In this document: one piece after another, positions 1 to 64,000 of the stretch
Position numbering within the stretch: position 1 is the first letter of the stretch
Layout: each line of letters starts with the position of its first letter
Source of the DNA: an uncultured Flavobacteriales bacterium
GTDB lineage: Bacteria; Bacteroidota; Bacteroidia; Flavobacteriales_D; Sanyastnellaceae
Direction: 5' to 3'
Length of the DNA stretch: 64,000 nt
Assembly (NCBI GenBank): GCA_943787435.1
Contig: CALSMK010000007.1
Span: 1-64,000 of the forward strand
Translations under genes and position numbers: made by a program
Notes under the pieces: generated by a model
What the model was told of the DNA's origin: nothing
Databases searched by the model: none
What the model saw: only the letters and a program-made list of their open reading frames with translations

Positions 1-2
1 CC

Positions 3-1254
3 GACGAAGTGATGGTCCAAAATGCCATCACTCAGGTGGAGTTCAACTTGGGACAAGCCATCCGGATGGGATTGCGAAACCGAAGACCTGTCGTGGGCAT
101 TCTTCAAGGGCACGGTTGTTTCCTGCCTGTTGAGACCGCTGACTTCACCAATTCTTTATCTGAGACTGCAGATGTGGTCGACGTGAAACTCGATGGCTCT
201 GTAGATGCCCTTTGCGAAACCATAGAAGGTCGCCCATGGAGACAGCCCAAATACGATGCCTTGGTGGTGGCTGGGCCAGATTCCACCTTCAGCGACCGAG
301 ACAAATTGCTGATCGATCAGTACCTCATGAATGGGGGACACATGATGTGGTTGATTGACCCCTTGGTTACCGACTTGGACAGCATTCGAAAAACACAACA
401 AACGCTGGCCACCACCCGAGAAACTGGCCTCTTCGACTGGCTTTTCCACCACGGAGTGCGACTGAACCGAAACATGGTTTTGGATGCCCAATGCGCGCCC
501 ATCATGCTGGGAACCGGCCCCATGGGAGACCATCGGAACATGCAGATGTTCAACTGGTACTTTTCGCCAGTGGTGCTATCCGAACCAGACGCGCATCCCA
601 TCTGCGCCAACCTCGACCCTTTGCACTTTGACTTCACCAGTACACTGGACCTGGTGAATCCAGCCGACAACAGGGAAGCCACGGTGTTGCTGAGCAGCTC
701 AGCAAGATCAATCCTTTACAATGCCCCCCGTTCGTGTGGCCAGTGCCGTGGTCAATCTGCCCCCAGAACATTTCGAGACCGACAACCCAGGTGGTTATCC
801 CTTGGCTGTTTTGCTGGAAGGCCATTTCGACAGCTTCTTTGCCTTGAGGCTCTCCAAAGAACTCCGCGACAGTCCTGATTTCGCCTTCCGTCCCGAAACA
901 GAAGCAGGCAAGATGATTGTGGTTTCCGATGCCGACTTCATTCGCAACGAAACCCGTCCAACAGAAGAAGGTCTCGCCCCACTTCCATTGGGCTATGACA
1001 GATACAGCCAGCGTGTCATCTACGATAACAAGGAATGGCTCTTGAATGCCATGAGCTATTTGTTGGACGACGCGGGACAAATCAGCCTGCGTTCCAGAAG
1101 CATTGCATTCCGTCCTTTGAACGACCAGAGCATTCAAGGCTCCGAAAACAAATGGACAGTGATCGCTGTCGGAGGCCCCATTGTCTTGGTGGTCGCCCTT
1201 GGCTTGCTTTTACCCGCTTGGCGCCGTCGCCGATGGACCCATTCAGCCTCATGA
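3..1254 (+). CDS. gldG: GldG-like gliding motility/ABC transporter auxiliary protein; 5'-truncated by window edge and frameshifted near 722-728
   Basis: ORF 9..878 (YDALVVAGPDSTFSDRDKLLIDQYLMNGGHMMWLIDPLVTDLDS) continues in another frame as ORF 721..1254 (PVRVASAVVNLPPEHFETDNPGGYPLAVLLEGHFDSFF). Removing one C from the CCCCCC run gives continuous ...YNAPVRVASAV... Confidence 0.8.
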
Positions 1255-2294
1255 ACCGAAGCTTACTGACCCTTCTCGCCATCGTCATCTTGGCCGGCAT
1301 CGCCATCACAGTGGCTGTTCAACCAGAATCCGGACGATTGGATGCCGATTCAAGCACGCACTTCTCCATTTCGGACACCTCGCTGGTCACCAAAATCCGA
1401 ATTGCCGATTCCCGTGGACAGTCAGCAGTCCTTGAACGCAGTGATCATCCTCTCGGCTTATGGGCGCTGAATGGACGCTTGCTGGCCAGAAAGGACGCCA
1501 CTGACCTCTTGCTCAAGACCTTCAAACGCATCTCGGTCAGGCAACCGGTTCAATCCACGGCTGTGGAAGGGGTGCTCAAAATGATGGCTTCATCTGGAAA
1601 GCGCGTCGACATCCACTTGAATGGAGAAGACGCCCCCACCAAGACTTGGTTCATTGGCACACCCACCCAAAGCCATACAGGAACCCACATGTTGTTGGAG
1701 TGGCCTGGCAAAGGCCGGTCCTCAGAGCCATACGTCACGCACATGGAAGGGTTCACGGGCTTTCTGTCAACGCGGTTCTTCACCTCTGAAGGCGAATGGC
1801 GGTACACTGGCGTCTATGAATCCAGCGCCACGCAAATCGAGTCCATTGCCGCATGGCCCCTGGATGACCCAGGAAAACATGCACGCCTTTCCTGGTCCAA
1901 GAACCAAGAAACCATCGAAGCTGAAGGGGAACAAGGCCCCTTGAATTTGCCTCAACCCTTGCTTCGAGAACAGTGGTTAAGGCTGTGTAAAGTCCACATC
2001 GAAACCTGGGACAGCCACTTGACTCCAGCCGCGCAGGACAGTCTAAAAAGAAGCGCACCCGCCTGGCACTTGGAAGTCGCTTATCGCGATGGACGCAACA
2101 TTCCAATGGACCTCTATTGGAAAACCCCCATCATGGAAGAACTGGACCTTCAAGGCAACATCATGACCCACGACGGAAGTCGCATGTACGCGGTGGTCAA
2201 TGGCGAGGTGGCTTTGGTACAAACCTTCGTCTTTAACCCCATCTTGGATTTTTGGCGCGACCTGGAAACCCAAACCAACGCATCAGCCTCATGA
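1251..2294 (+). CDS. DUF4340-like domain protein
   Basis: ATG at 1251 overlaps the gldG stop (ATGA). N-terminal TM segment MNRSLLTLLAIVILAGIAITVAV, then a DUF4340-like body. Position after gldG is typical. Confidence 0.65.
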   Translation: MNRSLLTLLAIVILAGIAITVAVQPESGRLDADSSTHFSISDTSLVTKIRIADSRGQSAVLERSDHPLGLWALNGRLLARKDATDLLLKTFKRISVRQPVQSTAVEGVLKMMASSGKRVDIHLNGEDAPTKTWFIGTPTQSHTGTHMLLEWPGKGRSSEPYVTHMEGFTGFLSTRFFTSEGEWRYTGVYESSATQIESIAAWPLDDPGKHARLSWSKNQETIEAEGEQGPLNLPQPLLREQWLRLCKVHIETWDSHLTPAAQDSLKRSAPAWHLEVAYRDGRNIPMDLYWKTPIMEELDLQGNIMTHDGSRMYAVVNGEVALVQTFVFNPILDFWRDLETQTNASAS

Positions 2295-3505
2295 ACGCCT
2301 ACCTCATAGACGGGATTCGCACACCCATTGGAAACTTTGGTGGCACATTGTCCCCAGTTCGGACCGATGACCTGGCCGCCCATGTGCTCCGCGAATTGTT
2401 GCTTCGCCACGAAAGTCTCGACCCCAGTTCCATTGGCGACGTGATCATGGGGTGTGCCAATCAAGCTGGAGAAGACAACCGAAACGTGGCTCGAATGGCT
2501 TCGCTGTTGGCCGGTTATCCCCATTCGGTTCCTGGCGAAACCATCAACCGCCTCTGTGCTTCAGGCATGGCTGCTACGGTCCATGCTGCTCGGGCCCTTC
2601 ACATGGAGGACGCCAACGTCATGGTCTCCGGAGGTGTAGAACACATGACCCGCGGCCCTTGGGTCATGAGCAAGGCCAGCAAAGCCTTTGGAAGGGACTC
2701 ACAAATGCATGACAGCAGCTTTGGGTGGAGGTTCATCAACCCAAAACTAGACGCCTTGTATGGCACAGATGGGATGGGAACCACCGCCGAAAACTTGGTG
2801 GACCTGTATGGCATATCGCGAGAGGATCAAGACTTGTTTGCCTCCCGATCTCAGCACAAGGCAGCGCAAGCCCAAGAAGCCGGTCATTTTTCTGAGGAAA
2901 TCGCACCCGTAAACATTCCTCGTCGCAAACAAGATGACCTTGTTTTCTCTGATGATGAATTCATCAAACCCAAATCCACTGCCGAGGTGTTGGCCAAGCT
3001 CAGGCCGGCATTCCGAAAGGAGGGAGGCTCAGTGACAGCTGGAAACAGCAGCGGCCTCAACGACGGAGCATGCGCTTTGCTGCTGGCCAATGAACAGGGG
3101 ATTCAACAATGGGGGTGGACCCCCTTGGCTCAAATCGTCTCCAGCTCCGTCGTGGGGGTGGAGCCTCGCATCATGGGCATTGGTCCTGTTGAAGCCTCCC
3201 AAGCGGCATTGGCCAAAGCGGGGCTGACTTTGAATGACATGGACCACATTGAGCTCAATGAAGCCTTTGCAGCCCAAAGTTTGGCCTGCACACGTGCATT
3301 GGGCCTTGCAGATGACGACCCTCGGGTAAATCCTCAAGGAGGAGCCATTGCCCTGGGCCACCCTTTGGGAATGACAGGCGCCAGAATTCTGCTCACTGCC
3401 GCTCGACAGCTGGCAAGGACGCAAGGCAAATACGCCCTGGTCAGCCTCTGCATCGGTGTGGGTCAAGGCTACGCCACAGTGATTCGCAACCCCAGTGCAG
3501 CATGA
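2291..3505 (+). CDS. paaJ: Acetyl-CoA acyltransferase, 3-oxoadipyl-CoA/3-oxo-5,6-dehydrosuberyl-CoA thiolase type
   Basis: Thiolase motifs: NRLCASGMAATVHAARAL, VSGGVEHMTRGPWVM, NEAFAAQSLA, NPQGGAIALGHPLGMTGAR, CIGVGQGYA. Adjacent to paaY. Confidence 0.82.
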   Translation: MNAYLIDGIRTPIGNFGGTLSPVRTDDLAAHVLRELLLRHESLDPSSIGDVIMGCANQAGEDNRNVARMASLLAGYPHSVPGETINRLCASGMAATVHAARALHMEDANVMVSGGVEHMTRGPWVMSKASKAFGRDSQMHDSSFGWRFINPKLDALYGTDGMGTTAENLVDLYGISREDQDLFASRSQHKAAQAQEAGHFSEEIAPVNIPRRKQDDLVFSDDEFIKPKSTAEVLAKLRPAFRKEGGSVTAGNSSGLNDGACALLLANEQGIQQWGWTPLAQIVSSSVVGVEPRIMGIGPVEASQAALAKAGLTLNDMDHIELNEAFAAQSLACTRALGLADDDPRVNPQGGAIALGHPLGMTGARILLTAARQLARTQGKYALVSLCIGVGQGYATVIRNPSAA

Positions 3506-4101
3506 TCCAGTCCTTCAAGTCCATGGTGCCCGTTGTGGATGAGACCGCTTATGTTCACCCCATGGCCACCATCATTGGTCATGTCACCATTGGAAAGAAC
3601 TGCTACATCGGACCAGGCGCTGTTCTGAGGGGAGACTGGGGAAAAATTGAAGTGTCCAATGGGTGCAACATTCAAGAAAATTGCGTGGTGCACATGTTTC
3701 CTGGAACCACCGTTCGCCTCGAAGAAGGAGCCCATGTAGGTCACGGAGCCATTGTCCATGGGGCCAAACTGGGACGCCAATGCATGATTGGCATGAACGC
3801 CGTCATCATGGATGATGTGGAGGTGGGGGAAGGATGCATCGTAGGCGCATTGTCTTTTCTCAAAGCCCAAAGCCAATGGAAAGACAGAACCATCATCGCT
3901 GGCAACCCTGCCAAGATCCTGGGTGATGTGTCAGATGACATGCTGGCACACAAGGTGGAAGGCACTGGTCTTTATCAAGGGCTTCCAGCCGACTTCCATT
4001 CCTCACTTCGGGAATGCGAACCGCTTCGCGCTGAGCCCTTAGATCGGCCTTCTGAGTTCCCAGACTTTGAAACTTGGCAACAACGCAGAAAACGGAAGTG
4101 A
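3502..4101 (+). CDS. paaY: PaaY-like left-handed beta-helix (gamma-carbonic-anhydrase/hexapeptide) protein
   Basis: VDETAYVHPMATIIGHVTIGKNCYIGPGAVLRGDWGKIEV, VVHMFPG, GHGAIVHGAKLGRQCMIGMNAVIMDDVEVGEGCIVGALSFLKA; overlaps the paaJ stop. Confidence 0.82.
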   Translation: MIQSFKSMVPVVDETAYVHPMATIIGHVTIGKNCYIGPGAVLRGDWGKIEVSNGCNIQENCVVHMFPGTTVRLEEGAHVGHGAIVHGAKLGRQCMIGMNAVIMDDVEVGEGCIVGALSFLKAQSQWKDRTIIAGNPAKILGDVSDDMLAHKVEGTGLYQGLPADFHSSLRECEPLRAEPLDRPSEFPDFETWQQRRKRK

Positions 4102-4104
4102 TTC

Positions 4105-4845
4105 ATGGCAAAAGGCCCATTCCACTTCAAGTCCTTCTCAGTAGAGCAAGATGGTGCGGCCATGAAAGTGGGCATGGACGGCATGGTGTTGGGATCATGG
4201 ACCGACGTCAATGGTGTCGATCTGGCCATTGACATTGGTGCCGGAAACGGATACGTGGGCCTCATGCTCCTCCAACGAATGGCTCAAGGCACCAAGGTTT
4301 ATGGCGTTGAGCTTGAGCCTGATGCAGCCCAACAATGCATCGAAAACTTGAGCAATCAACCGTTTGCCGGAAGAACAGCTGAAGGATGGTCAGGACCCGT
4401 TCAGAGGTTCCATCTAGAAAAGCCTGAACTGGTGGGAATGGCCGACCTGATTGTGTCCAATCCTCCTTTCTACAAGAACAAGCCCAAATCCCAAGACAAC
4501 GCCAGAAACCTGGCCAGACATGACGACACGTTGACCATGGGTGATTTGGCTCAATCGGCTCACCGATTGCTCAAGCCAGGTGGACGATTGTGCACCATTT
4601 GGCCATCGGACCGTTTAGAAGAGTGGGAGAGCTGGTCGTCTGGAATTGGATTTGACGCGTGCAGAACAGTGCACATCAAGACCATGCGTCATCTTCCTGA
4701 AAAACGATTTTTGTCTGAATGGCGCAAACAACCATGCGCACCTGAGTCCAATGTGCAAGAAAACCTCATCTTGGAAGGGTCAGCCACATTGGATTTCACC
4801 GATCAGTACCTGGCGTTCATACAGCCCTACTTGAGGGGAACCTGA
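4105..4845 (+). CDS. trmN6: tRNA1(Val) (adenine(37)-N6)-methyltransferase family (YfiC/TrmN6-like)
   Basis: FHFKSFSVEQDGAAMKVGMDGMVLGSW, AIDIGAGNGYVGLML, and NPPF catalytic motif (DLIVSNPPFYKNK). Confidence 0.85.
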   Translation: MAKGPFHFKSFSVEQDGAAMKVGMDGMVLGSWTDVNGVDLAIDIGAGNGYVGLMLLQRMAQGTKVYGVELEPDAAQQCIENLSNQPFAGRTAEGWSGPVQRFHLEKPELVGMADLIVSNPPFYKNKPKSQDNARNLARHDDTLTMGDLAQSAHRLLKPGGRLCTIWPSDRLEEWESWSSGIGFDACRTVHIKTMRHLPEKRFLSEWRKQPCAPESNVQENLILEGSATLDFTDQYLAFIQPYLRGT

Positions 4846-4853
4846 CTCAAAAG

Positions 4854-5240
4854 TCAGCCACCAAGGACACGCTTCAAATCACCCAACTGCTTGGTCCAAA
4901 GAAGGGTCGCTTCTTCAACTTCGTCCTCTTCAGCATAGTCGGTCACCACGAGTGCAGTGTCTCCGGTCAGAGGGTCGATTTTGATCCTCATCTCGAAGAA
5001 GGTCTTTGCACCTTCTTCTTCATGCTCAATCCAGCGGTACTTCACGAATTCTTCTCGCTTCTGGGTCACCAAACGCGCAGACTCTTCGGAACCATCCCAG
5101 AAAAACGTGAAGACGTCTTTTTTGATGTTCACGTCATCCGCAAACCACTCAGAGAGGCCACTTGGATTGTTGAGGCGACTGAAAATGGATCCTTTGCTCG
5201 CCTGAATGGGCACTTCAACTTGGAATTCAACTCGCTCCAT
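4854..5240 (-). CDS. START-like/AHSA1-type domain protein
   Basis: 128-aa ORF MERVEFQVEVPIQASKGSIFSRLNNPSGLSEWFADDVNI...FFWDGSEE; typical Bacteroidota START-like protein. Confidence 0.75.
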   Translation of the reverse strand: MERVEFQVEVPIQASKGSIFSRLNNPSGLSEWFADDVNIKKDVFTFFWDGSEESARLVTQKREEFVKYRWIEHEEEGAKTFFEMRIKIDPLTGDTALVVTDYAEEDEVEEATLLWTKQLGDLKRVLGG

Positions 5241-5339
5241 AAATCACAGATTGCAGCAAAGATACGATGCCCACTGCGGTGGACCTGTCTGAAAGCATGC
5301 AACATTCACAAATCATAACCATTTCAAGTTCGGTTTGAT

Positions 5340-5347
5340 TAAATTTG
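5340..5347 (+). promoter_or_regulatory. Candidate Bacteroidota -7 box (TAAATTTG = TAnnTTTG) upstream of tRNA-Met
   Basis: Exact match to TAnnTTTG ~25 nt before the tRNA 5' end; the -33 TTG element is not clear. Confidence 0.35.
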
Positions 5348-5371
5348 CCGCCCGTTTCGAATGAGAAACAC

Positions 5372-5445
5372 GGCGAGGTAGCTCAGCTGGTTAGAGCGCA
5401 GGATTCATAATCCTGAGGTCGAGAGTTCAAGTCTCTCTCTCGCTA
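5372..5445 (+). tRNA. tRNA-Met (anticodon CAT)
   Basis: Cloverleaf readable: acceptor GGCGAGG/TCTCGCT (G-U at both ends), D-arm GCTCAGCTGGTTAGAGC, anticodon stem-loop AGGATTCATAATCCT, T-arm GAGAG-TTCAAGT-CTCTC; CCA not encoded. Elongator Met versus Ile-CAT not fully resolved. Confidence 0.92.
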
Positions 5446-5451
5446 CAAGAC

Positions 5452-5479
5452 AAAAAAGCCCGGAATTCCGGGCTTTTTT
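5452..5479 (+). terminator. Rho-independent terminator after tRNA
   Basis: Perfect inverted repeat AAAAAAGCCCGG-AATT-CCGGGCTTTTTT. Confidence 0.85.
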
Positions 5480-5585
5480 CTTGCTCCAAGATTCGGTTTG
5501 AGAGCCAAGGCTGAGTATTATTTAATATACACAAGTCAATTATGAGTCGACAAATGACTATTTTAGAGGGGTTAAATGCTGAGTC

Positions 5586-8500
5586 ATGGTACGTAACCTT
5601 CTGCTTCTGTCCCTTTTCATGTGTTCCATCGGAGCTCTGCACTCCCAGTGTTCTGATCCCGAAGCGTGCAATTATGACCCCAACAGCTCAACCGAATCCA
5701 ATGGATCTGCCTGTTTGATTCTGGACACGCATGAGGTCCACACCACGGGGGCCCTTGCTGGACTGACCACTTACCGTCTCTACGTTCATTTGACTGAACC
5801 TGACCACTTTCTTTCAGCGATCAGCACCATCATTGACGAGAATGCTGACCCTGAGGAGAATCCAGGTCAAACCACCAGCATTCGGATTGCCACAACCACC
5901 TCGTTCTATCAAGATCAATTTGGAAGTGCAACCTCAACAGGCATCTCATCCAATCTGCTGTCCTTCTTTCCAGACTTGCTCTACGACAGTTGGGTCACCA
6001 TTGGACACGCCCCTGAAAATGGAGCCCCTGCAGCCACAGTCAGCACCATTGCCAGTCCAACACAAAACTGGGTGGCCAATTTCGAATCCGGTGAAGACTT
6101 GATCATGGACGACATCATTGGCGGCCTTTGGTACATCTATAACGATGGAAATGGTCAAGGTCTGCCCGATGAAAATGGTGATGTCCTCATTGCGCAGCTC
6201 ACCACTTCAGGCACCATTGAAGTGGAACTTTCGGGTCAGTTTTTCCCCAACCATGGATCTGGGCCAAACGGTGAAGCCGATGGAACAGCAGACATTCAGT
6301 TCATCACAGAGCTGGGACCCGATTGCCCAAATGACATCAATGCCAATTGTACCTATCCCGCTTCAGAAGAAGATTGTGACGGCAATTGCCTGGTAGATGA
6401 AGACTCAGACGGCATCTGCGATGAGAATGACCCTTGCGTAGGCACCTTGGATGGCTGCAACGTTTGCAACGGACCCGGACCAATTGAAGAGTGCGGATGT
6501 TCAGGCATTCCACAAGGAGATTGCGATTGCAATGGAAACCAACTCGACGCCCTTGGTGTCTGCGGTGGACCTTGCTCCAGTGATTCTGACCTGGATGGGA
6601 TTTGTGACGATGTTGATCCGTGTGTGGGCAGTTTAGATGCCTGTGGTGTCTGTAATGGACCGGGGGCCATTTACGATTGTGGCTGTGAAGCCATACCCCC
6701 AGGAGACTGCGATTGCAACGGAAATCAGGCAGATGCCATTGGCATTTGTGGCGGCAACTGCACCTCGGATTCCGATGAGGACGGCATTTGTGATAACCAG
6801 GACCCCTGCGTGGGATCTTTTGATGCTTTGGGAGAATGCAATGGCAATTGCACCGCAGACTCAGACAACGATGACATCTGTGATGATGTAGACCCGTGTG
6901 TGGGGGCCTATGATGCCCTTGGGGTTTGCAATGGCAATTGCCCCTCCGACATCGACGACGACGGCGTATGCGACAATGCAGAAATTCCCGGATGCACCGA
7001 CAATGAAGCCTGCAACTTTGATTCCGATGCGACCGATGACGACGGGTCATGTGAAGTTGAGGACGCAGTAGGAGACTGCGGAGGTGATTGTGAAAACGAC
7101 ATCGACAACGACAACGTCTGTGATGACGTAGACCCTTGTGTTGGAGATTTGGACGCGTGTGGTGTGTGCAATGGCCCAGGTTCCATTTATGACTGCGGCT
7201 GCTCTGGCATTCCAGCAGGGGATTGTGATTGCGAAGGAAATCAGGTTGACGTAGTGGGCGATTGTGGCGGCTCTTGCACGGAAGACACCGACCAAGACGG
7301 CATATGCGATGATGTGGATGCTTGCATCGGCCAGTATGACGCTTGCGGTGTTTGCAATGGAGTGGGCGACATCTTTCAATGCGGATGCAACAACATTCCA
7401 GAAGGAGAGTGCGATTGCAATGGAAATCAACTTGATGTGGTCGGAGTCTGCGGCGGATCCTGCACAGAAGACACCGACCAAGACGGCATTTGCGATGACA
7501 TCGACCCTTGCGTCGGGTCCCTCGATGCCTGCGGAATCTGCAATGGACCGGGTGCCATCCTGGACTGCGGATGCTCCAGCCTTCCCGCGGGTGACTGCGA
7601 CTGCGATGGCAACCAACTCGACGCCCTCGGAAATTGTGGTGGCCCTTGCTCTGCCGACCTCGACCAAGACGGCATTTGCGATGACATCGACCCTTGTGTC
7701 GGGTCCCTCGATGCCTGCGGAATCTGCAATGGACCGGGTGCCATCCTGGACTGCGGATGCTCCAGCCTTCCCGCGGGTGACTGCGACTGCGATGGCAACC
7801 AACTCGACGCCCTCGGAAATTGTGGTGGCCCTTGCTCTGCCGACCTCGACCAAGACGGCATTTGCGATGACATCGACCCTTGTGTCGGGTCCCTCGATGC
7901 CTGCGGAATCTGCAATGGACCGGGTGCCATCCTGGACTGCGGATGCTCCAGCCTTCCCGCGGGTGACTGCGACTGCGATGGCAACCAACTCGACGCCCTC
8001 GGAAATTGTGGTGGCCCTTGCTCTGCCGACCTCGACCAAGACGGCATTTGCGATGACATCGACCCTTGCGTCGGGTCCCTCGATGCCTGCGGAATCTGCA
8101 ATGGACCGGGTGCCATCCTGGACTGCGGATGCTCCAGCCTTCCCGCGGGTGACTGCGACTGCGATGGCAACCAACTCGACGCCCTCGGAAATTGTGGTGG
8201 CCCTTGCTCTGCCGACCTCGACCAAGACGGCATTTGCGATGACATCGACCCTTGCGTCGGGTCCCTCGATGCCTGCGGAATCTGCAATGGACCGGGTGCC
8301 ATCCTGGACTGCGGATGCTCCAGCCTTCCCGTGGGTGACTGCGACTGCGATGGCAACCAACTCGACGCCCTCGGGGAATGCGATGGCGAATGCGAATCAG
8401 ACCTCAATTCAAACGGCATTTGCGACACCGATGAACCATCTGGGTGCACGTATGAAGAAGCCATCAATTACGACAGCTCATCCGTGTTCGACAATGGAAC

Positions 8501-8624
8501 TTGCACATTTTCAGAACCCTGCGATGAAAATGATTGTCCATACGACGTCAACAATGATGGTTCAATTGGCGTGAGTGACCTCCTCGATCTCCTCGTTTAT
8601 TTCGGAGACTACTGCGTCGAGTAA
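5586..8624 (+). CDS. Secreted Cys/Asp-rich TSP3-like repeat protein (1012 aa) with shared N-terminal domain and C-terminal dockerin-like motif
   Basis: Signal peptide MVRNLLLLSLFMCSIGALHS; domain TYRLYVHL...SFYQDQFGSATS...YDSWVTIGH...GGLWYIY...VLIAQLTTSG; repeats CVGSLDACGICNGPGAILDCGCSSLPAGDCDCDGNQLDALGNCGGPCSADLDQDGICDDIDP; tail CPYDVNNDGSIGVSDLLDLLVYFGDYCVE. Confidence 0.85.
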   Translation: MVRNLLLLSLFMCSIGALHSQCSDPEACNYDPNSSTESNGSACLILDTHEVHTTGALAGLTTYRLYVHLTEPDHFLSAISTIIDENADPEENPGQTTSIRIATTTSFYQDQFGSATSTGISSNLLSFFPDLLYDSWVTIGHAPENGAPAATVSTIASPTQNWVANFESGEDLIMDDIIGGLWYIYNDGNGQGLPDENGDVLIAQLTTSGTIEVELSGQFFPNHGSGPNGEADGTADIQFITELGPDCPNDINANCTYPASEEDCDGNCLVDEDSDGICDENDPCVGTLDGCNVCNGPGPIEECGCSGIPQGDCDCNGNQLDALGVCGGPCSSDSDLDGICDDVDPCVGSLDACGVCNGPGAIYDCGCEAIPPGDCDCNGNQADAIGICGGNCTSDSDEDGICDNQDPCVGSFDALGECNGNCTADSDNDDICDDVDPCVGAYDALGVCNGNCPSDIDDDGVCDNAEIPGCTDNEACNFDSDATDDDGSCEVEDAVGDCGGDCENDIDNDNVCDDVDPCVGDLDACGVCNGPGSIYDCGCSGIPAGDCDCEGNQVDVVGDCGGSCTEDTDQDGICDDVDACIGQYDACGVCNGVGDIFQCGCNNIPEGECDCNGNQLDVVGVCGGSCTEDTDQDGICDDIDPCVGSLDACGICNGPGAILDCGCSSLPAGDCDCDGNQLDALGNCGGPCSADLDQDGICDDIDPCVGSLDACGICNGPGAILDCGCSSLPAGDCDCDGNQLDALGNCGGPCSADLDQDGICDDIDPCVGSLDACGICNGPGAILDCGCSSLPAGDCDCDGNQLDALGNCGGPCSADLDQDGICDDIDPCVGSLDACGICNGPGAILDCGCSSLPAGDCDCDGNQLDALGNCGGPCSADLDQDGICDDIDPCVGSLDACGICNGPGAILDCGCSSLPVGDCDCDGNQLDALGECDGECESDLNSNGICDTDEPSGCTYEEAINYDSSSVFDNGTCTFSEPCDENDCPYDVNNDGSIGVSDLLDLLVYFGDYCVE
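7494..8400 (+). repeat. Five near-identical tandem 186-bp (62-aa) coding repeats
   Basis: GATGACATCGACCCTTG starts at 7494, 7680, 7866, 8052 and 8238 (exact 186-bp spacing); only occasional C/T differences seen between copies. Confidence 0.95.
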
Positions 8625-8735
8625 GTCGATTAAAACCAGAATCAATAAGCGTCATAAACAAATTAGGTGGTTGATTATACTCCTTAAGCGAATAATTTGT
8701 CGCATCTTAAGGGTGCCAAAAATTCACTTGCCGCT

Positions 8736-11700
8736 ATGCCCGTAACCAAGGTCATTGCCTCATCCTATCTGGGGCTGGTATTTCTCTCCTGTCTGCTGCT
8801 GGGGACCAACCTGACTCTCGCACAATGTGATTCCACAGCGGGAGGTTTTTCTATTTCCGTTGAAAGAATCGCCGAAGACATAGGCGTCATTGAAGGAAAC
8901 AGCGGAACCACAGACCTATCCGGTTACAGCACTTACCGGGTTTATTTGAATTGCGAAACAGCCCAAGACAAGCTCAGCGCTATCGAAGGCAACAACAACA
9001 GGCCCCTTTCGATAGAAACCACCACCAGTTTCTTTCAAACCAGCCTCTTCTCCGGCAGCAACAACGTGCTGGCCAATGCCATTTCTCCTGTTCTGTATGA
9101 TCTCTATCCCGATGTCGTCTATGACAGTTGGCTCACCATTGGCATTCAGCAAAGTGCAGATGCATCAGCAGGAGAAGTCGAAGTCCAGCTTACAGAGGAC
9201 AACAGCTTTCCTCTTTCAACGGGCTTTGCCAACGGAAACAATGTAAACGTCAACAGCATAGCCGGAGCCACCTGGTACATCACAGACTCTGACCTCTACA
9301 CCAATGGTCTGGCAGGAGGTGACCTCAAAGTACTCATCGCACAGCTCACCACCGACGGTGAAATCTCTGGCCAATTCGGAATGCAGGTTTTCCGCAACGG
9401 CGTTTCTGACACCGAAAACTGCGCGCGCCCATACCTCTCGTTTGCTAGCCATGGCTGCATGGAAACCTCCGCTTGCAACTATGATCCAACCGCCATTTTT
9501 GACAATGGCACCTGTGACTTTTGTGCCTGTCCAGATTCAGTACAGGTGCTCTCTTCGTCCTTCCCAAGCGACAGCGTTCCAGGTTTGTCCTTGGAGTGCG
9601 AAATCATCGCCAACCACGACACCACGGGAATCACCACCGACCTTTTAGGAAACAGTGATCCGCTGGCCGGCATGAAGACCTACAGGGTCTACGCCAAAGT
9701 GGATGACCCAACCACCACTGTCAATGCCGGTTTCGGTGGCACAGCAGCGCCGCTGTCCATCACCTCCACAGAACCTTTCTATCAAAGTCAACGTTGGGCA
9801 ACTCCACACCGAGCAGCATTTCCGCTGCTCTCTGGAGCATCGACACCTACAAGGAGTCACAATACGACAGCTGGGTGACCATCGGCATCGACCGCAGCCC
9901 CATCTCAAATGCCACGCATGCTTCTTCAGGGGCGCCCTACCAAGCCATCAGCTCGGCAGGCAGCTGGCCAGCAGAATTTGAAGGTGGAGGTGGATTGTTC
10001 GCCTCTGGTTCAGTAGGAGGGACCTGGTTTGCATACCCTTCTTCGGCCAACGTGATTCCTGATGGAGACCTCCGCGTATTGGTCGCCCAATTCACCACAG
10101 CGGGCGTCGTAAGCGGGACACTTGGACTTCAGATTATTCCTGAGGAGGCGCCAAGTGACTCCACCAATGACTATCGATTGCCCTTCACCTTTACCACCCA
10201 AGGGTTAGGAGACTACGTCCCTGTTTTCCCAGAAATTTGCTCTTGCACCAACACCGACAATGACTACATCTGCGATGACGTAGACCCTTGCATTGGTGCA
10301 GAAGATGCCTGTGGCATTTGTAACGGTCCGGGAGAAATTTATGAATGCGGGTGCGCCGACATTCCTGAAGGGGATTGTGATTGTGACGGAAATCAACTCG
10401 ATGCCATTGGCGTTTGTGGAGGGTCCTGTACCGAGGATCTCGACAACAATGGAACCTGCGACGACAGCGAAGTTCTAGGATGCACAGATCTTGAGGCCTC
10501 GAACTACAATTCAGAAGCCACGCAAGACAATGGATCTTGCTTCTATCTGGGATGTACAGACCCCACTGCTTCCAATTTTGACAACACCGCTGACACCGAC
10601 GATGGGTCATGCACATATCCAGGTTGCACAGACCCTACTGCCTGGAATTACGATGCAACAGCAAACTTGGACGACGGCTCATGTCAGGCCAATGCATGTG
10701 GAATTGAGGGCCAATTGGTCGAGGTGACCAATTACGCTTACACCCCCGCCCAAGTGACCATTGCAACCGGTGAAGTTGTGATTTGGCAAAACAACTCCAC
10801 ATCTCTGCACAACGTCAATGGTGACGTGAACAGCCAAACGGACGAGAGCTTCAACAACCCAGAAACGTTCTCATTGCCCAACTCAGTTGGAAATGAGCAG
10901 GGGGTATGCATGGGAAGCTACACTTTCACCATACCAGGTGTGTATCAATATGATTGTTCCATCGGAATTCATGCCGCGCTTGGAATGGTGGGCACAATCA
11001 CTGTGGGTACAGGTGGGTGTTTGGATCCTCAAGCCACCAATTATGACGCATCTGCTGAGTTCGATGATGGCACATGCATCTTCTCCGGCTGCATCAATGG
11101 CGCCGCTTGTAACTACGACAGCAACGCCACCAACGACGATGGTTCCTGCGTATTCCCAACAGGGTGCCAGACTTGCTCTGGTGCAACTGACGGCAGCGGA
11201 ACCACTGTTGACAACGATGCCGACCAAGACGGCGTGTGTGACCAGGACGAGCTCCTCGGTTGCACCGATGCTTCAGCTGCATGCAACTACGACGCAACGC
11301 CGACCACCGACACCGACAACAGCCTCTGCGTGTTCGCAACAGGGTGCCAGACCTGCTCCGGTGCAGACCGACGGCAGCGGAACCACCGTTGACAACGATG
11401 CCGACCAAGACGGCGTGTGTGACCAAGACGAGATCCTCGGTTGTACCAATGCTGCGGCCTGTAACTACGACGCTACATCCACCACCGACACCGACAACAG
11501 TCTTTGCGTGTTCCCAACAGGTTGCCAGACCTGCTCTGGTGCAGACCGACGGCATCAGGCACCACCGTCGACAACGATGCCGACCAGGACGGCGTGTGTG
11601 ACCAAGACGAGATCCTCGGTTGTACCGATGCTTCAGCTGCATGCAACTACGACGCAACGCCGACCACCGACACCGACAACAGCCTCTGCGTGTTCGCAAC

Positions 11701-14700
11701 AGGGTGCCAGACCTGCTCTGGTGCAGACTGACGGCAGCGGAACCACCGTCGACAACGATGCCGACCAAGACGGCGTGTGTGACCATGGCGATGAACTCCT
11801 CGGTTGCACCAATGCTGCGGCCTGCAACTACGACGCTACAGCCGACCACCGACACCGACAACAGCCTCTGCGTGTTCCCAACGGGTTGCCAGACCTGCTC
11901 TGGTGAGACCGACGGATCCGGCACCACCGTCGACAACGATGCCGACCAGGATGGCGTGTGCGACCATGACGAGATCCTGACGGGCTGCACCGATGCTTCG
12001 CTGCCTGCAACTACGACGCAACGCCGACCACCGACACCGACAACAGCCTCTGCGTGTTCGCAACAGGGTGCCAGACCTGCTCTGGTGAGACCGACGGCAG
12101 CGGAACCACCGTCGACAACGATGCCGACCAGGATGGGGTGTGCGATGGTGATGAACTCCTCGGTTGCACCAGATGCTGCGGCCTGCAACTACGACGCCAC
12201 AGCCGACCACCGACACCGACAACAGCCTCTGCGTGTTCCCAACAGGTTGCCAGACCTGCTCTGGTGAGACCGATGGATCCGGTACCACCGTCGACAACGA
12301 TGCCGACCAAGATGGCGTGTGCGATGATGACGAGCTGAAGGGCTGCACCGATGCTTCGGCCTGCAACTACGACGCAACGCCGACCACCGACACCGACAAC
12401 AGCCTCTGCGTGTTCGCAACAGGGTGCCAGACCTGCTCTGGTGAGACCGACGGCAGCAGGTACCACCGTCGACAACGATGCCGACCAGGATGGCGTGTGC
12501 GATGGTGACGAGCTCCTCGGCTGCACCGATGCTTCGGCCTGCAACTACGACGCCACGCCCACCACCGACACCGACAACAGCCTCTGCGTGTTCCCAACAG
12601 GTTGCCAGACCTGCTCTGGTGCAGACCGACGGCAGCCGGTGCCGCCGTCGACAACGATGCCGACCAGGACGGCGTGTGTGACCAGGACGAGCAGCCTCGG
12701 CTGCACCAATGCCGCGGCCTGCAACTACGACGCAACACCGACCACCGACACCGACAACAGCCTCTGCGTCTTCGCAACAGGATGCCAGACTTGCTCTGGT
12801 GAGACTGACGGCAGCGGCACTACTGTCGACAACGATGCCGACCAAGACGGCGTGTGCGATGGTGATGAACTGCTCGGTTGTACCGATGCTTCGGCCTGCA
12901 ACTACGACGCCACGCCCACCACCGACACCGACAACAGCCTCTGCGTGTTCGCAACAGGGTGCCAGACCTGCTCTGGTGCAACTGACGGCAGCGGAACCAC
13001 CGTCGACAACGATGCCGACCAGGACGGCGTGTGTGACCAGGACGAGCAGCCTCGGCTGTACCAATGCTGCGGCCTGCAACTATGACGCAACACCGACCAC
13101 CGACACCGACAACAGCCTCTGCGTCTTCGCAACAGGTTGCCAGACCTGCTCTGGTGCAGACTGACGGCAGCGGCACTACTGTCGACAACGATGCCGACCA
13201 AGACGGCGTGTGCGATGGTGATGAACTGCTCGGTTGTACCGATGCTTCGGCCTGCAACTACGACGCCACGCCCACCACCGACACCGACAACAGCCTTTGC
13301 GTGTTCGCAACAGGGTGCCAGACCTGCTCTGGTGCAACTGACGGCAGCGGAACCACCGTCGACAACGATGCCGACCAGGATGGAGTGTGTGACCAAGATG
13401 AGATCCTCGGTTGTACTGATGCTGCGGCCTGTAACTACGACGCCACATCCACCACCGACACCGACAACAGCCTTTGCGTGTTCGCAACAGGGTGCCAGAC
13501 CTGCTCTGGTGCAACTGACGGCAGCGGAACCACTGTCGACAACGATGCCGACCAGGATGGAGTGTGTGATGGTGATGAACTCCTCGGTTGTACAGATGCT
13601 GCGGCCTGTAACTACGACGCCACATCCACCACCGACACCGACAACAGCCTCTGCGTGTTCGCAACAGGGTGCCAGACTTGCTCTGGTGAGACTGACGGCA
13701 GCGGCACCACTGTCGACAACGATGCCGACCAAGATGGAGTGTGTGACCAAGACGAGGTCCTCGGTTGTACAAATGCTGCGGCCTGTAACTACGACGCAAC
13801 GCCGACCACCGACACCGACAACAGCCTCTGCGTGTTCGCAACAGGGTGCCAGACTTGCTCTGGTGATACCGACGGCAGCGGAACCACCGTTGACAACGAT
13901 GCCGACCAGGATGGAGTGTGTGACCAAGATGAGATCCTCGGTTGTACTGATGCTTCGGCCTGCAACTACGACGCAACGCCGACCACCGACACCGACAATA
14001 GCCTCTGCACATACACAGACGGCATTTGCGACAGCTGCATCAATGGAGTGGTCGTAGACAATGATGCCGACAATGATGGTACCTGTGATGCAGATGAAGT
14101 GGCCGGATGCACCGACCCCAATGCATGTAACGTGGGATCATTCTCGGATACAGACAATTCACTCTGCACCTACGTTGATGACAATTGTGAAAGCTGCGTC
14201 GACGGTTCTGTCATCCTGAATGACAGCGATGCTGACGGAGTTTGCGACCAGGACGAACTGCTCGGGTGCACCAATGCCGCTGCATGCAACTACGACGCAA
14301 CGCCGACCACCGACACCGACAACAGCCTCTGCGTATTCGCAACAGGGTGCCAGACTTGCTCTGGTGAGACCGATGGCAGCGGTACCACCGTCGACAACGA
14401 TGCCGACCAAGATGGCGTGTGCGATGATGACGAGCTGAAAGGCTGCACCGACGCTTCGGCCTGCAACTACGACGCCACGCCCACCACCGACACCGACAAC
14501 AGTCTTTGCGTGTTCCCAACAGGATGCCAGACCTGCTCTGGTGAGACCGATGGATCCGGTGCCGCCGTTGACAACGATGCCGACCAAGACGGCGTGTGTG
14601 ACCAGGACGAGATCCTCGGTTGTACCAATGCCGCTGCATGCAACTACGACGCAACACCGACCACCGACACCGACAACAGCCTCTGCGTCTTCGCAACAGG

Positions 14701-16946
14701 ATGCCAGACTTGCTCTGGTGAGACTGACGGCAGCGGCACTACTGTCGACAACGATGCCGACCAAGACGGCGTGTGCGATGGTGATGAACTGCTCGGTTGT
14801 ACCGATGCTTCGGCCTGCAACTACGACGCCACGCCCACCACCGACACCGACAACAGCCTTTGCGTGTTCGCAACAGGGTGCCAGACCTGCTCTGGTGCAA
14901 CTGACGGCAGCGGAACCACTGTCGACAACGATGCCGACCAGGATGGAGTGTGTGACCGTGATGAGACTCCTCGGTTGTACAGATGCTGCGGCCTGTAACT
15001 ACGACGCCACAGCCGACCACCGACACCGACAACAGCCTCTGCGTGTTCGCAACAGGGTGCCAGACTTGCTCTGGTGAGACTGACGGCAGCGGAACCACTG
15101 TCGACAACGATGCCGACCAAGATGGAGTGTGTGACCAAGACGAGGTCCTCGGTTGTACAAATGCTGCGGCCTGTAACTACGACGCAACGCCGACCACCGA
15201 CACCGACAACAGCCTCTGCGTGTTCGCAACAGGTTGCCAGACTTGCTCTGGTGAACCGACGGCAGCGGCACCACCGTTGACAACGATGCCGACCAGGATG
15301 GAGTGTGTGACCAAGATGAGATCCTCGGTTGTACTGATGCTTCGGCCTGCAACTACGACGCAACGCCGACCACCGACACCGACAATAGCCTCTGCACATA
15401 CACAGACGGCATTTGCGACAGCTGCATCAATGGAGTGGTCGTAGACAATGATGCCGACAATGATGGTACCTGTGATGCAGATGAAGTGGCCGGATGCACC
15501 GACCCCAATGCATGTAACGTGGGATCATTCTCGGATACAGACAATTCACTCTGCACTTACGTTGATGACAATTGTGAAAGCTGCGTCGACGGTTCTGTCA
15601 TCCTGAATGACAGCGATGCTGACGGAGTTTGCGACCAGGACGAACTGCTCGGGTGCACCAATGCCGCTGCATGCAACTACGACGCAACGCCGACCACCGA
15701 CACCGACAACAGCCTCTGCGTGTTCGCAACAGGGTGCCAGACCTGCTCTGGTGAGACCGACGGCAGCGGAACCACCGTTGACAACGATGCCGACCAAGAT
15801 GGCGTGTGTGACCAAGACGAGATCCTCGGTTGTACCAATGCTGCGGCCTGTAACTACGACGCTACATCCACCACCGACACCGACAACAGTCTTTGCGTGT
15901 TCCCAACAGGATGCCAGACCTGCTCTGGTGAGACCGATGGATCAGGCACCACCGTCGACAACGATGCCGACCAGGATGGAGTGTGTGACCAAGATGAGAT
16001 CCTCGGTTGTACCAATGCCGCTGCATGCAACTACGACGCAACGCCGACCACCGACACCGACAACAGCCTCTGCGTGTTCGCAACAGGGTGCCAGACTTGC
16101 TCTGGTGAGACCGACGGCAGCGGAACCACCGTTGACAACGATGCCGACCAAGATGGGGTGTGCGATGGTGATGAACTCCTCGGTTGCACCAATGCTGCGG
16201 CCTGCAACTACGACGCAACGCCGACCACCGACACCGACAACAGCCTCTGCGTGTTCCCAACAGGATGCCAGACCTGCTCTGGTGAGACCGATGGATCAGG
16301 CACCACCGTCGACAACGATGCCGATGAGGACGGCATTTGCGATGCGGACGAAGTCCCCGGTTGCACCGACGAAGGCGCATGCAATTATGACAACGCAGCG
16401 ACCGATGAGAACGGCACTTGCGAGTTTGAAAGCTGCTCAGGCTGCACAGACTCAAGTGCATGCAACTACGACGCGACCGCTTCCATTGAAGACGGCACAT
16501 GCACCTATCCAGAGGAAGGCTTGAACTGCGATGGAACCTGCATCAATGACAGCAACAACAATGGCATCTGTGATGAAGACGAAACAGACTGCCCGGACTA
16601 CAATGGCAACGGTGTGTGTGACAACCTGGAAGTCTTTGGATGCACCTATTCAGAGGCCTGCAACTATGACGTCTTGGCCACGGCTGATGACGGATCCTGC
16701 ACTTATCCTCAGTATGGATTCAACTGCGATGGAACCAGCATAGATGGATCCAACCAATTCGCGGGTTGCACATACAGTGAAGCTTTGAACTTCAGCGCTG
16801 CTGCCAACGTAGACGATGGAAGCTGTGTATTCTTAGATGCCCCCGATGAAGTCGGTCCATGCCTGTTCGACGTCTCAGGAGATGGGTCAGTCAACACCCC
16901 TGACTTGCTCATATTCCTCTCTTATTGGGAGACAACATGTGAGTGA
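8736..16946 (+). CDS. Giant (~2.7 kaa) secreted repeat protein: two copies of the shared YDSWVTIG domain, cupredoxin-like domain, ~27x 59-aa TSP3-like repeats, dockerin-like C-terminus; ORF broken by many frameshifts in this assembly
   Basis: ATG at 8736 (MPVTKVIASSYLGLVFLSCLLLGTNLTLAQ signal peptide). Homologous coding content continues through ORFs 8697..9878, 9794..11392, 10887..11906, 11504..11731, 11620..12267, 12164..12508, 12351..13085, 13064..14998, 14983..15444 and 15303..16946. Ends CLFDVSGDGSVNTPDLLIFLSYWETTCE. Confidence 0.75.
10697..11016 (+). other. Cupredoxin-like (type-1 copper) domain inside the giant repeat protein
   Basis: IEGQLVEVTNYAYTPAQVTIATGEVVIWQNNSTSLHNVNGDVNS...GSYTFTIPGVYQYDCSIGIHAALGMVGTITVG; candidate ligands H (SLHNV) and C-x4-H-x4-M (CSIGIHAALGM). 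Confidence 0.7.
13887..14334 (+). repeat. Copy 1 of a ~448-bp near-identical block, duplicated at 15274..15721 (offset 1387 bp)
   Basis: Contains the distinctive TYTDGICDSCINGVVVDNDADNDGTCDADEVAGCTDPNACNVGSFSDTDNSLCTYVDDNCESCVDGSVILNDSDADG module; one C/T difference noticed (14170 vs 15557). Confidence 0.9.
15274..15721 (+). repeat. Copy 2 of the ~448-bp block at 13887..14334
   Basis: See copy 1; same flanking repeat-variant order upstream. Confidence 0.9.
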
Positions 16947-16954
16947 CCCCTTCT

Positions 16955-17554
16955 TCACGAAATTCCAGAAAGCCGCGCCATCAAAAGCGTGGCTTTCTTT
17001 TTGTGGTGACTTTTTGACACTGGTTGATTCATCAGCGATTGAAGGGACTCCAGACAACGTTCTCGTTCCACAAAGTCATTCCGCTCCGTGTCCTTAAGAA
17101 CCCTCTCCAAAATTTGCAGCGCACGATGGAAAGAGGAGGGGGGCTCCTCTGGAAGATGGACCACTTCCACTGCCCATTCATACAAGTCCTGCAAAGACCC
17201 TCTGGATAGATTCAACCCCATCAAGCTGCGCATCAGCTCCCTGCTTTTGCCTGCGTCAGAAGTTCTCTCCAATGCCCCCATAAGCTCTTCTTCCAAGCCA
17301 GAACGCTCCGCCAAAAGGCCACTTTGAATCAGCAAGGCTGTCACCCAAGCTGACCGAAAACCCAATCGACCTTCCTCCAAAATAGATTTGAGCAACACAG
17401 ACTCGAGAAGATGGCGATGGCCAGCCCCAAAACATGAGTCCAACTCTGGCCAAAAAAGGACCCATTCATCCACCACATTTCGGGACGGAATCGACCCTAA
17501 CGCCTCCAAAAAAGCAGACGGCGATCCCAAGTTTGACCGAACCGAATTCGACAA
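16955..17554 (-). CDS. Hypothetical protein, start uncertain (possible TTG directly after upstream stop)
   Basis: Open frame LSNSVRSNLGSPSAFLEALGS...; no in-frame ATG near the upstream stop; 3' end overlaps the convergent terminator. Confidence 0.4.
   Translation of the reverse strand: MSNSVRSNLGSPSAFLEALGSIPSRNVVDEWVLFWPELDSCFGAGHRHLLESVLLKSILEEGRLGFRSAWVTALLIQSGLLAERSGLEEELMGALERTSDAGKSRELMRSLMGLNLSRGSLQDLYEWAVEVVHLPEEPPSSFHRALQILERVLKDTERNDFVERERCLESLQSLMNQPVSKSHHKKKATLLMARLSGIS
16967..17001 (+). terminator. Rho-independent terminator of the giant repeat gene
   Basis: AGAAAGCCGCGC-CATCAAAA-GCGTGGCTTTCTTTTTG. Confidence 0.75.
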
Positions 17555-17555
17555 A

Positions 17556-19049
17556 TCACTTGCGCATTTGCCCGGCTTCTTCACGGGACAAAATCTCTTC
17601 GATTTGTTCAGCACCGACCTGTTTCGCAATCACCTTCTTGTCTGCGTCAAGCAGGAACATTTTGGGCGTCGCGTAGACATCGAACGTTGTCCGGAAATTC
17701 AAGCTCTGCAATGTGGTCACACCTGCCATGATCAAGGCTGTGGCGCTGTCAGCTGCATTGATCTGTGGGTTGTCTGAGACATGAATCCAATCTTGGATGT
17801 CTTTCTCCCGCACAAACTTCAACCAAGGCTCGGGCTCAAAATCATTTCCTATGGCATAAATCTCCAGGCCCTTGTCGTGCCACTTCTCATAGAGCTCTTG
17901 AAGCTTGGGCATTTCCTTTTTGCAATGCCCACAGGTGGATTCCCAAATGGAAACCAACGTGTATTTGGCATCGACATCGTACAGGCTGACCCAGTTCTGT
18001 TGGGTGGTATCTGGCAAAACGATGTTGGGAATGCGGTTGCCACATTGGCTGTAGCGCAGGTCCTCCGCTCGATCCGTGATTTTGGTCAACTGCTCGCCTT
18101 TGAGCCATTCTGCCTGCCCGGTGGCGTAATAACGGTCCACAAGATCCACGAACACCTTGTCCATGCACATCACCTGGCTCTTTTCAGCAGAGAAGGTGAA
18201 GAAATGAACCAAATACTTGAACATGTCTGGGTCACTGGTAGACCTGGAAATCAACTTGTTGACCTCGGCCAAAGCGGTATCTGGAAGCTGCGGCATGACA
18301 GAATTCCAGTATTGTTCCAAGAGGGTGTGCAACGCCGGATCGCGAACCAATCGCCCATCCGTGAAGTCCACCCGACCCCAGTATAAATCCCTGAATTTGT
18401 AATAACGCCAAAGCTGCGGATTCTCGACACCCATGGGCGCCTCGGGCACCTCGGGCTCTTGAACCATTCGAATCATTTTCGCAAAGAGCGTCTCGCCATG
18501 CTCTCTTTGCACGCGGTCCTGTTCGGCTTGAACCTGCAAATTCAACACCTCCAAGTCTTGAACCAGTTGAGCGCGGCTGGCTTCAGAAAGGGCGGTGTCT
18601 CTGGCCGAAGCATCGATTGGCGCCCTTTTCTCACGCATGTCTTGGATGAAGCCCAAGTAGTCGTAAAACAACTTGGTATCCAGACCTTTCGACACTTCAA
18701 CACTGGCAGGCAAGTTGGCCAAGTCGGCAGTCAACTCGATGGGTGAGCCTGTGACGATGAACTCCAAGAATGCATTTCCGGGAAGAACCAGTCCATATTT
18801 CCCTCCCTTGTCCGCGGGTGGAGAAGGGTAGGAAAGGCGGCCTTTCGATGCCACCAAAGCCGTATCGGCGTAGTACATCTTGTTTCCGTAATAATTGGCG
18901 AGGTACACGGTATCCCCTGGGTTCAAACCCTCAATCTGAAAAGACAACTCAGCCTCGGACTGACCATGGACCAATGGCAGCGAAGAGAGAACAACAACGA
19001 AGGCAACAATCCTTTGAATCATCATGTGCTTGATCAAATTGAACATCAT
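17556..19049 (-). CDS. Secreted thioredoxin-like protein (DUF4369/DUF5106-type N-terminus, TlpA/AhpC-TSA-like domain)
   Basis: Signal peptide, FQIEGLNPGDTVYLANYYGNKMYYADTA, and VSIWESTCGHCKKEMPKLQELYEKW (CGHC active site). Confidence 0.82.
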   Translation of the reverse strand: MMFNLIKHMMIQRIVAFVVVLSSLPLVHGQSEAELSFQIEGLNPGDTVYLANYYGNKMYYADTALVASKGRLSYPSPPADKGGKYGLVLPGNAFLEFIVTGSPIELTADLANLPASVEVSKGLDTKLFYDYLGFIQDMREKRAPIDASARDTALSEASRAQLVQDLEVLNLQVQAEQDRVQREHGETLFAKMIRMVQEPEVPEAPMGVENPQLWRYYKFRDLYWGRVDFTDGRLVRDPALHTLLEQYWNSVMPQLPDTALAEVNKLISRSTSDPDMFKYLVHFFTFSAEKSQVMCMDKVFVDLVDRYYATGQAEWLKGEQLTKITDRAEDLRYSQCGNRIPNIVLPDTTQQNWVSLYDVDAKYTLVSIWESTCGHCKKEMPKLQELYEKWHDKGLEIYAIGNDFEPEPWLKFVREKDIQDWIHVSDNPQINAADSATALIMAGVTTLQSLNFRTTFDVYATPKMFLLDADKKVIAKQVGAEQIEEILSREEAGQMRK

Positions 19050-19082
19050 CGATGGGTGGACGGCTAATTTAGCCTCAACGAC

Positions 19083-19889
19083 ATGGGTTTTACTGTGAAA
19101 GAATACTACTCCTTCGGGATCCTGGGGTGCGGATGGCTTGGCCGCGCTGTCGCATCCAAATTGCGCAGCCTCAACAAGAGCTCATGGGGAAGCAGCCGAA
19201 GTGAAGCTTCTTGGCCCGCCATTGAAGATGCAGGGGCCACACCCGTTCTTTTTGATTCGAGCCAACCCTCTGACATTCAATCAGAATGGCCCTCCTGTGA
19301 CACTTTGCTCATTTGCTGTCCGCCTTCTGCAGGCATGCCCACCTTCGAGAGGGCCGCTGCCTTTGCCCGGAAACACGCCAAGTGGACCGTGTTGATCAGC
19401 AGTACAAGCGTTTACCCAGACGAGGGCCGAAGCATGATTGAAGATGACGCCATTCGGCGATTGAGTCCACATTCCGGGGCTTGCCTGCTCGACATCGAAC
19501 AATGTTTCGAATCCAGCCGCACCAGCATCCTCAGAGCCGGAGGTCTCTTTGGCCCCAACAGGCATCCCGGCAAGTTCATTCAGGGAAAGCCACTGGCTCG
19601 ACCTCAAGATGCCGTGAACATGGTGCACCAAGACGATGTACTACGTGCCATTCTGTTCTCAGCAGAAAACCAATTGGAAGGGCCGCACAACTTGGTGGCT
19701 CCACAACACATCACGCGCGCTGCTTTTTACCATGCTGCAGGTGCAACTGAGCACCCTAAGGACAACAACTCTGAGCCTCAAGGCCGAAAGGTCTTGGCGG
19801 ACAAACTTCAGGGAAGGGGCTTTGAGTTTTTACACCCCAACCCCGCCATGCCCCTCAAGAACAAGGGGGCCAAAAACCAATCTCCATGA
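19083..19889 (+). CDS. NAD(P)-binding Rossmann/SDR-family epimerase-like protein (YeeZ-like)
   Basis: FGILGCGWLGRAVASKL dinucleotide-binding motif; TVLISSTSVYPDEG; ILRAGGLFGPNRHP. Confidence 0.78.
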   Translation: MGFTVKEYYSFGILGCGWLGRAVASKLRSLNKSSWGSSRSEASWPAIEDAGATPVLFDSSQPSDIQSEWPSCDTLLICCPPSAGMPTFERAAAFARKHAKWTVLISSTSVYPDEGRSMIEDDAIRRLSPHSGACLLDIEQCFESSRTSILRAGGLFGPNRHPGKFIQGKPLARPQDAVNMVHQDDVLRAILFSAENQLEGPHNLVAPQHITRAAFYHAAGATEHPKDNNSEPQGRKVLADKLQGRGFEFLHPNPAMPLKNKGAKNQSP

Positions 19890-20776
19890 ACGTCCAGCAT
19901 TTGCCTTTTGAATTGGAGCGAGCTGGAGATCGCACCCTGCACGGGGACTGGCATGTCCCCTTGGACCAAGTTGCGCAAGGAACGGTGCTGTTTTTACACG
20001 GCTACAAAGGCTACAAGGATTGGGGCGCTTGGAATATGGTGGGCGACATTTTTGCCCGTCAAGGTTGGCGATTCTTGAGGATCAACTTCACCCACAACGG
20101 CACTTCCTTCGATCACCCAAATGAGTTCGTCGACTTGGAAGCGTTCTCACTCAACACCCACCGCCGGGAACTCGATGAAACCCTCGCTGTGATCCAAGCC
20201 CTGCGCTCCAAAGGTACCGTTGATTCTCACGAGACGCTTCAAGGCCCTCTGGCCATCATCGGACACAGCCGGGGAGGAGGGGTGGCATGTCTGGCTGCTG
20301 CAGAGTGGAATGAAGTCCACGGACGAACCGGCCTTGAACCCGTCAGTCACCTCGTCACTTGGGCTTCGGTAGATGACTTTCAGTCTCGGTTTCCCAAGGG
20401 GGAGTCTTTGGCCCAATGGGAAGCGTCCAATCGGTTGGAAGTGATCAACCACCGAACCCGGCAAAGGCTTCATCACCAATGGGGGTTCTATTCTGATTTT
20501 CAGGATCATCAAGTCCGGTTGAATGTCCGCCGAGCTGTCGAGCAGTTCCGTGGCCCTTCATTGGTGGCCCATTGCAAAGACGACCCCGCCGTTGACGTGA
20601 AACACGCTCTTCGATTGGCCGAGTGGTCTCAAGACCCCACGTTGTTCATCATGGACGAAGGGGGTCACACATTTGGGTCGGGTGAGCCTTGGGAGAAGGC
20701 AGAATTGCCTTCCGTTCTCATGGCCATGACGCAAACGACCCTGCACTTCCTAGAGGAAGGCAGGGCCGCTGAATAA
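19886..20776 (+). CDS. Alpha/beta hydrolase
   Basis: FLHGYKGYKDWGAWN; nucleophile elbow GHSRGGG; late HALRLAEWSQDPTLFIMDEGGHTF. Confidence 0.82.
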   Translation: MNVQHLPFELERAGDRTLHGDWHVPLDQVAQGTVLFLHGYKGYKDWGAWNMVGDIFARQGWRFLRINFTHNGTSFDHPNEFVDLEAFSLNTHRRELDETLAVIQALRSKGTVDSHETLQGPLAIIGHSRGGGVACLAAAEWNEVHGRTGLEPVSHLVTWASVDDFQSRFPKGESLAQWEASNRLEVINHRTRQRLHHQWGFYSDFQDHQVRLNVRRAVEQFRGPSLVAHCKDDPAVDVKHALRLAEWSQDPTLFIMDEGGHTFGSGEPWEKAELPSVLMAMTQTTLHFLEEGRAAE

Positions 20777-20789
20777 TGGGGAGTTCGAT

Positions 20790-21710
20790 TTATCGACGCA
20801 CCACCAGCTTGCGCAAAGACTGTTGATCGGCTGACCCGAACAGGTAAACCCCCTCAGGCAAATCAAAGCGAACCGACTGCTGACCAGCATCTACGGCTTG
20901 TCTGGAGACTTCGCGTCCCATCAGGTCCAATACAATCAAATCCTGAGCCTGTTGAATGCCTGTCAACTGAAGACGTCCACTTGTGGGGTTTGGGGAGAAC
21001 CCAAAATCGACCACTGCGTTTTCTTCAAGACCCACAAGGACGACATCACTCACCTCCAAAGAGATGTCATCGACCCTGTAGAAACCTTGTGTGGTTCCGT
21101 CGCCGAAGGCAAACAAGTTGACGCTGGAGAAATTGCCGTCATAAACGAATTGAGCCACCTCTTGACCCGCCAGCCAAAACTTGGCCAATCCTTGATCCAG
21201 GTCCACAACCACACGAACTTCAAACCATTCGCCGATGGGCACAGTTACAGGTTCTGCCATTCCCCAAGGACCATCAGCCAGGGCAGAGCCATTGGCATCC
21301 ACAGCGCAGTTCAACTGCCAGCTGCCCGGTTGAGCTGAACCGGGAACATCGGTCCCTTGCACATTGAAATAGGCCGCAAATCCCTCTTCAATGAACATCT
21401 GATAGGTCAAGCTCCAATTCCCCTCTGACTTGGAAATGTCCAACAACACATCGGTTGGCCCTCCAGCCGCAGCTGTCTGTTCCAACTTCAATGCGTTCAC
21501 GCCTTCAGAGGCATTCTCATCTGAAACTTGAGCATCGCCGTCTGTTCCTTCTGTGCCAGCGGTCCATGGGTAGAAGTTGTCACTGACCTCACAGATGTAA
21601 TCGCCGGAGGTATACCCTTCAAAATCTTCAGTAAACTGACCTAAAGCCAGCGCAGGAGCAGCCAAAGCCGCAACAAGTAGCGTTTTATTCATGTTTTGGT
21701 GTTTGGTCAC
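20790..21710 (-). CDS. Secreted protein with T9SS type A C-terminal sorting domain
   Basis: Signal peptide MNKTLLVAALAAPALALGQ; jelly-roll-like body; CTD VDFGFSPNPTSGRLQLTGI...LPEGVYLFGSADQQSLRKLVVRR. Confidence 0.82.
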   Translation of the reverse strand: MTKHQNMNKTLLVAALAAPALALGQFTEDFEGYTSGDYICEVSDNFYPWTAGTEGTDGDAQVSDENASEGVNALKLEQTAAAGGPTDVLLDISKSEGNWSLTYQMFIEEGFAAYFNVQGTDVPGSAQPGSWQLNCAVDANGSALADGPWGMAEPVTVPIGEWFEVRVVVDLDQGLAKFWLAGQEVAQFVYDGNFSSVNLFAFGDGTTQGFYRVDDISLEVSDVVLVGLEENAVVDFGFSPNPTSGRLQLTGIQQAQDLIVLDLMGREVSRQAVDAGQQSVRFDLPEGVYLFGSADQQSLRKLVVRR

Positions 21711-21741
21711 AAGGTAATTCTACCTTCGAACACAACGAAAC

Positions 21742-22581
21742 ATGATGAAAGGAGAAGGGAACATCAGGAAGTTGAAAGTCGCACTGAGCGATGGAGGAAA
21801 GGTCACCTACACCTTGAATACAGCCGATGTCTTGACCCCATTGGATGGGGTTAAACTCGATTCATGGATAGGAAAACCGATTCAAATCGAATCCACAGGT
21901 AAAATCCACTGCACGGTATCCGGAAAAAGCATCCGAAAAACCTACGGCGATGGCATGTCCTTCGATGCATTCCAGTCTTCACCACTGGCCGTAGAAAGCA
22001 TCATTCGACCTGAATTGAGTCGGATTCACGAAGGCATCGCTTTGCGGGATGCAGAATGGGAAGAGGCCCACCACAATCAGCCCCATGTGGTGTATTTGTC
22101 CCTCACCAGCGGCATCAAAGTCGGGGTCACCAGAGAAACCAATGTCCCTTCCCGGTGGATTGACCAAGGCGCGAGTGGTGCTGTTGTTCTGGCCCGCACA
22201 CCTTACAGACAGCTTGCCGGTCTGATCGAGGTGGCCATGAAATCCCATTTCATGGACAAGACCAACTGGAGAAAAATGCTGGTTGCCGGAAACCCGGATC
22301 CCGCAAGTGTGGTTGCAGACTTGACCGAAGCCAAAGACGAGGCCTATGAGGTCTGCCCACCGGATTACGAAGACTTCTTGGACGACGACGACACCGTCAC
22401 TTTGCTCGAATACCCCGGAGTTTCCTTTCCAGTTAAGGTGCAATCCCTCAACCTCACCAAGGAGCCCAACATCGAAGGAACCCTTGAAGCCATCAAAGGA
22501 CAATACTTCATTCTAGATGGAGGCCGGGTCTTCAACGTTCGCCGCCACTCTGGCCATCAGGTGAAATGGACCTTGGGTTGA
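21742..22581 (+). CDS. DUF2797 domain protein
   Basis: HVVYLSLTSGIKVGVTRETNVPSRWIDQGASGAVVLARTPYRQLAGLIEV is characteristic of DUF2797. Confidence 0.72.
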   Translation: MMKGEGNIRKLKVALSDGGKVTYTLNTADVLTPLDGVKLDSWIGKPIQIESTGKIHCTVSGKSIRKTYGDGMSFDAFQSSPLAVESIIRPELSRIHEGIALRDAEWEEAHHNQPHVVYLSLTSGIKVGVTRETNVPSRWIDQGASGAVVLARTPYRQLAGLIEVAMKSHFMDKTNWRKMLVAGNPDPASVVADLTEAKDEAYEVCPPDYEDFLDDDDTVTLLEYPGVSFPVKVQSLNLTKEPNIEGTLEAIKGQYFILDGGRVFNVRRHSGHQVKWTLG

Positions 22582-22583
22582 AT

Positions 22584-23198
22584 TCAGTTCAAGCTCGGGT
22601 CTTGGGGCAGTTGGGTCACCTTGGCGAACCCTGGACCCTTGGAGGACAACAGTTTCGCCCAAAGCCCTTTGGAACTTGAGTCCATCACCACGTTCATCTT
22701 TTCTGGGGCAGGCAAATCGTGCACGTACCAGCTGCTCCCTTCCATCTCATCCTTCAACTGACCGGGCGCCCAGCCAGAATAGCCCGCAAAAAACCGAACG
22801 TCTGTTGGACCAGCGGATTCAGCGTTCAAGATCCCTTTCAACGCATCAAAATCTCCGCCCATCCACAGTCCAGGCAAAACGGGAATGGATTCGGCCACAC
22901 GATCGCCAAAACGGTGCAAATAAAAGAGGCTGTCTGCATGGATTGGACCACCCCTGTGCACCTCTTGCTCCACAGACCAAGATTCCGCGTCAGGCAGGAG
23001 GGAGGTCAAATTCCTTTGCATGCCATTGTCCAGGACGAACCCCATGGACCCTTCTTCGTCGTGATTGCACAGGAACAGCACTTTCCTTCCGAACCAAGGG
23101 TCCAACAAAAACGGCTCTGACAAAAGAAACTGACCGGCCATTGGCTCGGCATCAGAAGGGGGGACCATTTCCATGCCGCAATTTCTCAAATTTGACAT
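22584..23198 (-). CDS. YqgE/AlgH family protein
   Basis: GQFLLSEPFLLDPWFGRKVLFLCNHDEEGSMGFVLDN; GGPIHADSLFYLHR; FFAGYSGWAPGQLKDEM. Confidence 0.88.
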   Translation of the reverse strand: MSNLRNCGMEMVPPSDAEPMAGQFLLSEPFLLDPWFGRKVLFLCNHDEEGSMGFVLDNGMQRNLTSLLPDAESWSVEQEVHRGGPIHADSLFYLHRFGDRVAESIPVLPGLWMGGDFDALKGILNAESAGPTDVRFFAGYSGWAPGQLKDEMEGSSWYVHDLPAPEKMNVVMDSSSKGLWAKLLSSKGPGFAKVTQLPQDPSLN

Positions 23199-23248
23199 TG
23201 ATGAATCCCTTGTCTTTCATTTCAAGTTCACCACTTACCCGTATTGGC

Positions 23249-24967
23249 ATGCTAAAACTCAAAATGGCCGCGATTCTCGTCCTTGCTGGCCAACTTGGCT
23301 CCGTGGTTTCCGCCCAATCTTCTTCATTGGGTCAAACGCCCACATGGCAAGAGGCCATTGACGCCTATTCCGCTTTGCACGATGCGCATCCCCAAGAAAC
23401 CACGTTCGAGGCGATGGGGATGAGTGATGTCGGACGCCCCTTGCATTTGTTCACCCTTGGCCCCAGTGATGCAGCATTGAAAATCCTAATCAACAACGCC
23501 ATACATCCGGGTGAGCCCTGCGGAGTCAATGCCTGCATTCAATGGGCAAACGAATTGCTTCAGAATCCGCAAGCGCTGCCCGAAGGTGTTCAAATTGGAA
23601 TGGTGCCCATGTACAATGTTGGAGGAGGCCTCAGGCGAAACTGTTGCACACGGGCCAACCAACAAGGCCCAGAGGAATACGGATTTAGAGGCAACGCCAG
23701 AAACCTCGACCTCAACCGGGACTTCATCAAGTGTGACAGCCGCAACGCACTCACATTCAACAAGATGTTCACCGATTTCGCGCCGGATATTTTTGTAGAC
23801 ACCCACACCTCCAATGGGGCAGATTACCCAGCTGAAATGACCCTCATCTGCACCCAGCCCGACAAGTTGGGAGGCCCCCTTGGCCAATGGCTCGAGGGCA
23901 CACTCCTTCCAGAATTGTATGGCGAAATGGAAAAGCGAGGGCCCGCTATGACGCCCTACGTCTACAGCTTAAAATCAACACCGGATTCTGGGATTCAAGA
24001 CTACCTCGAAACACCGCGATACAGCACAGGCTATGCCGCTCTGCACCACACCATTGGCTTCACCTCTGAAGCCCACATGCTGAAGCCCTTCGACCAACGG
24101 GTTGAGGCCACCAAAAGGTTCCTTGAAGTCGTTTTGGACTGCGGCGTCAAGCACAAAGACGACATCCGAACCCTTCGCAAACAACAAGCCGAGACCTACC
24201 TCGAAGGGGACACGCATTCAGTGGCTTGGGAATTGGACACCACCGCCATTGACTCGATTGCCTTTACTGGATACGCTGCCCGATATGAATGGAGCGCCAT
24301 CACCGGGGAGCGGCGGCTTCGATACGACCACGATTCAACTTGGACCCAACAAATCCCTTACCTACACACCTTTCGTCCCACCAGAAGTGTGATGGTTCCT
24401 GCCGCATTCATTGTTCCGCAAGCATGGCGGCATGTTTTGGAACGGCTGAGTGCCAATGGGGTCGAATTCACCACGGTACCACAAGACACCAGCATAATGG
24501 CAGAGGTGGCTCACATCTTGGAGCACAATGCTTCTTCCCGGCCATATGAAGGCCACCACTACAGAACAGTCAACAAGGTGGAACGCACCATGGAGCAGGT
24601 GCAACTGTTCGCCGGTGACGTCGTCATCCCATTGGACCAACCATGCGCCCGCTATTTGATTGAAACCTTGAGCCCAGAAGGAGTAGATTCCTTCATGGCG
24701 TGGAATTTCTTCGACAGCGCACTCCAACAAAAAGAATACTTCTCTGCCTATGTCTTCGAGGAAACGGCTGCTGAATTGTTGGAACAAAATCCAGAGTGGG
24801 GAAGGGCTTTGGAAGAAGAGAAACAGCGCCTACTCTCCAGCGGAAGCAACATGGGAGCCAGACAACAACTGGATTTCATTTACCAAAAGTCTGACCTTGC
24901 AGAAGGAACCTCAGATCGACACCCCATCTTCACCATTCCAGCAGGAACCCCCATTCCATTCCAATGA
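23249..24967 (+). CDS. M14-family zinc carboxypeptidase-like metallopeptidase, secreted
   Basis: Signal peptide MLKLKMAAILVLAGQLGSVVSAQ; NNAIHPGEPCG (HxxE), RNLDLNRDFIK, DIFVDTHTSNGADYP. In-frame ATG at 23249; the longer ORF start overlaps yqgE antisense. Confidence 0.82.
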   Translation: MLKLKMAAILVLAGQLGSVVSAQSSSLGQTPTWQEAIDAYSALHDAHPQETTFEAMGMSDVGRPLHLFTLGPSDAALKILINNAIHPGEPCGVNACIQWANELLQNPQALPEGVQIGMVPMYNVGGGLRRNCCTRANQQGPEEYGFRGNARNLDLNRDFIKCDSRNALTFNKMFTDFAPDIFVDTHTSNGADYPAEMTLICTQPDKLGGPLGQWLEGTLLPELYGEMEKRGPAMTPYVYSLKSTPDSGIQDYLETPRYSTGYAALHHTIGFTSEAHMLKPFDQRVEATKRFLEVVLDCGVKHKDDIRTLRKQQAETYLEGDTHSVAWELDTTAIDSIAFTGYAARYEWSAITGERRLRYDHDSTWTQQIPYLHTFRPTRSVMVPAAFIVPQAWRHVLERLSANGVEFTTVPQDTSIMAEVAHILEHNASSRPYEGHHYRTVNKVERTMEQVQLFAGDVVIPLDQPCARYLIETLSPEGVDSFMAWNFFDSALQQKEYFSAYVFEETAAELLEQNPEWGRALEEEKQRLLSSGSNMGARQQLDFIYQKSDLAEGTSDRHPIFTIPAGTPIPFQ

Positions 24968-25833
24968 GCGACTTGCTTCATCAGGTGATTTCCGGATACC
25001 ACCAAGCGGTAAGAAATTTGAGAAAAGAGGTCTTGGACGCTTCACCCAGTCAATGGAGGTTGGCCGCAGACACCGTTGCCAGGTTGTACATCGCCCCCAA
25101 AGACCTGCACATTGAACGTTTTGAATGGCAAGGAATGCCCACTGAATGCATTCGCCGGACCTCCACCAAGGAAGACGCCAAGCCCATCATTTGGATCCAT
25201 GGTGGTGGCTTCGCCTTCTGTTCTCCGCGCACCCACCGGGCCGCAGCTTCTGCCATTTCAAAAGTCACCCAACGTCCCGTTTGGCTGCCAGAATACCCAT
25301 TGGCTCCCGAGCATCCATATCCCGCGGCACTGAACGCCTTGACTCAAATTCAACAGGATGGCCCCATGGACATCATTGGGGATTCAGCAGGGGGCAATCT
25401 GGCCCTTTCTTGGGGCCTGCGGCGCTCGGCACAAGACCGCTTGCTTTTGCTGTCTCCTTGGCTGGACCTGAGGGTCGATGCACATTCTGCCAAGATGAAT
25501 TCCGCCGCGCACAGCGCATTTGACAGGGAAGACCTTAGAGAGTACGCCTCCTTGTACCTCAAAGGTCATTCGCCCACCCAAGAGGATTGCAGCCCTGTTC
25601 TTGCCTCAGACAAGGCACTCCAGGGAATTCACTCGGTTTACATTGAATCTTCAAAATCCGAATTGCTTCACAGCGACTCCCTTGCATTCACAGAACGGTG
25701 CCAGGGTGCCGGAATTTCGGTGGAACACCGCATCGAAGACTCTGCGCATCATGGTTGGTGCTTGTTCCCAGACTTGCTTCCAGAAGCCAAAAGAAGCGTC
25801 GAGCACATGGCCCGCTTTTTGGCCAAACGCTGA
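24964..25833 (+). CDS. Alpha/beta hydrolase, HSL-type esterase
   Basis: IWIHGGGFAFCSP oxyanion motif, GDSAGGNLAL nucleophile, DSAHHGWCLFP histidine. Confidence 0.85.
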   Translation: MSDLLHQVISGYHQAVRNLRKEVLDASPSQWRLAADTVARLYIAPKDLHIERFEWQGMPTECIRRTSTKEDAKPIIWIHGGGFAFCSPRTHRAAASAISKVTQRPVWLPEYPLAPEHPYPAALNALTQIQQDGPMDIIGDSAGGNLALSWGLRRSAQDRLLLLSPWLDLRVDAHSAKMNSAAHSAFDREDLREYASLYLKGHSPTQEDCSPVLASDKALQGIHSVYIESSKSELLHSDSLAFTERCQGAGISVEHRIEDSAHHGWCLFPDLLPEAKRSVEHMARFLAKR

Positions 25834-25840
25834 ATCAGGC

Positions 25841-27034
25841 CTAATCAGACACAGAATCCAGCGCCTCCAGCAACAAGGCCAAGGCCTGATCCAGCTCTCG
25901 AGGAGATGCATTGAGCGGTGGCGCCAATCGGAAGCCTTGGGGACGGCTGAGAAACCAAAAACAAACCAAGCCTTTGGATCTGGCAGAAGCCACCAGCTTG
26001 GATACACGCTCCGGTCCATCCAAATCCACACCAAGAAAGTGTCCCATGCCACGCACTTCGCACACGGCAGGATGGCCGGTTAAGGCCTGCTTCCAACGTT
26101 CTCCTGTGGCTGTGATTTCAGACCAATCCAACTGCCCCAATTCTTGCAGAAACGCAGCCGAAGCTGCACAGGCCAATGGGTGCCCTCCAAATGTGGTGAT
26201 GTGGCCGAGCTTGGGGCTTTCCCGGAGGGCGATCATTCGTTTTTTGGAAGAAACAAAAGCTCCGATGGGCATTCCTCCACCCAAGGCCTTGCCCAAAACA
26301 AGAATATCGGGCACAACGCCAGTGCGCTGGAACGCGTGCAATGCACCTGTTCTGCCCAATCCGCATTGGATTTCATCCAAAATCAACAAAGCTCCAGTCT
26401 GGCTGCATCGCTCACGCAGTGCAGTGAGGTAGGCCAAAGACAAGGGGCGAATCCCCGCATCGCCTTGGACAGTTTCCACGCAAACTGCAGCCGTTAGGTG
26501 GGTGATCAACGACAAGGCCTCCGTGTCTTCAAATGGCAAATGGTGCACCTGAGGCAACAAAGGCAAAAACGCATTCCGGCGATGGGAGGGTGTGGACAGA
26601 CTCAAAGCCCCAAACGTAGAGCCGTGATACCCTCCCGAGACCCCAAATATTTCTGTTCGGCCTGTTGACCTTCTCGCCAATTTCATCGCCCCTTCGATGG
26701 CCTCTGTTCCGCTGTTCACGAAATAGACGGCATCCAATGGCGTATCGCTTAACCCTTTGAGCAAAAGTGCCGCCGCCCGATCCTGTGGCGCTTGCGCATA
26801 TTCACCATAGACCATGACATGCAAGTGTCGGTCCACTTGGTCGTGAATGGCCTGACGAATGGCCGGGTGGCCATGCCCCAGGGAACTGACCCCAATTCCA
26901 CTCACGAGGTCAAACAATTTTTCGCCAGACTCCGTCTCCAACCAGCACCCTTCAGCCCGGACGATTCTCTCGCCGAGTGGGTGAGGGGTGGTCATCGCCA
27001 ATCCTCGATCGAGAAAATCCTTCGAGTGGCTCAT
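25841..27034 (-). CDS. Class-III PLP aminotransferase (acetylornithine aminotransferase-like)
   Basis: VNSGTEAIEGAMKLAR, GGYHGSTFGALS, LILDEIQCGLGRTG, LGKALGGGMPIGAFV. Confidence 0.85.
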   Translation of the reverse strand: MSHSKDFLDRGLAMTTPHPLGERIVRAEGCWLETESGEKLFDLVSGIGVSSLGHGHPAIRQAIHDQVDRHLHVMVYGEYAQAPQDRAAALLLKGLSDTPLDAVYFVNSGTEAIEGAMKLARRSTGRTEIFGVSGGYHGSTFGALSLSTPSHRRNAFLPLLPQVHHLPFEDTEALSLITHLTAAVCVETVQGDAGIRPLSLAYLTALRERCSQTGALLILDEIQCGLGRTGALHAFQRTGVVPDILVLGKALGGGMPIGAFVSSKKRMIALRESPKLGHITTFGGHPLACAASAAFLQELGQLDWSEITATGERWKQALTGHPAVCEVRGMGHFLGVDLDGPERVSKLVASARSKGLVCFWFLSRPQGFRLAPPLNASPRELDQALALLLEALDSVSD

Positions 27035-30000
27035 TTCAATGGCTCCAAGTCAAATTCAAATTCATCCGCAAAAACCCATGTTGGATTCATCCGACCCAAG
27101 TGCCAATCTGGAATCTCTCCTCCGTTGAAATGGGCCAATTCCAACTTCACAAAGCGCGCTTCTCGGCTGCCAGAAAAGGAAACCCGCTCAGTCTGTGGTG
27201 TGTAGTCTTCTGGTTCCATGCCGGTGCCCGCTTGACCGAAGGCTTCAAAAGCCTCGCCATCCAACGAAACACTGCAAGTGATTTGACTCGGTGCCCAAAT
27301 CCAAGACTTGACATCTTGCAACACCCCAACGCTCATGCCGTTGACTTGGTAAAGCCCACCCAAGTCTACGGTCACCTCAGCAGGTTGGCCGTAATAGCCC
27401 TGCCAGTCCCCAGTTCTGAAATCAGCACCTTCGCCCCGAATTCCGTCGATCAACGCCCGCTCACCTCCTGCGGCATATTGATTGGCAAATGGGTAGCGCA
27501 CGTCGACCTTGTAATCGGGATTCACCCTGGCGATTCTGCCGGTGACCACAGCACTCTTACCATTCGCCGTCTCTGCGACCATTTGAATCACTTGGGTTCC
27601 ATGCACCAGCACGGGGCCATCCACATTCTCAAAAGGCCGATTGGCCAAGCTTGGCAGGTCATCTCCCATGCGATAGCCCACAGAGGCTCCCTCATGAACA
27701 CAACCAATGGACACCGACAAGCTGTCTCCAGAATAGCTCCTAGGGGCATTGAGGAAAGGCGCAGTCACAAATTCCTCATCCCCAAGCTCCCAATCTGAAA
27801 CTGGCCAGTCTTTCTGTGGGCCTCCCCAACCATCTTCGCCGGCCGGATCATCTTTCAACTCAAAGGACCATGTACCTCCAGCCATCAACTCACTGTGGCT
27901 GACCCAGCTTCGGTTCAATGCCACTCCATCCACACTCCACCCATGGACATAAATGGAGTTAGGAGATTCTCTTTTCGCTGACATCCGCAAAGTCTTGCCA
28001 TTGGACAGGTCCCATTCAAACCCATCAAAGCGTGGCGTGCCAATCACATATTGATCGGAACCAGGGGTGACGGGGTACAGCCCCAAAGCACTCCAGATGT
28101 ACCAACTGCTCATTTGCCCGCAATCCTCATTTCCGCTTAGGCCGTCGGGCTCGGCCGTGTACATCACGTCACAAATGCTGTCTACGAGCATTTGAGTGCG
28201 TTCAGGGTGACCGGCAAACGCCGGCAAATAGGCCATGTGATGAGAAGGCTCATTGCCATGGGCATATTGACCAATCAATCCTGTAATGTCGCTCTGATGA
28301 CGACCAGACATGCGACTGGAGCCGGAGAACATTTCCTTCAACATAGATGCATATCCCTCGGGACCGCCGAGCATCTCCATATGCTTGGACACGTCGTGCG
28401 GCACAAAAAAGTTGTATTGCCACCCATTGGCCTCGGTGTACTCAAAGGTGACTTCAGTGGGGTCAAATGCCTCTCGCCATGCGGCGCCATAGCGAGGCTG
28501 AATGAATTCGTTTTCTGGGTTGAACAGATTCTGCCATCCCTGCGCTCTCTTTCCAAAACGAGCTGCCACGTCAACCCTTCCCATGTCTTCAGCCATGCGT
28601 GCAATGCAAGCATCGTCAAAGGCATATTCCAAGGTCTTGGAGACACTCTCACTTTCTCGTTCCAGAGGCAGATAGCCCAAACTGTCCCAAACGGGTTTGG
28701 ACAATTCATTGGCTGTGGCCGCAGCCACCATGGCTTCCAGCGCCGCATCTGCATCAAAGCCCCTCAAGCCCTTGGCCCAAGCATCTGCAATGACGGGCAC
28801 CGCATGATATCCAATCATGCAACCGGTGTAGTTGCCTGCCAACTCCCACATGGGCAATTGCCCGCCCTCTTCATGCATGGCGATGAAATTCTGAATGAAT
28901 TCCTCTGTTCGTTCAGGCTCCAAAACATTCAAAAGAGGATGGGTGGCGCGGAATGTGTCCCACAATGAAAAGACGGTGTAGCGTGGTGCATCCACCTGCC
29001 CATTGTGCACCGCCAAGTCCGTTCCTCGATAACGTCCATCTGCGTCAGAAGCCAAGTTTGGAACCGTCAAACTGTGGTACAAACTGGTGTAGAAAATGGT
29101 GCGTTCCTCGGGGTCCTTTTCTTGGATTCTGATTCGACCCAAGGCCTGGTCCCAAGCCTGTTCAGCTTTGGCTCTTGCCCCATCAAATCCACCTGCACTT
29201 GGCGCCTCAGAATTCAAATTATTCAAGGCGCCTTCCACGTCAACAAAACTTAAAGCAACACGCGACTCAACAGACCTTACATCCTTAAAAATCAATGAGA
29301 ATATAGGGACAAATGCCATCTCCTGATTCAACAGGCCATCCTCCCCATATTCCGCATTCAATTCAGCCATTTGATCCAACCATTCAAAGGGCTCATCAAA
29401 GCGCATGGCGAAGTAAACATGCTGCTCCTCAGCCCAATTCTTGGACACCCTCAGGCCCACCAACGTGGAATCATCTACCGGGTACATTCCGTAGCTCAAC
29501 ACATCATCTCGGTGCGCCAAATCCACCACAAGCTGAAGGGTGTCCAGATCCTGCAATGTCCATCGGTGCCAGCCCACCCGAGCCCCCGCTGTGACCTCCA
29601 CAGAAATCCCGCTTCGTTCCAATTCACATGAGTAATGTCCGGCATGGGCCTGCTGACTGCCTGGAACAAACCGATCTCGATAACGCTCTTGCCAAGTGGC
29701 TCCAGTGTCCATGGGACCAACAGTAGGCATCAGCAGGACATCTCCATAGTCACTCACTCCCGTGCCCTGAAGGTGGGTATGACTGAACCCGTATACCACA
29801 TCATCCGTGATGTGAAACCCTCCGCATCCATCCCAACCCTCGAGTCGGGTGTCAGGACTCACCTGAACCATTCCAAAAGGGACTGTGGCCCCTGGGAAGG
29901 TGTGCCCATGACCACCCGTCCCAATGAAGGGGTCCACTTGCTGGCACAAACGTGACGGTGGCGCATCGCATCCGATCACGAGCAACATGAAGGGCCACAA

Positions 30001-30048
30001 AGACCATTGAAGCAGGTTGGTGAATCGCGTATTCATGGAGGTCGTCAT
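27031..30048 (-). CDS. GH92 family glycosidase (alpha-1,2-mannosidase-like) lipoprotein with C-terminal F5/8-type-C-like domain
   Basis: Lipobox MLLVIGCD; VDPFIGTGGHGHTFPGATVPFGMVQVSPDTR; GFSHTHLQGTG; YTVFSLWDTFRATHPLL; GNEDCGQMSSWYIWSALGLYPVTPGSDQYVIGTPRF. Confidence 0.9.
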   Translation of the reverse strand: MTTSMNTRFTNLLQWSLWPFMLLVIGCDAPPSRLCQQVDPFIGTGGHGHTFPGATVPFGMVQVSPDTRLEGWDGCGGFHITDDVVYGFSHTHLQGTGVSDYGDVLLMPTVGPMDTGATWQERYRDRFVPGSQQAHAGHYSCELERSGISVEVTAGARVGWHRWTLQDLDTLQLVVDLAHRDDVLSYGMYPVDDSTLVGLRVSKNWAEEQHVYFAMRFDEPFEWLDQMAELNAEYGEDGLLNQEMAFVPIFSLIFKDVRSVESRVALSFVDVEGALNNLNSEAPSAGGFDGARAKAEQAWDQALGRIRIQEKDPEERTIFYTSLYHSLTVPNLASDADGRYRGTDLAVHNGQVDAPRYTVFSLWDTFRATHPLLNVLEPERTEEFIQNFIAMHEEGGQLPMWELAGNYTGCMIGYHAVPVIADAWAKGLRGFDADAALEAMVAAATANELSKPVWDSLGYLPLERESESVSKTLEYAFDDACIARMAEDMGRVDVAARFGKRAQGWQNLFNPENEFIQPRYGAAWREAFDPTEVTFEYTEANGWQYNFFVPHDVSKHMEMLGGPEGYASMLKEMFSGSSRMSGRHQSDITGLIGQYAHGNEPSHHMAYLPAFAGHPERTQMLVDSICDVMYTAEPDGLSGNEDCGQMSSWYIWSALGLYPVTPGSDQYVIGTPRFDGFEWDLSNGKTLRMSAKRESPNSIYVHGWSVDGVALNRSWVSHSELMAGGTWSFELKDDPAGEDGWGGPQKDWPVSDWELGDEEFVTAPFLNAPRSYSGDSLSVSIGCVHEGASVGYRMGDDLPSLANRPFENVDGPVLVHGTQVIQMVAETANGKSAVVTGRIARVNPDYKVDVRYPFANQYAAGGERALIDGIRGEGADFRTGDWQGYYGQPAEVTVDLGGLYQVNGMSVGVLQDVKSWIWAPSQITCSVSLDGEAFEAFGQAGTGMEPEDYTPQTERVSFSGSREARFVKLELAHFNGGEIPDWHLGRMNPTWVFADEFEFDLEPLK

Positions 30049-30599
30049 TTCTGTTTGAGGGTCGGCACAGGAGATCCAGGCGGCACAGCCAACCCTCCAG
30101 CAGGGTCTTTGCACACCATGCATTTCATGCGGTCATGGAATCCAAAATGCTGAATGGATGGGGCAGGAGGAGACAAAATGCTATCCAAAGACATCTGCTG
30201 CACCGGAGAAAGAAAGTCCGACAAGAAGGCATTCCTTTCTTGCTTGACCCCCTTGATCTGTTTTTGAAGCGCCCCCACTTGGACCAGCAATTCGGACTCG
30301 TCCATCTCCAACCTCTCGAGAGAATCCACCCGAGCCTTCAACTCATGGCTCTTTTTGGCCGCCATTTCAAAAGTCCCTGTCCAGATTTGCTGCACAGCCG
30401 AAACAGGCTTGAAGCGGTCCACCAACGCGTTCAACATCCTCAATTCAGCGCCATTGAGCTCAGACCTTGATGAATCTGCTGCCACGACCGGCTGGGAAGC
30501 CTGCCCCAGAGCCGAGCCCATCGAAAAAGCCAGACAACAAACCAGCAAGGCCCCTGAGGCCATACGGGTAAAACAAGAACGGGCGGAAACCGAGGTCAT
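30045..30599 (-). CDS. Hypothetical secreted coiled-coil protein with C-terminal CxxC (MKCMVCKD)
   Basis: Signal peptide ...LLVCCLAFSMGSALGQ; overlaps the start of the GH92 gene. Confidence 0.55.
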   Translation of the reverse strand: MTSVSARSCFTRMASGALLVCCLAFSMGSALGQASQPVVAADSSRSELNGAELRMLNALVDRFKPVSAVQQIWTGTFEMAAKKSHELKARVDSLERLEMDESELLVQVGALQKQIKGVKQERNAFLSDFLSPVQQMSLDSILSPPAPSIQHFGFHDRMKCMVCKDPAGGLAVPPGSPVPTLKQK

Positions 30600-30693
30600 T
30601 CAGGGCACAAATTACCGCCTTGGCTTGAGGTCCCCAGAAAGCATCCAATGAACGGCCTCGTTCCATGGTGACGACGACGTCAAACACCGACCA

Positions 30694-31776
30694 CTAACGT
30701 CCAGTCCATAGCTGCTCTCCCTGCACACCCTCTATGCGCGCTTGCCTGGTCGGCACCTCCACCACCAAACCAGACCCGGATAGCTTTCGGGGCACAGGCG
30801 AACCTGAGCAGCCACCGGGGAATCCAAGAGGGGCACACCCAAACAGTTTACCGCGCCCCGAAACCACCAATGCATCCGCCAAAAGAAGCGAAGCACTAAA
30901 ACTCAACCCATCGACCATCACGGACAAGGGAACGCGGACAGTGCGCTTTGACCGAACCAATGACCCATCCTCGACTGGCTCAAAAGGCGCCTCATGCCCC
31001 CAGTGCCTCTCCGTCTCCAAAGGCCATTCCTCATTGGATAAAAACAAACCAAGCACAGAATGCCTGCGAGAACGGTACCCGCCAGTATTGCCTCTTAAAT
31101 CCAGCATCACAGGCACATTGGCTCGACGGATTTTCCGGCGGATGCGTCTGAATTCCCGACCAAAAACTGAGGCGGAATTCGCGCCAAACGAAGGGATCAC
31201 CCAGCGAACAAAAGCCCCGTGATCCTCCAGCCGCATTCCCAACAACGAAGACGCCTTCTTTGGCGCATGGCGCAACGCAGCAGCTATCGAGTCCGTCAAA
31301 AACTGGCCTGAACCAAGGACCCCAACCCAAGGCCAAGTCCGTTTGAGCCACTCAGACCTGGCGCTCTCCGGCAAGGCCACACTGGGACCAAACCCAGACC
31401 AGACCTCACCAGTGAGGAGTTCGCCTGCAGCAGGAGAGGGGGCTTGGAGCCTGAGGGGCGTTAACAGATCAAACCTGACCCTCAAATGGGCATCCCTCAA
31501 AGACCTCACCCAAGCATGCACTGCAAGCGCCCAATCCACTTCACTGACCCGCGCTGTATCCACAGCCAAGTTCATTAACGCATGCCTCGACGTCAACCGC
31601 CCTAAACGCTGACCGTCCTGAGCGAGCACGGGCTCAACCCAACTGTCCAAGTCTGCAATGTCCATCCTTCGCTCTTCCAAGGACACGGGATCCCATTGCC
31701 CAAAGCCCATTTGGAAGCAAAAAAGAGAAATGACCATCAACAGCCATCGAAGAGCGGAAGGAAACAAAAGCATCAA
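30694..31776 (-). CDS. Secreted S41-like peptidase (ClpP/crotonase-fold C-terminal half)
   Basis: VPVMLDLRGNTGGYRSRRHSVLGLFL; LSVMVDGLSFSASLLLADALVVSGRGKLFGCAPLGFPGGCSG. Confidence 0.6.
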   Translation of the reverse strand: MMLLFPSALRWLLMVISLFCFQMGFGQWDPVSLEERRMDIADLDSWVEPVLAQDGQRLGRLTSRHALMNLAVDTARVSEVDWALAVHAWVRSLRDAHLRVRFDLLTPLRLQAPSPAAGELLTGEVWSGFGPSVALPESARSEWLKRTWPWVGVLGSGQFLTDSIAAALRHAPKKASSLLGMRLEDHGAFVRWVIPSFGANSASVFGREFRRIRRKIRRANVPVMLDLRGNTGGYRSRRHSVLGLFLSNEEWPLETERHWGHEAPFEPVEDGSLVRSKRTVRVPLSVMVDGLSFSASLLLADALVVSGRGKLFGCAPLGFPGGCSGSPVPRKLSGSGLVVEVPTRQARIEGVQGEQLWTGR

Positions 31777-33857
31777 AGCGTGGAAACGTCCGGCCCTTGC
31801 GATTGTGGCTGCTCCTTGTTTTTCACCATCGTCAAAATGGTTGCAATGGCCACTGTTTCGCCAGTTTCATCGGTGACATCCACCTTGAACTTGACAATCC
31901 CTTTCAAAATGTCATCCTCACCCTTCCATTCCTGTTGAATTCGCTCCTCAACTGTGAGCTTCACTCCAATGGTCATTCCTGGGTATACCGGCTTGGTGAA
32001 TCGACAAGACTCCAAACCGTAATTCAGCAAAACAGGGCCTTTGTGAGGAGACACAAACATTCCCGCAGCCTTTGACAAAACCCAATACCCGTGGGCCACG
32101 CGCTGCTCGAAAATGGTGCCTTCCAGCGACGTTTCATCTACGTGGGCATAAAAGTGATCCCCACTCACATTGGCGAAATTCACAATGTCCGCCTCGGTCA
32201 CGGTGTGCCGATGGGTGCTGTATGTCATGCCCACAGACAACTCCTCAAAATGAAGACGGAAGGGGTGCACAAGAGACTCTGGACGCGCCGCTCCGGGCTG
32301 ATGACGAGACGTAATCGCCGTGATTGTATCCGGATGCCCTTGAATGGCCGTTCTCTGCAAATAGTGCCCCAACCCCCGAAGGCCTCCCATTTCTTCACCA
32401 CCGCCAGCTCGGCCCGGTCCACCGTGAACCAGCTGCGGCATGGGGCTTCCATGACCGGTGCTTTCTTTGGCACAGTCTGCATCCAAAACCAAGATTCGAC
32501 CATGGTGCGTTGCCGCCTCCACAACAAACTCCCGAGCCACCGCCTTGTCTGCTGTAACAATACTACAACAAAGAGATCCTTTTCCCTTGTGAACCAACTC
32601 GATAGCATCGGATAAATTGCGGTAAGGAAGGAGGCTTGAAACGGGGCCAAACGGCTCAACTTCGTGGACCAATTTGGCTTGCAAAGGCGAACTGTGGGTC
32701 AACAACCTCGGACCATAAAACGCCCCATCCTCAGCATTGGCCCCAATCAAATCAGGCCGATCCAAAGCAAACATCGTTTCGGTCTCTGTCATCAGTTTCG
32801 CGACCGCAGACTCCACTTCAGCCCTTTGGGACAAACCTGCCAGGGCTCCCATTCGAACGGCTTCATTGGCAGGATCACCCATTTGAACCCGCTCCAATTG
32901 TGACTTCAATGCATCTCGCACAGCCTCCAGATGCGCCTCTGGAACCATGGCCCGGCGCACTGCAGTGCAACGCTGACCGCATTTGATGGTGAATTCACGC
33001 CTAAGCTCTTTGATGAACAGATCAAACTCTGCCGTCCCCGGGGCGGCATCTGGCCCCAGAACCATGCTGTTCAATGAGTCTGCCTCCAAGTTGAAGGGGA
33101 CATTCTCACTCTGAATCTTCGGGTGGGCTTTGAGCATGCTGCCCGTTTCTGCAGAGCCCGTAAATGTGACCACATCTTGAAAGCCGACATGGTCCAATAG
33201 GTCTCGCGCACCTCCACAGACCAACTGCAGCGCACCTTCGGGCAGAATACCCGAAGCTTCAATCTCCTTCACCATCGCATGGGCGACATAAGAAGTGAGC
33301 GTTGCAGGCTTCACTATGGCAGGCACACCAGCCAGCAAATTCACACTGACCTTTTCCAGCATCCCCCAAATGGGAAAGTTGTAGGCATTAATATGTATAG
33401 CGACACCCCGTTTGGGAACGCCGATGTGATGACCAATGAAGGACCCTCCTTTGGAAAGGAGAGCAGGATCACCATCCACCAAGTAGGGGAGGTCTGGCAA
33501 TTGCTTCCGCAGGCTGGCATAAGCGAACATCGTTCCTATGCCCCCTTCAATGTCAATCCACGAATCTGAGCGGGTTGCTCCCGTATGCGCACTCCATACA
33601 TAGAACTTCTCCTTGTTGGCCATCAAGTGGAGGGCCAATGTCTTGAGCATCATGCCCCGCTCCTGGAAGGTCATCTTCCGGAGGTGCGCTCCTCCGACTT
33701 GTCTTCCATAACGACAGGCAGCATCAAGGTCAACATTAGACGCATCCACTGCGGCAACGGGTCTTCCGTGCACAGCGTCGAGGAGGGGAGAGGGGTTGGG
33801 ACCAGCAGGAGACCATTGCCCTTGAATGAAATTATCGAGTACCAGCATGTGAATCAC
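31773..33857 (-). CDS. paaZ: PaaZ: bifunctional oxepin-CoA hydrolase / 3-oxo-5,6-dehydrosuberyl-CoA semialdehyde dehydrogenase
   Basis: Aldehyde dehydrogenase half (INAYNFPIWGMLEKVSVNLLAGVPAIVKPA; VTFTGSAETG; IKCGQRCTAVRRA) fused to a MaoC-like hydratase half (VTEADIVNFANVSGDHFYAHVDE). Confidence 0.92.
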   Translation of the reverse strand: MIHMLVLDNFIQGQWSPAGPNPSPLLDAVHGRPVAAVDASNVDLDAACRYGRQVGGAHLRKMTFQERGMMLKTLALHLMANKEKFYVWSAHTGATRSDSWIDIEGGIGTMFAYASLRKQLPDLPYLVDGDPALLSKGGSFIGHHIGVPKRGVAIHINAYNFPIWGMLEKVSVNLLAGVPAIVKPATLTSYVAHAMVKEIEASGILPEGALQLVCGGARDLLDHVGFQDVVTFTGSAETGSMLKAHPKIQSENVPFNLEADSLNSMVLGPDAAPGTAEFDLFIKELRREFTIKCGQRCTAVRRAMVPEAHLEAVRDALKSQLERVQMGDPANEAVRMGALAGLSQRAEVESAVAKLMTETETMFALDRPDLIGANAEDGAFYGPRLLTHSSPLQAKLVHEVEPFGPVSSLLPYRNLSDAIELVHKGKGSLCCSIVTADKAVAREFVVEAATHHGRILVLDADCAKESTGHGSPMPQLVHGGPGRAGGGEEMGGLRGLGHYLQRTAIQGHPDTITAITSRHQPGAARPESLVHPFRLHFEELSVGMTYSTHRHTVTEADIVNFANVSGDHFYAHVDETSLEGTIFEQRVAHGYWVLSKAAGMFVSPHKGPVLLNYGLESCRFTKPVYPGMTIGVKLTVEERIQQEWKGEDDILKGIVKFKVDVTDETGETVAIATILTMVKNKEQPQSQGPDVSTL

Positions 33858-33989
33858 AAAGAAAAGGACTCAATTGATGAAGAAATCCTTAATTCGTCGA
33901 CAGAATCCTTTCGTATGGCGGGAATTTCCGCTATATTGGAGAAGAATTGTATCGCCTCCTCTAGTCTTTGAATCACTAACACCCTGAAC

Positions 33990-34958
33990 ATGAAGAACTT
34001 GTTCGCACTCTCTGCCGCTGTGCTTTTCGGCTTTTCCGCCGCCGCCAGCAACGTCCAGCTTGTAGTCCAAGCTGTCGACAACGGTGATGCCGTACCTGGC
34101 AACACTTACCGCGTTTACGCTGAGCTGCCCTCAAACCAGCACAGCCTCCATGCCATCTTCGCCGATGGTGAACACATGCTGAATGTGACCTCCACAGGAA
34201 CGTTCTATCAGAACCAACTCGGTGGCGCCACCAGCTATGACATCAACAACGCCATCATCGGAATGGATGAAACCCTGGCTTATGACAGCTGGGTAACTGT
34301 TGGCGCTGACAACAACAACAACAACAGCCTTTGGAACATCGGCATTGATTTTGCCGAGTTCAACTCAGGTGGTGCCATCGAAGTGGTGGACGGAGCTTGG
34401 TTCGTCGTTCCTACAGACGTTCGTGCTGCAGCTGATGCCCGCAACCTCGTTTTGTTGATGCAAATCACCACTGACGGAACGGCCACTGGCACACTGAACA
34501 TGCAAGGATGGACTCCAAACGGTGAAACATGGCGTGATTACGACATGACCTTCACAACGGAGAACGCCGAAGTGTTCGGATGTACTGACACCCAGGCCAG
34601 CAACTTCAATGTTGAAGCCACCTACGACAACGGAGCTTGCGAGTTCGCAAATGACAACGGCGCCATTGCTGACCTCTTCGATCTCGAAGACAGCAACTGG
34701 AACGTTTTCCCGAACCCCGTTTTTGAAGGACACTTCAGCATTCAGTTCGACAAGGAAGTCAACCTTGGTTCTGAGAACATCATCGTCGAAGTTCTGGACA
34801 TGTCTGGTAAAGCAGCCATCTCTCAGGAAATGACTTCAGGTGACGTCATCGGAGGCAACCGCATCATGGTCAAGCACAGCCTCGCTGCTGGAGCCTACAC
34901 CTTGAGCGTGACCCACAAGGACTTCTCCGCTGCACAAAACTTGATTGTGAAGAAGTAA
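33990..34958 (+). CDS. Secreted protein with the shared YDSWVTIG domain, one GCTDxxASNF motif and a T9SS CTD
   Basis: TYRVYAELP...GTFYQNQLGGATS...LAYDSWVTVGAD...DGAWFVVP...LVLLMQITTDG; GCTDTQASNFNVEATYDNGACEF; WNVFPNPVFEGHFSIQF...AAQNLIVKK. Confidence 0.85.
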   Translation: MKNLFALSAAVLFGFSAAASNVQLVVQAVDNGDAVPGNTYRVYAELPSNQHSLHAIFADGEHMLNVTSTGTFYQNQLGGATSYDINNAIIGMDETLAYDSWVTVGADNNNNNSLWNIGIDFAEFNSGGAIEVVDGAWFVVPTDVRAAADARNLVLLMQITTDGTATGTLNMQGWTPNGETWRDYDMTFTTENAEVFGCTDTQASNFNVEATYDNGACEFANDNGAIADLFDLEDSNWNVFPNPVFEGHFSIQFDKEVNLGSENIIVEVLDMSGKAAISQEMTSGDVIGGNRIMVKHSLAAGAYTLSVTHKDFSAAQNLIVKK

Positions 34959-34977
34959 GATTCTCACGATCTCAAAT

Positions 34978-35015
34978 CAAGAAAGCCGACCCGTTTTGGG
35001 TCGGCTTTTCTTTTG
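34978..35015 (+). terminator. Rho-independent terminator
   Basis: AAGAAAGCCGACCC-GTTTT-GGGTCGGCTTTTCTTTTG. Confidence 0.85.
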
Positions 35016-35639
35016 CCCCAACTTTCTACATTATGTTAAAACAGAAGGAAGAGGTGGAATCTGCCTGACCATCGGACCGACGGTCCATGGACCAGAGGGG
35101 TAAGCATGGACCTCTGCAACCTACCCAAGACGCGCACCCACCTGAGTTCATAAGGATCATTCGCCGTTCTGCAGCCGCTCAAGGAGAGAGCATGTCTACG
35201 AGCGTCTGATCAAACGCCATCTGATGCACCGCTGGCAGCCTTGGCCCATTTTTTTTGCGAATTTGAACGCGTCTTGACCATACCCGTGAATTCGAAAAAA
35301 TCTGACAACCGCATTCGGGGCCTCTTAATCGCCAAGCCAATTGAAACGCGTGATCATCATAGCGTCCTGTAGTTTGAAGGAGATTCCACGTATATGACTG
35401 GATACCGTCCAACAATCCGAATCCAACCATCAGAGTCCAGCCATCAGACTTGACAGAAACCTGACGAGTGCACTTTCCTCAACCCAGTAGATCCACATTC
35501 AAAAGGTGAACTGCCACAAACATGATTCTACGGCCAAGAGCTCTTGCCAAAGCCAGGCATAAATGGTCATGAAGCCATTCCATTCAGAATTCACCCCCTA
35601 GTGAATGATAATTTACATTATGTAAAATAGAGCCGAAAA

Positions 35640-35667
35640 AGAAAAAGGGGCAAGCGCCCCTCTTTCT
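35640..35667 (-). terminator. Terminator of the TPR gene (minus strand)
   Basis: Minus strand: GAGGGGCGCTTGCCCCTTTTTC. Confidence 0.65.
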
Positions 35668-35692
35668 GATGCTGATCAAATGTTCTTATGTC

Positions 35693-36847
35693 TCACTCAA
35701 GGGTCTTCAGCTTGGCACTGACCTCGAGCATCTTGTCATCCATGCCTACTCGCGCATAGATGTCACGCAGACTGCGGAGTGTCTCACGGTCATCAGGCTG
35801 AACAGCCAACGCAGATTCCAAGTATGGCAGCGCCGTTGAGAACATGGCTTTTCCGCCGTCTTCCAATTCCTTTTGCTTGGTACTTTCCGTGCTGCTCATG
35901 CGAGGCTTCCACATGTCATTGGCCTCGTTGACCATTTGAACAGCCATGTTGAAGTAAAGCGCGCCCAAGTTGTAATTGGCGTCAAAGTACTCTGGCTTGA
36001 TCTCCAAGCTTTTTGTGTAGGCTTCAATGGCCTCGTCTTGCATGTTCAAGTTGTCGTAGACACTTCCCAAACTGAACCACAGGATTTCATTGGTGGGGTC
36101 TTGCTCTGCGGCGAGCATCAAATTGTCCTTGGCCTCTTCGAATTGGCCTGCCACCAGGTAAATGTTGAGCTCTTCGATGATCAACGCCTGCTCACGCGGG
36201 AAGTCCATCCTTGCGTTCTTCAAGGTTTGCAAGGCCTTGGCCGTATCCCCTTCTAGCTTTTGAATGTTGGCGGAGAACAGAAATACATCGGGCACCTGGT
36301 AACCGTAGGCCCCACATGTCATGTATTGAGCGACGGCCTTGTCATACTGCTCTGCTTTCTCAAAACACAATGCACTGTTGAACACGGCCATGGTGTCGAC
36401 TGCTCCGAGAATCATGGTCATGTCGGCTGCCGTCATGAACAGTTCTCCTGCGCGGCCGTATACACCTGAGTTGAAGTACCCAATTCCGGCTTGACCTGCG
36501 ATGCTGGCGCCACGCGCCACATCAGCCAATCGTTCGGATTCGTAACGGTTTTTCAAATCCAACTCTTCGGCCTTTGCTAAGCTGATCGCCGCTTTTTCCA
36601 ATGCGTCCGGAACTTGAGCATAGAGGGTGCTGTCTGACGCCAAATTGGTGTAGATGTTGCCTCGGTACCTCCACGTCTTTTCCTTGACGTTGGCCTTTGG
36701 GTCTTCAATGGCTTTGTCAATATACTCGGCGGCTTTTAGGTAATCACCGTCCACGTTGGCGTTGTACGCACTCACCACGTCTTTCTGCGCGGCAAGGCTC
36801 ATGGGGATCATGGCCACCAGGGCCAAAAGTGTCTTAGGATTGAGCAT
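35693..36847 (-). CDS. Secreted/periplasmic TPR repeat protein
   Basis: MLNPKTLLALVAMIPMSLAAQ signal; TPR motifs, e.g. LWFSLGSVYDNLNMQDEAIEAYTKSLEIKPEYFDANYNLGALYFN. Confidence 0.82.
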   Translation of the reverse strand: MLNPKTLLALVAMIPMSLAAQKDVVSAYNANVDGDYLKAAEYIDKAIEDPKANVKEKTWRYRGNIYTNLASDSTLYAQVPDALEKAAISLAKAEELDLKNRYESERLADVARGASIAGQAGIGYFNSGVYGRAGELFMTAADMTMILGAVDTMAVFNSALCFEKAEQYDKAVAQYMTCGAYGYQVPDVFLFSANIQKLEGDTAKALQTLKNARMDFPREQALIIEELNIYLVAGQFEEAKDNLMLAAEQDPTNEILWFSLGSVYDNLNMQDEAIEAYTKSLEIKPEYFDANYNLGALYFNMAVQMVNEANDMWKPRMSSTESTKQKELEDGGKAMFSTALPYLESALAVQPDDRETLRSLRDIYARVGMDDKMLEVSAKLKTLE

Positions 36848-36915
36848 AGAATGGGCTTGAATCGGTTGCAAATCTATCACAAGCCGTGCCAAACTTTTCG
36901 ATGCATGTACTCAGA

Positions 36916-39483
36916 TCACTCCTCTCCCTCCGACTCTGGTGCTGCGGCGTCTCCATTTTCGGTCGGGCCCTCTGCCCCACCTTCTTCTGAAGCCCCCTCT
37001 GCGCCTTCGACTTGGCCCTCTTCGCCTGTCACTTCCTCCTCATCGGATTTGGGAGTGCGGCAGACAGCGGCAATGGCATCTTTCTTCCTAAGGTTGATCA
37101 AACGCACACCTTGAGTGGCACGTCCCATCGTCCTCAGTTCATCGGCACCTGTGCGAATCGTGATGCCGCTCTTGTTGATCACCATCAAGTCGTCTTCATC
37201 GGTTACACCCAAAATGGCGACCAAATTGCCCGTCTTTTCAGTGATGCTCAAGGTTTTGACACCTTTTCCACCACGGTTGGTGATGCGGTAATCCTCAACT
37301 GCAGATCGCTTTCCATAACCGCCTTCGCTCACGACGAGTATGTCTTTGGAGCCGTCAACAATGATCACCATGCCCACCACTTCATCCTCAGGACCTGCAA
37401 GGGTCACCCCTTTCACACCCTGGGCGGTGCGTCCAACAGCACGAACATTTCCTTCGTTGAATCGAATGGCCTTGCCGGACCGCAGGCCCATCAAGATTTC
37501 ATTGTTTCCGTCGGTCAGCTTGGCTTGGAGCAACTCGTCTCCTTCACGAATCGTGATGGCATTGATTCCATTGGTCCTTGGACGTGAATATGCTTCAAGG
37601 GAGGTTTTCTTCACCACCCCTTTCTTGGTGCACAGAACCACATTGTGGGCGTTGACATAGTCGACGTCCTTGATGTTTTTCACCGGGATGTAGGCCATCA
37701 CCTTGTCATCGGACTCGATGTTCATCAGGTTCTGAATCGCACGTCCTTTTGAAGTTCTTGACCCTTCAGGCACCTCGAAAATCCGCATCCAGAAGCAACG
37801 TCCCTTCTGCGTGAAAATCAGGAGCCAATTGTGGTTGGTCGCCGAGAAAATCTCCTCGATGAAGTCTGCATCACGGGTGATGGCGCCTTTAGAGCCCACC
37901 CCACCTCGAGATTGCTCCTTGTATTCAGCAAGGCGTGTTCTTTTGATGTATCCGGCATGGCTGATGGTGATGACCACCTGCTCGTCTGGAATCATGTCCT
38001 CAATGCTCAATTCAGCACTGCTGAATTCGATGCGGGAACGACGCTCATCACCGAAACGCTCTCTCATCTCGAGCAACTCGCCCTTGATGATGTCCATTTG
38101 CAACTGCTTGTCGGCCAAAATGGCCTTCAAGCGACCAATGATCTCCATCAACTCGTCGAATTCCGCACGCAACTTGTCCCGCTCGAGTCCCGTGAGCTTT
38201 TGCAAGCGCATGTCCAAAATGGCACGGGCTTGAAGCTCGCTGAGCTCAAACTTCTCCATCAGGCCATTCCGGGCCTCTTCTGGTGTCTGACTTCCACGAA
38301 TCAAGGCAATCACCGCATCCAAGTTGTCAATCGCGATGATCAAACCTTGGAGGATGTGCGCCCGCTCTTCTGCTTTCCGCAACTCGAATTGGGTGCGGCG
38401 AACAACCACATCAACGCGGTGCTCGATGTAATGGAAAATCATCTCCCTCAAATTCAACAGTTGAGGGCGCCCGTTGACCAGGGCAATGTTGTTCACCGAG
38501 AAGCTGGTTTGCAGCTGGGTGTACTTATAAAGCTTGTTGAGTACCACATTCGGGATGGCGTCTCTCTTCAAGTCGAAGACCACGCGCATGCCATTGCGGT
38601 CAGATTCATCTCGAATCTCACTGATTCCCTCAATCCTTTTCTCATTGACCAAGTCCGCAGCCTTCCGAACCATGTCGGCTTTGTTGACTTGATAAGGAAT
38701 CTCCTCAATGATGATCTGCTCCTTTCCAGTTCGGGTTTCTTCAAAACGAGCCTTGCCCCGCATGACCACCCGGCCCTTTCCAGTCTCGAATGCATCGCGA
38801 ACGCCCTCGACCCCATAAATGACACCACCTGTTGGAAAGTCCGGAGCCTTCACGTGCTCCATAAGACCTTCCACAGAAATGTTGGGGTCCTCGATCATGG
38901 CCACGCAGCCATCAATGACCTCCGTCAAGTTGTGCGGCGGCATGTTTGTGGCCATACCGACGGCAATACCAGAGGCACCATTGACCAGCAATCCGGGAAT
39001 CTTGGCCGGCAATACCGTGGGTTCGGTCAGGCTGTCATCGAAATTGTTGGCCAAGTCCACCGTCTCTTTATCGAGATCCGCCAACATCTCCTCGGCGATT
39101 TTCCGAAGCCTGGCCTCGGTGTAACGCATGGCCGCAGGATTGTCGCCATCAATGGAACCAAAGTTTCCCTGACCATCCACCATGGGATAACGCATGGACC
39201 AGTCCTGGGCCAAACGAACCATGGTGTCGTAAACCGAGCTGTCACCGTGTGGGTGATACTTACCCAGCACCTCTCCTACGATTCTTGCTGATTTCTTGTG
39301 TGCCCGGTTGGACAAAACCCCCAACTCCAGCATGCCAAACAGCACGCGGCGATGGACGGGCTTCAATCCGTCACGAACATCGGGCAAAGCCCGGGACACA
39401 ATCACCGACATCGAATAATCGATGTAGGCCGACTTCATCTCATCCTCAATCGAAATTGGGATAATCTTCTCTCCTTCTGCCAT
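36916..39483 (-). CDS. gyrA: DNA gyrase subunit A
   Basis: [70 protein letters not shown]; beta-pinwheel blades; acidic C-terminal tail. Confidence 0.97.
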
Positions 39484-39691
39484 GTTGTCATTGCCCGGCA
39501 GGCCCTGTTTAAGGACCTATTTATGAGCAAAGCGAAAATACCACCTGACAAGCCGTTACAAAGCGCATTCTGGCCCGTATTTTGAACAAGGCGCACGGTT
39601 GCATGTGGAAAATGTAACGAAGACAAAGTCCTCGGCGTGCGGGGCATCGATAATTTTGAATCATGGGGTGTATTCCCCTTTACAGTTGAAC

Positions 39692-42331
39692 ATGGACGCA
39701 AAATTCTCACCACGCGTGAAAGACGTCATTACCTATAGCCGTGAAGAGGCCCTGAGACTGGGCCACAACTACATTGGCGTAGAGCATCTCCTGCTGGGGA
39801 TCATTCGAGAAGGTGAAGGCACTGCCATTCGCATTCTCGAGGGGTTAAATGTCGATCTCTCACGCCTCAGGAAAATGGTCGAAGGCAGCATCACGCCTTC
39901 CAATGTGACCGCCGGAAACCCCGGTAACATCCCTTTGGTCAAACAAGCGGAGAAGATTCTCAAAATCACCTACCTCGAAGCGAAGACCTTCAAGAGCCCA
40001 GTCATTGGCACTGAGCACCTGTTGCTTTCCATATTAAAAGACGAGAACAACGTAGCCACAAAGGCCCTGCTCGCACTGAATGTGGACTATGACGAAGCCA
40101 AAACAGAATTCGAAAACATCCTCACAGATGGTGGGGGATCAGAAACACCACGCGCAGAATTTCCAGGAATGACAGACGACGAAGATGACCGCGGAGCCAC
40201 CCCAAGTGGCCCAGGAAGAGGAAGTGCCTCCAAAACTGACAGCAAGAGCAAGACACCTGTGCTCGACAACTTTGGCCGGGACCTCACCGCCATGGCGGAA
40301 GAAGGCAAACTCGACCCCATTGTAGGCCGGGAAAAAGAAATCGAACGCGTCAGTCAAGTGCTGGCCCGTCGCAAAAAGAACAACCCCATCCTGATTGGAG
40401 AACCCGGAGTGGGTAAAAGCGCCATTGCCGAAGGACTGGCCTTGCGCATTGTCGAGAAAAAGGTCTCTCGCGTCCTGTTTGGAAAGCGCATTGTTACGCT
40501 CGACGTCGCGTCTCTTGTCGCCGGCACGAAGTACCGAGGACAATTTGAAGAGCGCATGAAGGCCGTGATGAACGAGCTCGAAAAAAGCCTCGACGTCATT
40601 CTCTTCATCGACGAAATCCACACCATTGTTGGCGCTGGAGGCGCTTCTGGGTCACTGGATGCTTCCAACATGTTCAAACCGGCCTTGGCACGGGGCGAGA
40701 TTCAATGCATTGGAGCGACCACCTTGGATGAGTACCGCCAACACATCGAAAAAGATGGCGCCCTTGAAAGGCGTTTCCAGAAGGTGTTGGTGGAGCCCAC
40801 CACAGTGGACGAGACCATTCAAATTCTGAACAACATCAAAGACAAGTACGAAGAGCACCACTCTGTCAATTACACAGACAAAGCCCTTCGCAGTTGCGTG
40901 TCATTGACCTCGAGGTACATCACCGATCGTCACCTCCCGGACAAAGCCATTGACGCTTTGGATGAAGTGGGCAGTCGCGTGCACCTGAACAACATCAATG
41001 TCCCCCAAGAGATCATTGACATTGAGCAAGAAATCGAGGAGGTCAAAGAGGAGAAAAACCGGGTTGTCCGCAGCCAGAAATATGAGGAGGCTGCAAGGCT
41101 CCGCGATTCTGAGCGCCAACTTTCGGAGAAACTCACGGCCGCCAAGAAAAAGTGGGAAGAAGACACCAAGACCCACCGTGTGACCGTAACGGAAGATCAC
41201 GTGGAAGAGGTGGTCGCCATGATGACGGGCATCCCTGTTCAGAGAATCGCAGAGAAAGAAAGCGGCAAACTCTCCAGGATGGAAGAGGACATGGCCGACC
41301 GCGTGATTGGACAGCCCACAGCCGTGCGCCAAGTGGCCCGAGCCATCAAGCGGAATCGCGCCGGGCTTAAGGACCCCAACAAACCTGTTGGCTCCTTCAT
41401 TTTCCTGGGACCAACAGGCGTGGGAAAAACCCAATTGGCCAAGGAGCTCGCCAAAAACCTCTTCGACTCAGAGGAAGCCTTGATTCGCATCGACATGAGC
41501 GAATACATGGAGAAGTTTGCTGTGAGCCGCTTGGTTGGTGCACCTCCGGGATATGTGGGCTACGAAGAAGGCGGACAACTCACCGAAAAAGTGAGACGGA
41601 AGCCCTACTCCATTGTGTTGCTCGACGAGATTGAAAAGGCGCACCCAGACGTCTTCAACCTGCTTCTGCAAGCCCTGGACGACGGTCAGCTCACAGACAG
41701 TTTGGGCCGCCGGGTTGACTTCCGCAACACCATCATCATCATGACGTCCAACATTGGAGCACGACAGCTCCAAGACTTTGGAACCGGCGTTGGTTTCTCC
41801 ACAGGAGCCAAACAGTCCAAGGAAGGCGACGATCGACGTGGTGTGATTCAGAACGCCTTGAAGCGGGCCTTTGCCCCCGAATTCTTGAATCGAATCGATG
41901 ATGTCATCGTCTTCAACAGCTTGAGCCATGACGACATTCACCGCATCATTGACCTTGAACTCAGCAAATTGTTTGGGCGAATTGAAAGCTTAGGCTACGG
42001 CATCACTTTGACGGATGCCGCCAAGGATTTCTTGGTCGACAAGGGCTACGACGAGCAGTTTGGAGCAAGGCCACTTCGCCGTGCTCTTCAGAAGTACCTC
42101 GAAGATCCCCTCGCTGAAGAAATCATCAGCGCACAATTGCAAGAGGGAGACAAAATCGAAGGTGATGCCATGGAAGGCCAAGAAGAATTGGCCATCCGAA
42201 TCATCAAAGGCAAGGCCCCAAAAGGCAAGAAAAAATCTGAAAAGGGAGATGCGCCAAAATCGGACGCTCCTTCTGACGAAACCGCCCCTGAAACCACTGA
42301 GGACAAGGGCAAAGAGGAAGACCCAGCCTGA
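39692..42331 (+). CDS. clpC: ATP-dependent Clp protease ATP-binding subunit ClpC
   Basis: Clp N-domain MDAKFSPRVKDVITYSREEALRLGHNYIGVEHLLLGI; Walker A GEPGVGKSAIAEGLA and GPTGVGKTQLAKELA; two AAA modules. Confidence 0.95.
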   Translation: MDAKFSPRVKDVITYSREEALRLGHNYIGVEHLLLGIIREGEGTAIRILEGLNVDLSRLRKMVEGSITPSNVTAGNPGNIPLVKQAEKILKITYLEAKTFKSPVIGTEHLLLSILKDENNVATKALLALNVDYDEAKTEFENILTDGGGSETPRAEFPGMTDDEDDRGATPSGPGRGSASKTDSKSKTPVLDNFGRDLTAMAEEGKLDPIVGREKEIERVSQVLARRKKNNPILIGEPGVGKSAIAEGLALRIVEKKVSRVLFGKRIVTLDVASLVAGTKYRGQFEERMKAVMNELEKSLDVILFIDEIHTIVGAGGASGSLDASNMFKPALARGEIQCIGATTLDEYRQHIEKDGALERRFQKVLVEPTTVDETIQILNNIKDKYEEHHSVNYTDKALRSCVSLTSRYITDRHLPDKAIDALDEVGSRVHLNNINVPQEIIDIEQEIEEVKEEKNRVVRSQKYEEAARLRDSERQLSEKLTAAKKKWEEDTKTHRVTVTEDHVEEVVAMMTGIPVQRIAEKESGKLSRMEEDMADRVIGQPTAVRQVARAIKRNRAGLKDPNKPVGSFIFLGPTGVGKTQLAKELAKNLFDSEEALIRIDMSEYMEKFAVSRLVGAPPGYVGYEEGGQLTEKVRRKPYSIVLLDEIEKAHPDVFNLLLQALDDGQLTDSLGRRVDFRNTIIIMTSNIGARQLQDFGTGVGFSTGAKQSKEGDDRRGVIQNALKRAFAPEFLNRIDDVIVFNSLSHDDIHRIIDLELSKLFGRIESLGYGITLTDAAKDFLVDKGYDEQFGARPLRRALQKYLEDPLAEEIISAQLQEGDKIEGDAMEGQEELAIRIIKGKAPKGKKKSEKGDAPKSDAPSDETAPETTEDKGKEEDPA

Positions 42332-42333
42332 GC

Positions 42334-42630
42334 ATGGAAATCCTCCATCAGATTTTCGACCGAATCCGTGATGCCAACCGATACGCGGTTGCTGCAGGGG
42401 TCTTCCTCATTTGGATGTTGACCCTTGCAGATGTCGACCTGATTCGAATGGTCAAAACCCACAATGCGCGGGTTGAAATCGAAACGAAAATGGAAGGGCA
42501 CGCAGCACGCATCGCCAGCCTGAATGCTGAATTGGAACAAATGGGAGCAGACCCATCAGCCAAGGAGCGCCATGCCCGCGAAAACTACTTCATGCACAAG
42601 CCTGAAGAAGATGTCTTCGTTTTCCGTTGA
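42334..42630 (+). CDS. FtsB/DivIC-like septum formation initiator
   Basis: 98 aa, TM segment RYAVAAGVFLIWMLTL then coiled coil and ARENYFMHKPEEDVFVF. Confidence 0.75.
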   Translation: MEILHQIFDRIRDANRYAVAAGVFLIWMLTLADVDLIRMVKTHNARVEIETKMEGHAARIASLNAELEQMGADPSAKERHARENYFMHKPEEDVFVFR

Positions 42631-42727
42631 AGTTCTGTGACCTGCGCGCCAACGGCTGTCATACCGAAAGCCAGAAGCAGAGAAACCCTTTCACTATTGA
42701 TCGATCAGCTCTAGCCAGAACACGCCA

Positions 42728-43186
42728 TTAGCTGCTGTGGTCACGAACGATGACCCAGTCACCATGGATTCGTCGCCACACCAGACTGAACCAACCCGCG
42801 AGCGGATCTAAATCCCCTCGACCATCTAAGTTCCACGAACCCACCATCAAGGCGACATCGTCGGACACAAACTCGACATTCTTGATTCCAAAAGTCAACT
42901 GGCCCATGGCCTCAGGATTGGGGTATCCCTTTTTGTAATTGTCCAGCGTCGTTTGCCATCCAAAAGAAGGCCCCCTGCTCCCCACAAAAAGCAAACTGTC
43001 GGATGCCCAATAAGCCGACATAAAGGCTTCTAAATCGCCTTCGTTCCACGCCTTTTCTTGGGCCTCCATTCGGACCCTGATTCGCGCTTCATCCGCTGCA
43101 TGGTCCATCGGGGCACTGCTGGTGTTGCAACCCGAAAGAATGACCCACGCCAAACTTGTCCCTGCCAAGAATCCTTGGATGTTCAT
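42728..43186 (-). CDS. SnoaL/DUF4440-like lipoprotein
   Basis: Lipobox LSGC; RVRMEAQEKAWNEGDLEAFMSAYWASDSLLFVGS...VWRRIHGDWVIVRDHSS. Confidence 0.75.
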   Translation of the reverse strand: MNIQGFLAGTSLAWVILSGCNTSSAPMDHAADEARIRVRMEAQEKAWNEGDLEAFMSAYWASDSLLFVGSRGPSFGWQTTLDNYKKGYPNPEAMGQLTFGIKNVEFVSDDVALMVGSWNLDGRGDLDPLAGWFSLVWRRIHGDWVIVRDHSS

Positions 43187-43228
43187 GAATCGAAAGGTCC
43201 GCGAAAATGAAAAGCCCCGCAAAGCACG

Positions 43229-44326
43229 TTAGACATTGAAGCGGAAGTGCATGATGTCTCCATCCTGAACGATGTACTCCTTCCCTTCTACACTCAGCTT
43301 TCCAGATTCTTTGACGGCCTGCTCGCTGCCCAAGGCAACGAAGTCGGCGTACTTCATGACCTCTGCGCGAATGAACCCCTTTTCAAAGTCCGTGTGAATC
43401 ACACCGGCCGCCTGGGGAGCGGTGCTTCCCTCCTTCACGGTCCATGCGCGCACTTCCTTCTCTCCCGCAGTGAAATAGGTCTGCAAATTCAACAGTGAAT
43501 AGGCCGAACGGATCAGCTTGGCCACACCGGCCTCTTTTAGGCCAATGTCCGCCAAGAACATTTCCCGCTCTTCGGCATCCTCCAATTCAGCAATGTCTGC
43601 TTCGATTCCTGCGCCAATGATGAGCGTTCCTGCCCCCTCACCTTCAGCCATAGCACGAACCCGGGCCACGTGGTCGTTGCCATCCACTACAGCGGTTTCC
43701 TCCACATTGCAGACATAAAGCACCGGCTTGCCCGTGAGCAACTGCATTTCTTGGAAAAGAGGCTCTTCAGAGTCCTCGCGTTCTACAGCCCTGGCCGAAA
43801 TGCCCTGCTCCAATGCCGCTTTTACACGTTCATACAAGTCCAATTGCTTCCGGGCATCTTTGTCACCTATGGATGCTTGTTTGGCCACCTTTTGCAACCG
43901 GGTTTCCACCGTTTCAAGGTCCTTTAACTGGAGCTCTGTATCAATGACTTCTTTGTCGCGGATGGGGTCCACTGATCCATCGACGTGAACGATGTTGTCG
44001 TCCTCAAAACAACGCAAGACATGCAGAATCGCATGGGTCTCCCGGATGTTGGCCAAAAACTTGTTGCCCAAGCCTTCACCTTTGCTCGCACCTTTGACCA
44101 GTCCGGCAATGTCCACAATCTCAACGGTGGTGGGCACGGTGCTCTGCGGCTGAACAATGTCCACCAGACGCTCCAGCCGTTCATCGGGAACGTTGATGAC
44201 CCCAAGGTTGGGCTCGATGGTGCAGAACGGAAAATTTGCACTCTGCGCCTTGGCGTTGGAGAGGCAGTTGAACAGGGTGGACTTGCCCACATTGGGGAGT
44301 CCGACGATGCCACATTTCAGGGCCAT
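43229..44326 (-). CDS. ychF: Redox-regulated ATPase YchF
   Basis: [42 protein letters not shown]...[29 protein letters not shown]. Confidence 0.95.
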
Positions 44327-44454
44327 GTTGAATCGGTTTGGGCGGCAAAGATAACCGAGCCACGACCGCTCGACTTTCCCTTGTTTTGTCAACATCGTCA
44401 GAGGTGGGCACTTCTCTGCACTTACTTTCGTTTCGCTTAAAGGAAACCCTCCTC

Positions 44455-45300
44455 ATGTCCTCTCCCTCCACACTTCGCGACCTCTGCACCCAGGTCCGCC
44501 GCGACATCGTTCGAATGGTCCATGGCGCCAGCTCTGGACACCCTGGTGGCTCTCTCGGCTGTACCGATTTCTTGGTCAAGTTGTATTTCGAAGAGATGCA
44601 GATTGACCCCAGCAACTGGAGCATGGACGGGAAAGGTGAAGACCTGTTTTTTCTGTCCAACGGGCACATTTCGCCTGTTTGGTACAGCGTTCTTTCTCGC
44701 CGTGGATACTTTGATGTTCCTGAACTGGCGACATTTCGCAAACTGAACAGCCGTTTGCAAGGCCACCCAGCCACTGAAGAAGGCCTTCCTGGCATCCGGG
44801 TCGCGAGTGGCTCATTGGGGCAGGGATTGAGCGTCGCCTGCGGTGCAGCTCAAGCCAAAAAGCTCAACGGGGAAGACCGTTGGGTCTACACCCTTCATGG
44901 AGACGGCGAATTGCAAGAGGGCCAAATCTGGGAAGCTGCGATTTATGCAGCCCACCACAAGATTGACAACCTGATCAGTTTTGTGGATTGGAACGGACAG
45001 CAAATCGATGGTTCTGTAGAAGACGTCATGTCACTGGGTAGCCTTCACGACAAGTGGAGCGCTTTCGGATGGGAGGTCATGGAATGCAATGGCCACGACC
45101 TCGAAGACTTAGATCGCGTCTTCAAAGCAGCCCGCGCAGCGGGAGGAAATGGAAAGCCCGTTATGGTGTTGATGCGCACGGACATGGGCCGCGGAGTCGA
45201 CTTTATGGAAGGCACCCACAAATGGCATGGAGTGGCCCCCAATGACGACCAATTGAAGTCTGCATTGTCGCAACTCGAAACTTCCCTCTCCGACTATTGA
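44455..45300 (+). CDS. Transketolase, N-terminal subunit
   Basis: GASSGHPGGSLGCTDFLVKLYF; GSLGQGLSVACGAA; TLHGDGELQEGQIWEAA. Confidence 0.92.
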   Translation: MSSPSTLRDLCTQVRRDIVRMVHGASSGHPGGSLGCTDFLVKLYFEEMQIDPSNWSMDGKGEDLFFLSNGHISPVWYSVLSRRGYFDVPELATFRKLNSRLQGHPATEEGLPGIRVASGSLGQGLSVACGAAQAKKLNGEDRWVYTLHGDGELQEGQIWEAAIYAAHHKIDNLISFVDWNGQQIDGSVEDVMSLGSLHDKWSAFGWEVMECNGHDLEDLDRVFKAARAAGGNGKPVMVLMRTDMGRGVDFMEGTHKWHGVAPNDDQLKSALSQLETSLSDY

Positions 45301-46715
45301 TGAGCAGCCAGAGGTGGCCACACTTGGGCCTCTGGCCTTTGTTGTTCTTCATCCTGATTGGATGGAGCGGGCCCACCCTGCATGCTCAAAGTGACCCCAA
45401 AACCAGCGACGAGGTCACCCGCATTTTGTTTGTCTTTGACGCGTCCAACTCCATGAACGCCTATTGGGACCGTCGTCGAAAGTGGGATGTTGCACGCGAA
45501 CTTCTCGCTGCCTCTTTGGACAGTTTAATCGGAATCGAAAACCTTGAATTGGGCCTGAGGGTCTATGGCCACGGGACCAAGCACGTCAAAGGACAGCAGG
45601 ATTGCGATGACACTGAATTGGTTGTGCCCATCGGACCAGGACGGAATCTCATCATTCAACAAGAGCTGAAAAAGCTCAAGGCCCAGGGCACCACCCCCAT
45701 CGCGCGGTCATTGCTCAAAGCTGCAGACGATTTTGCCGCCACCACCGGCCCGGGAAAAAATGTCATTCTTCTGATCACCGATGGCATCGAAGCTTGTGAT
45801 GAAGACCCTTGCGCCGTCTCGCGGGCTCTCCAAGCGCAGGGAATTGTCATCAAACCCTTCATCATTGGAATCGGATTGGAAGAGCAGTACCGAAGCACGT
45901 TCCAATGTGTGGGGCGGTACTTTGATGCATCAGAGCCAGAAGGATTCGCCGATGTCCTGGACATTGTGATTGACCAAGCCATACACCGCACGTCCGCACA
46001 GGTGAACCTGCTCAATTCCAAAGGAGAGCCCATTGAGAGCAACCTGCCTTTTGAGGTCATTGAGAAAAAATCGGGTCATCCCGTCATTCAAGCGGTTCAC
46101 ACATTGAATTCTGCCTCGGTACCGGACACGCTCGTGTTGAACCCGGTGCCGGTTTACGATGTGGTGGTTCACACCTTGCCCCCTGTTATCGCTGAAGACA
46201 TCACATTGACCCCGAGAATTCACAACCACATTTCCATTGAAGCCCCCACCGGCTTTCTGGACTTGAGCCTTCCAAATCCACGGAGTGTGCTGTCGGACTT
46301 GTCTGCCCGGGTCACTTTGGCGGGCGAGGATTGCTCCACGGTTTTTCATCAAAACATGGGAAGCCGCCAACGCTATCTCACAGGCACCTATGATGTGGAG
46401 TTCCCCACCTTGCCCCCTGTCTTGGTTCAAGGCGTCAAAATTGGTGACAAACGAATCGTTCCCATTGGAATTTCAGAGCCTGGATTGCTGAGACTGAACA
46501 CCTCTTCAATGGGATACGGAGGGCTTTTTCTTGAAACGGAAGAAGGCCGTCAAATGGTGGTGCCATTCAGTGGCACAGACCCCTCTGGTTCCTACAACCT
46601 TCAGCCTGGACGTTACGTCATGGTATTCCGAGCCAAACGCGCCCAAACAACAGAATTGTCCGTCACCCGCACTTTTGACCTCCGTTCAGGAGGCATGCAC
46701 ACCATTGAATTGTAA
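45300..46715 (+). CDS. Secreted VWA-domain protein
   Basis: Signal peptide ...HAQ; RILFVFDASNSMNAYW (MIDAS DxSxS-type), GTTPIARSL, LLITDGIEACDEDP; overlaps the upstream transketolase stop (TGATG). Confidence 0.85.
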   Translation: MSSQRWPHLGLWPLLFFILIGWSGPTLHAQSDPKTSDEVTRILFVFDASNSMNAYWDRRRKWDVARELLAASLDSLIGIENLELGLRVYGHGTKHVKGQQDCDDTELVVPIGPGRNLIIQQELKKLKAQGTTPIARSLLKAADDFAATTGPGKNVILLITDGIEACDEDPCAVSRALQAQGIVIKPFIIGIGLEEQYRSTFQCVGRYFDASEPEGFADVLDIVIDQAIHRTSAQVNLLNSKGEPIESNLPFEVIEKKSGHPVIQAVHTLNSASVPDTLVLNPVPVYDVVVHTLPPVIAEDITLTPRIHNHISIEAPTGFLDLSLPNPRSVLSDLSARVTLAGEDCSTVFHQNMGSRQRYLTGTYDVEFPTLPPVLVQGVKIGDKRIVPIGISEPGLLRLNTSSMGYGGLFLETEEGRQMVVPFSGTDPSGSYNLQPGRYVMVFRAKRAQTTELSVTRTFDLRSGGMHTIEL

Positions 46716-46717
46716 TC

Positions 46718-47710
46718 ATGCTCGACTTTATCACTGCCGACAACTCCGAACTCGAAGCCCTCGAACGCAAAGACACGCGAAGTGGCTTTGGACAGGGCCT
46801 TCTTGAGGTGGGACAAGCCCACCCAAATGCTGTGGCGCTTTGCGCAGACCTCACTGGGTCTCTCAAAATGAACGCATTCAAAGATGCCTTTCCAGACCGT
46901 TTTCACCAGGCCGGCATCGCCGAAGCCAACATGATTGGGGTGGCTGCAGGCATGACCATTGGCGGCTTGATTCCATTCACAGGAACCTTTGCCAACTTCT
47001 CCACTGGACGGGTGTACGATCAGATTCGTCAGAGCGTGGCCTACAGTGAGAAAAACGTCAAGATTTGCGCCTCTCACTGCGGCTTAACGTTGGGTGAAGA
47101 TGGAGCAACGCACCAAATCTTGGAAGATGTGGGCATGATGAAAATGCTCCCCAACATGACGGTGATTCACACATGTGATTATGAGCAGACCCGAAATGCC
47201 ACCCACGCCATCGCCAAGCACCATGGTCCGGTGTACTTCCGTTTTGGAAGGCCCAAAGTGCCCATCATTACCGAAGCCGATACTCCTTTCATCATCGGTC
47301 AAGCCCGGCGTGTGATGACCGGATCAGACGTCACTTTGGTGGCCAACGGTCATTTGGTTTGGAACGCCATTTTGGCTGCACGACAGCTGGCCGCAGAAGG
47401 GGTTTCAGTCGACCTCTTGGACATGCACACCGTGAAGCCCATGGATGAAGCTGCGCTGATCGAAAGCGTGAAGCGTACAGGTTGCTTGGTCACAGCCGAA
47501 GAGCACCAGAGGGCTGGCGGAATGGGTGAAAGTGCTGCGGCATGCTTGGCGAGCCATATGCCAACACCCCAACGCTTTGTTGCCGTCAATGACAGCTTTG
47601 GAGAATCTGGCACACCTGCTCAGCTCCTCGAGAAGTACGGATTGGGGCCTTCAGCGATTGTGTCCGCCTGCAAGGAGGTCATCGCAGTGAAGCAAGGTCT
47701 TCCCGCCTGA
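46718..47710 (+). CDS. Transketolase, C-terminal subunit
   Basis: VALCADLTGSLKMNAFKDAFPDRFHQAGIAEANMIGVAAGM; SHCGLTLGEDGATHQILEDVGMM. Confidence 0.92.
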   Translation: MLDFITADNSELEALERKDTRSGFGQGLLEVGQAHPNAVALCADLTGSLKMNAFKDAFPDRFHQAGIAEANMIGVAAGMTIGGLIPFTGTFANFSTGRVYDQIRQSVAYSEKNVKICASHCGLTLGEDGATHQILEDVGMMKMLPNMTVIHTCDYEQTRNATHAIAKHHGPVYFRFGRPKVPIITEADTPFIIGQARRVMTGSDVTLVANGHLVWNAILAARQLAAEGVSVDLLDMHTVKPMDEAALIESVKRTGCLVTAEEHQRAGGMGESAAACLASHMPTPQRFVAVNDSFGESGTPAQLLEKYGLGPSAIVSACKEVIAVKQGLPA

Positions 47711-47731
47711 TCAAAGGCGTTTCGCTTGATC

Positions 47732-48640
47732 TTATGACTCGGTGCGGCTTGGAACTCCATCCATCGCCGCCATCGCTTGATACAATCGATCGCGATGGAG
47801 CTTGGTCGCAGGCAACAAAGGCAAGCGCGGAGTAGCCCCGCAAATGCCAAGCAAGTTGCACACAGCCTTGATTCCTGTTGGATTGCCTTCCGCAAAGAGT
47901 GCGTCAAGCAAGGGTTGCTGGTCTTCCAACATTTTTCCTGCCTCTTTCACCGAGCCAAATGAGGCCAAATCAAGGGCTTCTGCCCATCGATCGGGAAAGG
48001 CATTGCCAATCACACTCACCAATCCATCTCCTCCCATGGCCATCATGGGAATGGCATTGACATCGTCTCCGGAGAGCAAGGCAAAGGTGTCTGCGACGCC
48101 TGACCGAATCTTCTGAAAGGCCGCCATGTCATCATTGGCCTGTTTTAGGGCCACGACTTGTGGACAGGTGCTGGCCACCTCGATGACGGTTTCTGGTTCA
48201 ATGTTGACACACGCCCGAGAAGGAACGTTGTACATGATGATGGGCAAGGAAGTCACCTCGGACAGTGCCTGATAGTGGGCCACCAGTCCTGGTTGGCTGG
48301 GCTTGATATAAGCCGGAGGGCTGATCAAAAGGCCATCCAACCCGCGGGTATCCATGGCTTCCATGCGGCGCACCGCAGCCACGGTCCCTCCACTGCCGTC
48401 AAATCCCGCCACGATGGGGAGCCTTCCTGCGTTGACCTCTTGGACAAAGTCCAATACCCGACGCTGTTCTGACTCATCCATCAATTGAGCCTCACCTGTG
48501 CTGCCCAAAACCACCAAAAAGTGCGCCTTGCTTCCAGAAACGTGGTGGACCATTCGTTCCAGCCCCGGGAAGTCAATGCTGCCGTCTTCACTGAATGGCG
48601 TAATGAGGGCCACGCCGAGGCCACTGAATCGCTTGTTCAT
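47732..48640 (-). CDS. dapA: 4-hydroxy-tetrahydrodipicolinate synthase
   Basis: GLGVALITPFSEDGSIDFPGLERMVHH; VLGSTGEAQLM; IMYNVPSRACVNI; VVALKQAND. Confidence 0.93.
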   Translation of the reverse strand: MNKRFSGLGVALITPFSEDGSIDFPGLERMVHHVSGSKAHFLVVLGSTGEAQLMDESEQRRVLDFVQEVNAGRLPIVAGFDGSGGTVAAVRRMEAMDTRGLDGLLISPPAYIKPSQPGLVAHYQALSEVTSLPIIMYNVPSRACVNIEPETVIEVASTCPQVVALKQANDDMAAFQKIRSGVADTFALLSGDDVNAIPMMAMGGDGLVSVIGNAFPDRWAEALDLASFGSVKEAGKMLEDQQPLLDALFAEGNPTGIKAVCNLLGICGATPRLPLLPATKLHRDRLYQAMAAMDGVPSRTES

Positions 48641-49227
48641 TTCAAGTCGAGTGTTTTCAAGTAATGCAACGCCAATTGAACGAAAGATGACATATCGGAT
48701 TCTTCAGGCCATGTCAACATAAAATCCAAATCCTTCAAACCCAACCCAGCCGGGCCCACTTTAAAGGCAATCGTGGACCGTTTGAGCAATGCCTTTAAGG
48801 TCAAATTGTCGCCACTTTGCCCCAAGTAAATCAACACATCACCTTCGTCCAATCCATTGGGATTCACTTTGGGCAAGCCATTGGAGGCCACTTCGTCCCT
48901 CCAAAAAAGCTGAACTGCCCCGTGCTGAGGAAAATCAGATGGTGGCGATTGGCCCGCCTCCAAACTGCGAATCCGCTGTGCCCGCGCTTTGGCGTGGGCC
49001 TTTTGGGTCAATCCGGTATCGGCCACAATCTTCCATTCGCCCAGCTCTGGATATCCGTCCAGACCATCCACCAAATCCTTCAATTGCGACCTTAAAGCGA
49101 GGGTGTAGGCTGGAACCAAAAAGAGGACAGAGGTGCTTTCATCTACACGGGTTCCCTGCCTGAGTCTGTCAGGAGATTTTTCCTTTTTGAGGGCAGAACG
49201 CCCCCATCTTTTCAGCAATGCTCGCAT
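48637..49227 (-). CDS. Conserved hypothetical (DUF6913-like)
   Basis: 196-aa ORF overlapping the dapA start; ends ...LQLALHYLKTLDLK-like. Family assignment from memory only. Confidence 0.5.
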   Translation of the reverse strand: MRALLKRWGRSALKKEKSPDRLRQGTRVDESTSVLFLVPAYTLALRSQLKDLVDGLDGYPELGEWKIVADTGLTQKAHAKARAQRIRSLEAGQSPPSDFPQHGAVQLFWRDEVASNGLPKVNPNGLDEGDVLIYLGQSGDNLTLKALLKRSTIAFKVGPAGLGLKDLDFMLTWPEESDMSSFVQLALHYLKTLDLK

Positions 49228-49315
49228 GGCAATCAGGCCCTACAATTTACAAGGGGCCTTTGAAACAAGGACTGGATTTCATGAGAATGCCCATCACTTG
49301 CAAACAGGCAAAAAA

Positions 49316-49984
49316 TCAGTGGCTCCCTTTGAGCTTATCGGCAAAGAGCGCTTTGAACTTCTTCACCTTGGGGCCAACAACCGCCACGCAATAGCCTTGA
49401 TCCGGATTGCGAGCGAAATAATCCTGGTGGTACTCCTCTGCCACATAAAACGGAGCTTGTTCCTCGATGGTTGTGACAATGGGGTCGTCCCACAACCCAG
49501 CTTCTTCAGCGGCCTCTAAAGAAGCCTGAGCCAACTTGAACTGGGCTTCTGTCTGAGGAAAAATCGCAGAACGGTATTGTGTCCCTGCATCTGCGCCCTG
49601 ACGGTTCAACGTGGTGGGGTCATGTGTCCTCCAGAACACCTCCAAGAGCTCTCCAAAACTGACTTCAGCCGGGTCAAAAGTGATGCGCACGGCCTCGGCG
49701 TGGCCGGTACGACCTGTGCAAATTTCCCGATATCCAGGATTCTTGATCTGCCCTCCAGTGTATCCACTCTCCACTTTCACCACCCCTGTCATTTCAACAT
49801 AAATGGCTTCGGTGCACCAAAAACAGCCGCCAGCGAGGACAGCGTATTCCAATCCTTCAGGGGGAGTTGTGTTGAGCATAGAGGAATCTGTGGGGTTTTG
49901 AGAAGATGAATTTGCCGCGACACAACCGGAAGCGAACCAAGTCAACAATACAAATGCGAAGGCGTGGGAGAATGTTCTTTTCAT
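49316..49984 (-). CDS. msrA: Peptide-methionine (S)-S-oxide reductase MsrA, lipoprotein
   Basis: Lipobox FASGC; AVLAGGCFWCTEAIYVEMTGVVKVESGYTGG; YREICTGRTGHAEAVRITFDP; YHQDYFARNPDQGYC. Confidence 0.95.
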   Translation of the reverse strand: MKRTFSHAFAFVLLTWFASGCVAANSSSQNPTDSSMLNTTPPEGLEYAVLAGGCFWCTEAIYVEMTGVVKVESGYTGGQIKNPGYREICTGRTGHAEAVRITFDPAEVSFGELLEVFWRTHDPTTLNRQGADAGTQYRSAIFPQTEAQFKLAQASLEAAEEAGLWDDPIVTTIEEQAPFYVAEEYHQDYFARNPDQGYCVAVVGPKVKKFKALFADKLKGSH

Positions 49985-50001
49985 GGATAGGAGATTTAAA
50001 A

Positions 50002-51543
50002 TCACTTCCCACCATTCAAACTCCGTGCCGGGTTTAGTGTTCTCGTGTAGCTCCAACCGATACCCCATCTGCGCTCAGGAGCCAACCACCCCAAAAGGTC
50101 ATCGGTGGCCAATCCAAATTGCGCGCGGCTTTCTTTTCTGGCCAAAATCAAAGCCACCGGCCACCTCACGTCACCTCCTTCTCTCCAGCGAAAGCCACCC
50201 ATGGCTGTGAATGGCCCCAAACGTCCTCGTCCTCCCACACCAATTTCTGTAGGCTGTCTCAACAGAGCCTGATTCAATGGCGCAGCAAACTCCACCCCAA
50301 TCAAGGTGGTGCTGGCCAACATGATGCCGCCATTCAAGCGAACTCGACTGGGAAGGGCCACAACCCTTCGTTCTGGCGAGGCATTGAGAAACAGGGACGC
50401 TGGTGCCAATCCTTCGTTGAGGGCATCCAACACCCCTCCTTCTTGATTCACCCACCCTTCCAATGACACCACAGGATTGTTGAGGCTGTATGATTCGCCT
50501 TGCCAATCCATGCTCCCCATTTCGGTGATGGCCAATGAGGCGAACCAAAGGTTGGCCAACTCGACCCGGACAGATGCATCCAAGGCCACTCCAAAGCCCG
50601 CTGGACGCAAAGCATCACCCAACGTTGCATCTGGCGCTACAAGCTCTGCCCCAAATCCGCGATTGAAGGCCGCAAACGCAGTTTTGGTTTCTCCATTGAC
50701 TTCGTAGTATCCACTTCCTCGGTAGTAGCGTCCAGCCAAACCCGCCGCGACCACCATGGGGCCTGAGTTGACCAGCTTGACACCAAACCCAGCGCTATAT
50801 GAACGAACATGCTGAACGGCAAACTCGCTGCCTTCCATCAGTTCCAAGGCCAGAAGCGCGCCATTGTCACGCAACCCATTCTCCACTTGTTCAAACTGAG
50901 CATTGGTCAAGTCATCCACGTCCACAATGGTCCCATCGGTCAATTCGACCTGGTCAAACAAACTTGAAGCCTGGCCCAGCATGACGAAACTGGCGAGGTT
51001 TTGACTGGGGCTCAGAGACGCGCTGTAACGGTCTTCAATGGTCCAACCCCAACCGCCTCTGCGACCGTGCCTGGACCAGCCGACCCAGCGCATTTGGGCT
51101 TCCATGCTCGTGGGGGACTGGCTCAACTGATCGGCTGTTGCCCTTCTGTTTTCGAGGCTCCAATTCTTGCCCTCACCCACCAAATTCAACAGGGGCGTAC
51201 CGTCCAACAGAGGCGTGTTGACCACAAGGCCTCCTTCGAACCCACTGAAAAAACGAAAACGTTCACTTTTCCTCTTGAGCTTGCGCTGTTTTCGGCTGAG
51301 TGTATCTGAACCCGCCGAAAAGACCTCTTTGGACGCAAAAGGCCTTTCTGTGGCCAACAAAGATGGATTGACACCAATGGCATGGTGGCCAATGGCAGTG
51401 ATGCCCGGTATGGGACTGCCCATCAAATCCACGCCTGCAACCTGCGATTGAACAGGTTGAAATGACACGAGAAGAAAAAGGAAAGCAACAGAACCTTTGC
51501 AGACTGATGCCCAAGAAGATTGTAAGAAGTGATTTGTCATCAA
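50002..51543 (-). CDS. DUF5723-like outer-membrane beta-barrel protein
   Basis: Signal peptide ...PVQSQ; barrel-like alternating pattern; GVNPSLLA motif near N-terminus. Confidence 0.6.
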   Translation of the reverse strand: MMTNHFLQSSWASVCKGSVAFLFLLVSFQPVQSQVAGVDLMGSPIPGITAIGHHAIGVNPSLLATERPFASKEVFSAGSDTLSRKQRKLKRKSERFRFFSGFEGGLVVNTPLLDGTPLLNLVGEGKNWSLENRRATADQLSQSPTSMEAQMRWVGWSRHGRRGGWGWTIEDRYSASLSPSQNLASFVMLGQASSLFDQVELTDGTIVDVDDLTNAQFEQVENGLRDNGALLALELMEGSEFAVQHVRSYSAGFGVKLVNSGPMVVAAGLAGRYYRGSGYYEVNGETKTAFAAFNRGFGAELVAPDATLGDALRPAGFGVALDASVRVELANLWFASLAITEMGSMDWQGESYSLNNPVVSLEGWVNQEGGVLDALNEGLAPASLFLNASPERRVVALPSRVRLNGGIMLASTTLIGVEFAAPLNQALLRQPTEIGVGGRGRLGPFTAMGGFRWREGGDVRWPVALILARKESRAQFGLATDDLLGWLAPERRWGIGWSYTRTLNPARSLNGGK

Positions 51544-52604
51544 AGGACGATTCTCCAGCCGAATGGATCCTCTGCCCTTCCACGGCGGATGTCATCGAGT
51601 CCTTTGGCCAATTTGGGCATGATCGTCCATCCTTCAACAGGAGGCAATTCCACGTCTCCTCCAACAAAGCCAATGGCCTCAATGGCTGTCATGGTGGCCG
51701 CAGTTCCTACACCAAAAGCCTCTTGCAAAGACCCAGATTCAGCTGCAGCCTTCAACTCCGACACCCCGATTCGACGCTCTTCGACTTCAATTCCGAAGTG
51801 ACGCGCCAGCTCTAAGATGCTGGCACGCGTAACCCCATTGAGTACGGTGTCTCCCAAAGCAGGCGAAACCAGCTTTCCATCCATCACAAACACCGCGTTC
51901 ATGGTGCCACTTTCTTCGATGTACTTGTGCTCAACTGCATCGGTCCACAGGATTTGGTCGTAGCCTTGAGCTTTGGCCAGCTCAGTCGGCCTCAAGGCTG
52001 CACCGTAATTGCCCGCTGCCTTTGCAAATCCTGTTCCACCAGGCGCGGCACGCGTGTATTCCGTCTCCACCTTGACCCGCACATTGCCTTTGTAGTAAGG
52101 ACCCACAGGACAGGTGAAAATCACAAATCGGTATTGCGCACTTGGCCTGACGCCCACGTGAACCTCAGTGGCAAACATGAAGGGTCGGATGTACAGTGAA
52201 GACCCTTCCGCGTTGGGCACCCACTGGGAGTCCAACTTCAAGAGTTCTTTGAGGGCCTCCATAAAGGTCTCCTCATCCACCTTGGGCATGCACATGCGTT
52301 CTCCACTGACATTGAACCGTCGAATGTTGTCCTCTGGACGAAACAATGCGATTCCGCCATCGGGCTGGCGAAAAGCCTTCATGCCTTCAAAAATGGCTTG
52401 CCCGTAATGAAGAACCATGGCTGCTGGACTCAACCTCATGTCTCCGTATGGCTCGATGACCCCTGTATTCCACTTTCCGTCTTCGAATTCCATCGTAAAC
52501 TGATGGTCAGAAAACACACTGCCAAAAGGCAGATTTTCGATGTCGACCTCAGTAATTCTGGAGGTCTCCGTTCGCTGAATGTCAAAAAGGGTCGTCGTCA
52601 TCAT
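51540..52604 (-). CDS. ilvE: Branched-chain amino acid aminotransferase
   Basis: HYGQAIFEGMKAFRQPDGGIALFRPEDNIRRFNVS; YTRAAPGGTGFAKAAGNYGAAL; YIEESGTMNAVFV. Confidence 0.94.
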   Translation of the reverse strand: MMTTTLFDIQRTETSRITEVDIENLPFGSVFSDHQFTMEFEDGKWNTGVIEPYGDMRLSPAAMVLHYGQAIFEGMKAFRQPDGGIALFRPEDNIRRFNVSGERMCMPKVDEETFMEALKELLKLDSQWVPNAEGSSLYIRPFMFATEVHVGVRPSAQYRFVIFTCPVGPYYKGNVRVKVETEYTRAAPGGTGFAKAAGNYGAALRPTELAKAQGYDQILWTDAVEHKYIEESGTMNAVFVMDGKLVSPALGDTVLNGVTRASILELARHFGIEVEERRIGVSELKAAAESGSLQEAFGVGTAATMTAIEAIGFVGGDVELPPVEGWTIMPKLAKGLDDIRRGRAEDPFGWRIVL

Positions 52605-52677
52605 GGGCCTATCATTAAGGTCACTGCTCTCACGTTGCAAAAGTACGCGGTACGAATTCCTTACAACACACTGAAGC

Positions 52678-53352
52678 TCAGTGCTCAGGCGCAAACAAGA
52701 ACTTGTTCGGGCTCACCAAACCCGCCTGCACGGCATAGAGAACGACAGATGCCGTGTTGTTGACCCCCAACTTCTGGAAGATGTTGCGGCGGTGCGTGGT
52801 CACGGTATGGGGACTCACGAATAGTTTTTCGGAAATCTGAGGGTTGGTGAAGCCCTCCGCGATCAATCGAATCACCTCCAACTCTCTTTTGCTTAATGAG
52901 ACCCCTGCACATGAGGGGTCTATCACATCCAAAGAGTCCAAGTTGATGCCTTCGCGTTTGATGGCATCCAGAATTTGAGAGCAGAAAAACTTTCGGCCAC
53001 AATGGACTTCCCTCACCGCTTCGACAATCTCTTGAAGGTCACAGTCCTTTTTGACGTACCCATCGACACCTGCTCGCAGAGCATGAACCAAAGTGCTTCC
53101 CCTCTGGTTGTCGGTCAAGGCCAACACCCGGATCCGGCCTGATGCCTTCAATCTCACCACAGTTTCCACTGAGAAGCCATCAGCCACAAAGTCCAGAATG
53201 ACCAAGTCTGGCGAAAAACTCGAAAGGAACCCAAACAGCTCTTCTTCATTTCGCACTTGGCCCACGACTTCGTTGAGTCCATGCGAGCGCAAGGTGGCCT
53301 GGAGGCCACAAGCCACCAACTGGTTGCTGTCTGCGATGAGAATTTGAGACAT
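52678..53352 (-). CDS. NarL/FixJ (LuxR-type) response regulator
   Basis: Receiver (DLVILDF...LALTDNQ...GYVKKD) plus LuxR HTH (LSKRELEVIRLIAEGFTNPQISEKLFVSPHTVTTHRRNIFQKLGVNNTASVV). Confidence 0.9.
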   Translation of the reverse strand: MSQILIADSNQLVACGLQATLRSHGLNEVVGQVRNEEELFGFLSSFSPDLVILDFVADGFSVETVVRLKASGRIRVLALTDNQRGSTLVHALRAGVDGYVKKDCDLQEIVEAVREVHCGRKFFCSQILDAIKREGINLDSLDVIDPSCAGVSLSKRELEVIRLIAEGFTNPQISEKLFVSPHTVTTHRRNIFQKLGVNNTASVVLYAVQAGLVSPNKFLFAPEH

Positions 53353-53438
53353 GTCTTATTCAGACTGATTCTTAATAGCAAAGCTAATCATCCCTTTCGA
53401 GAGAAGCGCCTATGAATCCCAAACCTTCTCCCAATTCT

Positions 53439-54359
53439 TCACATGAAAGGAACAGAAAGCACCATTCCGTCCTTGGCCATCACTGTGGCGTCAAAAACGG
53501 CTTTGGCCTCCTTCAAATGAACCTCCATGGAAGTGTATCGGGCCGAAACATGCCCCAGCACAAGCTGCCCAACTTCTGCATCCCTCGCAATCTTGGCTGC
53601 TTGGGTGGCCGTGCTGTGAAACGTCTTTTTCGCTCGGGCCTTCAATCGGTCATCGAAGGTGGCCTCGTGATACAACAGGTTGACCCCAGCAACAGACTTG
53701 GCAATGGGGGTCCAATAATTGGTGTCGGCAGCATACCCATAGCTTCTGGAAGCCAGTTGTGGATAGCAAGCCGATGAAGAGGCAATCACCGTCCCATCCG
53801 CACGCACCACATCCTTCCCCTTTTTCAGGGTTAGAATCTCTGAAGGCTCCAGGTTGAACCTTTTCACCCAATCCTTCCGAATCCCTGGCTCCTTTGGCTT
53901 TTCGCGAAGGATGAAACCAGTGGTTGGAATTCGATGCCGGACCGGGAAGCTCTCCAATTGAACTGTGGCATCTTCAAACAGAACCACTGGACCATCCGTG
54001 GTCGTGGGATGAAAATGAACTTTAAAGTCCAGCCAACTCTCCCCCACTTCCTGATGCAAATCCAGAACCTCTTTCAGCCTTGCCGGACCATAAATGTGAA
54101 GGTCCTTTTCTCTTCCGAACAAGCTGAACGTAGAAATCAACCCAGGCAGTCCCAGGTAATGATCCCCATGCATGTGAGAAATCGCAATGTGATCTATCCG
54201 CATCAAGCGGACTTTATGATGCCGCATGGCCATCTGTGTGCCCTCGCCGCAATCCAGTAAGAATTGCTTTTCGTGGACATTGACGACTTGAGCTGTGGGG
54301 TTGCGACCAGGCAGAGGCAAGGCAGCACCACACCCCAAAATGGTCACATCAAACCGCAC
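53439..54359 (-). CDS. rnz: Ribonuclease Z
   Basis: ISHMHGDHYLGLPGLISTFSLFGR; NLLYHEATFDD; LGHVSARY. Confidence 0.93.
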   Translation of the reverse strand: MRFDVTILGCGAALPLPGRNPTAQVVNVHEKQFLLDCGEGTQMAMRHHKVRLMRIDHIAISHMHGDHYLGLPGLISTFSLFGREKDLHIYGPARLKEVLDLHQEVGESWLDFKVHFHPTTTDGPVVLFEDATVQLESFPVRHRIPTTGFILREKPKEPGIRKDWVKRFNLEPSEILTLKKGKDVVRADGTVIASSSACYPQLASRSYGYAADTNYWTPIAKSVAGVNLLYHEATFDDRLKARAKKTFHSTATQAAKIARDAEVGQLVLGHVSARYTSMEVHLKEAKAVFDATVMAKDGMVLSVPFM

Positions 54360-54372
54360 TTGCTTCAGCGCC

Positions 54373-55152
54373 TTAGCGCTGGACCACGAGTCGAATCACC
54401 TCTCCTGCGCCTTGATCGGTCAAGGTCAAAAAGTAGATGCCCTCTGTCAAATTGGCGACGTCGACCTGTTCTGCATTGGAAAGAACTGGCCATTGGCGGA
54501 TGCTGCGGCCGTCCATGCTGTGCAAAGCCGCGTCCGATCCTTGAGCGCCCATGACGGTGAAAGATCCAGAAGTCGGATTCGGGAACAAGGAAGGCGCGAA
54601 GGAGAGTGCTTCACCCACGTTGGTGCTTTCGCCCAAAATGGGGAATGGAAAACCATCAAAACTGAACGGCGTAGCCAATGGGAAACCAAAAACTGTCGCC
54701 CACACATTGACCTCCATGCTCAAGACATACTCCCCCGTTTGGTTGGGAACTCCTGAGAACGAAGCGCAGTACTGCCCGCCGCCAAGGAATGTACAAGGAT
54801 CTGTGCAATCGCCGAGGTTGTTGCACACGTACTCCATGCCAATTTCTTCGAATGTCAGCGTGTCACCACTGATGGTGTCCACCAACAAAACAGCCACAAT
54901 AACGACGGAGTCAATGGGAGCGTCCAGCGGGGTATCTGGCTCAACATCCGAGGCAAAAGAAGGCACCAAAAGGTGCACCTCGTCCACGTATGAGAGTTCC
55001 ACATAGGCCGTATCGAAAAAGGTTTCTTCGCCATCGGGGCTCAACCCCCATGTTTCTCCACCAAAGTCGACCGCTTCCGGGTCACATTGAGCGTGAACAG
55101 TCAACGAAAAAGCAAGCAGCGCAACTGCGCCAAGGCATTGGAAAAATTTCAT
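54373..55152 (-). CDS. Secreted protein with T9SS type A C-terminal sorting domain
   Basis: Signal peptide ...TVHAQ; CTD FAPSLFPNPTSGSFTVMGAQGSDAALHSMDGRSIRQW...LTEGIYFLTLTDQGAGEVIRLVVQR. Confidence 0.83.
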   Translation of the reverse strand: MKFFQCLGAVALLAFSLTVHAQCDPEAVDFGGETWGLSPDGEETFFDTAYVELSYVDEVHLLVPSFASDVEPDTPLDAPIDSVVIVAVLLVDTISGDTLTFEEIGMEYVCNNLGDCTDPCTFLGGGQYCASFSGVPNQTGEYVLSMEVNVWATVFGFPLATPFSFDGFPFPILGESTNVGEALSFAPSLFPNPTSGSFTVMGAQGSDAALHSMDGRSIRQWPVLSNAEQVDVANLTEGIYFLTLTDQGAGEVIRLVVQR

Positions 55153-55165
55153 GTCTAAGGGAATA

Positions 55166-55529
55166 TCAGATGTTACGCTCTACCTCCTCCATGTACACCA
55201 AATCCACCCCTTCTTGGGCGGTGGGCACAATTTTGAGGACGTTATCGAGTTGACTGATTGAAACCAATTTGGCCACAGCAGGCTGAAGTCCACTGACCAC
55301 AAAAGTACCTCCCGCATCTCTGCAGCTGCGGTGTCCAATCAAGACCGCACTCAACCCACTGGAGTCAATGTAGCGGGTTTCATTCAGGTCTAAGACCATG
55401 TTTCTGTGTCCCTCTTTGCTGGCCAAAACCAGCTCTCCTTTAAGCTCAGGGGCACACAAAGCATCCAACTTCTCCACCTTGGCAGTCAGGATGACCACCT
55501 TCTCACGCTTTTCGACTTCAAATTTCATG
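55166..55529 (-). CDS. STAS-domain anti-sigma factor antagonist
   Basis: NMVLDLNETRYIDSSGLSAVLIGHRSCRDAGGTFVVSGL. Confidence 0.88.
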
Positions 55530-55557
55530 TCGCGAATCTGTATGCTCCGAAAATAGC

Positions 55558-56502
55558 TCAATCCGGCGAGCTGCCCAATCGTCCAGCCAACAGGTATAAA
55601 ACAGCCATTCGAATGGCCACCCCATTCTCAACCTGATCCAAGATGACGGCGTCTTGTCCGTCGGCCACATCACTGGCAATTTCAACCCCCCTGTTCATGG
55701 GGCCAGGGTGCAAAATCAAGGGGCGCTTGTCCAGTCTGTGCAGCCTTTCCGTGGTGATTCCATAAACAGAATGATACTCTTCCAAACTGGGGAAATAAGG
55801 CACTTCAGTCCCCTGACGCTCCAATTGAATTCGCAGGACATTGGCCACATCACACCAGGCCAAAGCCCGGTCAACATCGTGTTCAATTTGGACTCCCAGG
55901 GACCCGAAATGTTTTGGAATAAGCGTCGCAGGTCCACAAACCATGACTTCCGCGCCGAGCAATTGAAGGCACAGCACGTTGGACAATGCCACCCTGCTGT
56001 GCCGGATGTCGCCAAAAATGCACACTCGTTTCCCGGACAAGCTCCCCAACCTCTCAGTGAGGGTAAAGCAATCCAACAAAGCCTGTGTGGGATGCTCATG
56101 GGTGCCATCGCCAGCATTCACAATGGGCACTTGAATCTTCTGTGCCAAATAGTGTGCCGCACCCGGGTGTGGGTGGCGCATGACGACCATGTCGACCTTC
56201 ATGGCCAAAATGTTGCGAACGGTGTCCGCCAGAGTCTCCCCTTTCTTGACACTCGATGAACCTGCAGAAAAATTCACGACATCTGCAGACAATCTTTTCT
56301 CGGCCAATTCGAAACTGAGCCGGGTTCTGGTGCTGTTTTCAAAAAACAGATTCGCCACGGTGAGGTCCCGCAAACTGGGAACCTTTTTGATGGGCCGGTT
56401 AATGACCGCTTTGAATTCTCTTGCCGTTTGAAAGACAGCCTCGACATCTGAGGCTTGAAGACCTCTAATGCCAAGCAAGTGACGAGCAGAGAATTCAGCC
56501 AT
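55558..56502 (-). CDS. pyrB: Aspartate carbamoyltransferase catalytic subunit
   Basis: FFENSTRTRLSFELAEKRLSADVVNF; HPHPGAAHYLA; DGTHEHPTQALLDCFTL; LHPGPMNRGVEI. Confidence 0.96.
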   Translation of the reverse strand: MAEFSARHLLGIRGLQASDVEAVFQTAREFKAVINRPIKKVPSLRDLTVANLFFENSTRTRLSFELAEKRLSADVVNFSAGSSSVKKGETLADTVRNILAMKVDMVVMRHPHPGAAHYLAQKIQVPIVNAGDGTHEHPTQALLDCFTLTERLGSLSGKRVCIFGDIRHSRVALSNVLCLQLLGAEVMVCGPATLIPKHFGSLGVQIEHDVDRALAWCDVANVLRIQLERQGTEVPYFPSLEEYHSVYGITTERLHRLDKRPLILHPGPMNRGVEIASDVADGQDAVILDQVENGVAIRMAVLYLLAGRLGSSPD

Positions 56503-57052
56503 GGTCTTCTGTGGGATTAATCAATTCGACCCTATCCTCCCCTTCCATGTCTGACCAGACCACTTGAACACGTTGGCTGTCCAAGCTGTCCACACTTCGT
56601 CCGACATACTTAGGTTCAATGGGCAACTCGCGACGGAAACGGCGATCCACCAAAACCGCAAGTTCAATTTTGGAAGGTCGTCCGTGCGCCAACAATGCAT
56701 CCATGGCTGCGCGAATGGTTCTCCCCGTAAACAAGACGTCATCGACAAGAACAATCCTCAAACCTTCCACTGTGAAGTCGAGGTTGGTCTCTGCGGCCTG
56801 TAGAGGCATGTCGTGCCTTCTAAAGTCGTCCCGGAAGAATGTGATGTCCAATTCGCCGAAACGAGGTGGTTTTCCTCCCAAAATTCGTCCGATGCGGTCT
56901 CTCAAACGCGAGGCCAAGTGGACGCCTCTGGGCTGAATTCCAATCAGCGCACTTTCGGCGAATTCCCCATGCTCCTCAACGAGTTGATGGGCCAATCTAT
57001 CCAACGTCAGTTGGAATTGAAGCGGGGTGATGAGAGAATGCTCAGGGCCCAT
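56495..57052 (-). CDS. pyrR: Bifunctional pyr operon regulator/uracil phosphoribosyltransferase PyrR
   Basis: GIQPRGVHLASRLRDRIG; ITFFRDDFRRHD; IVLVDDVLFTGRTIRAAMDAL; LAVLVDRRFRRELPI; overlaps pyrB. Confidence 0.93.
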   Translation of the reverse strand: MGPEHSLITPLQFQLTLDRLAHQLVEEHGEFAESALIGIQPRGVHLASRLRDRIGRILGGKPPRFGELDITFFRDDFRRHDMPLQAAETNLDFTVEGLRIVLVDDVLFTGRTIRAAMDALLAHGRPSKIELAVLVDRRFRRELPIEPKYVGRSVDSLDSQRVQVVWSDMEGEDRVELINPTEDHG

Positions 57053-57078
57053 GTGAGGTGCAAAAATAGTCCAGTACG

Positions 57079-57108
57079 AAAAAGGGAGGCACAATGGCCT
57101 CCCTTTTC
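57079..57108 (-). terminator. Rho-independent terminator downstream of rpsA
   Basis: Minus strand: GGGAGGCCATTGTGCCTCCCTTTTTC. Confidence 0.75.
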
Positions 57109-57127
57109 CTCAAATCAGGTGTTCAGA

Positions 57128-59709
57128 TTACTCCTTTTCGCCTTCAGCGTCGTCTGCCTTGGCATCTTCAGAAGCGTCCTTTTTGGGGGCTGCCTCCTTT
57201 TTTGCTTTTGGCTTGGCCTTCGCTTTGGGCTTGGCCTTGGGCTTGGCCTTCGCTTTGGGCTTTTCCTCAGCAGGTGCCTCCTCAGCAGCAGGTGCTTCCT
57301 CAGCGGCAGGTGCCTCCTCAGCAGCAGGTGCTTCCTCAGCAGCAGGCGCTTCCTCAGCGGCAGGTGCCTCTTCAGATTTCTTGGCCTTCTTTGCTGGCTT
57401 GGCTTTTTCGACTGGAGCCTCTTCTGCCGCAGGGGCTGTCTCAGGTCCGTCTTCCATTTGCTGCTTCAACTGCGACAGAACGTCAAGGTCACCGAAGGTG
57501 GTCTTGGCTTGGCGCTCATTCACCTCACGCACAGCACGCTGTGTTGCAGGGCTTGAGCCATTGTCGCGGTCATCACGGCGCTTGCGGTTGTCAGACCCAC
57601 CACGCTTCTTCGCTGGCGGCTCCTCATAAGTGCGCAGGTGCGACACAGTGATGCGCTTGGCGTTGCGGTTGAACTCCAAAACGATGAAGTCTGCACTCTC
57701 CTCGACCTTGATGTCCGTGCCATCCTCGCGCTTGAGGTGCTTGGCTTGACAGAAACCCTCAACACCATATGGCAGAGCGATTCCGACATTGCTGCCGTCG
57801 ATGGTCAACACCGTTCCCTTGTGGGTTGATCCCACTTCGAATACCTGTTCGAAAGTGTCCCAAGGGTTCTCCTGGAGTTGCTTGTGACCGAGGCTCATGC
57901 GGCGGTTGGTTTTGTCCAACTCCAACACGACCACGTCGATCTCATCTCCAACGTTACAGAATTCGGATGGGTGCTTGATCTTCTTCTCCCAGCTGAGGTC
58001 AGAAATGTGAACGAGACCATCGATCCCTTCTTCCATTTCGACAAACAGACCGAAGTTGGTGAAGTTGCGAACCTTACCAGAATGCTTGGACTGCACAGGG
58101 AACTTGAACTCGATGTTGTCCCATGGATCTGGAACGAGCTGCTTCATGCCAAGGCTCATCTTGCGCTCTTCGCGGTCGATGCCCAAGATGACAGTCTCGA
58201 TCTCGTCTCCAACTTTCAGGAACTCCTGAGCGCTGCGCAAGTGCTGACTCCAGCTCATTTCACTGACGTGCAACAAACCTTCTACGCCCTCCGCCACTTC
58301 GACGAATGCTCCGTAGTCGGCCACCACAACAACCTTTCCTTTGATCTTGTCTCCAACATTGACTCCTTCGGACATGGCGTCCCAAGGGTGAGCTGTGAGC
58401 TGCTTGATGCCGAGGCAATTCGCTTGCGGTCGTCGTCAAAGTCCAGAATCACAACGTTGAGTCGCTGCTCGACTTCCACCACTTCCTCTGGATGGCTCAC
58501 GCGGCCCCAGCTGAGGTCGGTGATGTGCACGAGTCCGTCCACGCCTCCGAGGTCCACAAAGACACCGTATGACGTGATGTTCTTGACCACACCTTCGAGA
58601 ACTTGACCCTTCTCCAATCCGGAGATGATCTGACGCTTCTGCTCTTCCAACTCGGCCTCGATGAGTGCCTTGTGTGAGACCACAACGTTCTTGTACTCTT
58701 GGTTGATCTTGACCACCTTGAATTCCATCTGCTTTCCGACGTATTCGTCGTAGTCGCGAATGGGCTTGACATCAATCTGGCTTCCTGGAAGGAAGGCCTC
58801 GATGCCAAACACATCAACAATCAAGCCGCCCTTGGTGCGGCACTTGATGATGCCCATGATGATTTCATCATTCTCCAGCGCTCCATTGACCTTGAGCCAG
58901 GCGCTGTGAATGCGAGCCGTGCGGTGAGACACCACAAGCTGACCATTGCGGTCTTCCTGCTGCTCAACAAACACGGGAACTGCGTCTCCAACACGGAGTT
59001 CAGGGTTGTAACGGAACTCAGAGGCTCCGATTACACCTTCTGACTTGTAGCCGATGTTGACGACAATTTCTTTTTTACCGATGCTCACGACGGTGCCTTC
59101 GACCACCTCCGATTCACGGATGAGGTTCAAGCTGCCTTCGTAGAGGTCCTCGAGCTTGGTGCGCTGTTCGGGATCCATCTCATCCTTGTCGGCATCAGAT
59201 TCGTCCCAATCGAATTCTTCGGAAGGCACATCGAGCACGCGCAGAACGTATGGCTCAGCTGGCTTGGCTTCTTCGACTGGCGCTTCTTCAGCAGCAGGAG
59301 CTTCCTCAGCGGGAGCTTCCTCAGCGCGGAGCTTCCTCAGCGGGAGCTTCTTCAGCAGCAGGGGCTTCTTCAGCCGGGAGCTTCTTCAGCAGCAGGAGCT
59401 TCTTCAGCGCGGAGCTTCTCTCAGCAGCGAGCTTCCTCAGCGGGAGCTTCCTCAGCAGCGAGCTTCCTCAGCGGGAGCTTCTTCAGCAGCGAGCTTCCTC
59501 AGCGGGAGCTTCTTCAGCAGCGGAGCTTCCTCAGCGGGAGCTTCTTCAGCAGCAGGAGCTTCCTCAGCGGGAGCTTCTTCGGCTTTCGATTCTGGTTCGG
59601 GGTTGGCCTCGGGCGTTGCCGCATCTTGGGCCTCCTGCGGTTGATCCGCAGCAGCGTCGTTAGACGCATTTGCCTGGTCTTCAGGCTTTTGGTTTTCTTC
59701 GGTCATCAT
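57128..59709 (-). CDS. rpsA: 30S ribosomal protein S1 with low-complexity extensions at both ends; ORF broken by frameshifts in this assembly
   Basis: S1 repeats (GTVVSIGKKEIVVNIGYKSEGVI; GVVKNITSYGVFVDLGGVDGLVHITDLSWGRVSHPEE; GKVRNFTNFGLFVEMEEGIDGLVHISDLSW). ORFs 59452..59709, 58282..59238 and 57128..58375 join if one C is restored near 58414 (RIALGIKQLTAHPWDAMSEG) and indels in the EEAPA region are fixed. Confidence 0.9.
59272..59585 (-). repeat. Short EEAPA/AAEEAP-coding tandem repeats (15/18-bp units) in the rpsA N-terminal extension
   Basis: Plus strand: repeated GCTTCCTCAGCGGGA / GCTTCTTCAGCAGCAGGA units with aberrant forms (GCGCGGAGC, TTCTCTCAGC, AGCAGCGAGC). Confidence 0.88.
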
Positions 59710-59848
59710 GTCCGAAGGGAGTTTTGTATCTCAATGGATGCGCCATCCATCTCGAGTTGTTGAATAAGGGGCGTGTGGCGCGTGCCCCAAAAAGGGGCGC
59801 AAAAATAGGTGGAATCCGCTGATTATCCGAATGATTGAGGCTTGATTC

Positions 59849-62800
59849 TCAATTGCCTCCACTTTCTATGAGCCGAGCCTGGTCAAACCCCATCTCTTTG
59901 GCCTGATTCAACCACGATTGTGCTTCTGATTGATTGGGGCTCTTTCGCGTGATGTAGCGGGTGAATCCTTGCTCACGCAAAGAACGAATTCCCCAACCCA
60001 AAGGCGCATCCAGAATGGCATTCGCCAGACGTACAGGTATGGTGCTCGAGTATTCACCCAGCTCCACCTCCCAACCCACCATCACCCCTTCCGAACCTTC
60101 ATCTTGGGAAGCCTTCTGCTCTGAGCCGGTTTCTGATGGGGCGGCCTCCCCCATTCCTACCAAGGACCCGACAGCCGTTGTGCTGGCTTCAAGAAGTGGG
60201 ATGCGCTTGCCGTTGATGTAGACCACAACAAAGGCGTCTTCTCTGCCATCCAAACGCAATTCATCGCGATGCTCCGCTGCACTTTGCTCATCTTCAAATC
60301 GTCCAGAGAACAGCCTCAACCAACCGTCAGTGCCCGCGTCCTCCCGGGTCAATGTCCCGAGTTTGGCCACAGCATTTTCATCGGGAACCCCACGGAAAGC
60401 CCCCACTTGAACGCTGTATACCCGCCCTCTGATGTTGTTCCATGTGGGAATGTTTTGGGCGGTTGAAGGCGCATTTGACGTGGCCACTACACCAGCGGGG
60501 TCGACTGTTGATTCTCCTAATTCTCCTTGCGGTTCATTCGAAGCTGTCGCTCGTGACGAGGCCTGTTGATTCACCCTTTCTTGTGCCAATTCATCCACAG
60601 GGGGCCGGGAGCCCCTCACCCGCTCTCCGTCGACAAACCTGACGACAAATGCATCGTCATAGCCCAAAGACCTGATGGCGTCTCGTGCCACCACTGCTGG
60701 ATCATAGGCATCAAAGCTTCCCGCCATGTAGCGTGTGATCCCATTGGACAACGATTGAGCCCACATGGGATTGAAGGCTGCAAATAGGGCAGCAGGAAGT
60801 GCTTTTCTAAAGGCGCCAATCTGAATCTTGTACTCCACACCATCACTGCGCGGGGCACCCGATTCAACCGCGAACGTTTCGGCCGCAGAATTCCCTTCGT
60901 TCAGGTCCAAAGAAGCCGACCCTAAAATGGCCCGCTCCATGGCCACCCGATCAATCGGCCGAATGGCAACTCCACTGCCCGATGACGTCCCTTGCCCCAC
61001 CACTTCCGCTGCAGGCAGCACCACGCCAAAAGCCGAGGCCCTGCGCTCATTCACATCATTCAGCGGAGAATTGTTCAATCCCATGGAAGCCGAAGTGCTC
61101 GTTTCATCTGCAACCACCTCCATGGATTTGCCCTCTGACCCATCAGCCGAATCATCAACGGCCTCATCAGCCAAATCATCAACGGCCTCCACTGCGGAGA
61201 CTTCAACAAGAGAGCTGCCTGAATCTCCTTCGGGCAGAGACGTTGGCGACATGGCCGAATCCGCCATTGGTTCGGATGACATGATCAAGCGGTTTTCGAA
61301 TCCCAATGCATCGACTCTTTCCCAAGCTTCGCGGACATCGCGCTCAGCAAAAAAGAGCGACTTCTCCCATCGACTCATCTTAGATCTAGACAATGCATTG
61401 TCTTCGTTCCGACTTCTGACCCGCCTCCAGTTCGACCACGCTGCAATCAACTCCAAATCCTCTGGCAGCCAGGCATTCTCCCCGACAGTCCCCCCTTCAT
61501 CTGCACTTGTGTCTTCAACTGCACGGTCAAGCAACCTCATCCATTCCGTCACTTCTTCTTTTGTGGCATTGTCAAAAAACGGAACCGCCTCTATATCAGT
61601 AGGCCCTTTGGCTTCAACCCAACCATCTTCATCTGCCGAAGTCTCCATCCCGGCCGGTTCTTCACGCGCCTCATCGACCGCTTGAACGAGATCTTCGTCG
61701 GCTTCTGTCTGGGATTCTGCCTCTTGCCCCTCCTTCTCTTCTTCTGAATCGTCAGGTTGAGCCGCAACAGCCACAGAAGTCTGTGAAGCAGCAGCTGACA
61801 GTATTGGCCCTTGCTCATCCCATTCCAACAACAAGGCTTCCCAAGCCGCCGCAGCCTTCAAGGCCAAACCTTCTCTTTTCTCTTGGGCCAAAAAGAGCTC
61901 TTCCCCGTCCAGCTTACCCTGAGGGGATTCACTTTCATCAAGCCGCATGGCTTCAGATGCGGCTTGAGCTTTAGTCAACAATGCTGAAAGGCCATTGACG
62001 CGCTGTTCCTCATCCGTTCCAAAAGAAAGGACTGACAATTCCTCCAATTGCTGTTCGATTTGAACGCCTTTGGCTTCTTCACTTTCCACCCATTCATCCA
62101 GCTCCTCCAACATCGTTCCTCGAAGGTCGAGGTAAGCCGATTTCAATTCTGGCTCCATGGAATTCAAGTCATCCAATGTCACGACCATGGGCAGCCCCGC
62201 TCCTCCAGAAGCCTGCGCAAATTCATCCCAGGCGCGGCTGACTTTGCGAGAATCCGTGATGCGCCCAGCCCAAGCTGAGGTCACCTGCGAATCCGCCTCC
62301 CCGATGTCAGCCCCTGAATTTTTGGCGCTTGAATTGGGGAAAACAAATCCAATCAACGTCGTCTCATCGTCGTCCCCAAATGGATCAGCTGAGATGGAAA
62401 CCCATTCCAAAATGCCCTGATCGTCAACGGGGACATCAACCTCTTCACTCACCATGCTCTCTTGGCCGTCAGCGACCTCGGGTTCGCCATGGGTTGATGA
62501 AGCCTGGGCTTCAACGGCTGCAACAGCTTGCTCCGCTTGGGGTTCGGTTGCGGCTTCCGAAGCAGCGAGCGCTTGGGCAGCAGCGGCATCCTGGTCTGAC
62601 CGGACCTTGGCTTCGGCGGCGGCCTGGACTGCGGCCGCTTCGACAGCAGCGAGCGATTCTGCTGCAGCGGCTTCTTCCGCTTCGAGTTCAGCTGCAGCCA
62701 TGGCAGCAGCGGCTTCTTCCGCTTCGAGCTCGGCTGCAGCCATGGCAGCAGCAGCAGCTTCTTCCGCTTCGAGTTTAGCTGCAGCTTCGGCGATTGCCAT

Positions 62801-63994
62801 GGAATCGGCCATCATTTCGGACCGCGCCTCCAACCAGACATTTTCGTTTCTGGCCCACTGCTGCTCCTGTCTGCTTAGCCATTCACCCCTCCAACCAGCG
62901 CGTTCTTTCCTTGACCAGGCCTCATTCGACGCGTCCAATCCGAGGCTCCATTCTTCCATGAGGGCATCGCCTTCCTGGACCTTCAATACCCCCAAGTCTT
63001 CTTCTACACCTTTTACACCGCGCCTGGCATCCACCCAATCTGCCCAGCGCATCATCAGTGACGCCACGTCGGTGCCTCCTGCGTCCAACAACTCCCTGAG
63101 GGCCAGTTTTTCTCTTCTTCCCGCCATGGCTGCTTCCCCTGCCACTTGGGCCAGCGAAGCTTTTGAAGCGCTTTGAACAGCGTAGCTCCATGTATCCAGC
63201 ATGTTGCGAATCCCCTCAAAGTCGGCACCATCCTTCAGGGATGCATCAACGAGGTCAGCTTGAGGTTGCCATGACTCTAAGTCCTCCATGAGGTCATAAA
63301 TCTCCCCAGCTGTAGCCATGTCAGGGTCATCCAAAAAGACCGTCTCCAATTCCAGGATTCGCTGCAGCTTGCTCTCCCACAGCGCCACCAAAGCTTCTTC
63401 ATCTTGAACCCTCCAGGCATCAATGTGCTCTTGACTTGGAGATGGCTGATTCTCAAAAATGAACGCTCCTCTTTCCTCTGGAGAAAGGCCAGCACTCTCC
63501 TTCATCAATTGGCTCACATCACCCTCTGCATCAACACTCTCCGAAGCGATGGCTTCGAAATTGGTGTCCATCTGTTCCTGGTCGCTTTCGCCCACTTGTC
63601 CATCTGAAGCATCACCATCCAAACTTTCTCGTCCGTCCAATTCTTCCGTCCGAGAAAGTGCAGGGTCTGAAGACATCCCGTTTTCATCCACCAAGTCGTC
63701 AGCCACCAAGTCAACCGTTTGGTCATTCCTGACAGGACTGTCTTGAGGGGTTGAAGGGTTGACCTCGGCCAGGTCTTCCTCCAGAGCTTCCTCTGTGGTC
63801 TCTGTTTTGGTCTCTGCCAAGGCTTGCTCAGAAGCACCGAGGGCAGCAGGAATCTCCTCTGACTCAATCTGTTTGGATACCCATGCGCTCCAACCCAATG
63901 CTGATGATTCCGAAACCACATCGGATTCCGCGCCCACTTCGCCTTCTGGGCCTTCTGGGTTTGAAATGGAAGAATCCTTGGGGCCTTTATTCAT
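59849..63994 (-). CDS. Giant acidic, Ala-rich coiled-coil protein (1381 aa) with C-terminal SPOR-like modules
   Basis: C-terminal modules YKIQIGAFRKALPAALFAAFNPMWAQSLSNGITRYMAGSF, YSVQVGAFRGVPDENAVAKLGTL...GRFEDEQSAAEHRDELRLDG and GWEVELGEYSSTIPVRLANAILDAP...GFTRYITRK. Start is 6 bp from the window edge, so a longer N-terminus is possible. Confidence 0.7.
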   Translation of the reverse strand: MNKGPKDSSISNPEGPEGEVGAESDVVSESSALGWSAWVSKQIESEEIPAALGASEQALAETKTETTEEALEEDLAEVNPSTPQDSPVRNDQTVDLVADDLVDENGMSSDPALSRTEELDGRESLDGDASDGQVGESDQEQMDTNFEAIASESVDAEGDVSQLMKESAGLSPEERGAFIFENQPSPSQEHIDAWRVQDEEALVALWESKLQRILELETVFLDDPDMATAGEIYDLMEDLESWQPQADLVDASLKDGADFEGIRNMLDTWSYAVQSASKASLAQVAGEAAMAGRREKLALRELLDAGGTDVASLMMRWADWVDARRGVKGVEEDLGVLKVQEGDALMEEWSLGLDASNEAWSRKERAGWRGEWLSRQEQQWARNENVWLEARSEMMADSMAIAEAAAKLEAEEAAAAAMAAAELEAEEAAAAMAAAELEAEEAAAAESLAAVEAAAVQAAAEAKVRSDQDAAAAQALAASEAATEPQAEQAVAAVEAQASSTHGEPEVADGQESMVSEEVDVPVDDQGILEWVSISADPFGDDDETTLIGFVFPNSSAKNSGADIGEADSQVTSAWAGRITDSRKVSRAWDEFAQASGGAGLPMVVTLDDLNSMEPELKSAYLDLRGTMLEELDEWVESEEAKGVQIEQQLEELSVLSFGTDEEQRVNGLSALLTKAQAASEAMRLDESESPQGKLDGEELFLAQEKREGLALKAAAAWEALLLEWDEQGPILSAAASQTSVAVAAQPDDSEEEKEGQEAESQTEADEDLVQAVDEAREEPAGMETSADEDGWVEAKGPTDIEAVPFFDNATKEEVTEWMRLLDRAVEDTSADEGGTVGENAWLPEDLELIAAWSNWRRVRSRNEDNALSRSKMSRWEKSLFFAERDVREAWERVDALGFENRLIMSSEPMADSAMSPTSLPEGDSGSSLVEVSAVEAVDDLADEAVDDSADGSEGKSMEVVADETSTSASMGLNNSPLNDVNERRASAFGVVLPAAEVVGQGTSSGSGVAIRPIDRVAMERAILGSASLDLNEGNSAAETFAVESGAPRSDGVEYKIQIGAFRKALPAALFAAFNPMWAQSLSNGITRYMAGSFDAYDPAVVARDAIRSLGYDDAFVVRFVDGERVRGSRPPVDELAQERVNQQASSRATASNEPQGELGESTVDPAGVVATSNAPSTAQNIPTWNNIRGRVYSVQVGAFRGVPDENAVAKLGTLTREDAGTDGWLRLFSGRFEDEQSAAEHRDELRLDGREDAFVVVYINGKRIPLLEASTTAVGSLVGMGEAAPSETGSEQKASQDEGSEGVMVGWEVELGEYSSTIPVRLANAILDAPLGWGIRSLREQGFTRYITRKSPNQSEAQSWLNQAKEMGFDQARLIESGGN

Positions 63995-64000
63995 TCGCCC

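Follow-up and report, generated by a model that had tools for sequence, protein, structure and literature searches.

A repeated N-terminal domain accompanied by dockerin-like tails in predicted surface proteins of a Flavobacteriales family

The window analysed here, a stretch of 64,000 nucleotides from an uncultured Flavobacteriales bacterium of the family Sanyastnellaceae, carries three genes on the forward strand that share one domain, in the following called D. According to ORF and domain searches gene A (5586..8624, 1012 aa) encodes a signal peptide, a single D, a TSP3-like/Cys-rich array and a C-terminal dockerin-like tail. Its copy of D (copy A) lies at 5700..6311 (E 3.5e-49, using a model from which the window and close orthologues had been taken out), includes a 12-aa insertion and shows the motifs TYRLY at 5769, YDSW at 5982, GLWY at 6123 and LIAQLTTSG at 6186. 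The single-repeat tail (CPYDVNNDGSIGVSDLLDLLVYFGDYCV) at 8535..8618 was detected with an E-value of 7e-15, which is not independent of training as this sequence belongs to the training set of the tail profile. The very end of gene A reads CPYDVNNDGSIGVSDLLDLLVYFGDYCVE.

Gene B (8736..16946) encodes a signal peptide, two copies of D (B1 and B2), TSP3-like units, a cupredoxin, a long Cys-repeat array and a dockerin-like tail. B1 (8862..9458, E 9e-56) shows TYRVY at 8931, YDSW at 9120 and LIAQLTTDG at 9333, and B2 (9678..10264, E 7e-46 with its two halves joined as one protein) shows TYRVY at 9678, YDSW at 9863, GTWF at 10019 and LVAQFTTAG at 10079. The cupredoxin (plastocyanin/azurin) domain is located at 10727..11005 (PF00127, E 7e-10). 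At 16860..16943 gene B ends in the tail CLFDVSGDGSVNTPDLLIFLSYWETTCE (E 4.7e-13, again a member of the training set and not an independent value). That the gene extends to 16946 and carries the same kind of tail as gene A had escaped the first-pass annotation.

The third gene, gene C (33990..34958, 322 aa), combines a signal peptide, one D, one Cys repeat unit and a T9SS C-terminal sorting domain. Copy C is found at 34035..34577 (E 9e-35) with TYRVY at 34104, YDSW at 34281 and GAWF at 34392. The type A sorting domain at 34704..34949 scored 29.1 bits, over the cut-off; in hmmscan it fell short of the Pfam cut-off of 27 with 26.6 bits, and for TIGR04183 it reached 27.5 bits, over the cut-off of 23. 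The genome contains the T9SS gene sprA (SprA, E 7e-155) and 41-44 Por_Secre_tail matches. As gene C has a sorting domain at its C-terminus and the genome encodes T9SS machinery, its product is a predicted T9SS cargo.

All motifs on which the first-pass annotation had based its proposal of four copies of one secreted domain were recovered at their coordinates, and the homology of the segments was borne out. Pairwise BLASTP comparison of the four copies gave 29-35% identity with E-values between 1e-13 and 5e-25. HMMs built from three copies found the fourth at 89-117 bits, whereas the best shuffle reached 18 bits. With the relatives-only model, i.e., without window and close orthologues, B1 scored 187, A 166, B2 155 and C 119 bits (E 9e-56 to 9e-35), compared to at most 7.7 bits (best E about 1) among 2000 shuffled copies. 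As judged by these comparisons the four segments are beyond doubt homologous copies of one domain. D has a length of about 180-200 aa, with a short N-terminal strand region before TYR and a last strand at its end, and its core follows the consensus GxTTYRxY..DFxSAVxG..P..TTTxFYQxxLG..INPxL...FPxLxYDSWVTIG...FExG...IDDxxGGxW...VLxAQxTTDGxxSGxxxxQVF. The motifs YDSWVTIG, FYQ, GxW and QxTT are kept even across highly diverged copies.

The suspicion that D is not a named Pfam family held up as well. Against Pfam-A nothing significant covered D at E<=1 and no family passed its curated cut-off; 26 copies of the genome searched singly gave only scattered matches with E>=0.03. Among NCBIfam models at E<=1, no family passed the curated cut-off in D, and the matches obtained were to the cupredoxin and the T9SS domain, both outside D. 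A PDB sequence search with the D profile returned a best E-value of 0.62, and the string YDSWVTIG was not found in the literature text searched. On the basis of these sequence searches D is a real, previously undescribed domain family, absent from Pfam, NCBIfam and PDB.

AlphaFold predicted confident all-beta structures for B1 (pLDDT 96.4, pTM 0.92, 112-row alignment) and for C (pLDDT 92.6, pTM 0.89, 89-row alignment). The order of strands and helices is identical in both models, and this order together with the homology, rather than a superposition, suggests that the two copies share a fold. In Foldseek searches against PDB, as had been proposed for comparing the models, neither gave a match below E 0.003, and the TM-score was at most 0.53. 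The weak, non-significant neighbours were largely beta-sandwich adhesins (FnBPA, Als9-2, UafA, SspB), in addition to ApaG, YcnI and cohesins, the last with E 0.018-0.56 and, for the cohesin chains listed, TM <=0.38 in a comparison with their nine-strand jelly-roll fold. Since all fold matches lie above E 0.003 and at TM <=0.53, the likeness of D to adhesins is only a general one.

Three genes and four segments are indeed present in the window, as initially described, but here B1 and B2 do not lie in a single ORF: a frameshift near 9790-9805 splits B2 and therefore divides the two copies between two ORFs, and several further breaks follow in the Cys-repeat array. In five related genomes (L036, L037, L038, L040 and L041) B1 and B2 are within one ORF, which in L036 is a single frame of at least 2916 aa. 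Because similar breaks were seen in other large genes of the same assembly (L022, L028, L034), we lean towards an assembly error rather than a real mutation. The A-B gene pair is kept in four of the five relatives, L038 showing only B, and in these four gene A likewise terminates in a dockerin-like tail, recognised in L036, L037 and L041 by motif scan and in L040 by eye.

The tail itself is an undescribed, Cys-bracketed, dockerin-like C-terminus. Across the genome, a profile built from 19 such ends detected 75 repeats distributed over about 50 genes, several of the repeats being training sequences. The tail sits 0-3 residues before the stop in the loci read, and in the 30 best loci it forms the very end of the protein. 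It contains the calcium-loop and helix repeat of dockerin type I, DxNxDGxxxxxDLxxL. One or two repeats occur, two being present in about 12 of 30 tails read (e.g., L135, L145, L151, L152); those of window genes A and B do not consist of two repeats in 60-70 aa. Against PDB, the best matches of the profile were cellulosomal dockerins (E 1.7e-8 to 1.7e-6), followed by calmodulin-like EF hands. Pfam dockerin PF00404 exceeds its cut-off at four places in the genome, with most tails below it, and gene A of the window gave no match to PF00404 at E<=1. Tails are also found on proteins without D: GH16+CBM48 and GH81 proteins, M12B and M43 proteases, endonuclease I, phosphodiesterase, arylsulfotransferase-like and lysyl-oxidase-like proteins. 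The papers found to pair 'dockerin' with 'Flavobacteriales' concern other subjects, going by their titles and the openings of their abstracts.

D is abundant in its own 2.1-Mb genome. A first whole-genome search gave 35 places, and an iterated HMM gave 38 matched stretches in 15 fetched genome regions plus the window, corresponding to about 33 distinct copies after joining of split pieces. In the genome, partner domains include TIG, HYR_4C, fasciclin, PKD, SprB, CBM48 and peptidase M43, and in the window the cupredoxin, so that calling D a reusable module, as in the first-pass annotation, understated its range. D is also present in all 12 further genomes sampled from the genus, at 21-45 copies each, and in 112 of the 114 family genomes. 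In a sample of the order 152 of 399 genomes were positive, namely these 112 and 40 of other families, the latter mostly belonging to a single family (f9) in which the form of D is divergent. Of 396 genomes sampled across the phylum Bacteroidota three were positive: the own genome, a second one from its family and one from f9, a family of the same order. A wide spread in Bacteroidota was thus rejected, as this sample held no match outside the order. Among the best 80 matches listed in a scan of genome contigs nearly all were titled Flavobacteriales or Crocinitomicaceae. Searches of plasmids, phages and viral contigs gave no copy of D. One contig labelled as archaeal (Poseidoniaceae) has two copies of D; a binning error is likely, because these are the only copies of that genome and lie on a 3.1-kb contig.

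The relative loci and the window contain 102 D ORFs whose N-terminal end is uncut. In 100 of these the first D starts no later than residue 173, in most cases within residues 44-100 when counted along the stop-to-stop frame, i.e., just past the signal peptide. In 68 D ORFs the 3' end is complete; 20 of these terminate in a dockerin-like tail, about 38 show a T9SS-like end, a class assigned by a simple motif and not by HMM, and ten have neither; these ten include the two broken halves of window gene B and the gene of L040, a 21st tail by eye. The relative loci were picked as best matches and therefore over-represent typical copies of D. In some ORFs of the own genome, several of them frame-broken, D is internal, and some ORFs of relatives contain up to five copies. 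The first-pass annotation had noted neither the N-terminal position of D nor the two kinds of C-terminal signal, nor that D and tails co-vary across the family, as described below.

Using genus means of 21 genera, the numbers of D and of tails correlate with a Spearman coefficient of 0.82, compared to -0.11 for D and the T9SS domain; tail and T9SS domain gave 0.09, and with T9SS count and genome size taken into account the partial correlation of D and tail is also 0.82. This correlation is a lead and not a proof, as its input consists of unscored first-look candidates, the genera cannot be treated as independent, and D and tail occur together in some of the proteins. In the order sample 122 genomes have D and tail, 30 only D, three only the tail and 244 neither. 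The 30 genomes with D only have mostly divergent copies and no tail at E<=1e-5; among them is genus g23, with D in every sampled genome and no tail at this threshold. Canonical cohesin (PF00963) is over its cut-off in five of 111 family genomes, and the own genome has no match at E<=0.1. Neither copies A-C nor the 26 genome copies of D matched the Pfam cohesin, and homology of D to cohesin by sequence was rejected at an hhalign probability of 0.1%, obtained with a thin alignment of five cohesin or cohesin-like sequences.

We infer surface exposure and a binding role for D and favour, with a probability of about one half, that it is a putative secreted all-beta N-terminal ligand-binding head of modular surface proteins. 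The reason for this preference is the arrangement of the proteins, with D at the free N-terminus and the surface signal at the opposite end. The protein would be exported with D as first folded module past the signal peptide, Cys-rich/TSP3-like, HYR, PKD, TIG or SprB repeats would form a stalk, and the C-terminus would be held on the cell or on a surface complex via the T9SS sorting domain or the dockerin-like tail, so that D at the free tip might bind a polysaccharide or a further surface protein as its ligand. Counting against such a head, homology implies no ligand, and internal D and up to five copies would also suit a structural spacer. D might instead have no specific ligand and serve passively in structure or folding, as Ig, PKD or TIG domains do, which would agree with its many unrelated contexts and its repetition up to five times per ORF. 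However, spacers rarely keep one fixed end, whereas the N-terminal position is held in nearly all intact genes, and YDSWVTIG, FYQ, GxW and QxTT are conserved over highly diverged copies; we regard such a passive role as improbable. Beta-sandwich modules of the size of D are commonly carbohydrate-binding modules (CBMs), L022 joins D to a CBM48-like module, and the genome secretes GH16 and GH81 enzymes. That D is itself a CBM for algal or marine polysaccharide is nevertheless unlikely: the GH16 and GH81 proteins read here do not contain D, and no CBM family is over its cut-off on D, CBM_4_9 appearing only with E 0.04.

The ligand could also be the tail. D would then be a candidate cohesin analogue, joining tail-bearing enzymes and multi-D scaffolds in a cellulosome-like manner, with those D proteins that have a T9SS domain attaching the assembly to the cell. 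Several observations point in this direction, namely the approximately 75 repeats of about 50 genes, hydrolases and proteases among them, with their location at the very C-terminus in the 30 best loci, the cellulosomal dockerins as best PDB matches, the correlation of D with tails (0.82) and not with the T9SS domain (-0.11), the 122 order genomes with both parts against three with the tail only, and the scarcity of canonical cohesin (none in the genome, 5/111 in the family). Moreover, multi-D proteins with a tail look like adaptor scaffoldins. However, D has neither sequence homology to cohesin nor a significant fold match, 30 genomes, including g23 throughout, have D and no tail at E<=1e-5, a single-repeat tail is half a dockerin, and the counts are unscored candidates from non-independent genera with D and tail partly on the same proteins. 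We consider a tail receptor doubtful. Slightly more doubtful is the complete system, a cohesin-free cellulosome-like arrangement in Flavobacteriales in which D would be the receptor for dozens of Cys-bracketed tails, T9SS-anchored D proteins would serve as docks and tail-bearing, multi-D giants as scaffolds. The ligand-binding head remains the reading we prefer.

D defines a lineage: 21-45 copies are found per genome in the genus, and nearly all genomes of a single Flavobacteriales family contain it. A large part of the surface proteins of these bacteria, otherwise unannotated, is marked by D; the named relatives of the bacteria are mostly metagenome-assembled genomes. In addition, D offers a definite candidate for the partner of dockerin-like tails that occur in the absence of cohesins; should it bind them, a new kind of extracellular enzyme complex would exist in these bacteria.

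Like cohesin (PF00963) in the cellulosome, D is secreted, rich in beta structure and repeated within large proteins of several domains; the genomes concerned have many hydrolases with a dockerin-like tail at the C-terminus, and cohesins are among the weak fold neighbours of D. In difference to cohesin, D has no Pfam match, gives an hhalign probability of 0.1% with a small cohesin alignment and TM <=0.38, and is usually an N-terminal head. The tail shares with dockerin type I (PF00404) the C-terminal calcium-loop repeat DxNxDGxxxxxDLLxxL and, in double-repeat forms, a length of about 60 aa, but it is often a single repeat between two cysteines, with few copies over the Pfam cut-off. The beta-sandwich adhesin heads FnBPA, Als9-2 and UafA, the top Foldseek neighbours although weak ones (E at best 0.004, TM <=0.39), have no sequence relation to D; like D proteins they combine an N-terminal head, a stalk and a C-terminal anchor. 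For freshwater Planctomycetes a cohesin/dockerin complex with recognised cohesin domains, the 'planctosome', was proposed as a cellulosome-like machine not directed at cellulose, in which M12B proteases occur along with TSP3 and HYR modules (PMC6461901). In contrast to the planctosome, the genome studied here has no detected cohesin, and D is unrelated to cohesins by sequence. M12B proteases together with TSP3 and HYR modules are found in both, and the planctosome proposal provides a precedent for cohesin/dockerin machines outside cellulose degradation.

About 50 secreted proteins of the window's genome carry a Cys-bracketed, dockerin-like C-terminal tail, and most of these tails do not reach the Pfam dockerin cut-off. 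The tail was located at 8535-8618 (gene A) and 16860-16943 (gene B) in the window and in regions L123-L152 outside it, and is apparently an undescribed C-terminal module of the Sanyastnellaceae.

The bulk of the array-bearing proteins consists of long arrays of Cys-repeat units (GCTDxxACNYDxxATxDDGSC) and TSP3-like units (CDxDGNQxDALGxCGGxC), found at 10265-16850 in gene B and also at 6320-8530 in gene A, where they gave no Pfam matches. Frameshifts interrupt large repetitive surface-protein genes in this assembly (window 8736-16946; outside regions L022, L028 and L034); in relatives these are single ORFs, and the breaks are likely indel errors.

Two D domains lie on a 3.1-kb contig titled Poseidoniaceae archaeon (L039, CALHIR010000055.1), are the sole copies in that genome, and the contig is probably misbinned and bacterial.

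Dockerin-like tails were also present on GH16+CBM48 and GH81 glucanases (L176:101-2245 and L184:154-3111, respectively), which suggests laminarin use by surface-held or complexed enzymes.
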